DNA from: Limnoperna fortunei
Taxonomy: Eukaryota > Mollusca > Bivalvia > Mytilida > Modiolidae
Direction: 5' to 3'
Length of the DNA stretch: 64,000 nt
Assembly: GCA_944474755.1 (NCBI GenBank)
Contig: OX104117.1
Coordinates: forward strand, 76,422,926 to 76,486,925
Part shown: piece after piece, positions 1-64,000 of the stretch
Position numbering within the stretch: position 1 is the stretch's first letter
How the letters are laid out: each line of letters begins with the position of its first letter
The notes under the pieces: model-generated
Seen by the model: the letters and a program-made list of their open reading frames with translations, nothing else
Told to the model about the DNA's origin: nothing
Databases searched by the model: none
Position numbers and translations under genes: made by a program

Positions 1-1130
1 AAAATCGAAACACTGCTTAAATAATTCTGTAGATGACATGTTAGTTGATATATATTAAATGTTTAGATTAGAATCAAATTCCCAATTTTGAGACATAAAT
101 AAGTAAATTGAGTTGATATATTTTAAAAATGAAACGGAACCTCTCAAAGTAGAAGACATCCACCACTGCACTCAGTATATTGCAATGGAAAAGGCATTAC
201 GTAAGTTATTTGCTACAGCAAAAAATAAAGTAGATACAGATTAGAAATAACTCGTGTTTGCTTAAAGTGCCAGAGAAGTCTGTTTTTTGCAACGACTTCA
301 TCTTAAATGTGTGTGTTCTACATAAAAAAAGTGGTTGTTACCACGCTATGCGCGTAACGTTTTCTTAGCCGTTACCCACTATGGTCGGAGTCCAGTTTTG
401 TATGTTATAATATGATATATAAAATATCTCAACCACCTTCCGCTGACGAAACAGCCAGCACTGTTAGTTACTTGTGTAATATATATTAAATGTATGTGTA
501 TTTTAAAGTAGCTTTAAAATATTTTATTTTTAGAAACACACGTGTCAGTGTTTGCAGAGCAAACGGGAAAAAGCAACAGATCAGAAATCATATTGCATAA
601 CAACATGAAAGTAGTGGATTTCCGGTTTTTAAATATTAAGAAGGTACCGCTGTTTTAGTATGTTTAAATAATGTACATCAATTTGTTTGTGTAGGTATAT
701 TTTGTTGATACAAGTAGACAGACCCCCCCCCCGATCAACTGTGACCACTATTCGTATTAACGACTTCTTAAACATACAATAGTATGCAACACCGAATTAT
801 TTAATATCAAATTGAATGATTGCTTTACGGTCAATTGAAATTATTTTAAAATATTAAGACTATGCCGATATAAGATCGAAATAATAAGTACATGGTTTTT
901 ACGCAATTTATAATTTTAGGTATCACACGATTTATTTTCTAAAAACAGAATTGAAGAAATTTATATGACTTAAGCGAGTATTTTAAATGTGTAATATTTT
1001 TGTCTTGCATAGTGTATCTACAAAATATTGAATTTTTAATAATCTGCAGTATTATCATTGGTGTTAATATTTAATGCGATTTACCACTTTCAAAAAGGCT
1101 GATTTTGTATTATTTTACATAGAACTCTGC
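1..1130. other. AT-rich non-coding, nothing recognised
   Basis: No ORF of credible coding character, RNA gene or clear repeat was seen on either strand. The stretch is AT-rich with a short poly-C run near 722. Confidence 0.5.
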
Positions 1131-2450
1131 TTTATTGTATCAACAAGTAAAATATGGTAATGTGAGAAAATTTTCCACATATCTATTTTCATTAAAATAT
1201 TTAGAATCCGTAATTGTACGAGATTTCTAGTCACACATTCGTGTCTACTTAGAGTAAACAACAGAGAGATGGTCAAAGCTTCTAACTCGAGAAACCCATT
1301 TCATTGCAAAGAAAAATGTACCCAAGCTTTTATTTAATCAGTCCCCTTTTATGCTGTATTATCTGTACTTTGGAAAATAAGTTACATAATTCAGACGATA
1401 CTACACTTCTAGTAGATAAAGAAATTAGTCTGTTTGCCCGAGTTGAACTTACAATTCAACAAAAGGTATTCGTCTACGTAATGCGTTTTGACTATGTCTA
1501 CAATTACATTTATAAATTTAACCATACATGTACATTTACTTAAAAACTATACACGTTTTGCGTTAGATATTTTTATACACATTACACATGATAGTGATTT
1601 ATTCTTTGTGATTTACAAACCTGTTTAATAATCACAATGTTGTTTTCTTACTCATATATCTTATTTTTCTGTCTACATCTTATTGTAAAGTAGAATGCAA
1701 TATTACTCTTTACTGCAACACCACAATTTATACGATACACATAGATTTTTTCCTGTATATCTACTGTATATATGTATATAAGGTCTTTTTTGTTTAAGAC
1801 CCTTCCGAAAAAGCTACAAGTTGGGTTGAATCTGTCAATACATGCACAAATAAAAGTACAATACTTGATTCAGAAAACAACGTGCGGCAAGTGTCATGGT
1901 ACGGGTATTTTAATGCTTTCAACCACACGAATGGTAAGTATGATGCACTTGTACTGATTGAACAACTCGCTGTACGCTTGAATATCTTTTAAGTAATCCC
2001 CTATTCCAGAACATTTCCAGAATTATTTCTGTATAACATAACTTTGAGCTACATATTATACAGAATACATACATGTATATTATACGTTACCACCAATTCC
2101 GAAGAATTACGAAAAATGGCAGGAAAACGCATGGGTTTGACGGAGTGTGCTTGATGTATAAATGCACCGGAAGTATTGTTCGAATAAACGTCGGCTGAAT
2201 CAGAGTGTGATTCCTTGTTAACAAATTACTACGCTATCTCAATTGTTATGTCACGAGCAGGTAAATGTAGCTCTCGACGTTTGGTCTAATTATGGTTAAA
2301 TCATTGATATAAGTAGCTTCATCGTCAATTGATAAATAATACATTTTTGTGCTTATATTATGAAGGTAAATTTTAAAATCTAATTATTGATATTATAAGT
2401 CAGTCCATGTAGCCTCATTTTATTCTTTTGTCATTATATTCCAAAGTTTT
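1130..2450. repeat. Segmental duplication copy 1, part A
   Basis: This stretch matches 11905-12960 in order and orientation with moderate divergence. Shared blocks include a run around 1200-1290 (attached to 'aagaatccg' and 'caaagctt' words in copy 2) and a long block at 2205-2300 that reappears at 12725-12820 around 'acaaattactacgctatct'. The small open frames here are not conserved in copy 2, so I do not call them genes. Confidence 0.7.
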
Positions 2451-3335
2451 TACGTTTGAAGGCCAAATTAAATAATCGTCCTAAATAATGCCCAGCAGTA
2501 CAACGGGTAGACCCATGCCCTCTCAGACAGCTACTGACTTGCATATAAAGATTTTACATTTATTGATATGTCAAAACTCTTTCCATGCATAGCTGGACTG
2601 AGGACAAAATGTGTTGCAGTTAAACTACAAGAGACGAAACGAATTTCACCTCGTTGATCTTTCAAAATATAAACGATACGGGCAGTTTGGTTGTTTTGTG
2701 CAAAGGTAAAACATTTGTCTCGCTATTTCCATAATTGTTTTTAATCTTAAGGAGAAACATTATCCCATCTCACTTCTACCTTGCTGTCACGACGTTGTTG
2801 AGTAAATAACGTGACATCAAATGTTACAAACAGCGCTAAACAAATTATTTATGTTTGTTGAAAATAGATTCATTTAATCGATATCATTGAAGGGCGCCAG
2901 TCCTGAGATCAGACAGAAACGAAAAAATGCTTCTGGTTTAAAAAAGATGAGATTGGCCAGCTACCCGTCTTTACATTATTAATATACCGGGGAATTAAGT
3001 TGTATTCCACAGTGCTGTAACCGTTAATTGCTCATTAATACGAAACATTCATTAATAGTATAAATGGTGCAATGGTTTGCTTTGTATACTTGGTAATGAA
3101 ATCTTGTAAAAGGATCAAATGTGTACCATTTGCAACAGAAAAACAAACAAAAGATATGCACTTTTATCTGCATCAACGTAACATCATTGATGACGTCTCT
3201 TCTTATAACATTCGTGGTCAAACTTTAATTTATCAGCACCTACTTAAATCCAACAAACACTGTTAGTGTACGAGACTTAGAAATCACACAAGAGACGACC
3301 ATACCCGTTGTAAAACACTATAAGTTTTCTCTATT
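2450..3335. other. Non-coding insert in duplication copy 1
   Basis: This sequence is absent from the corresponding place of the second duplication copy, where the flank runs straight into the SINE at 12962. No gene or recognised repeat is visible. The short overlapping ORFs on both strands at 3024-3266 show no domain and look random. Confidence 0.45.
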
Positions 3336-3344
3336 GTCATTAAA

Positions 3345-3790
3345 CTTCTCATTATACCCCCGCTTGGACGAAGAAGGGTATACTGTTTTACCCTTGTCTC
3401 TCCGTCCCTCCGTCCGTCCGTTCGTAACAAATTTCCGTCACAGTTATAGGATGCAAAAGCCTGATAATTTGCATATTGCTTTATCCTATAGTCCTATATG
3501 GCGTATACCGATTTTATGCCCTTTGGTCATCTACTTCCTGTTTACCGAATACTTAGATTTTAACACATAGTTGACATAGATGCAAATTTCCGTCGCAGTT
3601 TTCTACGCAACTATAGGATGCAGAAGTATGATATTATGCATATTGCTTTATCCTATAGTCCCATATGGTGTAAAGCGATTTTATGCTCCTTTGTCATCTT
3701 TTCAAAGCGGGGTATCACTAGTGAGCATAAGCTCACAGATTTACCCCTCGTTATTGTTAGCCGTTAAAAATCCATCATTGCAGAGTAAAA
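3345..3790. repeat. Interspersed element with an internal ~110-bp duplication
   Basis: It opens near 3350 with a C-rich then GAAGAAGGGTATA-like end and a run of 'ccgtccgtccgt' (about 3400-3424). It contains two similar blocks, about 3428-3532 and 3583-3699, both including 'gcatattgctttatcctatagtcc'-type sequence. It ends near 3740 with a G-rich 'aaagcggggtatcactag' end, roughly complementary to the C-rich start. This suggests a non-autonomous DNA transposon; the family is not identified. Confidence 0.5.
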
Positions 3791-4089
3791 ACGGCTTAAT
3801 GGTTTGTCATGTACAATCATATTCGTAGAAATTTTAACAACTTCAAAACACTGTATACCTTCTTCTTCTTCTTCTTAGCTAGTACCTGGATATTTCAGAT
3901 ATAGAAAGGTATATGACTTATCACATCTTCCGCGTTTCGTTATAGTATTACACAAACCTTATAAAAAGCCATGTCAGTTTCGGTTACCTGATGGAAATGT
4001 TAGATTATCGTTATATATTCAGAATGAAAACACATTTACAAACAAGAATTCAATGGAAAGAGGGCATGGATAAAAAATATAATAGTATT

Positions 4090-4350
4090 TTGTTTTGTTT
4101 GAATGTTGTTTTACATGGCAATTCTTCAGCAATTGCTCAGCTACATTATGGACCCTGTTTTTATTGGGAGAGGAAGCCGGAGTATTCGGAGAAAACGCCC
4201 CGACCTGCGTAGGAAAACTGGCAATTCTTGCCAATTAAGATTGGAGTCAAGGAGACGATTCTCGCAATGGAACTCGCACCCATAATCTCAGTGTTGACAG
4301 ACCCAAGTGGTCAGTAGTAAATGAACCTGCCAATTAAGCCTCCACAATAT
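4090..4350 (-). repeat. tRNA-derived SINE, copy 1
   Basis: Same family as 45225-45490, in minus orientation. It has the 'ttttattgggagaggaagccggagta' type body and the 'gttgacagacc' block next to the degraded tRNA-like head (about 4280-4350). The same element sits at the corresponding point of the second duplication copy (12962-13200), so it was present before the segment duplicated. Confidence 0.75.
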
Positions 4351-5274
4351 AATAGTACGTAGCATTTGCAAGGAATATAATATTTAGCTTTTTGTAGCTT
4401 CTGCAATCCGCCTGCTCTTTTTCGTATTTTACAATTGACCAAGAAGCTATTCTAAAATGGATTTGTTGAATGTCGATTGATGACATGTATTCAAACGTTT
4501 TATGGCATTCGTCACAACTTAGTTGATCGTTATGGAAAATGCATGAACCGTATAGTATTACATGAGTTGACTGTTTCACGGACATGACTATGAGTAATTG
4601 ACGGATGTATAATTGGAAGCAAGCCATGCTTACTCATGTGGCTTTTATTTGGACTGACGTCACCCTGAAATTCACAGTTAAATCGCCTATTATTGTCTCA
4701 TTCAGCAATGTTAACGCATTTATAAATGCAATGTTGATTTTATTATCAGTTATTTATTTACTCGTATTTAATTGTTCGGATTTATGGATTCAAATCTTGA
4801 AAAAATATTTTAAGTGTTAATAACCTACTGAAAGAGTTAAAGAAACCAAAGTGGCAATTTAATCTTGCACAGTCAGCTATTTTTTCAGATGGGTGATAGC
4901 AATTTAAAACAAAATATCAACCGCAATGCGTATAGCTTCAGTGGCAGCCAAACGTCAACTGCGGATGTATTTACATAACTTGTCTGTTTATTTTATTGAT
5001 TACCCTTGTATGTTTACACATAAAACCACAATTGTTTCTACTTTGAACAGACGAAGACTTTGCCACTGGCACAACAAGTATCGCCCCAAAAACAATCGGT
5101 AATATACTCGTTTTTAGAAATATTTTACGTTATTTATTTTAAACAAAAACAAAGAAATAAATCTCACACCGTAATATAACGGTAAAACAGATTGTCAAAA
5201 GGACATAAATTGATTGTCAGAAAAAGAAAAGATTAGCAGTTAACAAATTTGTAACAAAAACAAATCGTCAATAG

Positions 5275-5345
5275 ATAAAAATGTCAAGCGAAGAAAGATT
5301 GAATATTGTTTGGGTTCGAGCGTCTGGCGTAGTAAATTCTATTAA
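5275..5345 (+). repeat. Hammerhead-associated repeat copy lacking the ribozyme core
   Basis: This copy runs 'attgtttgggttcgagcg' directly into 'tctggcgtagtaaatt'. The neighbouring copy at 5578-5680 has the same flanks but about 36 extra bases between them, and those bases are the hammerhead core and one stem I strand. Everything else through 'tatctttgaggcattttt' aligns with the second copy. Confidence 0.7.
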
Positions 5346-5598
5346 CTTTAGTATCTTTGAGGCATTTTTGCAACCACTGGGTCGATGCCTCTGCTGGTCG
5401 ACTGTTAGCCCCGAGAGTATCACCAGCCCAGTAGTCGCACTTCTGGGCTGACAGGAATATCTTTGATTCTTTCATTGATATAGTCATTGTCAAGGTTGAG
5501 ATAGCCTTAGCCGAATTTAGTATAACCTTTTTGCAATTTTGGTGATAAAAGCTCTACAACATCTCATTCATTTCGATTTTAATATTGTTTGGGTTCGA

Positions 5599-5642
5599 GC
5601 GCCACTGATGAGTCTTGATTAGAGAAAACGCACGTCTGGCGT
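5599..5642 (+). ncRNA. Degenerate type I hammerhead ribozyme
   Basis: The order of parts is that of a type I hammerhead. A 5' stem I strand CGCCA (5600-5604) is followed by the conserved core CUGAUGA (5605-5611), stem II and loop (5612-5624), a GAAA-like core, a tiny stem III (ACG / CGU, loop CA), the cleavage triplet GUC ending at 5636, and the 3' stem I strand UGGCG (5637-5641), which pairs fully with CGCCA. The GAAA junction reads as AAAA here and one stem II closing base is changed, so this copy is probably inactive. Hammerheads with very short stem III are known from small non-autonomous retroelements in animals, including bivalves. Confidence 0.7.
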
Positions 5643-5819
5643 GGTAAATTATATTAACCTTGGTATCTGTGATGACATTTTTTTTTCAGAAAAAATTCCT
5701 GTGGAAGATTTTCCGTCCGCCACAACTGACCTATGTCTAAAGCGTTCCTCTACAACTGCAGATTCAGTAGGGTGTGGTTTGTCTACAGTGACAACCAATG
5801 TGTAAATACAGGACGCTAC

Positions 5820-6150
5820 GAATGCGTTCAGTGACTCCAAAAGTTCTATGGTCGTACCATGACGTAATTGATCGTTATGAAAAATCAATCGCTCAAAAAG
5901 ATCGAATCATAGACAGCCTTTTTCATTCCTGGATTTGAATTTTTCCTAGACAGGACAATGAATTACTCTCGACAGGTGTCTAATTAGAGACAGGCACTTC
6001 TCGTCTTGAGCACCCGAGTGCACCCATGGTTTTTATTATGTTATGGTTACTCACTTTTTGTTAGGTGTTCTTAATGTTTGTCTATATCAAGATTTGTAAG
6101 TGTCCCTTTTCTTTCGACTCTTGTTACTCGATCGGTTCCTAAACATGTTT
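5820..6150 (+). repeat. Interspersed repeat R2, copy 1
   Basis: One of five copies of a roughly 350-bp element. It is recognised by the 'gttctatggtcgtcaccatg' start, the 'aactcgacaggtgtctaa' middle, 'cacccatggtttttattgggtt', and the 'ggtcggtttcct' end. The others are at 15385-15735, 30130-30350, 43978-44345 (minus) and 49545-50150. It encodes no protein and the family is not identified. Confidence 0.75.
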
Positions 6151-6429
6151 GCTTACTTGTAATAGAACCATACATCTTTTTGTACTGCATGAAATTTAAC
6201 CATTCTCTTTATTATGTGTTTGTGTAACACATATATATTACGCATTTAGTCTAAAAACAATTTTTAACCAATAATGTTAATATATTAAAGATAGCTGGTT
6301 TTAAAAATGTTTTGAATGTTGCCATTTATTAATGAAGATTCAAAAGAAAATGTATTTATTTATTTTTATAGCGAAAATATCAAAATCGCTTGTATTATAA
6401 CATAACAGACTTTTAATTGACTTCATGTT

Positions 6430-6800
6430 CTTTTAGCTCGCCTGATCAAAAGGTAGAGTTAACTTTTGCGGTCACCTTTCGTTCGTCCGTTCCTTAACTC
6501 TACATTTTAATCTTTTTCCGTTACTAATTGGATAAAATGGACCAAACTTAATACAGATGATGATAAGGATAGATCTTCTTATAAAAATTGTGTCTGTTTG
6601 CCAGTCCACCAACCATTTGCGACATATTATATCTGCTAATAAGTTTAGAAAGTCTTCGTATATGGTAGGACTACCACAAGATTGTTTGATATGTTCAATA
6701 AAGTCGTTACCCCAGGAGAAAATTCCTATATTACCTTTAAATTCGTGAGCCTAATCCACAGATTTTCTAAATACATATGCACTTAGCTGGTCCATTTTTT
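6430..6800. repeat. Interspersed repeat around 'ggtcacctttcgttcgtccgttcctta'
   Basis: A block with 'tcgttcgtccgttccttaac' recurs at 15995-16060 at the end of the other duplication copy. The downstream words ('gatcttcttataaaaattgt') also recur near 16095. No coding content is visible. Confidence 0.5.
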
Positions 6801-6977
6801 TCGTTTTGTAGGAGGCTGCTATATATAGTGCTTAACATCCTTGAAATTCAAGTTTGACCTACAAAATTGCAAAATTGCGATCGTTTTATGAAACGGCACG
6901 CAGGTCTAATCTTTTAGATAAGTATTTGTCATTGTTTAAAATTGTTCTAATCTGAATAAATATATACCCTTAATTTT

Positions 6978-7495
6978 CTTCTGGCTGTGAAGTCTGTCAA
7001 TTAAAATCATAACATGGGCATCATCATCTTTCATCATTTGAAATTATCCAGCTTCAAACAAAGTTTGCCTCCTGATTAAAATGGGTCTTTATGCCTTCAG
7101 TAATCTGTTGGAATATACTTCTGTGTCAAACTTTGTAATAATATCATTTGCTTGAAGACGTATTCGTTCAATGTCATCAGCCAAATTGCGGTCAATAGTC
7201 GATTGATTGTCTCCCCAGTTTTGGGCTGGTGGTTCCAACCATTGAAAGAGCCTCAAAAATGTGTAGCTCAGTCGCAAACTAAACTCTGAATATCCAGTAT
7301 TAGCATCCATTCTTTCTACAACTGACACGTCATCTCTATGTAGTTTCGATTTTAGCTGCAGGTTTCTGCTGAATAATCTACACATATATTCTGTTGGTAC
7401 TGCAAAGTTATCAAAATAATTTGAAATAATTTTGGGAATATTTCAAGCACTCATTTGCTGAGTACAGCTAATTGTCTTTGCTCCGCTGTTGGCAT
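6978..7495 (-). pseudogene. HEPN-domain exon pseudogene (copy of exon 1 of the 24-47 kb gene)
   Basis: Read on the minus strand from the ATG at 7495, this is a clear paralogue of exon 1 at 46278-46849. It shares the MPTAEQR start, SEFSLRLSYTF, EPPAQNWG and the ADDIERIR helix. It is broken: codon 15 is TGA (7451-7453), where the intact copy reads a leucine codon, and a frameshift follows near 7400-7415 before the long open stretch at 7385-7089. The 3' part (about 6978-7089) is also homologous but out of frame. No other exon of the gene is seen below 6978, so this is an isolated exon relic. Confidence 0.85.
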
Positions 7496-7499
7496 TTTT

Positions 7500-8800
7500 A
7501 AAAACCATCATTTGTAAGTAAAAAAATCAATGTATCACTATAATCAGCAAATTATTTTAAGGTAACAGAGTCACGTACGCTTATATAATAATATTTAATT
7601 TGGTATTACTGTCTCTACAATTGATACAGGGTGGTAAACAAAATTCCCATAATAAACATGATAATTGTGAAATTTATAATTTATAATTTATACTGGACGA
7701 TTTGAAATAATCCATTATTAAGCCTATTTATAATTCTTAAAGGGATGATTTACAGAAAAAACTTTTTTGGTAGCAACTTATTATAATTCAAATAAATATA
7801 CAGATTCATTAAATACAAAGAAAAGAAGGGATGCACAGTTGGTATCCTCTGAAATGCCGACAGTTTGATGACGAACACGACCACACGAACATGTTGGCAT
7901 TCAGAAAGTTAATCATTCTGGGTTTTTCAGCAACAGAGTTGTTTGTTAGAATCATTGTGGTCCTTTACAACATATTATTTGTCCTGATCTAAAAACCAGA
8001 TATTTGTATCTATAATTGTCGTTTTTTAAGCAAAGTTGCAAGATTTCTTTAATTTATTAACAAGTGTCAACATAAATAGAATTATAGTAGTGTGTCGCAA
8101 ACAAGACGTCTGCTATGCAAAGTCTTGCTTGTTTACAGTGTGTGTACTGGACCAAACATATTTACAAAATAGCTGCATTTTGATTACGGAACTCAGTTTA
8201 ACCTACTTTCTACAATTTTGTGTTGCGGGAAAAATTCTAAATCCAATTTAACAAAGTTCAGACAGACATGACATTTTTTTCTGGCTATTTCATCGTAGTT
8301 GGTAAAAGCAGCGCCGTGTTGACTAATCGTCAATATATTGCATCTAACATCTAAATTATATCCCCTTTGACAGATTTACACCCTTATAGCATGGCATGTA
8401 ATCAACTAAATATTTGCTTGGTAAGTTTCGAAGACTAAAACATATATGTGCTTCTTTTTGTTACAATAATGACTATTCGTCATATTTGACATGGATGCAA
8501 ATTCTTGATTATGTACGGGATTCAGTTATTGATTATAGTTCATTTTAAATGAATGTAATTTAAATTGCATTTATAATAACGATATATGGTGAAGTAACCA
8601 AGAAATGTGTTAATTTGTAAAACTGATATGAAGTTTTAAAGTGTATAGTACAAGTGTTTTTCAATTAAATAATAAATTGAAAAATATTTAACTGATTTTG
8701 ATTAGCGGTATGTTTTATACTTAGCGTTTCAGCAATATTATTATTTTCGACAAAAATCATAAAGATTGTTTTTCTTACATGCACACTTAAAATATGAACA
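7500..8800. other. Non-coding, nothing recognised
   Basis: AT-rich sequence with a short 'aatttataatttataattta' repeat near 7670. The small ORFs show no domain. Confidence 0.45.
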
Positions 8801-10270
8801 ATGAGCGATTAAAAGTTTAATACAGTGTATACCTTAACTGCTTCTTTACAATATTTCTCATTGTCGTATTTAATAGGAGGCTTTAGTATACAACTTTACA
8901 ATAAAGATTTCTTAACGAATTTTATTCCTATATCTATCAAGCTTTTCTTTTTATTCCCTTTGTTATTTACGACCAAATAACTAACCACCCCGTTAATTCT
9001 CATTACTCCGTGTATTTAGGATGGACAAGATTGAACTAATTTGAAACGTGTTTTATGCTTAGCTTGTGTTTTTTATTCAAGTTTAGACTAATGGTGACGT
9101 AGGGAATACTATATTTTTAGTAACTGAATGTAAAATTACTCATCTGATGTTCAGTCATTGAAAAGGAAATATTTTATAACAATGATTATATTCTTCTACT
9201 TAACGTCTGTTGTATCTGTGTATGCAGAAAAGTATCGTGTTGTTGAGCCGTCATACGTTAATAATGCATTCACTTTAAAACCGTGATGTCAGTAGATGTT
9301 AAATTTTCCGACCAATTTGACACGTACAATGTAGCTAAGTATTTTTGTCATGGAACATTTAACTGCTGACGAACACTGACTTAATATTTCTTTTCGTATC
9401 GATTTAAAATATTATATGTATAATTTGTGAACAGTTCCGTAATAAAATAATGTATTATTTTTTAAAAGCATTTATATATATTAAAATGTTTTGTTGTTAT
9501 CACCATTAATATTTCTGACGATTGTGTAGATAATTAACACAAACAATAATTTAAACCAGTCATTGGTAATACGACCTCACCATTCTCGTCCTTGTGATCC
9601 AATTGCTGTCTTACAGTACTAAGTAACATTAATCGGATCAATCTGATTTTCTGTATATCAATTAAACTGCATTAATTAAATGCCTTTAAAAAGGTCATTT
9701 AGTCAAAAGACATTCATATATTTGGTTTTATGATTTTTTGACAAGAACAAAAAAGGTCTTTAGAGGATTGCCAATTTACAAGTTTAAATATATGTACTTT
9801 TAGTGTAGATCATATTTTGTTTTATTCCTTGTACAAATTATATCACTAGCGAATAGAAACTTATCTGTTATGTGTGTAATGCACGGGAACTGACGACTAG
9901 GCAGGCTTACAGCTTCCTCAGCTTGTAATAAGAGACTAATAACATAGGTAACACTGTGTGTGTCTTGCGACCCGTGTCAAATGTAGAACAGGATCACGGT
10001 AGGATAGGAATATTGTCCCAATAACCGACCGAGCCCTAACACTAGACCGGAGATCGAGTTAGTTTAGACGTCATGATATATAAGAAAAAATTATGAACCC
10101 CCTTTATACAAACACAAGCTTCTTTTTTGCATTTTCCCTTAACACACTTGATAAGAAGAACAATATCATGCAAGTGCATACGTAAGCGATAATGATAAAG
10201 CTTCTTGCTGATGTAATATTCTCGTGAGAAATTGAATTCTACGCAGAATAAATAATAAATAAACAATAAT
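8800..10270. repeat. Upstream-flank repeat, copy 1 of 3
   Basis: This stretch lies upstream (on the minus strand) of the HEPN pseudogene and aligns with 46930-48240, which lies upstream of the intact HEPN exon 1, and with 56160-57120. Shared words include 'acagtgtataccttaactgcttctttac' (8822 and 56173), 'aacgtctgttgtat' (9202, 47319, 56571) and 'ccaatttgac' (9310, 47436, 56639). It probably represents the duplicated 5' flank, including any promoter or 5' non-coding exon. Confidence 0.75.
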
Positions 10271-10629
10271 CTCCAGACTTAGAATATTTTTATAAAAACT
10301 ATAACTATCTTGTGTTTGTATTCTACGTTATAATTGTGTTAAATTGCTGCCTTGATCATTAACCTGTGTCATTTCTACTAATGGTGCGACGTTTGAAGTA
10401 AGCAGCTAACTGACAGCAATAAGAAAATTGATTCGTAGTACTTGTGGATATTAATTAACGCATCTTATAACAAAAAATCCAGTTGTCCTTTCAGACTTCT
10501 CTTGACTAACTTGGTTCATTCAGCAATGTCCTATTATACTAGAACTTTTGTATTCCAATAAAAACAGAACAAGTCTTAGGTAATAATATAATGTAACCAA
10601 CACACCATATACATTTCGAAAAACGGTAG

Positions 10630-10715
10630 GCATATTGTAGTTGTTCAGAGGCTAAATTGTCCGTCCCTACCGAATGACCCATACTTTTCCAGTAGCTGTC
10701 AAAATAGTGTGGTTT
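10630..10715 (+). repeat. Interspersed repeat R3, partial
   Basis: The 3' portion of the R3 family: 'gtagttgttcagaggctaa', 'gtccctacc', then the 'atacttttccagtagc' end. See the fuller copy at 23655-23885. Confidence 0.5.
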
Positions 10716-10762
10716 TTAGTCCATCCGTTTTCGTTTTTCTAAATTGATTTATTATAGGATTG

Positions 10763-10938
10763 AACACCGTTTTTAATGGATTTATTGGTATATCAACAAG
10801 ACCAAATCATTCATAAACATACAATAAAGCCCTTTGGACTCACTCACAAACATAAATTAAAAGTTCTTCGGACATTTCTTTGTTTGTGATTGAGTTGGTC
10901 TTGTTGATATACCGACAAATCCATTGCAAACGGTGTTT
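10763..10938. repeat. Foldback (inverted-repeat) element
   Basis: The left arm (about 10763-10804, starting AACACCGTTTTTAATGGATT) is the imperfect reverse complement of the right arm (about 10894-10938, ending CAAACGGTGTTT). About 90 bp lie between them. This is the layout of a miniature inverted-repeat element; no flanking target duplication was confirmed. Confidence 0.7.
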
Positions 10939-11900
10939 ACTCCTTAAAACTCTTTCAAATATCATAAAGATATTAATTTTCCTATTTTTCCTTTTAAGAT
11001 ATTCTCAATTCAATGTTTCTTGTTAATTTTGGCAGCGTAGAAATATATACAACGAAATAAAGACGAAGACGGGGTCGATTTTTTGGAGGGAATATCTGGC
11101 AATGACAAAATATATATTTTTCGATTTGGCGAAGATTATTACTGAAAAAAAGACGACAGAACAACAAACTATATTTGCGTTACTTCCGTATGGTTTACGC
11201 GGTTTATATGTAACGTCGTGCGTGACGTAATATCATCTTTTCAAACGCAACGTAAACCTTGTCGAAAGTTGTCATTTGTCGATAGATTTATCAATGAAAA
11301 TAAAAGAATCAGTGCTGGAGCATGGAGTTGGTAGCAAAGCTGTGCATCTTGCTCATTTCCTTGATTTGTTGTGACTGAGAAAATAGAACGTAGTTTTACC
11401 GTTACGCCTATTGTGTGTATTGAAATGATTTCTTTAATTGAAATTACTAGAAACGCAAATTTTTAAGCATCGTTTGTATATATTTATTTACACTCGCATT
11501 TCGTCCACACTCGAATTCGGAGATTTCCCTTCATTCATTCAGCAATGTGAACAATGAATCCAAAGCAAAGTGTACTGATAAAATACGTTCTTTTATGTCT
11601 TTTACTAAACAAATGATTCCATGATAATCATATACAGCTGCTTCAACTAAATAACTTTCCGTTTAAGCGATACATCGCTCAAGATATTTTTATCGCCGAT
11701 ATTCGAGTGTACTGGCTTAATTTATTGTCTGAAGCACACACGATACATGGCTGCCATATCTATTTACCTTTAGCAACAAAAAGTAGTTCCCCTACAGCCA
11801 AATTATGAACGAATCTATGAATTACTGGTTTAAGGCCTTTTGACCAATCAAAAACGACAATAAACGCAAACGAATGTAATATACGAATAATTGTACATAG
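10939..11900. other. Non-coding, nothing recognised
   Basis: No coding frame, RNA gene or clear repeat was identified on either strand. Confidence 0.4.
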
Positions 11901-12961
11901 AGCACTGCTTTCATGTATCAACTAGCTAAATTTGGTATGTGAGAGGATGTTTCAGATATTTATTTTCATTTAAAGATTAAGAATCCGCAGTTGTACGATA
12001 TTTCCAGTCACACCAACAAATGCATTCGTGTCTTCTAAAAGAAAACAACAGAAAGATGTTCAAAGCTTGTAACTTGTAAATGATTTCAATCGAAAGGAAA
12101 AGATACATGAACTAATAAATTTAAGTGTAGACATTGTCAAAACTGCATTAATTAGAGGAAAAGATACATTAACTTTAAACTAAGAATACTTGCAATATTT
12201 TACGAGTTTCAAAACGCATTAAACAAATGAGCGTCGTAATCTGCCTAGAATTGACAACAGATGGATCATTAATGAAAAACATTTTTTACATCAGCATATT
12301 TTCATTTAATCAGTCACCTTTTATTTTGTGTTATCTGTACTTTGGAAAATAAGTTAATAATATAACAATTCAAGAAAAGGTATTCGTCTAATTAATGCGG
12401 TCAATACAGGCACAAACAAAAGTACAATACTTGATCCAGAAAACGACACGTGACATGTGGCATGATATGATAGTTCAATTCCTTCAACCAAACGAATGGT
12501 TAGTATGATGCACTTGTACTGATTGTTAACAACTTACTATACACATGAATATCTGTTTAAGTTATTCCCTAATAACATTTCTAGAATTATTTCTGTAAAA
12601 TATAACTTTGATCTACATCTAATGGTGAAAACATACATTTACATAATACGTTACCACAAGTTCCGAATATTTACGAAAAAGAACGGTAAAACGCATGTTG
12701 TTCGAGTTGAGGTCGGCTGAATCTGTGTGTGATTCCTTGTTAACAAATTACTACGCTATCTGAATTGTTATGTCACAAGCAGGCACATGTAGCTCTCGAC
12801 AAACGGTCTGATTTTAGTTAAAATACTTACATTGTATAATAGTTGCTTCATCGTCAAGCGATAAATAATACATTTATTGTGATAATTATGGATAGAACTT
12901 TTAAAATTTAATTATTAATTTTATAAGTGAGTCCATGTAGCTATAGCCTCATTTTATTGTT

Positions 12962-13200
12962 TTGTCACTTTCGGCGATTGTTCAGCTATATCATGGAGTC
13001 CTGTTTTATTAGGAGAGGACCCGGAGTACCTGGAGAAAACCTCCGACCGGCGGTAGGAAAACTGGCAAGCCTTGACATTAAAGATTGGAGTCGAGTACAC
13101 CCTGGCTGCAGTGTGAAACGAACCCGCAACCGCAACCTCATTGTTGACAGACCCACGTGGTCAATACTAGAAGAACAACTCAACCAATTAAGCCCTCACG
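12962..13200 (-). repeat. tRNA-derived SINE, copy 2
   Basis: Minus orientation. It has the body with 'ttattaggagaggacccggagtacc', the 'gtaggaaaactgg' block and the 'gttgacagacccacgtggtca' block. It occupies the same place relative to duplicated flanks as the copy at 4090-4350. Confidence 0.75.
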
Positions 13201-15384
13201 ATATAATAGTGCATATTATTTGAAATTGATAGAAGATTTAGCTTTTCGTAGTGGTTATAATAAGCCTATTTTTTAATTTTACAATTGACCAAATTGCTTT
13301 TTCAAAATGGGATTTGTTGCATTTTGGTTGGTTGCATCTTTTCAAAAGTCCTATGGCCGTCATCACAACTTAGTTGATCGTTATCGAAAATGCATGTTCC
13401 ATGTGCGATTATATTTTTGTTCTGAGCCATAGAATTTTGTCCTGTTACCTGAGTTGACTGTTTCACGAACATGACTATGAGTAATTGACGGATGTATAAT
13501 TAGAAGCAGGCCTTGTTTACCCGTGCGATAACCTGAATGCAACCATGACTTTTATTTGGACAGACAGCCTAATATATCAGTCACATGGGAACACGTTGTG
13601 TAGCTCTTTGGGTCGACCACAATTAACTCTATTAGTATTGTCCTATTCAGCAATGTCAAAGCATTTATGAACGCAATGTATATTTTATTATCAGTTATTT
13701 ATTTATTTAATTGTCAGGTTTCATGGATTAAAACCTATAAAAAAAATTTCAATATAAAGTGTTATTCTAATATGACGTCCGTCATACACTTTGAGAACAC
13801 ATTAGGGATCTAATAAGCATAGAGCATGGACTGATGTCGCAATTAGAATTCCGACGTCATAATACGTTTAACTGAAAATTGTAAACTGGAACAATGCAAT
13901 TTTGTTAATATTTCTTAATATTTTTTGCTTAAAAGGTACGTATATTCAATAAAATGACGAGCATATATTTTTATGTCAATTTTATTTGCGTTTAAAATGC
14001 TGTTTTGGGATATATCTTTTCAGTTTCATAAAGACATTTTACTATCTACTGAAATAATTAAAGAAAACCAAAGTGTCAATGTAATCTTGCATTTATAACA
14101 TGTGTAACATTGTATATTAATGGGTATTATTCAACGATTATCAGATTAACAAAAAAGTACAGGAAGTGCAAAATATTATGATTTTGATTTTATATAAAAT
14201 TTTGAGATAATATACAAGACTACAGACTAAATATGGAAGATCTGACGGAACGTCTTTCCTCTATCAAGGATTGACCGTAAATATACGAGACAAACCGTGA
14301 AGACTGAGTGGGAATCTTACATTCAAACGTTAACACTTTTCTACATTGCAGGAAATAATAACCAAACAATCTCATCCCGCTCTAAACTTTTAATGAAAGA
14401 ATGATTTTAATGTATAAACAGCTTACAAATATTAAGCTATACGATAAAAATACATTACAATAAGTGCATTTATACGAGTCATATAAACATCTTGTTAGCA
14501 ATGAAAACACAACAGTTATCCTATATTACAGTAAAATTATTACTATTTATCTTCATTTTATAGTATTCTTATTTATGGGTAGAAGGTATGATGCAGAGTA
14601 AAGTATGGTTGCCATTCTTATTATTTTGCATACTTTCAGACGTTATGACGATTGCTGTACTGGCACTGTGAAAATGTTAGAAGCTAGAACATAATGTCTT
14701 CTGATATTCGCTTACTGAAATTAATATTTTAAAGAAATCTTTATTTAGGAATTCCAATTATTAAATTAATCACCACGACAATTTTGAATGCAATAATACG
14801 AAAAATTAACAGAATACCAGCCAGATATTCCTAATCTTATGTCCATATCACAAATTTACAAAACAAGGAAACCGAAAAAGAACACATTGCACAAACCCCA
14901 TGAAAAATTAAAACGTTACCAAATCATGCTTGCCAGCAGCAACACGATTATGTTATTGGGTAAATTCAGTGTGACTATGTTCTCAAATAAACCATCCCAA
15001 AACTTGGGACTGAACTTTTTGTGTGAGAAATTTGTTACAGAAATTCATACCTGTTTATAAAGGCATCCGTGTCAAATAAATTGGAACAAATTTAATGGCA
15101 TCAATTGTTTTCTGTACATATGCAGAATTACCTAGCTAAGAACAATTAAGGTCAGCAACATATACAACGATTAAAGTTCAAAGAGATAAAGCAATTACAC
15201 TGGAATCCCACAATCGCAAACATGCCGCCTAATCACTACTTAGAAGAAATAATTCTAATGGAAAAATTGCCGTCCCGTGCAACCGACCCATGTCCGAGTG
15301 TTTCTCGACAATCACAAGTAGATGACGTAGAATGTGTTTTGTCTACCAGTGACAACCAAATAGTAAGAGGACACTACGACTGCG

Positions 15385-15735
15385 TCCATTGACTCTAGAA
15401 GTTCTATGGTCGTCACCATGTCGTAATTAATCGTTATGGAAAATCAGTAGCTCAAATACGATCGAACATATGCATCCTTTTCTATTCCTGGATTTGACTT
15501 ATTCCTAGCCATGACAATGAATAACTCGACAGGTGTAAAGTTAGAGGCAGGCACTACTTTCTCGTCCGTAGCGACACGAATGTCCCATGGTTTTTATTGG
15601 GTTCTAGTTACTAACGTTTTGCTTTTGTGTTTTGTGTTTTTGTTTGGCGTTATATATGTTTTTCTATATCCGGATTTGTAATTGTCCCTTGACTTTCGGC
15701 TGCTGTTGCTCGAACGGTTTCCTTAATATTTTGTT
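15385..15735 (+). repeat. Interspersed repeat R2, copy 2
   Basis: It has the 'gttctatggtcgtcaccatg' start, 'aactcgacaggtgt' middle, 'cccatggtttttattgggtt', and the 'cggtttcctt' end. Confidence 0.75.
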
Positions 15736-16149
15736 TTCACTGGTAATAGAACGTTTTTTTATACTGCATGAAATTTAAACTATTCTCTACATTTTGTGTT
15801 TGTGTAACAATATATTACGCATATAGTCTGATAAAAACAATTTTGAAACAATACTATAAATACATGTATATTAAAGAAAGCAGGTTTTAAACATGTTTTG
15901 AATGTTGTCATTGTTATTCGAGATTTAAAACAGAATGTATTCATTAATTTTTTTATAGCGAAAACATAACGTAACATAATGAAAAGGTGGGGTATGCTAT
16001 CGCGGTCACCGTTCATTCGTCCGTTCCTTAACCGTACATTTTAATCGTCATTCCATTAGACACAATTGACCAAACTTATGATTATAATAGATCGATCCTC
16101 TTATCAAAATTGTTTCTGATTGCTCGTCCATCAACCCCAAAGTAGACCG

Positions 16150-18480
16150 TTAATGAAAACGTCTATTTCTTAATTACTTTCTGCACACATTTCAAATTAA
16201 TGTCAACAAAAATGACTGATTGAAACGTTTTGTTATTGCAACATAATCCGTACTAACATAATACAAATATTTGGTCATATTTTTAAAACATCATCATCAC
16301 ATGATTCAATAATTAAATTGGTTGAGAGTAAAGCTCCTCTGGCTACAGTTGGGCTTCATTCCTAACTGACTTGTTTTACTTCTAAGGAGATGTTTCACTC
16401 AAAACCTAAAAAACTGTACTATAAGACAAAAAACCCCTCAGCTTATTGACAAAGCCCTCAATCAGATGAAGAAATTTAATCTTTTAGATTAAAGATTACA
16501 TCCCAACATTTTACGGGTGTTAGGGTCGTCTTCACGAATACTCGATAATTAAGGCCTAGTGAACTATATTTCATGTAGTTTTAAGAGTTGAATAATGATA
16601 AACCAATACTAGTTTCAAACACATACCTAAGAAATTATGGGATATGCTTATTTAGTTTCATATCAGGAATAAGCGCAACCAGGGATAAAGTCAAAAGCTC
16701 ATAGGTAAGAAGTTTCTGCTACAAATTTGGAAATCGTCACATTACGCAAGATATTCAATCAGTCAAACAGTCTGAATCATTATTTGATTCCAAATATGTA
16801 TTTTACACATGCAGATGCGAGCTATACGGATGCATGCGTGTGTGTAGAAAAGTCACGTGGTCTCGATGAACAAACCCGTTTCAGATTGTAGCTGATCTAT
16901 CCGAAGAAAATCGGGCAGTTGATCACTGAAATTAATTTAAAGCTAGACAAAAATAATTTTGAGAACGATAAAATTTAAGTGTTTACATTTAAAATAACAA
17001 CAAAAATGCTAAATTTTTTGCAATCCCTGAAACGCTGTATTTTAAATTGACATTTTTGAGACGTCGCAAGCTCATTAGAGAAAGTCGTCTCTCACTTATG
17101 GAATGCAGAGACACTTTTAGGGTGCACTGAGGTAACGTCATGAACCATCAATTGTGCGATGCTCGCATTTGGGCTGCTCTTTTATTCTTACCATGAATAT
17201 ATGTACGAAGTATGAATGCAATTACATATACCGACCTTAAATGATAAAGGAGATACACTCAAAGCGACTCGCAGTATAATTGAATATTTTGCAAAAATTA
17301 TCAAACATAGGCGTGAATAGAAATACGGCAAGCATCCTCTTGCATGTAAATAGTAGTCCGCCCAACTTTATTTAACTTAACAAGTCTACGTTATTGCAAG
17401 AAACATAAATTAGGTAATGATATTATGATATAATGTGATTTAAAGAATTGTTGCTTCACGTCTAGTATGCACTATTTCAGCTATAGCAAGAACACAAGTG
17501 CCATTAGAAAAATACTAATATTGAGAGTCTAGTAGGTACTGACATCTTGGCTTTTGTAGCGAGTACGGCTTTAAGAAAAGAGGTTTTTGTCGTGCAATAA
17601 ACGTTGCAATGCACACTCCCTTTTCCGCGACGCCGTTTTTTGTATCATTACCCGACAATCCCCATCCCCATCCCATGTTAACAATTATCCTCCACCTGAA
17701 AACGTGTAATGTAGGTTGAAGTGTATCAGCTGTTGCATTACATGGTCAAGATGATTGATGATGGCTATGTATTTTATGAGCGCAATGAAAAATAATAAAG
17801 ATAATAGAGTTGGGCATGATGCTTAGTGTGTCAACGCTTGTGTCCTACATTGCCAGTCTGGATATTATGGCATTGTGCCGAGGAAGAAAAATGTATACAG
17901 TATATTAATAAATTTACGGTTAATTTGGATATTGATGAGAAGCAAAGAAACTAATATATTATGCGTAGGACTTCGTGTAATTCATAAAAAAAAATAAAAA
18001 TACATGTACATAATAGTGTTCATTTGCACACAGCCTGGGAATTTACATTCGGATTATATCCCGACCATTAAATCCCTGATATACCGACCCAGCTAATGTA
18101 TAATGTTATAAAAAATTGTTATAGCTGCCATGGATTTTTCGAAATTTTCAACAGTAGACTCTAAGCGCAATTTTGGCTGTTCCGCTAAACTCCCATGGTG
18201 AAAAGTCAACATTTCCTTATTTATTGAATGAAGGATTATATGAAAGACTCTTTGTTTCTGTGCAATATATAAAGGCATAATATAAATAAAGGACGAACCG
18301 TGGTTATAAAACAGTGAGGTAAGGTAAAGTGACTGATAGAGCTACTTACTTCACCAAAAACAATCTTATACATGAGAAAGAACCATGGGTTTAGTATTTC
18401 GATTGTAAGTTTTAGTACAATTCGGTTAATACAATGTGCGACCTTCCTAAATATATTTACATAAAATATCACATATTGAA
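16150..18480. other. Non-coding, nothing recognised
   Basis: About 2.3 kb with no credible gene. The 61- and 91-residue minus-strand frames at 18093-18511 show no domain and no splice context. Confidence 0.4.
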
Positions 18481-18489
18481 CCATACCGT

Positions 18490-18740
18490 TGAGTTTGAAA
18501 AAGCATCGCAATACTTGTTAAAAGCATCACGATACTTGTTAAAAGCATCGCGATACTTTTTAACAGCATCGCATTACTTGTAAAAAGCATCGCGATGCTT
18601 TTAACAAGTATCGCGAAGCTTTTAACAAGTATTGCGATGCTTTTTTATTTCATGCATGATGTTTTTTTAACAGCATACTTTTCAAAAGTATCGCGATGAT
18701 TTTAACAAGTATCGCGATAGAAAAAAGCAAGGCGATCGAA
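18490..18740. repeat. Array of AAGCATCGCGATACTTGTTA-like units with a central inversion
   Basis: A unit of about 21-22 bp (AAAAGCATCGCGATACTTGTT) repeats about four times from 18499 to 18590. The array then inverts at the perfect palindrome GCATCGCGATGC (about 18588-18599), and the reverse-complement unit (TTTTAACAAGTATCGCGATG) continues to about 18640, with scattered units to about 18735. The whole array can fold into a long hairpin, and each unit holds a smaller palindrome, ATCGCGAT. Confidence 0.8.
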
Positions 18741-18749
18741 AAATCATAA

Positions 18750-20325
18750 TTGCGACACGATTAAAATATGCTAAGGCCGACTCCATCAGGGATCTAACCG
18801 GAAGTCAAATCAGTAATATAACATAAGTGAGGAATATTGTTGAAGAGAAAACAAGGATTATATTATTGAGAACTCAAACAGGGGGATAAAATAGGGCAAA
18901 TAGTTTGTGTAATGTATCCATTATACAGTTTGTAACCCAGATATATGAAACATAAAAAAAATACACATATATGTATGTTTTGCACCTGCTATTATGGAAT
19001 TGAGTTAAAATATTTTATTGACTTGGAATTATATCAAACTTTTTATACATTGGTATACCGCTTTTCTTTAATAATCTCCTACATTGTTTTACACATTCTT
19101 TAAACTTTCTGCTGTTAGCAAATTATAAACTATGTCCAATTTATTAAAGTCCTTGTTTTTGCAATATGGCTATGTCAGGTTGTTGCGATTGTCTTTTTGT
19201 TTAGCAACACTTAATAAAAAAGGTATAATATCCGACACTTAATCCATCGGTGTAACTAAAAAGCTTTATGTCACTCTATTTTTAACTACTTCAGAAATGA
19301 AAAATGACCGGGTAACATACAGAAAAATTTCACCCACTGTCTCGAATTTCAGTGGAGTAAACTATCCAAGTAACTTTAACATCCATCACAAATATAGAAA
19401 TTTACATAGCATAATAAAAAGAAATATATCTTTATTCAACAAAAAACCTGGTTACAGCATATTTAATCATTTGATATTTTATAAAATGAAGTGTACAATA
19501 CCTTAAATTATAAATAAGTCTATGACATGTGTGTAGATAAATTGTTCGTTCAATTAAATACAACATACATAAATACACATGTATACACACTGTCATTCGG
19601 TCAAAAACAAAAGCATGTAAATGTAAGACAGACAAGAATAACTTAATCCTTATCATTCAGAATATGTTGTATGTGATTTATTTATTATCAATACCACTAT
19701 GAACTTACATTGAAAATAAATCATAACATATGTTTATGTATACAAACAGTTAACATCAATTAATCTGTACTTGAATAATTCAATTACTGATCGCACAAGG
19801 TCACATCAGTTCGCATTTTAACCATGTCATCTTGAAACAATAGCGTATGACAGTTGTATCGCACTAGATAATATATCTTACTTGTATATTTTGAATAACT
19901 GGTTTTTGAAATGTTATCATATCATTTGGTGCGTTTAGACCAACGCATACAACGACAACAAAAACAAAGCAATAAAACCGATCATCACGAATAGGACTAG
20001 ACACAATCCTTATAGACCACGATTTATGACAGACAGAAGAAAAAAACCCCAAACAAATTATTCGATTTATGAATTAAAACATCGGTGGACTCGGGAGCTC
20101 CAGACGAATAAGCAGTGTCTGACTCTTATTATACGCAATGGGAGTTGCTCATCTTCATATCCAAAAAAAATCAAATCATATACATTATGTGAAAATTATT
20201 CTGTGAATCTGACTTCCAGATAAATTGTTGACATTTCCAATAAAATAAAAATAATATACATACATGATAACATGCATATTTTCATAATGAACCATACTAC
20301 ATATAAGTTTGACATAAATACAGTG
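18750..20325. other. Non-coding, downstream of the TRIM-like exon
   Basis: No gene was identified. On the minus strand this would contain the 3' UTR of the B-box/NHL gene. AATAAA on the minus strand appears near 19677-19684, but it is too far away to assign with confidence. Confidence 0.4.
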
Positions 20326-20331
20326 GATATA

Positions 20332-21229
20332 TTATAATTTCTTATAAAGGAAAACAGTTTTATCGCGACAAATGATAACCGAGTGAGAGACTGCGTCGTA
20401 GCACATGTGTGGACTCCACGAATGCATTGGTATTTGTGTGATAACGACACTACCTTGCTTACCATTAGGGCTTACCCTCACAATATTGTTGGACTTCTCA
20501 CATAACACTAAAAGATTACCCTCATTATCTTTCGTAATTACCCTTGGCATACGCATGCTAGGATCAGTAAATGTGAACAAAGGATTCCCCTTAGAATCAA
20601 TACAATACAACTTGTCGAGGTCGGTATAGAAGATAATTCCTGCCTCACCACCACAGATATAGTTGCTTACATTACCTACTGGTATTGTATGTTTTACCTC
20701 CCCTGAAATGTCAATTATCTTTATTGCTTTTTCTATGCCAAAAAGCAACTGCCCATCTTTAAACATGATACCCCCCGCGGCTACATTTGCTCTTATATGT
20801 TTTAGAACTTTCCTCTCCTTTACATTTACTATCACTATAGTAGATATTATTGGTAATGTGACAGCTGCAGTATGTTCATCTACAACAGCCACGCGGTATG
20901 GGTCACCGGGTAATGCAATAGTATATTGTTCTGGCCTTGTTATGTGGCATGTTACTAATCGTTTGCCATTCCAGTCAGCTATAACTAACAACCCATTATT
21001 AAACACTTTTAAATCAGTGACCAAATTTACATCAACCTTAAATTTACTATCCAATGCATACATGTCATCAACATGCTGTAAAATGTGACTTGAATTATCA
21101 TCTGAATCACTGTGATAATTGTGACAGTCATTGCACGTGGATTTCTGACAGTCATGACACCAGCATACAGGTGGATCCTTGTCACAGACATGACACCTTT
21201 TAAAAGAGTAAAATGTAAAATCGTATGCT
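20332..21229 (-). CDS. B-box zinc-finger / NHL-type beta-propeller protein (TRIM-like), 3' exon
   Basis: One open frame on the minus strand, with a TAA stop at 20332-20334. It encodes about 298 residues. The N-terminal 50 residues hold a B-box-like cluster: CHVC, then CWCHDC, CNDCHNYH and a final SSH. About 20 residues later a beta-propeller begins (LVTDLKVFNNGLLVIADW, then repeated blades such as DNEGNLLVLCEKSNNIVRVS), as in NHL domains of TRIM2/3/56/71-type proteins. No coiled coil lies between the B-box and the propeller and no RING is seen. The frame opens just after a TAG at about 21230, which fits a splice acceptor (caatag|TTTGAAG). The first internal Met is at 21063, after the zinc finger, so upstream exons are probably missing from my model. 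Known TRIM-NHL proteins act in ubiquitin transfer, RNA binding and antiviral signalling; the role here is inferred. Confidence 0.75.
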
Positions 21230-21239
21230 GCTTCAAACT

Positions 21240-22630
21240 ATTGAACTGTATTGTAAAAATAATAAAATAAAATATGTATTACTTGTATGTCAAAATGTGA
21301 CCTTGTGAGTTCATTATATCAACAAGAGAAATAACTCTACTGCATTTTACACTTGTAGGATCGTGCAAGAATTAAGAGATCAAGTTCTATACTGTTATTA
21401 GTTATTTAACCTTTCCTGAATAGTTATGTTATGGTGGTTACCGGTAAAAGAATAAGTGGTAAAGTCTAATGTATGTTCAAGATGGATATATATTTCGTAA
21501 TCGGTGAATGACAACATGCACTGCAATTATTTCTACTCATATTCATGGGCTGACCTGAAAGTTCATAAGTAAAATAACCAATCCATGTTTTAGCTGATAT
21601 AAAACTATTACTGAACATGGTCATGTGATTTCCTACGCGATAATTGGTACTTAAATTAGCATGAATTATACCCATCTATCTGACCAAAATTGCATTCAAC
21701 AAATACCGTATAAGTTGTTTTTTTGCTTGGGGAAAATTCAACGTTTTTTGAAAAAGAAACTGCGTAAATTTATTTTGGTGTAATGTAATTTTCGCGGTTC
21801 CGTATGCGATAGTTGTTTGAGTGTAAGTGCCTTGATATTTCCGGCTTCATAATGGCAGTCTAAATGTGTTCTGCATTCTACATAAAATTTATTTCTTTTA
21901 AACTATTTGTTTTCTAATCCGAGTACATTAACAATATGAATGGTTTCTGTACCTGTAGTTGTATACTTTTACTTCAGTTATCATGTCATTTAAAATACTA
22001 TATGAAAAATACTTTATATTTTACAAGATCTATCCACACTGTTTCAATAAATGTAATGTATTAGTAACTTACCTTTGATTGAATCTTTGAGTTTGACTTC
22101 CTGTAAAAAACCGTATGTTAAGGTTGATCTTTCATATGCATTAGATATTTAGGTTATATCTTAGACACAGAACTAATAAATTGGTAATCACTCTTTGATG
22201 AACGCTCGTTTGATGAATGTGCGCTAGGATCACAAAAATTAAAGAAGTTGTTAATTTTTGCTATATGAAGCCTCTTCGTTTTGAAAATGATCTTCAACAA
22301 CAGCTTGTTATCACGTCTAAATCAAGTTTGATTTTCAGGAAGGTGCTCTTTTTATGTCATTCTTTCATAATCGTGTTCATTTATTTTCGTTTAACTGTAA
22401 GAGGAAGCCGTAATGACTATATTTCACATGGAACAAGATTGACTTAATGTTGCTTAACGTTCAACATGAAACATTTCATCTATATTCAGGACGAGAACAA
22501 GTTTCCAATAAATAAATCAATTGGGAAAAGGGACCGCGACATGGGGAAAACATTTTTGACTACCACTGGAAAAGGATAGGTTAATAGGCAGAGGCGAATA
22601 TGTAGCCTTTTGTAGCGGCAACACTGAGCC
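21240..22630. other. Intergenic or 5' intron of the TRIM-like gene
   Basis: I looked on the minus strand for an upstream exon with RING-type cysteine spacing and found none. Small ORFs here have no domain. Confidence 0.35.
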
Positions 22631-22639
22631 TACTTGTTT

Positions 22640-22850
22640 TCAATTTCTACTAAGGTTGTATCTTTATATTGCAAGGAGCGTAACACTCCTCAAACACGTA
22701 ACTTACTGCGGTCCATATTGCAACCTGACAAGAAGGGTAACCCTTTCCGCAAACTGGAGAAGCGCTAGTCAGCTTTGTGGGTCGAGGGGTGCAAACCCTC
22801 CAATAATAGTTTACTGACGATCTCGAAATAATTAACATCTTGAACATCAT
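22640..22850 (-). repeat. Interspersed repeat R3
   Basis: Minus orientation. The reverse complement contains the family words 'gtgtttgaggagtgttac' and 'gcggaaagggtt'. It is diverged. Confidence 0.55.
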
Positions 22851-23034
22851 TATGTTTCACATTGTTATCGCGTCAATATAAAAATGGCGTTCTTCACCAC
22901 CTCCATGAATGCAAAAATCATTTTCCAATTACAAAAGCACATCCTGTCCCATGAAGATTCTAACCTGAAACCTCAGTTTTGATTAGTGGGAAACTGTTAA
23001 TCCTGGGACCATCCTCTGAATGTTCATATTAGTC

Positions 23035-23240
23035 GACCGCAGAGCTGCCCAACGCTGTAACAGGTGGCGGATAGGGGATGTTCTCTGGTTGGGGGCTGTT
23101 AAGCCTGACCATAGACCACAGTTTGTAACGTGTTTAGAAAGTGTACAATAAAGACCCCTATTGTAGAAGTCGATAAGAATAGGCTTGTAGCCGCTACAAA
23201 AGGTTACACTTTCCGCCCATACCTAATACCTTTCCAGTGG
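23035..23240 (+). repeat. Interspersed repeat R3
   Basis: It starts 'cgcagagctgcccaacgct', then 'ggtggcggataggggatg', 'aataaagacccctattgtag', 'gtagccgctacaaaaggt', and ends 'acctttccagtggg'. No protein is encoded and the family is not identified. Confidence 0.7.
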
Positions 23241-23654
23241 GATTATAATTTTTTTCCCTTTGCTTAATCTTCCTCACAAAATTGATTACTGTTCGTTCAC
23301 CTGTTGAAGATAGCTTAAATACAGTTAGCTGGACGTAAAGCAAACATCAAACAAATAAAACAATCAACTGTCGTATCTTGTCAATTAAGATCACATCCTC
23401 TCCGCAGTAAGACTAGAACCGACAACCTCTGTGATGACAGACATGGGATCAATAGTTAATGATTAACTATATTAAACACTCACACACGAAGCCCTGTCTA
23501 GCAAGCGTTATGTCAGCTAACAGGACGAGAATAAATTAATTAAGAACAAATCAAAGGAGAAATAGGACAAAAATTGTCAACTCTGTCTAGAGGGTGGAAA
23601 ACAGTATATTTTAACGTTTGCCTCTAAAATATTTTCAAACTATATCGGGAAGGT

Positions 23655-23885
23655 TCCCAGTTATCGACCCACCGAGCAGAGCAGCGCGTTCACGGGTGGC
23701 GGATAGGGAAGACCCTCTATTTGTGTGGTTGACAGTTCATAATAAGGAAAGTCTGAACGCGGACAGTAGTGGGTGACGTATTTGGAGAGTGCACGTTCCT
23801 TGCAACCATTTTGTAGTTTTCGAAATATGGTAGGCTCATTGTAGCTGCTACAAACTGTTCCAGTGGCAGTCAAAAGTTTATAACA
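23655..23885 (+). repeat. Interspersed repeat R3, best copy
   Basis: It begins 'tatcgacccaccgagcag', with 'gggtggcggatagggaag', 'agtctgaacgcggacag', 'ggtgacgtatttggagag' and 'tgttccagtggcagtc'. It lies about 130 bp past the stop codon of the HEPN/ROCO gene, so the gene's 3' UTR may run into it. Confidence 0.7.
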
Positions 23886-24015
23886 TATATCCCACTTCTT
23901 TGTTGCGTTAGTCAATTGTTTGTTAACTTGTTCGAGTTCTAAAAATAGCTAAAATACAACTTGTTGGTCGTAAATCGAACATCCAATCAATGAAACTATC
24001 ACTCAATCATATCTG

Positions 24016-24161
24016 CTATTTTGGTTTTAAAATGCTGTACGAACCCTGATTTATCTTCCTTGATTCCTCATTTGACATTCTAGCGTATGTCATCTCTTCA
24101 CCATATATTATACTCCGTATGGGTGGTCCTGCAGTTTTTAGGGTATCGATGCCGGACTCTG
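24016..24161 (-). CDS. HEPN/ROCO gene exon 14: terminal exon with tyrosine-containing tail
   Basis: The acceptor is CTATTTCAG|CAGAG (or three bases later), phase 1, and it runs to TAG at 24016-24018. It encodes about 47 residues, including TLKTAGPPIRSIIYGEEMTY and ending QGSYSILKPK. Three tyrosines (SIIYGEE, EMTYARM, GSYSIL) lie in contexts that could be phosphorylation or SH2-type sites; YSIL fits the Y-x-x-I/L pattern. The function is inferred only. Both the phase and the absence of stops support this as the true 3' end. Confidence 0.65.
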
Positions 24162-27100
24162 CTGAAATAGTTATTTGCATTAATAGTAAACACCATTATA
24201 TATTCTGGTTTACAATAAATTATTGTGTACGATTTTCATATACGAAACATAAAACAAAATAATTGCAATTTGTATATTACAACCCATATTAGTTCTACAT
24301 TAGACTGTAGCTTTATATCTGGGATCTGAATTCAAGTTGAAGTTATTTACCAAATTAAAATTGTAACTCTGTTTGCAAAAATACAGTATGCTGCAAAAAG
24401 CTTTACAAAACCCTAATTTTTTGGAACGGTTGAAAGCTTTTTTTTTTAAATTTAAAACTGATTTGTTTGCGCCCGATGCCCAATAACATCAATCAAAAGT
24501 TTGAATGCCATTTGCTGTAGAAAAACAGTTATTACAAGAAAAATCCTGAATTCAAGTTTCTAAGGTAGATCAAATTTAAAATGAGTTTTATTGTAAATAG
24601 TTTGAAGGAAATTAATCTCGCTAAATACAATTAATGTATGAAAATCGGTTAAGAACAGGTAGACGGCGCAATTAAACTACAGCTTGTTGCATAAATCCAA
24701 ACAATATTTTAATGTCCATAGATATAAAGTTTGGGACATCTAAAACATAGTTCATATAATAAACATTAATGATTTCAAACCGATCGAACAAAAAGAAACG
24801 CTGACAATTTTGGATTTACACAATCATATAACAAAACACACACACAAAAAAAAACAAACAAAAAAAATTCTTAAAAGCTCCCATGCTTCAATTATGTAAT
24901 TCCGGATTTCATGTAATCTAATAATCTGAATAAACCACCATTTACGTAAATAGTATGCAACCAGCAATTTTGTTTTTATGTTGATGTTTTGTTTGTTTGT
25001 GTTTAAAATAACAAACAAGTAAATAAATACCTTTAAACTGTTTCGATGACGGTTCATTCTCTTCATCCTTCGAAAAAAAAAGATAAATTGTACTTGCCAC
25101 ACAGTTTACACGTGTAACTGCCTAAAAAATCTCAATTACTTGGTATTCAATGTTATACACACATTTTCTTGTTTGTTTAAAAAAACAAGGTATATTTGTT
25201 GTGTAGATAAGGTTTCCATTTTAAAATTCAAAGAACCCATCAAATTGGAACCCCTCCAATCCTGTTAGATCAAGCAAATCATATTTGCATGTAAAATATA
25301 GGAAACTCATATATATGTTTACAGGTGAAATGGACATACAACATGGAACGCCCGTCTATTGTCTTGTAACTGATACGTAAAATTATACTTCAAACGTTCG
25401 TACTCATGTACATGATGCGGTTAAGTTTAATCTCCTTAAAAGACAATTTTAAAATTTTAAGACATGTTTAACTGATTGATGTCATTTTTCATGACCACTA
25501 TTGTTTATTCTGTAACATTAAAGGACCCTTTTTTATTTTATATTAATCATGTGGCTACGTTTGATGTAAATGTGGTATATACCTTACATCACCATCAATT
25601 ATAGTGTGACCACTGTATATGTGCTTGACGTAAGACAAATACAGTAATGAATTGTCCACAACATAAGCGTCCAACAACTAATGTTATAATTTTATTCTGA
25701 GACATGAATCGAACATTATATTACCAGAGAGAGATATGATTAGCTCTTTGGGTCCAGCACTGAAAACCGTCTAAAAATTGTCACAAATATAAGAGAGGAA
25801 TACAAAAAGTAATTATTTACACGAGTCGATATTTTACCTTCGAGTAGTCTTCAAACCAGGTTTGAAAGATGTCTTTTGTATCGTGCACTTCATTGTGTTC
25901 CTCACAGAAATATTTATTGTCCCCTAAATCTGTCAACTCTTTGTAGCTTTGTCGTCCTGCCACCATATGTAGGCTACCATGAGCACACTTGATCTTTACA
26001 GTAAATGTAACCTGTCTTGGTTCATATTTGTATTTCACGTTGTTCACCACTGACTTCAATTCTTCTAGCATTGCTTTGAATGCTCCTGCCTCCAGTTTTT
26101 TCCATTGCCACATTTGTATCGCAATCGTGTTTTTAGAAAAACACAAAACAAATTTTCTGCTCTTGGTACTATCGTACAAGAAAACACCCATACCATGATA
26201 TAAAGCTATTCTCCTGGATACTGCTTCAATACAAATAGAATATTGTCTGGCATAATGACTACAGATGTGATTAAAAAAGTCAAAAGGCATAAAATCGAAC
26301 TCGATACACAACCATGGTGTTAGTACACAACAGTCTCTTTTTACCCCAAACAGATCATATAACTGCATAATCGAGCGTTTCTCAGAGATCATGCATGGCA
26401 TAAAATAGTTTTGTAAATTTAGTTTCTGCCCGTTTTCCATTAATGTTGTTGGTTTTATAAGAATTCCAAACATTTCCATGACTTTAAGCAACTGATTTTC
26501 ATGTAGATAAAATTTGTTGTGAGGGTCTTTTTGAAAAAGCTTTGTAATGAGCGAGTGTTTAAGCTCTCCTGTATCTTCTAACATCTTCCATTCTTGAGTT
26601 AGTTGTAGATTTACGTCATATTTATCTGATACAAGACATTTGAAAGCATCTGCCAGCCATTTCTGGTTTAGTATAATGAACTCCTTTAAACATTCGTAGT
26701 AAATGACGTTCCCGACATTGTGCTGATATTTGAGGAAGAGGTTGATTTCGTTCTCATCATTAATGGAGCATTTTAAGGACAAATCCGTTATATCGGACCA
26801 GGACAACATGTTCACTCCAGCATCTTGTAAGATACCTAATGACCGCTCTAATCGAATCCATCTTAAGGGTATTGTTATTCCAAACGAGTGAATTTCCTTT
26901 CCAAACTCGAAAATAGATCTACGTAAATGATCAAAATCTTCTTCTGTTGGCTCTGTGTTAGACACGTAGCAAATACGACGCAAATGTTTTTGCTTGGCTT
27001 CATTATGCAATAAAGACATAAGCTGTTGACGAAACTTGTTCTTTCTTTCATCCAGCTTTAACAAATATAAAAAAAACAAGATCATTTTGACAGTTGTGTC

Positions 27101-30100
27101 CAATTTCTACCAGCCTTTCTGCAATATTAATTTTTTACAGTTATTACAATAAAAATATGTTGTTTGTTCTAAAGTATTGAATGAAAAAATTGTAAATCAG
27201 GTATTTGTTTATAACATGATAAGAAATTAAGAAAAGTTCTCGATTCAGTTCAGAGAATATATAAGAATGAAGACACTTGTAAGTATTATCTATGTTTTCA
27301 CCTGCTTATAATAATACACTGAAAATTAAGACGACAACATTTAACGTCTAATAAAATATCATCAACGATTTTCATTTTGAAAGAGCAATTTTCTTTAGTA
27401 AATTTTGACCTAAATAACAACGGAAGTCTATGTTTAGAAGAGTCTATTGTTGTCTCTTCGAAATCCTTCTGGTAATATCGTCTGCAGCTTAGGTGGGAAA
27501 AGTCTCGCGGTTTATGCAAATACCATTGAACGATACGAAAGCAGACGATGTTTTTGAAACCAACGCTAGGTCCCTTTAAAAACTCTAATGGCTGACTTCC
27601 TATGTAAAATTCCCGTAGGTAATGTGACGGATGATTTGGGATTTGTCAACAACATAGGCATACTACGCAGTGCCTCAAAAGTCAGATCGGTTCTATATCA
27701 GGCTTCGGTTTCTCATAATAACATATATAATTGGTGAATACCTCTGTCTGACACTTGTCGATATGAGTACACACAAGAATGACAGGAGGATTCAGATATT
27801 CTCCAGTAGAATCCATAGTACTATCACTAGCTCCACATGAATGTATACTATCAAACCAGAAATCAATGTATTCTGAAATCAAACAAACAATACCAAATAG
27901 GGTCTGTATTATGTGCACTTGAGCCAAGTATGCAAATTTAATATCTCTAATTGATTCATAATGAAAAGAAAATTGACAAAATACAATATCCTTTTTCATT
28001 GTAACTTTCGCATTGTAATTATCTTCTAAAGCTTTTTGTAGGTTTTTATGTGTCCCACCCACAGAGCTGCCCAGTTCGTCCCGAAGTGGCGGATATAGAA
28101 AGAACTCTCGATGGGGAATGTTAGATCATAATACACAAAGTCTGACCGCAGACAATTGTGGGAAAGCTAATGATTCCTTTTGTAGATTTCGATAAGAGTG
28201 GACTCAGTGTACCAGTTAGCAAAAGGCATAATTTCCCCCTACCCATATTCCATACTTTTGCAGTGGCATTCACTCACAACTGCACATTGGTCCTCATACT
28301 TTGTCGTTGACTTATTGTTAGTTTTCTTGTTATGGTCCTGGATATACCAGAAATGCTGCTCTTTTTATGTAAACATTCAATTAATCAATCAATCAACAAC
28401 TGTTTGTTTGAATGTTGCCACTCTTGGCAATTTTTCAGCTATTGTATGGCATCCAGTTTTTATTGGGGGAGAGAGCAGGAGTACCCGTTGAAAAAATCCC
28501 AACCTTCGGTAGGAAAACTGGTAAACATTTCCAATTAAAATTGGATCCGAGCGCACCCTGCTCGCACAGAGACTTGAACCCCCAATCTCATGGTTGACAG
28601 CTACGTGATCAGTAGTAAACGAAAGATCTAACTTAACCACACGGCCACCGAGACGCTTCAATAAAGTATTGTTTTTTACTACAATGCGAAAGGCTGATCC
28701 ATTTACCCAACCCACAGTACGTTAGCTGATATTCAGATGGCGGAAACGGGAACCTTCTCTTTTGGGATGTCATGTTATAATACGGAAAGTCTGACCACAA
28801 ACTGTAGTTCATTTAAACTGATTCCGATATACAAATACACATAAAGCACTGTTAAAGAAATTACATAATTTTGATATACTAAACTGACAAAACACATTTT
28901 ATGCAAGGTTTGCAAGAGTAAATTTTAAATTTTATCCAATTACCACATTAAAAAAATATTTGACAGTTTGGTAAAATAAAGCATATTTTATACTGTAAAA
29001 TAACACATTTATCGATGACGCAGCAAACATTTCAATTCATTGCCTTAATGATTTTTATAGAAGATTTAAAAATAAAAGGAAAATATTTTGTCTTAAAATC
29101 AAAATGCCATGAATTCCATTTTGTTTGCAGAAGTACTCACCACCAATTTTGTCATAACCACCTTCAACGCTTATCTGTTTTATATCCTTCATTACATCAG
29201 CAACCAAAAGATGTAAAGCATTTGAATTGAGGAAAACTGGATGTGTGGGATAATAATGCTTTTGCCCAGCAAAATCCCAAAATCCACAGTCTACTAAGAC
29301 CTCCTTAGGAATGTCATATTTTTCAATATCATTTATGAAGTCAGAGATTTGTTTTAAAATGTCCTCAGTAAAGACTTTTACAGGTCTAGACGTCGGTGTC
29401 TCCTCTGTCGTTTGTAACTGAATTGATTGACTGAATGGAGATGATTGGCTTGACTCGATTACTTCTAAGTCAAGTACATTGCTATTTTGTTCTTCTACAT
29501 CTGTCTTTGAAGTTGATGATTCGAGATTTTCCGCTGTATCTTCTGTTGTTTGTCTACAAACCTGATTTTCTATATTTGCTTTGCTAGTGTCTGGTTTGTT
29601 TTGCGCGACTTCAAGGATAGTGTTACGACCGATTTGAGATGTGTCTGCAGTAGTGGTATAGCTGTGTTGAGGGAAGCCTTCCTGATTTTGCTCTTTTTTT
29701 CCCATGTTTATATACTCAGCTGTCCTTGCATTAAGTGCCCGTTTTAATCTAATTATAAGGTCTCTTCTTTTATCTGTACCTGTAAGTTATACAGTTTAGT
29801 AATTATGCTCTCAATCAAACAACATGAGATCTAAATTAGCATCAATGAGGAAAAGAAACGACTATACCGATAATCATACCCCAGGTATATGGAATATTTG
29901 CTGTTCAACATATCTATATTGGTCCCTCCCTAAATCTACATACTTTAGGTTTTATCATTTCTGGCCATAGTTTCTAATTTCTAGCTTGATTTGTTCACTT
30001 ATTCTCCTACCAAATATAGCTGAAATACTGCTTGCTGGACATAAAGCTCAATGACTTAAAAATAAATAAAAAATAAATAAATATAATGAAGACCAATTCT

Positions 30101-33100
30101 GCTTATTGTTAGATTTTCTGATTGATAACATATTGACATATGGGTAACTCGACAGGTGTCTAATGAAAGGCAGGCACTGCTGCTTACTCGTCCGGAGATG
30201 CTGATGACACCCATGGTTTTTATTGGGTTTGAGTTACTCACTTTCTGTATTTGTGTTTTTGCTTTGCGTTTTTTATATTTGATTTGTAATTGTCCCTCGA
30301 ATTTCGGCTCTTTTTGTTGGGTCGGTTTCCTTTTCTATTTGCATACAATAGTTACCTAATATGACTGCAAAGAACTTTATAATATTCACCCTTTTAACAA
30401 CCATTGAAATTAAATGATCTATAGGCTTCGAGGATTTTGTCATGATAAAAATGGATAAATATTGTCAACAATGCCAACTGTTTCATTAAGAAGCAGGACA
30501 ATTAAAAAAACTGATTGTTTATAGACACTTTCTTCAGATGTTAGGATTTTGTTTTTCAGTGACATACTTGTGGTTCCCTATGCACGATGCACAGAGATAC
30601 CTAGTGCGTCGGCATTATGACCTGCCAGTATCTCAGGCCTCCGTTATTTTCTACCTACAGGATCGCTGGGCAGCTCTGTGCATCGAACACTGGAACCTTC
30701 CTGGTATGGTACCAGACCATAAATAAGATCCATTGTCAAAAATTATATTTAGGCATTTCTATTGTTTTGCATATCTTTGTTTTGGCAGTTAAGATTCTCA
30801 ATATAGTGAATTGGATGTCCGAGCAAAATTATATAAGTATACTTGGACTAAACCGAGATGATTCTTAGTCCCCAGTGTTCGACTTACAGCTACCAAGTGC
30901 TTAGTCAGGTGGTGGATGGGGAGGGCCACTAAATGAGAATTGTTGGTTTATAATACAGAAAGCCGGATCGCGGACAATAATAAATGAGCCGTTGGAAGTG
31001 TCACCCTCCTTACAAAAAGCTTTCAGAGGCTAGTTTATCCGCCACTTCTTATTACTCTGTCAGGCAAAAATTTTTGCGATGTCCCACTCCTTTATCCTAT
31101 TGATTTTTGTGTGTTGACTTGTTCTCTTCCTTTATACAACTGCCAATTATTCCTTGGTTCCTGGGCATTCGGCAAAAATTCTATCGATCAATAAACCAAT
31201 ATCTTTGGGGATAATTATTTAAATTGAACAGTTTAATATTAGGAAATTCTCAGTGTAAAAAACTTGTTTTGTTGGGTGTATGGGCATTTCCCTTCAATAT
31301 ACTGTTTATGCTTGCGACATAATGAAATTATCAATCAATTTATTTTTGCCTTGATATATTTTTTAAATTTTGTATGTCATTCAATCAGTTTGGTAATCAA
31401 TAGATTTATACTAGTATTTAAAAGAAATGTACCTTTATCAATGACCCATTTTCCATCATAAAGCCTGATTTTACACCTATGAACAATGTCAATACCATCA
31501 GTTGATTCAACATCTTCAATTGTATCACCAAGCAGTCTGCGCAGTAAGCACGTCTTTCCAACTCCATTTTCTCCAATAATTACAATTCTTATATAATATC
31601 TTGTTTCTTTGCCGGATTTAATGATTTCAAAATAAAGACCTTTATCTTCCTCACTTAGTGAACGAAGAGCTGCTGGGAATTCTGAAATGATTTATTAAAA
31701 TGTTTTACATTAACGTTTATTCTCAGTGAAATAAGTTAGTTGCAGTCATTTTTCTATGTAAAACGCTTTTATTTACCAACTGAGTAATCGCTGTTATTTA
31801 CCAAAAAATTCCAATATGACGCACCTAAAACGCGATGACTTAACACGTGCTTTCAGTTATCCTAATCAACGTCATAAATGATCAACATTCGTTATTGCGA
31901 CGTCATAGTAAGAGTTTTCACATATTTGATCGACGTCACAATCAACTGTCCTGTTACTCTTTGGTAACATTGATAATAAAAAGTAATAGATATGGTCTAT
32001 TGGAATCAAAAGAATTCATTGATTCAAGAATATATATTGATTTCATCACGAGGTGGTTATTTATGCGCATATTTTACACCCTCGCTCACGCCCGGGTAAA
32101 TATTTGGCATACAGGGCCAACCCGTATATTGATGATTTGTGAACAGGCATTATTAGATGGATGAAATTATTTTGAAATAAATCATTCAGCAATTGCGGCC
32201 TGTATACATAGGCAGAATTTCTAGAAACAATGATTTTAATTTTTGGTTAGAAATGTTCTAGGTACAGCATTTAAGTTCTTTTTTATAATAAACATTTAAA
32301 CTTTTCAGCATGGAACCAAAACACCACTTAGACGAAGTGATGTTGGCATCCGCCATAAAAAGTGAAACATGAACGATACAATAGCTGTCTGACATGATAA
32401 CTCATAGATAAAAAAGCCCTGTTACATGATTAGTCATGAGAATAGAAACGTTGATTTATTACTTGTCTAACTGCTAGCAAGCAATATTTCTTAAAAACGA
32501 GAATATGTTAGTAAACAATAAGTCAACTGGTCAAGCTTTCGTATAAGAACCCCAACGAGAACACCTTTCCCATATGATATATGTAGACGATCTGTCTACT
32601 GTGGTCTGTGGTCCCCTTTGGGGCTTTCCGTATTATAACCTGACATCCACCCGGCATGTAATATTAAACTCTGTTGGAAATAAATAGGATGAAAATATGC
32701 ATATACCAACATAAAATGCAACGTTATCAGTGACGTTTTACAACGTAACAAAATTTAACGTTTTAAATTTCATGGTTTAAAGTTTTTTTATTGCTGTAAA
32801 ATGCAGTTATGTTGTACATTACATTTCTACGTAACAAATAATCCACCGGTCTTTCATTTAACAAAATATTTATATATTGTTCGTATTGGTAACATTCCAA
32901 GAAGAACCAGCGATTTACAGAAAGCCACTGTCTTGATTATTTTAAAACTGGACGGTATTTTATGACTGTATTTTGCGAAATGCAGTTTGCCTCAAGTTTT
33001 TTGGGTGCCTCGTTGTAAGAGTGGTAAAGGTATTTCGTGTACTATTGATCACGTGGTCTGTCAACACTGAGACTTCGGGTTCGAGTCTCACTGCGGGCAT

Positions 33101-36100
33101 TGTGCACTCAACTCCAATGTTAATTGGCAAAGATTGACAGTTTTCTTACCGAAGGTCGTGGATTTTTTCTGGGAACTGCGGATCACTACCCAATAAAAGC
33201 TTCACGCCATGATATAGCTGTAAAATTCCTGAAAGTTAAACACCATTCAAACTAAACCAACCGTTAAGGTTTTTGCAAGACGGCGTACTGATTTCTATAC
33301 GCTATTGTTAGAATTAAAAAAAAAACTTGCCAGGCATAAATTATGGGATTTTTCTTTATTGGGTTGTTAACGGAAAATGCATTAAAAATGTTTGAAAATC
33401 TGTAGAAAAAATATATCCAGACATTAAGTAATCCCTTAAGAGATGGCATACATGTATGGGTAGGAAATGTAAATGACTTATATGGAATGCTTATATTTAG
33501 GAAAAAATGACAGGTTAAATCAGTTTTTAAAGTTGCCATATTTTAAATAAATATTATGTAAATATGTGTATTTTGTTAATTTTATCTATTTGTTTTGATA
33601 ATGTATATATATTTTTAATAGCAAGTATTGCTTTGTGTGGAATGTGTCTATTTAGTTTTTCTTTTATGTTACTGAGCACTGTAAGCAAGAACAATTTCGC
33701 GGATAATATTTCCGCGTATTAGTGTAAAAAATTTCGTGTGGGGGTTATAGTTAAAGCTTTCTTTTTGTAAATAAATCATTCTCAAAAGTGATTTTTCGGA
33801 TTTTTCTTAATAGCGAATGTAGCAACAAATACCCTTCGTGTTGTATGAGAAAACTAAGGCATATTTCCATTAAATGGGTTTAAGATAATTCACAGCAAAG
33901 TTTGGAAAAAGTATTCCCACATATTTAAAGAAGACTGAAGCCTTTGAAAAAATAACGACCAGAGATAATGACTTTGCTAAAGAAAATGTATCATTTAATT
34001 CAGTCCTCGAGAATGAAAGAGCGAATGTTTTAGTAATAAGGACATTTCATAAGCTCGGGACGCTGATTGTGTTATGAAAAATCTTTATTTTTATATATAA
34101 GCATGTCAGTCGTTGACATAGTTTGAAAGTGTAATTTCAGAATCAATTTAGTACTGTAGTCGATGAGAAAATCATTGACAATTGTCCGGTTTTTATCGAG
34201 GATCGGTTTCCCTTTTTTTTTGGTAAAACTCTACTCATACGATTACATTTTTTGTATTTTATAATACGATATATTATTTTTAAAAAGTTGCTTTATGACA
34301 GAAGAATCTTGCCATCCAATATTTGAGGTGCTCACGAATGAGTTGTCTTTCTTTTGTCTTGCATTTCACCCAATCATCACTCCCGGAAGCACAATATCTT
34401 CATGAAAGCGCGTGATTTGTCGCTGTCGTTTTTGTTGCTTTCAAGGAAAACACGTTTAACGGAGATTACAGTATACAGTTTTATACATTGTTCTCTATTA
34501 TAAAGATCGATTTCAAAGTTTCAGTTACGTATATTAGTTTTGCATTTAATCTTGCAATTGGCATTTAAATTCGTGAAAATTTATCCTTTCATTATAGTTT
34601 TACTGGGGTTAAAAAGAGATTACACCTTAAAAAAATCGGAACACATTTGGGGTTTAAGAGCGCGTTTGTTTTTAGCTTACTCTAAGGAACGGATATATGA
34701 GTTGAGAAATTGATGCGTCCTAGTATGGTCACTTCACCACAAACAATGTTTACATTTGTTGGACAGGTGTATTTCATCAAGTCTCTTTTCGGTAATGTGG
34801 GTAAATGTTTCAGAAAAAAAACATTTAAAAAAAGGAAAAATGCCGGAGATACATACCGTTTACATTAAGTGAAGCAGTTCTTACTCTGTTGTTAATATTG
34901 ACTGTATAATCCCCGGCATCATGTAAATCACATTGCAATATTGACAGGCTGTGAACTTTTCCAACTTGTATCATTTTATATTTCTTGTCATTTTTCAGAT
35001 TTGTTCCGTTTTTGCTCCAGCATGCAGGAAAGCCGTCTTCTACAACTTCACAAATGAACTGTACATTTCCCCCCTCCATACATTCAGTACTTTGTGGATT
35101 CTTCGTAAAGTACTCTGTTAATAATGTTAGATACTATATATATACAATTGACATGTTTAAGATTTAGGGATTTAAGGACGAAGATGAGTAGTATGTGTGT
35201 GAGATTTGTGTTTCTGCGGTTTTGTAAACATTTGTACTAATGAACTGCTGAATTACATACAAGAAAATAAAAGATTATAATCCCAATATATACAAACAAA
35301 TTGACAAAAAACAATATTTACTGTTTGGTATTCTAAAAGTGCATTGAATTTTCAGTATATTTTTGCTCAATCGTAAGTCTATATGTCCTATTACCTATTG
35401 TCCCTCTTGTACATGTAGAAAATAAAACAAAAATCCTTCCAGCAATTTTTCTGCACATGTAAATGTTAATGTCTATAAATGTCTTCAAAAATTTGCTGTG
35501 AATATTTAAAGAAAAATTACATGATTTACCTGTCACGTGCAAGCATGCCTTTCTTTCAATGCCGTTTACTTTCACAGTGTAGCATCCTTGATCAGAGAAA
35601 CTAATGTTCTTGATGTCCAGATGAATTGAGCCAAACATTTTACACATTAATTTGTCAGAGTTTACTAACTCCGACCGATCTTTTGACCACATCGAGCATA
35701 GGCCTTGTTGTTTCGTCCATATCTCAAAGTGAGCATCACAGCCTTCAATAACAGTGACATCACTAAGATCTTTGACTATACTATCTGAAGAGATCAGAAT
35801 TACAATTTAGTTATAGCATAAATAGGTAAAATATGTAGTTTAACCTTAATCCATAACTGTAAGACTTTTTTACAAAATGTTTGCTATCATACACATAGTG
35901 TGACCTTGGGTCATAAAGTGTGACGTGTTTAAATGTCACGCTCGTAGAACAATAAAGACCTTTATGCAGATTTTGGATAAGAGACACTGAAATCACAATA
36001 CCTAATTCATACTCAAAAGCTTTTCCAGTGGCAGTTAAACAGTTTTGTTCTGTTAGTCTATCCGTAACTCTACTGATGCATTGTTTGTTAATTTTGTTTC

Positions 36101-39100
36101 GTCCTATATACAGTTAAAATATTGCTAGCTGGACGTGAGGTTAAACATTCAAGTATTCAATTAATTTTTACCGCCACCATATAAGGACTGTTTTAAACTG
36201 ACTTTTGCATAGCACACACTCGGGTCGTATTTAAGTTATATCAAATATAACTATGGATCGTCTTAATGTGACCAAGAAAACACCGTGATACAACTTGGTC
36301 CTTTCGACTTCTAAAAGAAGTAAACTTTTATGGCGAAAGAATTGTTCGATCTCTCAAAGTAAACAGTTTAAAATCATTAAAGCAAATTAGCCCCTTGACG
36401 GCGACTGTGTTTCCTGGATTACCACATGACTAGATGCCATGCCGCTTGCACATATCATTCAATTTTGTTGAAATTTTGTTTGCAATGAAGACTCCCACAA
36501 TAATGCATCCTTATTCTATTACCTAATAGTTTGTAACTATGATTTATAATTTAAATTTACTATTTGTTTATTACATACTTGCAGATAGAAGCAAGTTGTT
36601 GTTATCTTCTAAACTTTCCACAGGAAGTTCAACAGTATTATATAACTTCTTATCCACAACATGTTTTTGCGGTTCATCTAAGGGTAAAATATAAATGTTG
36701 AATATTTTATTCAGTTACTTAGAGTTGATAACATCCATCAGTTCCATACACGATATTACTATCAACACGTCCTCTTTAACACTAACGTGTGTTTAAATGT
36801 GTTAGGAATCTATTATAACATCAGATCGACCAATATTTTGCATATATATCAATAAAAGCTCACAAATACAAACATTATTGTATTTGTACATGGATTGTTT
36901 AGGTTCTTTATAATATCGGGCCTAAAATACCGAATTACCTGTAGTTTAAATTAAAATGCTACATTCCATATACTTGAGTTGTAATTAAAGAAGTTTTCAT
37001 AAGTAATTTCCTTTTGATTTGATAACTCCTCTCTACAATTCTTGATCGCAACAGTTGCCAAGAAAAAATGCAATCAGATATTCCCTGGTAACATTTACTA
37101 CGAAAAACGGAAGTAAGTACAGATCTGCTATTAATCAAATAAAACAAACAATACAATATTAGTTACATTTGTTTGCAATGTATGAATTTAACAAATAATA
37201 CCTTATAATAATACTTACTATAATAAAAGTAAATTGTTTATTTGTTATTTAACAGACACATACCGTGAAAACGAGATGTTAATTTAGCAGTTTCGATGGG
37301 TAATTCCTCCAATCCATTTGAGTTGATTACTCGTTCTACTAATCCGCCACGTTCTGATGACAATAACTGCTCAGAATCAAAAAGTTCAGGCTTGACGATT
37401 AATTCCAGTTGAAGTGCTCCTGGACTAATGAAATCGTCAAAACACGACTCCAATTCAACACTGTCTAAGTCTAACCCTAGTTCAGTGCAATCTATACAAA
37501 CCGATACAAACAGAGAAAAAACAAATGAGACATTTTGAATACATGTATCACCTATCAATATAAGTATCATACTGCCTCTTCATATGACGGGTAAACTACC
37601 ACTTAATTTCTTAAGTTTGTAATAATTACAAAAAACTGTGTCCAACAATAAAAACATATAAAAATATTTGACAGAACTGTAAAATAATGCCTAATGCAAT
37701 AATTCTATTGTTATATATTTGTTCAAATTGTCAGAAATGAAAGCGTACTTCAGCCCATCTGGTTATAGTGTCTTCACGCGTGAATACATAGGGTAATATG
37801 TTATAATACGGACATCATGACCGCAAACTACGCCGTGGTAACGTGTGTTGATGGTGTTACTCTCCTTGCACAATAAAGACCCGTTGTCTAGATTTTCAAC
37901 GCAAGAGTAACGCATTGTAGCCGCTACACAAGTCTATATTTGTCGTTTCTAACGGACTTTCTAGTATTTTTGCTATCAGTCCAATTAATGCCCCATTATC
38001 ATCATGAGTATTGCTTAGTATGCAATCAATAAATTAACTAATCAATGGAAAAGATTACAAAATGTTTTATACATAAAAAATGACAAAAGCTCACAAGGCC
38101 CGAAATCTAGGTGCTTAATTGTTATTTGAGAAACAATTAATAAAGTTATCTAATTTGCTGTAAAATGTTACTAATGTACATACCAACTTCACTGACAAGT
38201 ACTACGTTGATCCGTTCTTTATCATTTATGTTTCCAAACTGAAGAATCCGTTGAATGAAGGACGATAAAGCCTCTGCTAGTTTTGAGTTGGACATTATCA
38301 CTGTGTCGTCTACACTGACATGTAAAACTAAACTTCCAACAGTAGCCTTTTCAAACTGCACCAAGATCTGACATGCATTTATTTGATCCTTGATATCATT
38401 TAAGTATTTGATCTGTTCTTCTCTTAGTACAGTATCCTCAATAACGATTGTTATCTTCGTTTTCTCTAAAGTTAATTTATAATTAAGACATGTCAAGTGA
38501 TAATAAAAAGCTGGAAGTGACGTATAAAATTTACGTTTATATATATATATCGGTTTAGTAAAATATGGTTTGCTCTTATTAATAGAAACAAGTACATAAA
38601 CCGTTGTAAAATGCATATTTTAAACCTCATAAAAAATGTTGAGTTATATCATTTTTTTCCCAGTAGGAAATTGACCCCTTCCTGAATGATAAGTTGAACA
38701 ACTGTATTTTTTAGGCTACATATGCATGATTTGTTAAAAGAGGTGCTTATATTTATTGTTTTAATTTACAAAAAGAGACGGTTCAATATCTCATGACAAC
38801 GGGTTAATAATGCCCATGTTAGAACCTATTGAACGGTTCGTTTTTTCTAGACTTAAATCTTGATTTTAATTACTCAAAACAAGTGATAAAAACCAAGTTG
38901 TAAAACAGATGATATCTTATATGTCTAAAGTATCACTGGCAAACATTTTTGCAGGCATTTTATCGAAATAAACAATTAAATAATGTAAATTTACAAAACC
39001 TTCAGTCCACATATTAAACTTTTCAGCTCGTTCCTGCAAGCGGTTAAATTCTACGTAATTTCTAGATACTCCTCAGTTTCCCAGTGGCAGTCATAATTTT

Positions 39101-41437
39101 GTTAGAGCATGTTCTCATTTTCTAATTGATTTGCTTTAAATTTGTTTTTGTCATCAATACAGCTGTAATATTACCCGGTGTACATTAGGCAACAGTCAGT
39201 CAATCATCATGTTTCACATGCCCATCTCCAGGTTTAATCATTATACTTGGTTGGTTTTATTCAATGTAAAATTAAATACTAATTTTGAATGCAATCAATG
39301 TATGTTTTAAAGGACGTTTTTAATTAAGAACAGACGCAATGAACAGAAAGTGTAAAGACAACAATTTATGAACATCATCTATGTATAGCCAAACATCATA
39401 TTTAAATTGCACTAATAACAAAGCTTACCGTGGTTGGTCATTTCGTTCCGTAATTTATCGATGAAGCCCTCAAAACTTTTCCCGTAATAAAAGTAAATAT
39501 GTCTAACTGCAAAACGTTCTACAAACCATCATCATTGTGTAAGTTACGAACATAGTTTCTCTAACAATTTAGGACTTTAACAGATGATATCATCAGTTTA
39601 AATATACTAATGAAAAATGTGTAAAAAGTTTGTCAAAATAATTATGTCATTATACTTTGCTCTACGTTTTGGAAACACTATACTTGTAATTCTAATATTA
39701 CGTCCTTCAAACGCTTTGGAAACACACCTCTATTTAAATATTCAACAAAATACGGCTGTTCCAGCCATTTCAAAAACCCCCGTGTGTTGATGTTTTTGCT
39801 TTAAAATTTATTTTATTTTGTACCTTTGTAAGAAAATCCAATAGATAACACGTTTTCACGATATCAAGTCCTTTTTCTATTCTATGCCTTTATTGTATAC
39901 ATGTTACAAGTCTTCCTTGACCTTAGCTACGTTGTGTATTCAAAGGACGTTGCGTTGTTTACAATGACGTTCAATGCAAACCGCGAGACTTTTCCCGCCC
40001 CCACCACAAACGAATTTACCGTTACGTATCAAAAGAAAACGCAACCGAATTTCAAAATGTTGATAAATTGTGGATAATAACTGTCGATTTAAATTTGCAC
40101 CATTGTGGATCTAAAGCAGGAGCATAATATCGACCAAATGCGGTAAGCGGTTTTGATTTCTCACGCAAACACAGCAACACATGAACAATCCCAGACACGC
40201 CACACGTCGACTGATGTAATGAAGCATTTAATTTTGTCGTTCTTTGTTTTGATTTTTAAATTTTATTTTAAATGTTAATAAATATGTTTGTTTAATTTTA
40301 ATTTATATTTCTTCGTTTTTTCTACTAGGTTTTACACGAGAAATATAATAATTTCGAAACAAGGGAGGTTCTCGGAAATTGGAACAGCCAAAATAAACCG
40401 TTACCTAGGTAGTCGCGAAATGTAAAATTTCTGTATTTTCATATCAGAATCGAAATAATTCATGGCTGCCCCAATTTTATGGATTATTTAAATATGGGTA
40501 AGCATTATATTCATGATATTTTACCATTCGCTAACGCTCATGGCAAAATATTCATGAATATAATGCCTACCCATATTTAAATAATCCATAAAATTGGGGC
40601 AGCCATGCATTATTTCTTAAATGTTTTAAAAAGCTTAATTAGTGTTAAATGCTTTTTCACGTGTGTTTTGTGCATGGTATACATATAGTCATCCCGTAAT
40701 GGGCTTTTTCTGTGTCTTATTGAAAGGCTTAGTGATTATGGCAATTGTTTTTGCATAAGAGACTTGTTTTGAAAAAATAACTCTCAGAGAAGTATCTTTG
40801 TTTTGTTTACAATCATTTTACACGAATGTCGTGGCTGTCTCTACATAACCAAGCATACGGACTTTTACTGTCTGGATGTACTCGTGTACCAAGATTGATA
40901 TTGGTAGGCAATGTTTGCCACAAAAACAATATACGTTTGTTATTGATGGGCTACCGACAGTTAAATCCCAAAAGTCAAGTTAATATTCAGATGTATTCCG
41001 GAATGTATTCTGTATTACGTAACAGATTACTAGAGCACAATATCCGTCCAAGGAAATGAGCCCTGAGCAAATACGCCCTGTTTTTGCTGTCGCGTCATCA
41101 AGTGGCACGGTTTGCATGGGCTTTACGCATTTACGGTACCGCTTACAGGTTGGAACGACGTTACGTACTTCATAATGTACAAGTCTAGAAGGTTATGCAA
41201 CGATATAAATGACGGTGTTTTTGTCAAGATTATAGACACAATCGACCAACGAATGGCCTTAATCATTTAGTGTCAATATAAATAAATAACGTAAACAAGT
41301 AATAAAATATTGATTTTGAACCTTCTTACTTTAACTGAACTTAAAACCTTTAAACACTGCCCCAACCATCCCCTACCCGGAGTTAGCTTTCACTTGGCTT
41401 TGTTCAAATATTCCAATAAAACGTTATCAAAATTACC

Positions 41438-41474
<37 letters not shown>

Positions 41475-42159
41475 GTCTACAAATTAAGCCCAACACTGTT
41501 TGAATGAGATTTTTAACACTGTCAAATTTTTTGCTTTCCCCCAGCGGGATTCGAACTCACACCGTTGTGACACTGTGGCACCAATTCGCCTGCACTATGT
41601 CCAGCGGTCTAGACCCCTCGGCCAAATCCGCTATATTCAAATATCGCTTCATTAACCGGGGTGAATCTTAGACATAGACATAGTACATGTGTACTAGCGT
41701 GTGACGATGGAATTTTCGTAACCAATACGTATTAATCTGACAGTAATCTAATTCAGCATTTTGTGTATATATTATATAGGATGACAAAGTTACTTGTCAT
41801 GCAGTCACAGTGGGTAAATTATACACAAACGTATTGGTTACGAAAATTCCATCGTCACACGCTAGTACACATGTACTATGTCTATGTCTAAGATTCACCC
41901 CGCTTAATGAAGCTATATTTGAATATAGCGGATTTGGTCGAGGGGTCTAGACCGCTGGACATATTGCAGGCGAATTGGTGCCACAGTGTCACAACGGTGT
42001 GAGTTCGAATCCCGCTGAGGGAAAGCAAAAAATTTGACAGTATTAAAAATCTAATTCAAACAGTGTTGGGCTTAATTTGTAGACGTATGTATAAATATTT
42101 GATGTTAACCCTGTATTTCTGATGTTTCAGAAATCCGCTGGATAGATATATTAGACGTT

Positions 42160-42223
<64 letters not shown>

Positions 42224-42303
42224 ATATTAACCCTGTATTTCTGATGTTTCAGAAATCCGCTGGATAGATATATTATATGGTTGTCACAATACTTAGGCGT
42301 TTG

Positions 42304-42358
<55 letters not shown>

Positions 42359-43189
42359 GTCTCCGGGTATCGTAGGTCAACCACAATCCCTTTTATTACA
42401 CCATTGGTTGACGCCATTAGATATAGCTTTCTCATGGCGGAGAAGTCTCTCGTTTATATATATATATGTCTAGAGAATTATTCAACGATACAAATATAAA
42501 GATATTTCTACTATAAAATAATTATCTTAATAAATATGACAAAATTTTCGACCAACTGATGGCCTTCTTCAGTGTCAATATCAATCTATTGATTTGGCCG
42601 AGGGGTCTAGACCGCTGGACATAGTGCAGGCGAATTGGTGCCACAGTGTCACAACGGTGTGAGTTCGAATCCCGCTGAGGGAAAGCAAAAATTTGACAGT
42701 GTTAAAAATCTAATTCAAACAGTGTTGGGCTTAATTTGTAGACGTATATATAAATATTTGATATTAACCCTGTATTTCTGATGTTTCAGAAATCCGATGG
42801 ATAGATATATTATATGGTTGTCACAATACTTAGACGTTTGTATATAGTTTACTTACTGTGACTGCATGACAAGTAACTTTGTCATCCTATATAATATATA
42901 CAAAAATGCTGAATTAGATTACTGTCAGATTAATACGTATTGGTTACGAAAATTGCATTGTCACACGCGTGTACACATGTACTATGTCTATGTCTAAGAT
43001 TCACCCCGGTTAATGAAGCTATATTTATATATAGCGGATTTGGCCGCGGGGTCTAGACCGCTGGACATAGTGTAGGCGAATTGGTGCCACAGTGTCACAA
43101 CGGTGTGAGTTCGAATTCCGCTGAGGGAAAGCAAAAATTTGACAGTGTTAAAAATCTAATTCAAACAGTGTTGGGCTTAATTTGTAGAC

Positions 43190-43246
<57 letters not shown>

Positions 43247-46200
43247 CAATGAATCTCAAAAGAAAGGATTCCGGGTATAGTACGTCACCCACAATCACTT
43301 TTATTACACCATTGGTTGACGCCATTAGAGATAGCTTTCTCATGGCGGAGAAGTCTCTCGTTTAAACGCAGTACTTTTTGTAAACAATATTAAATAAATA
43401 AGATCTCTGGTACTTTTTTAACATGTCTTTGTTTACTAACATCACGGCAGACAACAGTTCCGGAGTAAACGAGGGATTACTTATGGCAAAGGTTACATCT
43501 GTTATAAGGGTATGTTATCAGTGACGGACATTGATATTGTGGTGTCTCAGTATATCAACTGGTTAGCGTCTTTGGTTCGACCTTATAAATACATCACACA
43601 AGCCGCAAACATTAAATATATATGCAAATGTTTTAGAGCTTTCAAAAAAGAATCATTATGAGAAAAAAGGAACTGAACGTCAAGGCAATTTTATAGCACT
43701 GATTATTTTAAAAAGTTCCAAAAAGTGTAATTATTGGCCAGAATATGTTTGTTTGTTTGTTTGAATGTTGTTTCAGCAATTTTTCCGCTATATTATGGCC
43801 TCCAGTTTTTATTGTGGGAGGAAGCCGGAGTACCCGGAGAAAACCACCGACTATCTGTAGGAAAACTGGTAATCCTTGTCAAGTGAGATTGGAGTCGAAC
43901 GCACCCTGCCCGACGTGAGGCTTGAACCAGCAATCTCAGTGTTGACAGACCACGTGATCTACTAGGCTACGGCCAGAATATGTGTTAAATAATAAGACAA
44001 AAGCAAAGAAAACCGACCAAACAACATTAGCCAAAAGCCAAGGGACAGTCACAAATCCGGATATAGACGAACACAACACAAAAACCAAAAGCATAAAACA
44101 CAGAAAGAGAGTAGCCCGAACCCAATAAAAACCATGGGTGCACTTAGGTGCTCCGGACGAGTACGCAGTGCCTACCTCTAACTAGATACCCGCCGAGTTA
44201 CTCACTGTCATGTCCAGGGAAAAGTCAAATGCAGGAATAAGAAACACTACCTATGACTCAGCGAAAATGTCAGATCGTATTTGAGACACTGATTTCCCAT
44301 AACGATCAATTAAGTGATGGTGACGACCATACAATTCTGGAGAGATAGCATCAACCTAGGTACAACAAACCGCTGTTTGATTAGTTTAGCAGTCAACAGC
44401 AATTAATTGATTTATTGTTTGTTAACTTATTCACGTCCTAAATATAACTGAAATATTTCTCGCTGGATTAAAGAAAACGAATCAATAAAACATAAAATAT
44501 GGCATACTGTATGTGCGTTAGACGATCAACAATTTGAAATTATATACTGTAAATAATCAACTTACCTTTTATTTCCTCTAATTCTCTTAGAGCTTGAACA
44601 TATCGGTTTTCCAAGTCAGAGTCGATCTGACATGTTCTGTATTTGCATACGGCTGATTTAAAGCCATTATTAATAGTTTTTCTAAGATACCGGTCAACTC
44701 TATCAGACACGTCCTCCACTTCAGAGAAAACTGTGTTCATTTGTTCCTCTGTAACAGTCGTGTTTATTCTATGCGCAAATGAATTCCGTATAAACCTAAG
44801 CCTTTCAATGTCATCTGATATTTTCAGATTACAAATCTTTGGCAGATTGCCCCATCCTTCCGTGGGTTTATCGAGAACGGCGTAAGCTCTAATTAATTTA
44901 CACATCAGTGTAAAATCTAAGTTGTCGTAAGAATTATCTTTCAAGGTATTTAGTTTACTTTCTTCTTCACGGGTAAAAGATTTATTAAAGTTTGTAGGAT
45001 TGTTTCTCCTTTCCCGTCAATTTGTCTATAGAGCATACTAGCTGATATATTAGAAATGATGACTTCTCTTACAATACTTGGTAATATTTCAACTATAATT
45101 AAACCTATTCTTGAATATCTTGTTCTCCCTTCTGTAACTGATTTCCAGAGAAATGGATTATCTGAAATTAGAACAGGTTTGACTTGAAATGGTCCTCTGA
45201 TCCTTAAATATATCTCAAGGTTTTGAATTTGTTTGAATGGTGTTTTAACGCAACTTTCGGCAATTTTTCAGCTATATCATGGCGTCCAGTTTTTATTGGG
45301 TACGGAAGCCGGAGTACCCGGAGAGAACCCCCGACCTGCGGTAGGAAAACTGGGAAACCTTGTCAATTAAGATTGGAGTCGAGTACACCCTGCCTGCAGT
45401 GAGAATCGAACCCGCAATCTCAGTGTTGACAGACCACGTGATCAATAGCAGACGAACTACCTTGACCACTCGGCCACTGAGGTCCCTTATATCTCAAGGT
45501 AACTACAACCACCTTTGGTGGAAACGTTTAAAATTTGTCATTCTACATTTCTGCTTTCTATCATACTTCAAACGTTTGTCTTAACAAGATTAAACAAAAA
45601 CGTTGATTCGTATGTCTTATTGGACTTATAAGAGGGGTTCAGCCTACAAAATTGTGAAAGTTCACATTTCTGAACCGTCTAGGAACATCCATGCATCCAC
45701 AATGCACTTAACAACTGTGTCTGATGCTTACGATAGGCCTTAGTCGTAAATAAAACGATAATGATCTAATGTATGAATTTAATTATTGGTATAATTGGCA
45801 AGTTATATTAGAAAACCTTTTAAAAAACAGAATGAATTCTCTGATGCTACAAAAAATGAGATTGCCTTTTCTATAAATGAATATAACGTCAACTATTTGT
45901 AACATTAATCTTCAAAGGTCATGATATAGATTTTTCTATGAAAAATCAACGAAAAATTAAAAAGGACAGTTCTTGTTAACACACGAGGTACTGTTCCTAT
46001 ACTAAAATTATGATTAAGGTCTCCATGCAACGGTTGTTAATTTGTGCATGTGTAGGAGCAGTAGATATGTGGGCGTCAGCAAGTGTTATGTTATATTATA
46101 CAATATTCAAAACAACCGTCCTATGTACGTATCGGATTTGTTTGTAAACATTTGAAATGTTAATATCAAAAACACTTTGTATCATCAGATAGTTAGGCAA

Positions 46201-46849
46201 ATGCGTATTTTGTCTAAATATTTGGAGTATATTACGTGAGTTTTTTATAACATCAACAATTCAAATAAAATACATACCCGCAATTGTATGCTGGCTATGA
46301 AGTCTTCTAATTAAATTCATAACATGGGCATCATCAACCATTTGCAATAAACCAAGGTCAGGCACAATGTTTGCATCCAGATTAAAATGGATCCGTATGC
46401 GTTCAGTAATCTGTTGGAATTGGTTGATAGATGTTCTATACACATTTTCATCTACATCTGTGTCAGACATTGAAATAATATCATTTGCTTGCCTACGTAT
46501 ACGTTCAATGTCATCAGCCAAGGTGATGTCATCAGAAGATGGACTGTTACCCCAGTTTTGGGCTGGTGGCTCCAACCACGGAAAAACCCTAAAGAATGTG
46601 TAACTCAATCGTAAACTAAACTCTGAATATCCTGAATTGGTATCCATTCTTTCGACAACTGAAAAGTCATCTTCATGTAGTACATGTCGTAGCTGAGGGT
46701 TTTTGCGGAAAAATCTACACATGTACTCTGTCGATGGTACAATGTTCATCAAAATAATTTGTAATAATTTTGGGAACATTTCAAGTACTAATTTGCCCAG
46801 TACAGCTAATCGTCTTTGTTCCGCTGTTGGCATTTTCACATCCAATCGT
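24016..46849 (-). CDS. HEPN-HEPN-Ig-Ig-Roc-COR multidomain protein gene (14 coding exons)
   Basis: I joined 14 minus-strand exons. Every junction has GT/AG, introns 1-10 and 13 are phase 1, and introns 11 and 12 are phase 0. The model predicts about 1,590 residues if one missing base in exon 2 is allowed. Order (approximate residues): DZIP3-like HEPN 1 (1-185); HEPN 2 with RNSFAH (about 311-316); alpha/beta domain (410-503); acidic linker (504-612); two I-set Ig domains (613-783); Roc GTPase with GENGVGKT (about 820), WDFAGQ (about 1034) and THID (about 1115); COR (1123-1529); 60-residue tail. No signal peptide or membrane helix is evident, so a cytoplasmic protein is likely. HEPN domains are often RNases, and Roc-COR is a GTPase module with dimerisation. 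A nucleotide-switched immune or stress sensor is my inference. A 5' non-coding exon probably exists, because exon 1 starts at an acceptor. TSS and poly(A) site were not identified. Confidence 0.85.
25031..25067 (-). CDS. HEPN/ROCO gene exon 13: microexon
   Basis: The acceptor is TTTTTTTTTCGAAG|GATGAA and the donor is AAAG|GTATTT; 37 nt, phase 0 to phase 1. It encodes DEENEPSSKQFK. It is supported by a strong polypyrimidine tract and by phases that match exon 12 before and exon 14 after. It is short, so less certain than the other exons. Confidence 0.6.
25838..27055 (-). CDS. HEPN/ROCO gene exon 12: end of Roc plus COR domain
   Basis: The acceptor is ATTTGTTAAAG|CTGGAT and the donor is TCGAAG|GTAAAA; 1,218 nt, phase 0 to phase 0. 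It starts LDERKNKFRQQL, then RRICYVSNTEPTEEDFDHLR (G5 region and end of Roc). The COR domain follows: IPLRWIRLERSLGILQDAG, LKYQHNVGNVIYYE, LNQKWLADAFKCLV, ELKHSLITKLFQ, VMEMFGILIKP and a beta-rich C-terminus. In ROCO proteins COR mediates dimerisation and couples to GTP hydrolysis. If intron 12 is retained the frame stops at 25817, which would give a form without the tail. Confidence 0.92.
27742..27872 (-). CDS. HEPN/ROCO gene exon 11: Roc G4 motif
   Basis: The acceptor is TTTGATTTCAG|AATAC and the donor is ACAGAG|GTATTC; 131 nt, phase 1 in and phase 0 out. It encodes EYIDFWFDSIHSCG, an acidic loop, then PPVILVCTHIDKCQTE, where THID is the guanine-specifying G4 motif ([NT]KxD in most Ras-like GTPases). 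The frame continues upstream of the acceptor by chance, but polypyrimidine plus AG and phase define this start. Confidence 0.9.
28055..28270 (+). repeat. Interspersed repeat R3 (intron 10)
   Basis: It starts 'cccacagagctgcccag', with 'gaagtggcggatatagaaag', 'agtctgaccgcagacaatt', and ends 'acttttgcagtggcattc'. It lies next to the exon 11 side of the intron. Confidence 0.7.
28395..28655 (-). repeat. tRNA-derived SINE (intron 10)
   Basis: Minus orientation. The reverse complement has box A CGGTGGCCGTGTGGTTAAG, box B-like GGGTTCAAGTCTC, then the usual body and 'gcaatttttcagctattg'-side end. Confidence 0.8.
28715..28800 (+). repeat. Interspersed repeat R3, partial (intron 10)
   Basis: It has 'agatggcggaaacgggaac' and 'gttataatacggaaagtctgacc', abutting the SINE head at 28655. 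Confidence 0.55.
29141..29779 (-). CDS. HEPN/ROCO gene exon 10: Roc insert and switch II
   Basis: The acceptor is TATAACTTACAG|GTACAG and the donor is GGTG|GTGAGT; 639 nt, phase 1 to phase 1. The first 25 residues are basic and helical (RRDLIIRLKRALNAR). About 110 residues of S/T/E/Q-rich low complexity follow (SSTSKTDVEEQNSN). The fold then resumes with EDILKQISDFINDIEKY and FWDFAGQKHYYPTHPVF, where DFAGQ is the G3/switch II motif. The insert between G1 and G3 is unusually long compared with LRRK-type Roc domains. It may be a regulatory, phosphorylatable loop (inference). Confidence 0.9.
30130..30350 (+). repeat. Interspersed repeat R2, copy 3 (intron 9)
   Basis: 5'-truncated copy: 'aactcgacaggtgtctaatg', 'cacccatggtttttattggg', 'ttgggtcggtttcctt'. 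Confidence 0.75.
30885..31070 (+). repeat. Interspersed repeat R3 (intron 9)
   Basis: It has 'caggtggtggatggggagg', 'ttataatacagaaagccgg' and 'gtcaccctccttaca', ending near 'gtcaggcaaaaatttttg'. Confidence 0.65.
31433..31681 (-). CDS. HEPN/ROCO gene exon 9: Roc GTPase N-terminus with P-loop
   Basis: The acceptor is ATCATTTCAG|AATTC and the donor is AAAG|GTACAT; 249 nt, phase 1 to phase 1. After a lead helix (LRSLSEEDKGLYFEIIKSG) comes strand RIVIIGENGVGKTCLLRRLL, where GENGVGKT is the Walker A/G1 motif. Then STDGIDI holds the switch I/G2 threonine region. This is a Ras-of-complex-proteins (Roc) domain as in ROCO proteins. The exon is too AT-rich and short to be listed as a long ORF, but its frame is open throughout. 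Confidence 0.92.
32585..32660 (-). repeat. Interspersed repeat R3, partial (intron 8)
   Basis: It includes 'ctttccgtattataacctga', the reverse complement of the family block 'ttataatacggaaag'. Confidence 0.5.
33005..33255 (+). repeat. tRNA-derived SINE (intron 8)
   Basis: Plus orientation. The head has a box B-like GGGTTCGAGTCTC (33076) after 'gatcacgtggtctgtcaac'. The body is 'ctccaatgttaattggcaa', and the 3' end is 'ccatgatatagctgtaaaat' followed by 'gttaaacaccattcaaac'. Confidence 0.8.
34857..35114 (-). CDS. HEPN/ROCO gene exon 8: I-set immunoglobulin domain 2
   Basis: The acceptor is TTATTAACAG|AGTAC and the donor is AACG|GTATGT; 258 nt, phase 1 to phase 1. It reads EGGNVQFICEV (B strand with Cys), the core W in ACWSKNGTNL, then CDLHDAGDYTVNINN (tyrosine corner). 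The strand F position normally holding the second Cys is Val (YTV), so no standard disulfide forms. This again suits an intracellular Ig fold. Confidence 0.87.
35530..35784 (-). CDS. HEPN/ROCO gene exon 7: I-set immunoglobulin domain 1
   Basis: The acceptor is ATCTCTTCAG|ATAG and the donor is ACAG|GTAAAT; 255 nt, phase 1 to phase 1, the usual layout of a shuffled Ig exon. It contains VKDLSDVTVIEGCDAHFEI (A-B strands), the core tryptophan in CSMWSKD, and the tyrosine corner SFSDQGCYTVKVNG. The canonical disulfide cysteines (B strand, and Y-x-C in strand F) are not at their normal places, as in cytoplasmic I-set domains of titin type. Confidence 0.85.
36579..36677 (-). CDS. HEPN/ROCO gene exon 6: acidic linker
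   Basis: The acceptor is TTACCCTTAG|ATGAAC and the donor is GCAA|GTATGT; 99 nt, phase 1 to phase 1. It encodes DEPQKHVVDKKLYNTVELP and then VESLEDNNNLLLSA. It has no recognised domain and was identified by exact phase fit to exons 5 and 7. Confidence 0.7.
37264..37491 (-). CDS. HEPN/ROCO gene exon 5: acidic linker
   Basis: The acceptor is TTTGTATAG|ATTGC and the donor is CACG|GTATGT; 228 nt, phase 1 to phase 1. It encodes DCTELGLDLDSVELESCF, then about 55 more residues rich in Leu and Glu (PELFDSEQLLSSERGG). No fold is recognised. It is probably a linker or a short interaction region. Confidence 0.75.
37760..37960 (+). repeat. Interspersed repeat R3 (intron 4)
   Basis: It has 'gttataatacggacatcatgaccgcaaact', 'gtgttactctccttgcacaa' and 'tgtagccgctacacaagt'. 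Confidence 0.7.
38184..38465 (-). CDS. HEPN/ROCO gene exon 4: alpha/beta domain (TRADD-N-like?)
   Basis: The acceptor is ACTTTAG|AGAAAAC and the donor is GTTG|GTATGT; 282 nt, phase 1 to phase 1. The 94 residues begin KTKITIVIEDTVLREEQIKY, a strand followed by a helix. Later come VGSLVLHVSV (strand), LAEALSSFIQRIL (helix) and INVVLVSEV (strand). The strand 'GSLVLHV' followed by a helix recalls the TRADD N-terminal-like fold reported in animal and bacterial immune proteins, but I recognise it from pattern only. What is certain is an intact, single-exon, compact alpha/beta module. Confidence 0.75.
39429..39506 (-). CDS. HEPN/ROCO gene exon 3: linker
   Basis: The acceptor is TTTTGCAG|TTAGAC and the donor is CACG|GTAAGC. 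It has 78 nt and is phase 1 to phase 1. It encodes 26 residues, RHIYFYYGKSFEGFIDK and then LRNEMTNH, linking HEPN 2 to the alpha/beta domain. It was called because both splice sites and both phases fit exons 2 and 4 exactly. No domain of its own is recognised. Confidence 0.7.
40453..40615. repeat. Foldback element with ~70-bp arms (intron 2)
   Basis: The left arm, 40453-40523 (including CATGGCTGCCCCAATTTTAT), is an almost perfect reverse complement of 40545-40615 (ATAAAATTGGGGCAGCCATG). The spacer is about 20 bp around 'ttcgctaacgctcatgg'. This is a MITE-like hairpin; transcribed within the intron it could form a stable RNA stem. Confidence 0.9.
41440..41475. repeat. (TA)n microsatellite
   Basis: Uninterrupted TA dinucleotides following 'accaagg'. 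Confidence 0.95.
42162..42220. repeat. (TA)n microsatellite
   Basis: About 58 bases of TA dinucleotides between two copies of the 'ctggatagatatatta' / 'ttaaccctgtatttc' module. Confidence 0.95.
42304..42357. repeat. (TA)n microsatellite with one interruption
   Basis: TA dinucleotides with a single 'ac' near 42315, ending at 'cgtctccgggta'. Confidence 0.95.
43189..43240. repeat. (TA)n microsatellite
   Basis: About 50 bases of TA following the last tRNA-like module. The flank 'ttattacaccattggttgacgcc' (43302) is shared with 42393. Confidence 0.95.
43745..43975 (-). repeat. tRNA-derived SINE (intron 2)
   Basis: Minus orientation, with 'gaagccggagtacccgga', 'gtaggaaaactggtaatc', 'gttgacagaccacgtgatc'. 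The tRNA-like head is truncated at the junction with the R2 repeat. Confidence 0.75.
43978..44345 (-). repeat. Interspersed repeat R2, copy 4 (intron 2)
   Basis: Minus orientation. It includes 'aaaaccatgggtgcactta', 'cgagttactcactgtcatg' and 'cataacgatcaattaagtg', the reverse complements of the family blocks. It abuts the SINE at 43745-43975. Confidence 0.75.
44566..45161 (-). CDS. HEPN/ROCO gene exon 2: DZIP3-like HEPN 2, with apparent 1-nt deletion
   Basis: The acceptor is CTAATTTCAG|AT and the donor is AAAAG|GTAAGT at 44565, phase 1 in and out. The first part (45161 to about 44980) reads DNPFLWKS, then RYSRIGLIIVEILP, the usual start of this HEPN family. The second part reads SYDNLDFTL, PTEGWG, SDDIERLRFIRNSFAH. 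The two parts are in different frames. The switch fits the loss of one base in the A4 run (plus strand) at 44975-44978, and the exon length (596) is one short of frame. RNSFAH is a canonical R-x4-H HEPN motif, so this domain looks catalytically competent if the frame is whole. Either the allele is broken or the assembly has an indel. Confidence 0.8.
45225..45490 (-). repeat. tRNA-derived SINE, best copy (intron 1, immediately upstream of exon 2)
   Basis: Minus orientation. The reverse complement starts with a tRNA-like head containing box A TGGCCGAGTGG and box B GGTTCGATTCT. The body follows (gattggagtcgag..., reverse sense) and then the 3' end, with 'ggcgttaaaacacc' in reverse sense. Box A matches the Pol III consensus and box B is close to it. 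The element stops about 65 bp from the exon 2 acceptor. Confidence 0.85.
46278..46849 (-). CDS. HEPN/ROCO gene exon 1: DZIP3-like HEPN 1
   Basis: The acceptor is ttttattttTAG at 46850-46851, the ATG is at 46833, and the donor is CGG|GTATGT at 46277; it ends in phase 1. It encodes MPTAEQRRLAVLGKL, then a helical domain with SEFSLRLSYTF, EPPAQNWG and LADDIERIRRQAND, typical of the DZIP3/hRUL138-type HEPN family. The expected catalytic R-x4-6-H motif is not intact: the helix reads RRQANDIIS, with no histidine. This unit is therefore probably a non-catalytic HEPN. A dead paralogue lies at 6978-7495. An alternative unspliced reading would start upstream at 46917, but the extra residues are hydrophobic and low in complexity and the acceptor is good, so I prefer 46833. 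Confidence 0.85.
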
Positions 46850-46929
46850 CTAAAAATAAAACAAAAAAAACAATTTATTACTATAATTAAGAATTTATTT
46901 GAAAAAAAACCATACAAGTAATGCTTGCA

Positions 46930-48800
46930 TATGCATATTTAATATATTTGCTGCTCTTTTTCTTGTTTCTGCATTGTAAATTTTTGTCATGGAAGATCAA
47001 CTGGTGATTCCTAAAAACGTATAAAAGATCTTTTTAATCTCTATTCTTCACCTCTATAGTAGCAATAAACTTTATAGTTTAAAAATATTTTACGCTGTAC
47101 ACAGGATGACGTTTGTGTACTTGAAATCTAAGGTTGCCTCATGTCATTTAGCTTGTGTTTATATTCTCGATTTGAATCCTAACAAGGTCGATATGTGACC
47201 ATTGGTGTGTGACAAAGGGAGTAATATATTTTTTAATGACTGGATGTTAAAGTACTCAACTGATGTTCATAAGTAGAATATGAAATAATTTATAACAATG
47301 CTTATATTCTTATAATTAACGTCTGTTGTATTATCATCCATCAGTTTATGATTATGTTGAACAGTATAGCGTCATGGACCCGTCATTATAATGCATGCAT
47401 TTTGAAACCATCAGCAGATATTTTATTACCTGACCAATTTGACGTGTGACAAAGTTTTTTCAGCGACCTTTGCCTGCTGACGCGTAGACTGACTTCAACG
47501 AATGTATGATTTGTAAACAATACCTTTTTAAACTAAGAATTTTGTTTCAGTTTTATATAATCTCCCTTTTTATTCTCGTCAAATATATGTCTTACAGTAC
47601 TCAACAACACTAAATGTGATCATTTAACGTGTTGTTTATGTATATCAATTTAACTGTTTTGGTAAAATACATGTGAAAAAAAATCATTTAGCCGAAAAAG
47701 ACAATGCAACGTGCATTTGTTTGGTTAAATGATATTTTGACAAAGCAGTTGGTGTAATGTCAATTAAAAGTTTAAATATATGTACAGGTAAGTTTTGTTG
47801 ATATTTTCTTATATTCTTTGTACAAAATAATATCCCTATCGAACAGAAATCTTTCTGTTCCCGTTTGAGACACTGACGAATAGGTTTTCAGGTTCCTGTG
47901 CTTGTAGTAACAGACTAATAACAAAGGTAACACTTGGTGTGTGTTGAGACTCATGGCAATTGTAGAACATTATCTCGGTAGGATATGCATATTTTCCGAA
48001 TAATCTATTGGGCCCCTTCTAGACGTAAAGTAAGTATGAAAAAAGTGTTAAATGCCTTAAACACACAAAATCTTCCTTTTGCCTTTTCCGTAAGAAAAAA
48101 AAACATTTGATAAAAATGACACAATATGATAAAGTGCATACGAAAACAAAAATGAAAGCTCCTGAAGGATGCAATATTCTCGTGATAAATCAAATTCTAC
48201 CACAGTATTTTTTATTTAAATAATAATCTCTAGACTGTTGCTGAAAGAATTTGTTTTATCGGGAACATACTTTTTTACTAAAAGTATTGTGTAGAGATGG
48301 AAATTTTCGTCTGTTGTAGCTGCTACATTGAACCAACTATTTTCAACAAAAGGGTTTCATATCGTGCATGGAGAGTGACAATCTCCAAACACGGTTCTTT
48401 CCGTATTATCACCTAACAACCCCCCAACTAATCTGTAAGTCGAGCACTATCAAAAGATGTAGCCCGCTAATGGGCACAATCCACCAGCTTCTCCGCAAAT
48501 TCTATGTTGCTTACGTGACGTATCAATTCCACCTGCACTTGCTGCACTTTCATCAGAATTAATTAAGAATAAATTTAAGTTCCATGATTTTTCTATGCTA
48601 ACAGACCACCCTATTATCATGATGTGGTATAGATGTGTGAGGTGGTTCGTGTGAAGACGCTCTTTGTATATGTATGTCTACCGATTAAGTTTCGAAGTGC
48701 ACGTCAAACAAGAAAACTGTTGGACATCCGATTATCACATACATATTTAGTTCTGCATCTCAGTAAACAAAATCTTCCAATGCAAATGCATCGTTTGTTT
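46930..48800. repeat. Upstream-flank repeat, copy 2 of 3 (5' flank of the HEPN/ROCO gene)
   Basis: Lies directly upstream of exon 1 on the minus strand. 46930-48240 aligns with 8800-10270 and 56160-57120, and 48535-48800 aligns with 63060-63360 ('gaattaattaagaataaa' through 'acaatcttcca'-like sequence). It is expected to hold the promoter and any 5' non-coding exon; I could not fix a TATA box or TSS. Confidence 0.7.
48305..48440 (-). repeat. Interspersed repeat R3
   Basis: Minus orientation, with 'tgttgtagctgctacattg' and 'tctttccgtattatcacctaa'. It sits inside upstream-flank copy 2. Confidence 0.55.
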
Positions 48801-49544
48801 TCTGAATAGAGACTGGGGCTGTCTAGGACACCACTGTGAGTCTTGGCAAATAGATTGGTTAACTTATGTAAATACGTGCAGCAATGTCAGTCATTAATAC
48901 ATGATGTATGTGTATGGACAAAACATAATTACTTGATAGACAGAAATTAATCTCAAAATAATGTCTTCTTTTGTATGTTCTGTAGAAAGTAGGAGTTGAG
49001 GTTGTGTTTATTGTTCTCCTAAAAATAGCTTATATTATTACTTTTTTGACGTTAAGTAACAATTCAATCATTTTACATTTTGTGAATTTTCCGTCGAGAT
49101 TTTAAAAAAATCATAGTAACAAGTTGGATGTCACGGGAACTGCTTACACTTTATATTGCATGAGTTCACTATCACTTTATAAGTGGTAATTGTCCTTCTT
49201 TTTCGTCATTGATTTTTTGTTGGATTTGAAAATGTTGTCTTGTGTTGCGGCAACAATGCGCCTAATGTCATATGAAAACGTTAGGTGCGTAGTGCTCTCT
49301 AAAAATTATATTAATTAAGGTCAAAATAAAAGTAAGGCTAACTGTAATTCTAGGAAGCTTAAAATATAAGACCTACTTATAAAAATAGACTCAAGAAAAC
49401 TACAAACTAGACTCCTCGACAAACGTGATGACCATCTTTCCAATTGTGAACTTCCCGTTCATCGACAGCAACATTCCAACAGCTTCAGCGTATGGTATGT
49501 ACATTTCACAACTTATGTTTCCGTAGATACTGCGACCTGTATTC

Positions 49545-50150
49545 CGGGTTTGTTGTACCTAGGTTGATGTTATTTCTCCAGAAGTTCTAGGGTCGTCACC
49601 ATGACTTAATTGATCGGTTTGGGAGGAAATCAATCTCTCATATGCGATCAGATACTTTTGAGTCATAGGGATTATTTTCTATTCTTTAACTTGACATTTT
49701 CCTAGACATGACAATGATTAACTCGACGGGAGTCTAACTTGAGACAGGCAGAGCTTACTCATCTGCAGCACCAAAGTGCACCCATGGTTTGTATTGGGTT
49801 CAGGTTACCCACTTTCTGTTTTCGGGGTTTTAGTTTTTTCCGTTGTGCTGTTAATGTTTGTCTATATACAGATTTGTAATTGTACAATGACTTTCGGCTT
49901 ACTATTGATCACGTGGTCTGTCAACACTGAGATTGCGGGTTCGATTCTAACTGCAGGCAGGGTGTACTCGACTCCAATCTTAATTGACAAGGATTGCCAG
50001 TTTTCCTACCGCAGGTCGGGGGTATTCCGGCTCCCTCCCCCAATAAAAACTGGACGCCATGATATAGCTGAATAATTGCTGAAAGTGGCGTTAAACACCA
50101 TCAAACAACAACAATCTTGTTGTTTGGTCGGTTTCCTTTGCTATTTTTCT
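49545..50150 (+). repeat. Interspersed repeat R2, copy 5, split by a SINE
   Basis: The left part, 49545-49896, runs from 'ttgttgtacctaggttgatg' through 'cacccatggtttgtattggg' to 'gactttcggctt'. The right part, 50116-50150, is 'cttgttgtttggtcggtttcct'. The two halves are continuous in other copies ('ggctcttgttgctcggtcggtttcct'). Confidence 0.8.
49897..50115 (+). repeat. tRNA-derived SINE nested in R2
   Basis: Plus orientation and truncated at the 5' end: it starts 'actattgatcacgtggtctg', has box B GCGGGTTCGATTCTA and the body, and ends 'gcgttaaacaccatcaaac'. Confidence 0.85.
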
Positions 50151-50217
50151 TAACAAATTAAGGTAAAAATGTCAATATGTTACCAAACTGAACCTCAATT
50201 ATAAAGAAACATCAACT

Positions 50218-51676
50218 ACTTGGGTTGTAACATATAATCGATTTTGGAACTAACATATTTACGTAATCGACTTTGGTTATAACATATTTACCTAATCGAC
50301 TTTGGTTGTAACATATTTATCTGATCGACTTACTTGGTAACATATTAAACTAATCTGACTTCTTTTGTAACATATTTACCTGATCTGACTTTGGTTGTAA
50401 CATATTTAACTTATCAACTTCGGTTATAACATATTTACCTGATCTGACTTTGGTTGTAACATATTTTTCTTATCTGACTTTGGTTGTAACATATTTACCT
50501 TATCGACTTCGGTTATAACATATTTAGCTTATCGACTTTGGTTGTAACATATTTACCTAGTCTGACTTTGGTTGTAACATATTTACCTAATCGACATTGG
50601 TTGTAACATATTTACCTAATCTAACTTTGGTTGTAACATATTTACCTAGTCTGACTTTGGTTGTAACATATTTACCTAGTCTGACTTTGGTTGTAACATA
50701 TTTACCTAGTCTGACTTTGGTTGTAATATATTTACCTAATCTCACTTTGGTTGTAACATATTAAGCTTATCGACTTTGGTTGTAACACATTTAGCTTATC
50801 GACTTTGGTTGTAACATATTTAGCTTATCGACTTTGGTTGTAACATATTTAGCTTATCGACTTTGGTTGTAACATATTTACCTAATCTAACTTTGGTTGT
50901 AACATATTTACCTAATCTAACTTTGGTTGTATAATATTTACCTAATCTAACTTTGGTTGTAACATATTTACCTAATCTAACTTTGGTTGTAACATATTTA
51001 CCTAATCTAACTTTGGTTGTAACATATTTACCTAATATAACTTTGGTTGTAACATATTTACCTAATCTAACTTTGGTTGTAACATATTTACCTAATATAA
51101 CTTTGATTGTAACATATTTACCTTATCGACTTCGGTTATAACATATTTAGCTTATCGACTTTGGTTGTAACATATTTACTTAATCTAACTTTGGTTGTAA
51201 CATATTAACCTAATCTAACTTTGGTTGTAACATATTTACCTAGTCTGACTTTGGTTGTAACATATTTACCTAATCGACATTGGTTATAACATATTTACCT
51301 AATCTAACATTGGTTGTAACATATTTAACTAATCTGACTTTGTTTGTAACATATTTACCTAGTCTGACTTTGGTTGTAACATATTTACCTAATCTAACTT
51401 TGGTTGTAACATATTTACCTAATCTAACTTTGGTTGTATAATATTTACCTAATCTAACTTTGGTTGTAACATATTAACCTAATCTAACTTTGGTTGTAAC
51501 ATATTTACCTAGTCTGACTTTGGTTGTAACATATTTACCTAATCTAACATTGGTTATAACATATTTACCTAATCTGACTTTGGTTGTAACATATTTACCG
51601 AATCTGACTTTGGTTTTAACATATTTACCTAATCTAACTGGTTGTAACATATTTACCTAATCTAACTTTGGTTGTA
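50218..51676. repeat. 30-bp minisatellite, about 49 copies
   Basis: The unit is 'ttggttgtaacatatttacc' plus 'taatctaact'. Variant tails ('agtctgact', 'tatcgact', 'aatcgacat') give 29- and 30-bp units. Variants cluster: 'tatcgact' around 50500-50870, then runs of 'aatctaact', then a mixed part resembling the first. Because 30 is divisible by 3, an open frame repeating VVTYLPNLTL appears at 50953-51141; this is not a gene. Confidence 0.97.
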
Positions 51677-52104
51677 CTTCATAATAAAAGAATGTAATGC
51701 GTAATTACAAACCAATTAGTAAGACACAAGTACAAAATTTGATTGACATGGATATACATCTTTTGAAACGACCCACCGATTTGCAACAATGCATGCAGAT
51801 CAAATGAATATTTGTATTCAATTTCATTGTGTTAAAAACAATGTAAGGCATACTTAAAATACTTAGCTGTTACAATTTATTGATATCTAATAATCTCTAT
51901 ATATTGTCAGGACTACAAATATACAGATTAATCAAGGTTTTGATTTGAAATTGGTGGAGGTATTTTGTTTTATAAATATATTTACAATCATATAATCGTT
52001 TTATTTATTAAAATAACACATGCATCTACATGTAAAAAAACAATTAAAAAATAATTATAATTCTACATGAAATTAAAGATTTTTGTGTTGGGATGCCAAC
52101 GCAC

Positions 52105-54241
52105 AAGTCGCCCAAAATCCCAATGGATAGAATTTCATTCTAATCAGTACATTATAATATGCCTAGAAATTAAATTTCGTTAAAATCGGACAATGTTGAC
52201 TTTTTTACGTAGTAAAATGACGCCATTTTGAAACCGGTAATCAGTATATTAAAATATGCCTAGAAATTAAATTTCGTTAAAATCGGACAATGTTGACTTT
52301 TTTACGTAGTAAAATGACGCCATTTTGAAACCGGAAGTCGACAAAATTTTTTAAAGAAGTGGCACACTCAGGGGACCCTAAGCTACTTGTGTACCAAATT
52401 TAGTTGAAATCGGATGACGTTTATATTTTGCGTTTTTAAGGGGTGGTGTTCGGATGGCGGCCATTTTCAAAATTTCAAAACCAATGTACACAACTAGGAA
52501 ACCTAGACATTCATTATGCCGAGTATCATACGGTCGTAGGAACCTTTGTTGGTGAAAAATTTCGGACAAAGTAGTGATTAATAAAAAAAAGAATAATGAG
52601 AATAATTAAAACGCATTTATTCAGAGAACAAATTTGAGACCTTTCCCTGCATTTTGTGTAAATGCCATGTCTAGTTATATGGTTGCTAATGACTTTACGG
52701 TTGAAAATGACTGCCCATAACCATTCGACTTGGGTATTAAATCGAAAGGCTTGACATATAGGTTACAAAAAAACGTGTATGTTTACTATATATTCTGTAA
52801 CGGTTTAAAAGTTATTGAAAAATTATGCAGTTTACGATATGTTTTTGGCCGCCATTTTGAAACCACTCAACCGAATCATGTACTTCTTGGGATCAAATAG
52901 TAGGTCTTTTAATTTCCTTTTAAATGAACCATGTTTCATTCATCATCTGTAACGTTTAAAAAGTTATAAACCAAGAGCCATTTTCAAAATATGAATCAAG
53001 GGCAATAACTCTAAAACGACAAGCTTTACGCTTTTGTACCTGAGACATTTTTTGTACATTTCCATGTGACGAACAATTTTCCCTCGTATTGTCAGCTTTA
53101 ATTTTGTAAGGTTTACGTGTTATTCTAAAAAAACTGTTTACGGTGTCGGCCATTTTTTAAATGGCTTCCCATAACTATTCGACTTTGGTCTCAAATCGAA
53201 GGGCTTGTTATGACGGTCACAAAACTCATATGTTTACTATATTATCTCTGACGGTTTAAAAGTTATAAGCCAAAACTGATTAGCCGAAACGTGTCAAGGG
53301 CCATTACTCGAAAACGCTTTGTCGCACAGTTTTCTATCCTTATATCAAATGTATATCTCAATGAGAGGAACATTTTTCTGATATATTGTCTGCTTCAGTG
53401 TTTTATGATTTTTGAGTTATATTGAAAACAAAATTTCAATGGCGACCATTTTGAAAATGGTGGAACGAAAAAAAAAATGATCCCGGATATGTAATTAGAA
53501 CTCTCATATCTACTTGGAAAACATGTTTTGTGGAAATCAAACAACTTTTACGTTTGCGACAAACTTCGCGTCAAAAATCCGTAACCAGGAAGTTAATCGA
53601 AAAAATTTCCACACCTTAGAATTTTGATATCGGTTACGATTTATGACTTTAATTAAAAACAAGGGTAAACAGTGTTTGCGGAGATTTCTAAAATTAGATT
53701 TGTTTCGCAGAGTGACTCAGGTCAGGCCCAGGTAGTGTCGGTTAAGTGTACCAAGTTTCGAAGCGATGTCAAAGACCCCAAATAGACACGATATTCTTAG
53801 TTTGTGCATTAAAATCTACCTACATATCAAATTCCGTTGCAACGGACTAAGTTGACCTTAGGTGGGTGGTGGTGAAACGGCTGCCATTACAAAATGGTGT
53901 CGTTCGCGTCCAATTCTTTTTGCAAAAATGATCAGATAATTAGCTGTATCAGTATACTAATTTTCATTGAAATTGCTGCGGTCATTCTTGAGATCTGGGA
54001 ATTGCACGTTTTTCTTCAATGGCGTGCCAAAGTTTCATATTGATTGGACATTGCATCTCAGAGAAAATATGCGGAAAAGATTAAACGGAAAGAAGAAAAA
54101 AGAAAAAGAAAGAAGAAGAATGAAAATATGAAACCGGACAAAAACAATATGTCTCCCCAAACTTTATTTGTGAGATATAATAATAAGAATTAGAAACGGT
54201 GTAAAAACAATAAGTCTCCCAAAACTTGTTTTGGGCGACTT
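52105..54241. mobile_element. Non-autonomous element with 13-bp perfect terminal inverted repeats
   Basis: The left end AAGTCGCCCAAAA (52105-52117) is the exact reverse complement of the right end TTTTGGGCGACTT (54229-54241). The right end also forms a hairpin with AAGTCTCCCAAAAC at 54212-54225. The interior is non-coding and rich in 'ccattttgaaa' motifs. A roughly 100-bp block (ending 'tgacgccattttgaaaccgg') is duplicated in tandem at about 52143-52236 and 52244-52333. No transposase is seen. Target duplication was not resolved. Confidence 0.7.
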
Positions 54242-54855
54242 AATTATGTAACTAATCAATAAATATGTCAGATGTGTAAACATCCCGTAACCAGTAGATA
54301 TTAATTATTGCTAATCTAGTGTGTATCTTGCCTCGGTGCAATCAGGTGCCTTTTGACCAACCCTGAAATTAGTTTGTGTCATCTGTGGTCTCGTACGTTA
54401 TCAACGGACGACGGAAAACAAACAATAGGACCGGCTCCAGATTCTCCTCGCTTAGAGAGTCAGAAATCTCTATTCTGAGAACAGAACTTAATGCCAGGAG
54501 TATCATTAAATCGAATAAAAGATCAGGAAAAAAGAAAGCAAACTAACAAAATAACGACAGGGAGTCAGACAAGGAAACTATAGGATTAATGCCTGAAATT
54601 CCAAGAATCAATATTTGCAGTAGTGTCATACTAAATAGCATGTATATATGTACCGCATCAATGCAGGTTTTTAGGACAAAAGAATAAGATAGATAACGCG
54701 ACAATTAATGTAAGTAGATTTGTGGCTATTGTGCAATCTTCTTCTCTTCTTCACGTTAACGACAGTTCAAGATATTGAAGATTACTTGCCGTTCGCATGA
54801 GTGAATTATAACACAAAACTAGTAAATATAACAGAACCAAATTTATATATATATA

Positions 54856-55735
54856 CAGAGTGGAGTTTAAAACTATGTTCGTTAGGTCGGCCACCAAAAA
54901 CATCTGAAAGGGAGGATAAAGCACTCGTTCGTGAAGCCAAACGCCAACTGTTTGCCACAGCAAGATATCTTCGTGACGATTGGAATATTACAACCAAAGT
55001 CGCCGTTCAAAGTTAGCAGGCGCCTAAACAATGCAAGGTTGAGAGCTCGTCGTCCCTTGAAACGTCCACTGTTGACACAGAGACATAGCCAAGCACGTTT
55101 AGAGTGGGCACAATATACAGGCCATTAGAATATTCGAAGCTGGCGACGAGTACACTGTACTGACGAAAGCAGATTCCTTCTTCGTCATATTGATGGGCGC
55201 ATGCGCGTTTGGAGACAACTAGGCACTGCTTACAACCAGAACAACATCCTAGGCACTACAGAGTTTTGCGGTGGTGGTGTTAAGTTGTGGGGAGGAATTT
55301 CAAAAGAATGTAAACTAAACATATATGTGGTTGAAGGGACAATGACAGGGCAGAAATATCGAAATGACGTCATTAACGCTAATATTGTGCCACATTTTGA
55401 TAATCATGCACTTGGTTACAGACCCATCTTTATGGATGACAAGGCAAGACCTCACCGAGCTGCGATTGTACGTGATGTTATCGAAAGGGAAGCTATTGAG
55501 CATCTTCCATGGCCATCCATGTCACCCGATATAAATCCAATTGAACATTTGTGGGATACCATTGGCCGTAAAATCAATAACAAAGCACCTGCTTGCCAAA
55601 ATGTCCAAGAACTACGTGTTGCCATTCAAAATGAAAATGTAGAATTTACCACATGCTACACTTCTTCGTTTAGTCAACAGCATGAATAGGAGAGTTAATG
55701 AACTGTACCGGAAGCGTAGTGGTTACACGACTTAC
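54856..55735 (+). pseudogene. Tc1/mariner transposase pseudogene
   Basis: The N-terminal helix-turn-helix region reads LGRPPKTSEREDKALVREAK and then RYLRDDWNITTK. The catalytic DDE parts are CTDESRF (about 55155), FMDDKARPHRA (about 55429) and SPDINPIEHLWD (about 55525), and the sequence ends VNELYRKRSGYTTY and stop near 55735. It is broken by a frameshift near 55000, an in-frame TAG near 55127 and a second frameshift near 55640. The recognised part is close to full family length (about 290 residues). Terminal inverted repeats were not found. Confidence 0.9.
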
Positions 55736-56159
55736 TGAGTATTTGTTCGTTTAACACATTTTAAAGTGACTTTTCTTTCCTGAACGTTGACCTGTGATGA
55801 TGTGTTTACTTTTAGTTCATGAAATTGAAGTATGCAATGAAAGTTATATTTTGACTAATGAGAGCTATATTTTCACTTCTGTTTGATATCTTTGCTTTGA
55901 ACCTTTTTTCGTCAAACAATAATTAAAGCTAATGTAAACATGTTGTTTGTATGTTTCATTTGTCATTAATGTTCAATAAATTTTCTTTAAAACATATCAA
56001 AATATATAAAATCTTGAATGAATCCCTGGAAAATAATAGGGTGTTGCTTAACTTATGGCGAAGTGTATATATATTAATAAATTAAATAATAATATCTTAG
56101 TATAAACAATATCGTTATTTAACGATTTTTACTACACGTAATATATTAAGAATAGTCTA

Positions 56160-57120
56160 TTTCAAGTTTTATACAGTGTATACCTTAACTGCTTCTTTAC
56201 ACTACTTTCTAATTGTCGTATTTGATAAAAGACTTTAGTTTAGATTAAAACTGTTCAAAAATATTTCTTTAGTAATTGTATTCCTATATCATTCAAGATT
56301 TTCTTTTATTCCTTGCGTTATTTAGCTACAAATAATAGTAATACTATCCACCACGTTTATTCTTATTTCTCTTTTTTTTTGGATCGAAAAAAATGCAATA
56401 ATGCGAAACGTGTTTTATGTTTAGTTTTGTGTTTATTTTATGCACGTTTATGATCTTAACAAGGTCTACATGTGACAAGGGGAATAACACATTTTTAGTA
56501 ACTGAAAGTTAAAGTATTAATCTGATTTTCAGAATAGGAAATATTTTAAAACAATGTTCATATTATAAATAACGTCTGTTGTATCTGCAAAAACCTGTAT
56601 AAAAGATCCGTAATGTCAGTAAATACAATGTTCCCCTTCCAATTTGACATGTACCTAAGTCTTTTGTCATCGAACATTCAACTGCTGAAGTACCTAGCAT
56701 CATATTTCTTTCGTATCGATTTAAAACAATATATGTTTAATTTGTTTTAAACTAATGTATTACTTGTTTAAACATTTATATGTTGTTATCTTTAATTTCG
56801 TCTTATCATCTTTGTGATCAAATAAATGTCTTACAGTACTTGGCAACATTAAATCTGATCATCTAACATGTAGGGATTTATGGATATCAATTAAACTGTC
56901 TTAATTAAATACCTTTGAAAAATGTCATTTAATTGATAGAAGACCATTCAACATTCGTATGTTTAATTAAATAATATTTTGACAAGAACAAAAAAGGTTT
57001 TAATTGTATTGTCAATTTGCAAGTTTAAATATATATATAGTTGTAGTTTGAGTAATATTGTCTTTTATTCTTTGTCAAAATAATATCAATACTGAATACA
57101 AGGTAGGATAAGGGTAATTT
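56160..57120. repeat. Upstream-flank repeat, copy 3 of 3, first part
   Basis: Aligns with 8815-9870 and 47040-47830 in the same orientation. No HEPN exon relic lies below it; the Tc1 relic and the TIR element occupy that place. Its continuation is at 63060-63480, beyond the LINE block. Confidence 0.7.
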
Positions 57121-57779
57121 TTCGGCCCCCTCTTAGAATTAATCCATTTTCGGTTACCTTGATCGTAGAGATGGGGCATTAAAATACGGTCTTATATCGT
57201 TGGTATTATATGTCAATTTAGCACTGTTTCCGTACGGTGACTTCTGTTGTTCTACTCTTACGATATTCACCAAATTGCAACACAATGTGTCCTTATGGGA
57301 GTTGCAGACATCTTTGTGCTTTGGTAAAATTCAGATAGGTTTTTTGGTTAAAATATTTTTTATATGAAAAACATCAGCAATTTTGGGAATTGCAAAGTTT
57401 CAATACCATTTCTTCTATACCACACGCCACCTCTTAACATAAGTTTATTACAGCGTTTCTTCAGACATATATTGTTTGTTTCAAATAAATGACAATTATT
57501 TGGCAGGAAATAATTTTTTTATAAACTGCATGATTCAAGGATAGTAAGATTTTATTTCTGCAAACTGTTGTTGAATAATTTAAGGGTTTGTTTAAGATTT
57601 TGTATGGTTTCTTAGAGCAAAAATAAATACCGGTATGGGATTGAACCATGATGGGTTGTGTGGAATTTTAATAGCAGCAATTTTGTCTAAACTTATACCT
57701 AAATTTTTCAAATGAGGTTTATTTTGATGCCAAAAGGTTGAATTTTATTTGAATGTTTTTCAAAAATATTTTCTTATAG

Positions 57780-59040
57780 ATGTTTGAAAATACAGTCGTG
57801 AGCAGGTTTGCCAGTATAAGCCTTTAATTTGGTTGCATATTGCAAAGCGAGCGTAATTCTTCTTTGATACAGAGAAGGCTCGTTTGCTTCAACATATAAG
57901 CTATCAACAGGTGTGGTTCTGAAAGCTCCAATGCATTGTCACAATCCTTGATCGTGTATAGTATCAAGGATTTTGACATGTGAATTGCGAGCAAAGCCAT
58001 AAATAAAAAAACCGTAATCGAATTTCGATCGAACCAGCGATCTATATAGATTAAGTAAAACATCGCATTCAACACCTTGTCGGTGCAGGATACGACTTTT
58101 AAAATATCATCTAAGGCTTTAAGTCATTTAGTTTTTAACATTTTGATATTGGGTAGAAAGGTTAGCCTTGAATCAAACATGAGACCCAGAAAGTAGTTTT
58201 GTTTACAATTTTGATAGGATTATTGTTTAATTTTAATTCGGGATCATGATGCATCTTTCGTTTAGTACAAAAGTGCTTAATTTAAAACCATTCTCGATTG
58301 CCCATTTCTCTGTTCTATTTAATCACAACTGCAGTTGACGTTCGATATTCGTCATGTTTGAGCAGTTGATAATGTATATCATCTTGACCACATGCTGTAT
58401 CGTGAGATTTGTTAAAAGAAGTTTTAAGCTCTTCCAAAGAAAAGGGTTTATTGTAATCTTTTTGCAAATTGTTCGGCCTACATGTATTTGCTTGCTATCT
58501 CTGATTCTGATGTTAACAAGTCTTGTCCATCTTTTTATGATTTGCCTTACCGTGTTTACCTTTAATTTTACGAATCATGTTCCAAATTTTATTCGGAAAT
58601 GGTTAAGATTTTTTTTAGTTGGGTGCTTATTAAAGCGTCGTTCGGCCTTTTTCCGGTCTTTAATAGCGTCCTCACAGCTGTCATCGAACCATGGTTTACT
58701 AGGATGTTTTTGATATGTCGTTTCATCATCAATTGAAATAAGTGGGTTTCATTGAATTTTAAAATTGGACTAGAAACAGCTTCAAAAGTATCCGCGTGAA
58801 GTCGCTTTATACAGAGTTATTTAAACAAAGGCCAATTGGATTTGTTAAATTTATACCGAGTGGCTCGTTCTGTGTTGGAAAAGTGTAAAGACTCTAATAC
58901 AATGGGAAAGTGATCACTGCCACAGAGACCGTCACGGACCCTCACGAGAAAAAAGGAGAAGGATCTGCCACTGCAAAACCTATTGCCAACATGATCCATT
59001 CCCAGGATGCAAATATGTAATCAGCCTCTATCTGACAGTA
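57780..59040 (-). pseudogene. LINE-type retrotransposon relic A (endonuclease end and post-RT region)
   Basis: Minus strand. 59040-58817 reads the end of an APE-type endonuclease, MDHVGNRF and then GSDHFPIVLES, followed by a Trp-containing linker (NKSNWPLF). 58440-57780 reads the thumb and C-terminal part (WAIENGFKLS, DDILKVVS, then SKLDYG-like and LYVEANEPSL-like sequence in degraded form). The catalytic RT core with YADD should lie between but is missing, so there is an internal deletion near 58370-58450. There are many stops. It resembles Jockey/I-group LINEs. Confidence 0.75.
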
Positions 59041-59552
59041 TGTGAAATCTAATTTATTCAATTAATATTTCCCATGATCGTAGTCAACAACCACAGTAAT
59101 ATTTCTGTACAACGTTTAATTTTAACACATTTTTAAAGCCCGTGTTCTGTTATTTATCATAAATCAGTCCTTTATTATTCATATAATTATTGGAAATATC
59201 TATACTTAAATATAATTCTATTTTCATTCCAATCAAAATAAGTGTACTATCAGCCGTAAAAGGCATTCTTTGTTAAAATAATATATAAATTGTTTTATGC
59301 GAGTTCGGCATATTAATGTATGAAGAAAGTAGTCATACTCACATTATCTCTTTGTCATTACGATTGCGAATATGTACGGTCCTTTAGTATATTTAAGTTA
59401 GTCATTGAAATCATCAATGAGTTCAAACTGACTGCCGTTCCAAAGTTAAACACACATCATTTTAAAGTGGTTTATGTATAGATGGATCAACAGATTACAT
59501 TTAAATGTCACGGATGATATTACGGTCAAGATAAAAATGTAGTTTAAATATA

Positions 59553-59583
59553 TTAATATTAATAATATTATTATTATTATTAC
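59553..59583. repeat. ATT/TAA microsatellite at the LINE B 3' end
   Basis: The run 'attaatattaataatatta' followed by 'ttattattattac'. On the minus strand this is the (TAA)n tail of LINE B. Confidence 0.8.
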
Positions 59584-61533
59584 TCCAGGCGCTTTACAAT
59601 ATCACATGAGGAACATAATCTATAAATATATCACAATTTCAATAATAAAAACAAGTTATCAAAAGGAATTTACACTACATGCAACAATAAATTGCCCAAC
59701 AATATTGATAAAACAATAAAAGTACCTAGCAGAAAAGCGCTAAAAAATTTTGTAATGAAACTAAAACATTAAGAAAATCTAACACGCATGAGTGAAATTA
59801 AAATTTTTACAAATAATAATAATTTCAAAAAATAAAAATAAAATATCTATCGATTTTAATTTAAAATATACAACTACAACCTTGACAATTAATGTTATTA
59901 TTATAATCAGAAGAAAAAAAGACCAATTAACTTAAAATCTACTCCAAACCAATACTGATTACGAAGTCTATAAATTACAAATCAAAATCATTGATTGTAT
60001 GCACTTTTAAACAGGTGAGTTTTAACTTTCTTCTTGAAAAGTTCGAAGGATTGTTCATTTTGTATAGTAGATGGTAAACTGTTCAAGATTATTGCCGATG
60101 CCATGTCAAAACGCCTGTCTCCGTACGTTTTAGTCCGAACTTTCGGTTGTTGTAACAGAGTTTTCGCCTGTGAACGTAAAGTTCTTTGTGGTTCGTGCCG
60201 TTGAACTAGTTCTTCAATATAAACTGGAGCGCGACCATGAAGAGCTTTAAAAGTGTACATCCAGATCTTGTAAATGCTTCTGAACTTCACAGGTAGCCTA
60301 TGTAGAGAAATGAGAACAGGAGTTATATGTTTGTGTCGGCGTTATCTCATTATAAGTCGGGCCGCTGTGTTTAGAACTCTGTAATTTACTTAGATGACAT
60401 TCATTGATTTCATATAGCAGACATTTTCCATAGTCCAATCGAGAAGTAACTAACTACTAGTGTCTTGCAAGCATCTGTTGCGATGATTCGTCGAATTCGC
60501 CCTATATTTTTGATTTGAAAATTACATGACGTTGCAATTTCAGACACCTGTTTTCCCATAGACATTATTTTGTCAAAGTACATTCCCAAGTTTTTAACAA
60601 AAGATGTGTCCTGGACAACACAGCCATCAAATTTCAATGTGCACTGAGAAATATCTTTTGGGCGTTGTTTTGGTACAAAAACAATGAGTTCAGTTTTGTC
60701 TTGGTTAATTTTAAGCAGGTTTGCCTGCATCCATATGCTAATGTCTGACAAGCAAGCTTCGAAGTGTGTGGCTACAGCGTCCTAGTCATCGATTGGCTTG
60801 ATGACCTGATATGCCTGGGTGTCATCCGCATAACATAGGTAGCTCATTATGTGTCTTCTATATATCTCACCTATCGGTTTAGCGAACATACAGTAAATAC
60901 GAGGTCCGAGTATCGATCCCTGCGGAACACCATACTTCAAATGAAAACTGTTAGATTGTACACCGCCTATTGAAATTGATTGGGTTTTTTCGCATAGGAA
61001 AGATTTAAGCCAAGATAGAGCATTGCCAGAAATTCCAAATGAAAGCTGAAGACGTTTGAGAAGAAAAGCATGGTCAATGACGTCAAATGTTGCAGATAGA
61101 TCAAGCATTACTAATACAGCACATTTGTTATCGTCTAAAGCACAAACGATGTTGAAGTGAACACGCAAAAGTGCCGTTTCGGTAGAATGACTATTCCGAT
61201 AAGCAGACTGGACATGTAAATCATTTGAATTTAGATGTATTTGGAGATACAAAGGGAAAATTCGAGACAGGGCGGTAGTTCTTCAGAGATTCAGAGTCCA
61301 AAACCTCGCTTTTTGATCAGCGGACGAACTATTGCCTTTTTGAATAGATCAGGAACTCACAACTCAGCAAAGGATGTATTAATGATTTTCGTGATGACGG
61401 TTCAAGGCACGATTTGAGTAGAGATGTTGGTTTAGGGTCTAATTCACATGATTTCGACGCTGCTTTGAGTACGATCTTACTCGCTTCATCTTCTGACACG
61501 GGATCGAACTGTACTAATTGATTACCAGAGAAT

Positions 61534-61705
61534 AATAGGTTCTTTCATACCTTTTTGGGAAAGACCGGTTGATCTTTCACGAGTGATAGAAATTTTATGT
61601 CTTTTCGCGAGTGGAGCGCAGCGAAACGACCCAAAATACATAAAAATTTCTATCACCAGTTAAAGTTCACACGGTCTTTTCCAAAAACGTATGAAAGTAC
61701 CTATT
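61534..61705. repeat. Foldback element inside LINE B
   Basis: The left arm, 61534-61600 (AATAGGTTCTTTCATACC...), pairs with 61640-61705 (...GTATGAAAGTACCTATT). The loop contains 'ttcgcgagtggagcgcagcg'. It interrupts the linker between endonuclease and RT of LINE B. The non-LINE sequence may extend to about 61960. Confidence 0.8.
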
Positions 61706-63059
61706 TCTTCCGAAAACCAACAACCTTCACATCGCTATAACCTATAGACGCTCCATTGTTTTAGACTCCATTGTCTCTGACGTCCAATCAGAACACCGGA
61801 AATAAGATCGTCAAAAAGGACGTTGTTATGCTTTCAGAACAACGTTCTTGTTTCTGGCGTATTGATTGGATGACGCAGCAAGTACAGATATGAGCTCATC
61901 TGTACTGGGTCATCTGTACAAGAAGTCAGCAATTAATAGAAGAATGTAATATCAACACGCATCGGATCATAATCGATAGTATTTAACTATTTATCTTTTT
62001 TGTTACCCATCAATTTGATTGGGACTTTAAACAGTTTTTTTCTGGTCGTGACCGTATTCCTCAATTTTTGAAGAGTGGTTTTCCTGCTTGGATTTCAAAA
62101 GTAATTCACTGACTTTATTACGTTTTTCGTGGTATATTTCTTTATTAACTGTCAAATTCGATTTAAGCATCGTTCTTTCAGCTTTCCGTCGATCTTGTTT
62201 GGCAGCTGGAAGACTACAGCATTCGGTATTTGGGCGAACAGTAAAGGTTTTTGTCTGCTCGGGTTTATTTTGACCATTAATCTACTTAACTCTGTATCAT
62301 ACATTTCAACTAGCTGATTCGAATTGCCCTCGGGAATTGATAGGACATCTGACGCACTGATATCTCGTATATCTGATTTTACGGTATGTGACAGTCTTTT
62401 TCTCCTTGATGGGTTTAGATAACCCAAGATGAGATAGTATAGCTAAATGGTCAGTGTACGACTGGCTTTTATTACTAAACAAACAAGGATGGAAAATCGT
62501 TGGAGTGTCTGCCAAAACCGAGCCATCGTCTTTGGTGATAACTACATCGATGGTGTGACCTTTAATGTGGGTAACACCCGTAATGCGTTGTTTTAAACTG
62601 TGTTCATGAAGATTGTCAAGAAAAGTAAATATTGTTTGTGTATTGCTTCTTTGATGCTTCCGATGTTTTTTTAGGATGAGAATCGCAGAAAAACAGGCAA
62701 TTCTTGTCAATATAGATTGTTAAATATATAACACTCTGGCCGCAGGTAGGCTCGAACACCACTCCCCCCAAAAAACCGTCCAAAACTAGTTTCTACAATA
62801 TTGCAATTCAGTTTGCTTCAAACTTTTAGTTACATTTCATGATACAGTAGTGGACCACGAACAGTAGTGTTGAGGTTCCAATCAACAGCAAGTACAACCT
62901 ACAATAGTGTCGTAGTAGAGGTTGTACATGTATATATGCTTCAAAATTCATCGGCTTCAATATATGTTTGTTAAATTTTTGTATATATCTGGAATTATTA
63001 ACTATAAAACATAGTCGAGGAACAATGCGATCTTTCAAAAATATGTAGTTCCATCTGCT

Positions 63060-63480
63060 AAGCCGTTTTTCATACTATTGTTGCACTTGCAGTAGAATTA
63101 ATTAAGAATAAATTAAATTGCCATGGTTATTCCGATAGATTTTGTATCAGCACAAACCTCAAATCTTGTAGAGGACGTACACATTTCATGTGTGAATAAT
63201 ATGGTACAAATGTGTGAGACGGTTTGTGAGAGTACGCGTTTTGTTCATGTATGTCTAATTATGGAGTTTCAAATTGTACTTCAAACAATATAGGTATCGA
63301 ATGCTCGATTGTCGCATGCATAATAAGTACATGTATCTCGGTAAGTACAATCTTCCAGGAAAGTGCCTTATATATCTCGCTTGAAAATATGGTTGAAATT
63401 ATGGTTTTCCGAATTTTTAAATTCAGTACACAGTGATTATGCTACTATTATTAAATAAAAAACACCTATTACTTATTAGT
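63060..63480. repeat. Upstream-flank repeat, copy 3, second part
   Basis: Aligns with 48535-48800: 'gaattaattaagaataaa', 'tgtgtgag(a/g)', 'catgtatgtcta', 'agtttc', and the 'acaatcttcca' end. Together with 56160-57120 it shows that the LINE block inserted into, or accreted within, this copy. Confidence 0.65.
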
Positions 63481-63489
63481 GGCATATTG

Positions 63490-64000
63490 CTCATTTTCAT
63501 CAACAACCATATGACAGCAATGGAAGCGGGAGTTTGGCATTCAATAAAACCTGGTTTAACCCAGCATTTATTTTGAAATTCCTGTTCCTTGTCAGGACCA
63601 TTATTTTTGGTTGTTGTTCTGAAATAACCCGGTTTCTCGGAATAGAAGGATTTTTTTTTAGTTTTCTGTGTGTTAACTTTTTTGCCACTACTATCTTTTA
63701 GAAGACAACGTGTATAGTTGTAATTACTACTTGTATTTATACATTAATCACGGCTTCATTTGTTCTTTACAATGATGTAGTAAGACTGACTGTAGTTGTT
63801 AACAAAGTCCAGCTTAATGTAGGAACTTGAACACTTTATGAAACAAAATGTTATTAGTATGGATAACATCAGTAAACCGCATAAATGTTAAATTGTACCA
63901 AACTTTACATAATTTATATAAACAACAACAATGGCTGAAATTTGACTTGGGTAGGTTCTTCTTTACTAAAGTATAAAGCTATGTTCTGCTGACAGTTAAT
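63490..64000. other. Non-coding, nothing recognised
   Basis: No gene, RNA or repeat could be supported here. Confidence 0.4.

What the first reader, a model, noticed from the sequence alone, without database searches (positions are those of the whole stretch)
24016..46849. HEPN-HEPN-alpha/beta-Ig-Ig-Roc-COR: a composite protein joining a probable RNase module to a ROCO GTPase
Seen: 14 exons with matching splice phases encode, in order, two DZIP3-like HEPN domains, a compact alpha/beta domain, two Ig domains, a Roc GTPase (GENGVGKT, DFAGQ, THID) and COR. Known: HEPN domains are effectors of many RNA-targeting defence systems, and Roc-COR proteins are nucleotide-switched dimers. Inference: a GTP-controlled RNA-cleaving immune sensor, with Ig domains as ligand or oligomerisation platforms. 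I know of no vertebrate protein with this order.
Basis: partly seen in the sequence, partly recalled or inferred. Interest (0 to 1): 0.92.

Follow-up and report, generated by a model that had tools for sequence, protein, structure and literature searches.

The report
RNase-armed GTPase immune sensor in bivalve
One strand of what is likely a bivalve genome carries, in order, exons for two HEPN domains (one keeping the motif predicted to cut RNA), a domain that is likely an adaptor, two immunoglobulin domains, a Roc-COR GTPase switch and a likely beta-propeller; they likely form one protein that would cut RNA once a sensor trips the switch, and predicted mussel proteins join subsets of the same parts on single chains.

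Summary
The array is real, with corrections. Roc, COR-A, two I-set domains and HEPN2 pass Pfam cut-offs; HEPN1 is just below (24.9 against 27 bits) and has lost both catalytic residues. The gene likely does not stop at 24,016: predicted single-chain Mytilus proteins (P0012, P0014, P0020) align in order from the Ig domains through Roc and COR to a B-box and likely beta-propeller at 21,196-20,332, which also supports the Ig-Roc join. The 'alpha/beta' exon models as an RRM-like fold with Gly-Ser at the beta2-beta3 turn, the published TRADD-N hallmark; no profile confirms it. HEPN with Roc-COR is not unique: 17 of 121 fetched Roc-COR proteins carry a HEPN after COR, 17 of 17 with Rx4H or Rx5H. This gene's order was found in none of the 121. 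The start of HEPN2 is unsure: one reading of its exon breaks frame, another does not. The join of the HEPN exons to the rest rests on splice phase, strand and order only. Best reading: a cytosolic, NLR-like ROCO receptor with a predicted RNase effector gated by Roc-COR dimerisation; activity, gating and immune role are inferred.

The parts
46278..46849 (-). Exon 1 (ATG at 46,833): HEPN1, DZIP3-like, catalytic Arg and His lost; an acceptor at its 5' side implies an upstream untranslated exon
   Evidence: splice ends, phase 1 out; PF18738 24.9 bits, below cut-off 27; HEPN1 vs HEPN2 hhalign prob. 95.7
44566..45161 (-). Exon 2: HEPN2, DZIP3-like, keeps RNSFAH (Rx4H). From the stronger acceptor (45,161) the frame changes once inside; from a weaker acceptor (44,964) the exon is unbroken
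   Evidence: (PF18738 51.3 bits for the C-terminal part; no family for the upstream half)
38184..38465 (-). Exon 3: RRM/ferredoxin-like alpha/beta domain, TRADD-N-like (Gly-Ser at the beta2-beta3 turn)
37264..37491 (-). Exon 4: 76 residues, no family found
36579..36677 (-). Exon 5: 33-residue linker
35530..35784 (-). Exon 6: Ig domain 1 (I-set), no canonical cysteines by eye
34857..35114 (-). Exon 7: Ig domain 2 (I-set), one of two canonical cysteines by eye
31433..31681 (-). Exon 8: Roc P-loop half (GENGVGKT)
   Evidence: Ig2-Roc junction aligned with P0012, P0014, P0020
29141..29779 (-). Exon 9: Roc insert and DFAGQ
27742..27872 (-). Exon 10: Roc end (THID)
25838..27055 (-). Exon 11: COR
   Evidence: (COR-A 45.6 bits)
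25725..25770 (-). Exon 12, phase 0 to 1 (predicted)
24045..24161 (-).
22073..22100 (-). Exon 14, 28 nt, phase 1 to 2 (predicted)
20332..21196 (-).

Best explanation
The exons most likely make one cytosolic receptor protein, HEPN(dead)-HEPN-TRADD-N-like-Ig-Ig-Roc-COR-B-box-beta-propeller, in which a nucleotide-switched Roc-COR dimer would bring two HEPN2 domains together so that they are predicted to cut RNA after the propeller or Ig part senses an invader or damage. Shown: the order of domains on one strand; intact GTPase motifs; an intact Rx4H motif in HEPN2 and its loss in HEPN1; predicted single-chain Mytilus proteins collinear with exons 6-15. Inferred: the splice from the HEPN exons to exon 3; that HEPN2 is made whole, by one of the two exon readings; RNase activity; gating by dimerisation; the sensor role of propeller and Ig; the immune role. 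The dead HEPN1 makes a particular prediction: one chain can offer only one Rx4H, so a two-sided HEPN active site would need two chains, which is what COR dimerisation would supply (RNase L follows a comparable dimer rule; recalled).
For: Pfam scores for HEPN2, I-set x2, Roc and COR-A above cut-off. Exons 3-9 phase 1-1 (7 of 7, ends placed by hand). Collinear predicted single-chain relatives: P0012 aligns with window residues 210-459 (Ig to Roc) and 616-1469 (Roc-COR to propeller); P0014 and P0020 likewise from 235. Mytilus P0001 and P0002 carry Roc-COR plus the same propeller. HEPN with Roc-COR recurs: 17 of 121 fetched proteins, 17 of 17 with Rx4H or Rx5H, 17 of 17 after COR, including TIR-Roc-COR-HEPN (P0094), Schlafen AlbA-Roc-COR-HEPN (P0099), ankyrin-Roc-COR-HEPN (P0110, P0119) and P0118 with OTU. 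hhalign of eight of those HEPNs with window HEPN2: prob. 91.3, E 9.6e-07. In the precomputed Pfam accessions of the 120 rows, Roc-COR also sits with caspase, CARD, Death, BIR and PARP/macro domains (names of these accessions recalled): an effector-swap pattern. Published parallels: DZIP3-HEPN on NACHT in pearl oyster (PMC9646362, passages); bacterial AP-GTPase-COR conflict proteins with at least 24 domains in the effector position (PMC8195603, section 15 read).
Against: With the stronger acceptor the HEPN2 exon changes frame; the unbroken reading needs a weaker acceptor. None of the 18 I-set plus Roc-COR proteins gave a HEPN match. Exon 3 matched none of the 121. In the other chains the Rx4-5H HEPN follows COR (17 of 17), so the position is not conserved; among the nine HEPN-bearing proteins scanned only P0096 also has a Pfam HEPN match before Roc (residues 240-286), without the motif by eye. 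hhalign of P0118's HEPN with window HEPN2 and with the Mytilus group gave no support (prob. 0.6 both). No Pfam TRADD-N hit. No expression, biochemistry or infection data. A decayed HEPN1-like exon lies at 7,495-6,972, so loss does occur in this locus.
Confidence: 0.52

Rival explanations
1. Two neighbouring genes: a HEPN-HEPN gene (exons 1-2, continuing into exons not recognised or ending near 44,540) and a separate TRADD-N-like-Ig-Ig-Roc-COR-propeller gene whose start lies in the 6.1 kb gap, for example at the ATG in the open frame before exon 3.
For: The exon 2 to exon 3 gap is long and holds microsatellites; the predicted Mytilus Ig-Roc-COR-propeller chains have no HEPN match; exon 3 lies in an open frame 38,619-38,146 that holds an ATG.
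Against: Exon 2 ends in a good phase-1 donor that needs a partner, and the next recognised exon downstream has a phase-1 acceptor. HEPN plus Roc-COR chains recur elsewhere; HEPN plus TRADD-N chains are published in cnidarians and bivalves (PMC8195603, passages).
Confidence: 0.22
2. A decaying or non-catalytic locus: HEPN2 is truly frame-broken or cut short, HEPN1 is dead, and the remaining protein is an Ig-Roc-COR-propeller scaffold, or the HEPN pair only binds RNA or partners.
For: Frame change in the longer exon 2 reading; HEPN1 motif lost (sequence); a decayed sister exon at 7,495-6,972.
Against: No stop in the 1,470 residues of exons 3-15; Rx4H kept in HEPN2; an unbroken exon 2 reading exists; over 100 codons exon 1 and its decayed copy differ with dN 0.23 against dS 0.49, which suggests past constraint on at least one.
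Confidence: 0.2
3. One reading: the protein ends at 24,016 after COR with no propeller.
For: Exon 13 read through reaches a stop at 24,016; the exon 13 donor (GTTCGTAC) is weak.
Against: Exons 12, 14 and 15 join in phase with or without exon 13; P0001, P0012, P0014 and P0020 all carry Roc-COR and this propeller on one predicted chain. Both ends could exist as splice forms.
Confidence: 0.06

Closest known systems
Mytilus Ig-Roc-COR-B-box-propeller proteins (P0012 M. californianus LOC127729668, P0014 M. edulis, P0020 M. trossulus; predicted gene models)
   Same: Collinear Ig, Roc, COR, B-box and propeller; same Ig-Roc junction
   Different: No HEPN match and no match to the TRADD-N-like exon
Bivalve Roc-COR-HEPN proteins (P0028, P0032, P0094, P0096, P0099, P0101, P0105, P0107-P0111, P0114, P0116-P0119; 17 of 121)
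   Same: HEPN with Rx4H or Rx5H and Roc-COR on one chain
   Different: That HEPN follows COR; varied fronts (TIR, Schlafen AlbA, ankyrin and others in the nine scanned). Among the nine scanned, P0096 alone has an Ig-like match, below Pfam cut-off, at its C-terminus
Pearl oyster DZIP3-HEPN proteins, many with NACHT (PMC9646362)
   Same: DZIP3-like HEPN with Rx4-6H, N-terminal to a nucleotide switch in more than 50 NACHT proteins; expanded in bivalves (passages)
   Different: The switch is a NACHT ATPase, not a Roc-COR GTPase; the paper's suggestion of degrading viral RNA is made for the HEPN proteins without NACHT
Bivalve and cnidarian TRADD-N receptors (PMC8195603)
   Same: RRM-like TRADD-N domain with uS at the beta2-beta3 turn, usually between globular domains; HEPN named among partners (passages)
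   Different: No TRADD-N joined to Roc-COR is named in the passages and the one section read
Bacterial AP-GTPase-COR conflict proteins (PMC8195603, section 15)
   Same: Roc-COR-type switch with swappable effectors
   Different: Bacterial, LRR sensors; HEPN is not named among the effectors in the section read (the figure was not seen)
Brown algal LRR-ROCO candidate immune receptors (PMC11378527)
   Same: ROCO genes built by phase-matched exon shuffling, proposed as immune receptors (passages)
   Different: LRR-ROC-COR only; the word HEPN does not occur in that paper's main text

Membership tests
HEPN superfamily, DZIP3/hRUL138-like | Profile match PF18738 above gathering score | tested here: met
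   HEPN2 51.3 bits against 27; HEPN1 only 24.9
HEPN superfamily, DZIP3/hRUL138-like | Rx4-6H RNase motif | tested here: met
   HEPN2 RNSFAH; not met in HEPN1 (sequences)
HEPN superfamily, DZIP3/hRUL138-like | Domain encoded whole, without a break | tested here: inconclusive
   Longer exon 2 changes frame; shorter exon 2 is unbroken but lacks the N-terminal part of the profile, about its first 25 positions
HEPN superfamily, DZIP3/hRUL138-like | RNase activity | not testable with these tools
   needs assay
ROCO (Roc-COR) GTPases | Roc followed by COR on one chain, with GTPase motifs | tested here: met
   Roc 49.4 and COR-A 45.6 bits, both above cut-off; collinear with P0001, P0012
ROCO (Roc-COR) GTPases | Nucleotide-dependent dimer | not testable with these tools
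   needs protein
TRADD-N superfamily | RRM-like beta-alpha-beta-beta-alpha-beta fold | tested here: met
TRADD-N superfamily | uS (tiny residue, Ser) in the beta2-beta3 turn | tested here: met
   G43-S44 of the model; hallmark from PMC8195603
TRADD-N superfamily | Sequence-profile match | tested here: inconclusive
   No TRADD-N family listed at E <= 10 in Pfam, filters drop weak matches; VIA rows exclude nothing
NLR (NACHT/NB-ARC) receptors | STAND ATPase domain | tested here: not met
   NACHT profile only 15.4 bits against 26.7, on the P-loop alone; may work like one, is not one
Mytilus Ig-Roc-COR-B-box-propeller proteins | Ig, Roc, COR, B-box, propeller in this order | tested here: met
   alignments; B-box (18.2 bits against 27) and NHL (14.5 against 20) matches are below cut-off, so the propeller is named from homology and weak matches

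The most novel reading that the evidence does not exclude
Bivalves run a third great class of innate immune receptor beside TLRs and NLRs: ROCO receptors, in which a Roc-COR GTPase takes the place of NACHT and carries exchangeable effectors (HEPN RNase, caspase, CARD, TIR, BIR, PARP). This gene is a member whose RNase is held by a dead/live HEPN pair and fires only when GTP-controlled COR dimerisation pairs two live HEPNs, an animal counterpart of the bacterial AP-GTPase-COR defence proteins.
Probability: 0.3. Interest if true: 0.88.

Novelty: new variant of a known kind. Interest (0 to 1): 0.62.

Why it matters
If one chain joins a HEPN RNase to a Roc-COR switch, bivalves have a directly testable GTP-gated RNA-cutting immune receptor, and the large mussel Roc-COR family (114 of the 120 listed hits are from Mytilus) becomes a candidate receptor repertoire. 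It would also bear on what Roc-COR does in LRRK2 and DAPK relatives, where the link between nucleotide state, dimerisation and output is still debated (recalled). The HEPN-Roc-COR fusion in animals was not described in what I saw of the papers returned by the searches (listings, passages, one section; open-licence PMC papers only).

Tried and rejected
Considered and set aside: NLR membership (no NACHT); gene end at 24,016 as the only end; a membrane receptor like P0001 (P0001 has a stretch at 3.0 on the Kyte-Doolittle scale; the window pieces tested, exons 12-14 not among them, peak at 1.93 in the upstream HEPN2 piece), not excluded outright.

Led nowhere: the N-terminal protein search (none); PDB sequence search with exon 3 (none); the HEPN1 model (pLDDT 42, not searched); TRADD-N not among the 50 rows, which excludes nothing; the paper search for Roc-COR with immunoglobulin and bivalve (none) and for ROCO with bivalve and expansion (listing only, nothing on point but PMC9334734 and PMC8195603). 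Whole-genome searches did not complete.

Limits: 120 of the 236 hits were listed and examined, plus P0003 (121 in all); itself scored only 7,992 candidates. Domain content of the 121 comes from precomputed Pfam lists and from searches with the window's own pieces; 13 of the 121 were scanned with Pfam for domain order, and P0001 and P0002 besides. The HMM was seeded with window HEPN1, HEPN2 and four of the same proteins, so its E-values are not independent; the unseeded phmmer step matched HEPN2 in 7 of 121 and HEPN1 in 2 of 121. Pfam itself saw HEPN_DZIP3 in 2 of the 9 HEPN-bearing proteins scanned (P0096, at an N-terminal stretch, and P0118). Literature calls returned capped lists (20 of 441, 20 of 24, 3 of 4, 9 of 10, 20 of 5,409).

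Full report
What is there. On the minus strand between 46,849 and 20,332 lie fifteen candidate coding exons. I placed them by hand from the sequence and open frames and checked splice ends and phases by script. Exons 3 to 9 are each a multiple of three and phase 1-1 (7 of 7), though ends were picked with phase in mind. One exon corresponds to one domain for HEPN1, HEPN2, the alpha/beta domain, Ig1 and Ig2, the classic anatomy of exon shuffling (inference). Pfam supports HEPN2 (51.3 bits), I-set (74.3, two stretches), Roc (49.4) and COR-A (45.6); HEPN1 scores 24.9, just under its cut-off of 27.

First, the two HEPNs are not equal: HEPN2 has DDIERLRFIRNSFAH, HEPN1 has DDIERIRRQANDIIS, so the Rx4H is present once. 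Second, the start of HEPN2 is unsure. From the stronger acceptor (45,161) the exon is open in one frame and then in another, the two frames overlapping at 45,016-44,950. From a weaker acceptor (44,964) it is an unbroken 399-nt phase 1-1 exon that keeps nearly the whole Pfam-matched stretch but not the N-terminal part of the profile. The upstream half looks to me like the start of a HEPN, yet Pfam lists nothing for it and its likeness to HEPN1 is weak (hhalign prob. 10.7, E 0.0029). So the break may be an assembly slip, a bad allele, decay, or no break at all. Third, the gene probably goes on past 24,016. The Mytilus protein P0001 (E 5.1e-134) ends in a domain that matches the minus-strand frame at 20,332-21,237 (31% over 259 aa, E 2e-45). 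Exons 12 to 15 join in phase, with or without exon 13. P0012, P0014 and P0020, predicted mussel proteins, align with window exons 6 to 15 in order: Ig, Roc, COR, B-box, propeller; the Ig2-Roc junction aligns closely in all three. So the Ig-to-Roc and COR-to-propeller joins are supported by homology; the HEPN2-to-exon 3 and exon 3-to-Ig joins rest on phase, strand and order.

Relatives. A profile of Roc-COR-propeller sequences found 236 proteins at E <= 1, of which 120 were listed: 114 Mytilus, five other named bivalves (scallops and freshwater mussels; that these genera are bivalves is recalled), one without a name. Their precomputed Pfam accessions show I-set in 18 of 120 and, in smaller numbers, caspase, CARD, Death, BIR, TIR, PARP/macro, OTU, Schlafen AlbA and ankyrin beside Roc-COR (several of these names recalled from the accession). 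HEPN: an iterated HMM found it in 17 of 121 fetched proteins, every one with Rx4H or Rx5H, every one after COR. Before iteration, phmmer with window HEPN2 matched 7 of 121. hhalign of eight of these HEPNs against window HEPN2 gives 91.3% probability, E 9.6e-07, but P0118's HEPN, which Pfam does recognise (61.1 bits), gives 0.6% with either. Pfam's own model sees HEPN_DZIP3 in two of the nine HEPN-bearing proteins scanned; in P0096 it is an additional N-terminal stretch (240-286, no Rx4-6H by eye), not the C-terminal one. P0096 also has a weak Ig-like match at its C-terminus (V-set 21.7 bits against 26), so HEPN, Roc-COR and possibly Ig share a chain elsewhere, in another order. None of the 18 I-set plus Roc-COR proteins gave a HEPN match, and exon 3 matched none of the 121, so the full order seen here was found in none of them.

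How it most likely works. No signal peptide was seen and the Ig domains lack the usual cysteine pair by eye, so I place the protein in the cytosol; a membrane helix is not excluded, as the upstream HEPN2 piece reaches hydropathy 1.93. COR is a dimerisation domain and Roc a small G-protein (PMC11378527, passages). HEPN RNases tested use the R and H of the Rx4-6H motif and leave cyclic phosphate ends (PMC3710099, passages). With HEPN1 dead, a chain offers one live motif; pairing two chains through COR would pair two. The propeller and Ig would be the sensing and scaffolding parts, and the TRADD-N-like domain the coupling element. Everything in this paragraph beyond the sequence facts is inference.

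Comparison with what is known. In pearl oyster more than 50 NACHT proteins carry an N-terminal DZIP3-like HEPN, and HEPN proteins without NACHT are suggested to degrade viral or transposon RNA (PMC9646362, passages). Bacterial AP-GTPase-COR proteins hold at least 24 domains in the effector position (PMC8195603, section 15 read). Aplysia has TIR-ROCO proteins and one NLR-like protein with a DZIP3-like HEPN (PMC9334734, passages). Brown algal ROCOs are candidate immune receptors built by exon shuffling, and animals are said to have as many as forty ROCO domain combinations (PMC11378527, passages). So the parts, and the idea of ROCO in immunity, are known. What looks new is HEPN on Roc-COR in animals and this gene's order: four papers in the library hold both HEPN and ROCO (three listed), and in what I saw of those three (passages and one section) none describes it. 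Hence: new variant of a known kind.

Verdict.

Noticed in passing
window 7,495-6,972 (-): A decayed copy of the HEPN1 exon (about 55% identical over 166 aligned positions) with in-frame stops and a frame change; over a 100-codon block against exon 1, dN 0.23, dS 0.49. Suggests a tandem family in this region.
   Followed up: partly
window 29,141-29,779 (-): A large low-complexity insert (well over 100 residues) sits inside Roc between the P-loop and DFAGQ; Mytilus P0001 and P0002 have an insert at the same place with little sequence conserved.
   Followed up: no
window 55,129-55,689 (+): DDE transposase fragment (PF13358, 50.7 bits).
   Followed up: no
window 60,782-61,282 (-): Reverse transcriptase fragment (PF00078, 62.7 bits); other open frames nearby look retroelement-like by eye.
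   Followed up: no
window 50,820-51,122 (-): Open frame of a ten-residue tandem repeat (GKYVTTKVRL-like), seen; likely a 30-base satellite.
   Followed up: no
P0094, P0099, P0118: Bivalve Roc-COR-HEPN proteins with TIR, Schlafen AlbA or OTU on the same chain: several predicted immune enzymes around one GTPase switch.
   Followed up: partly
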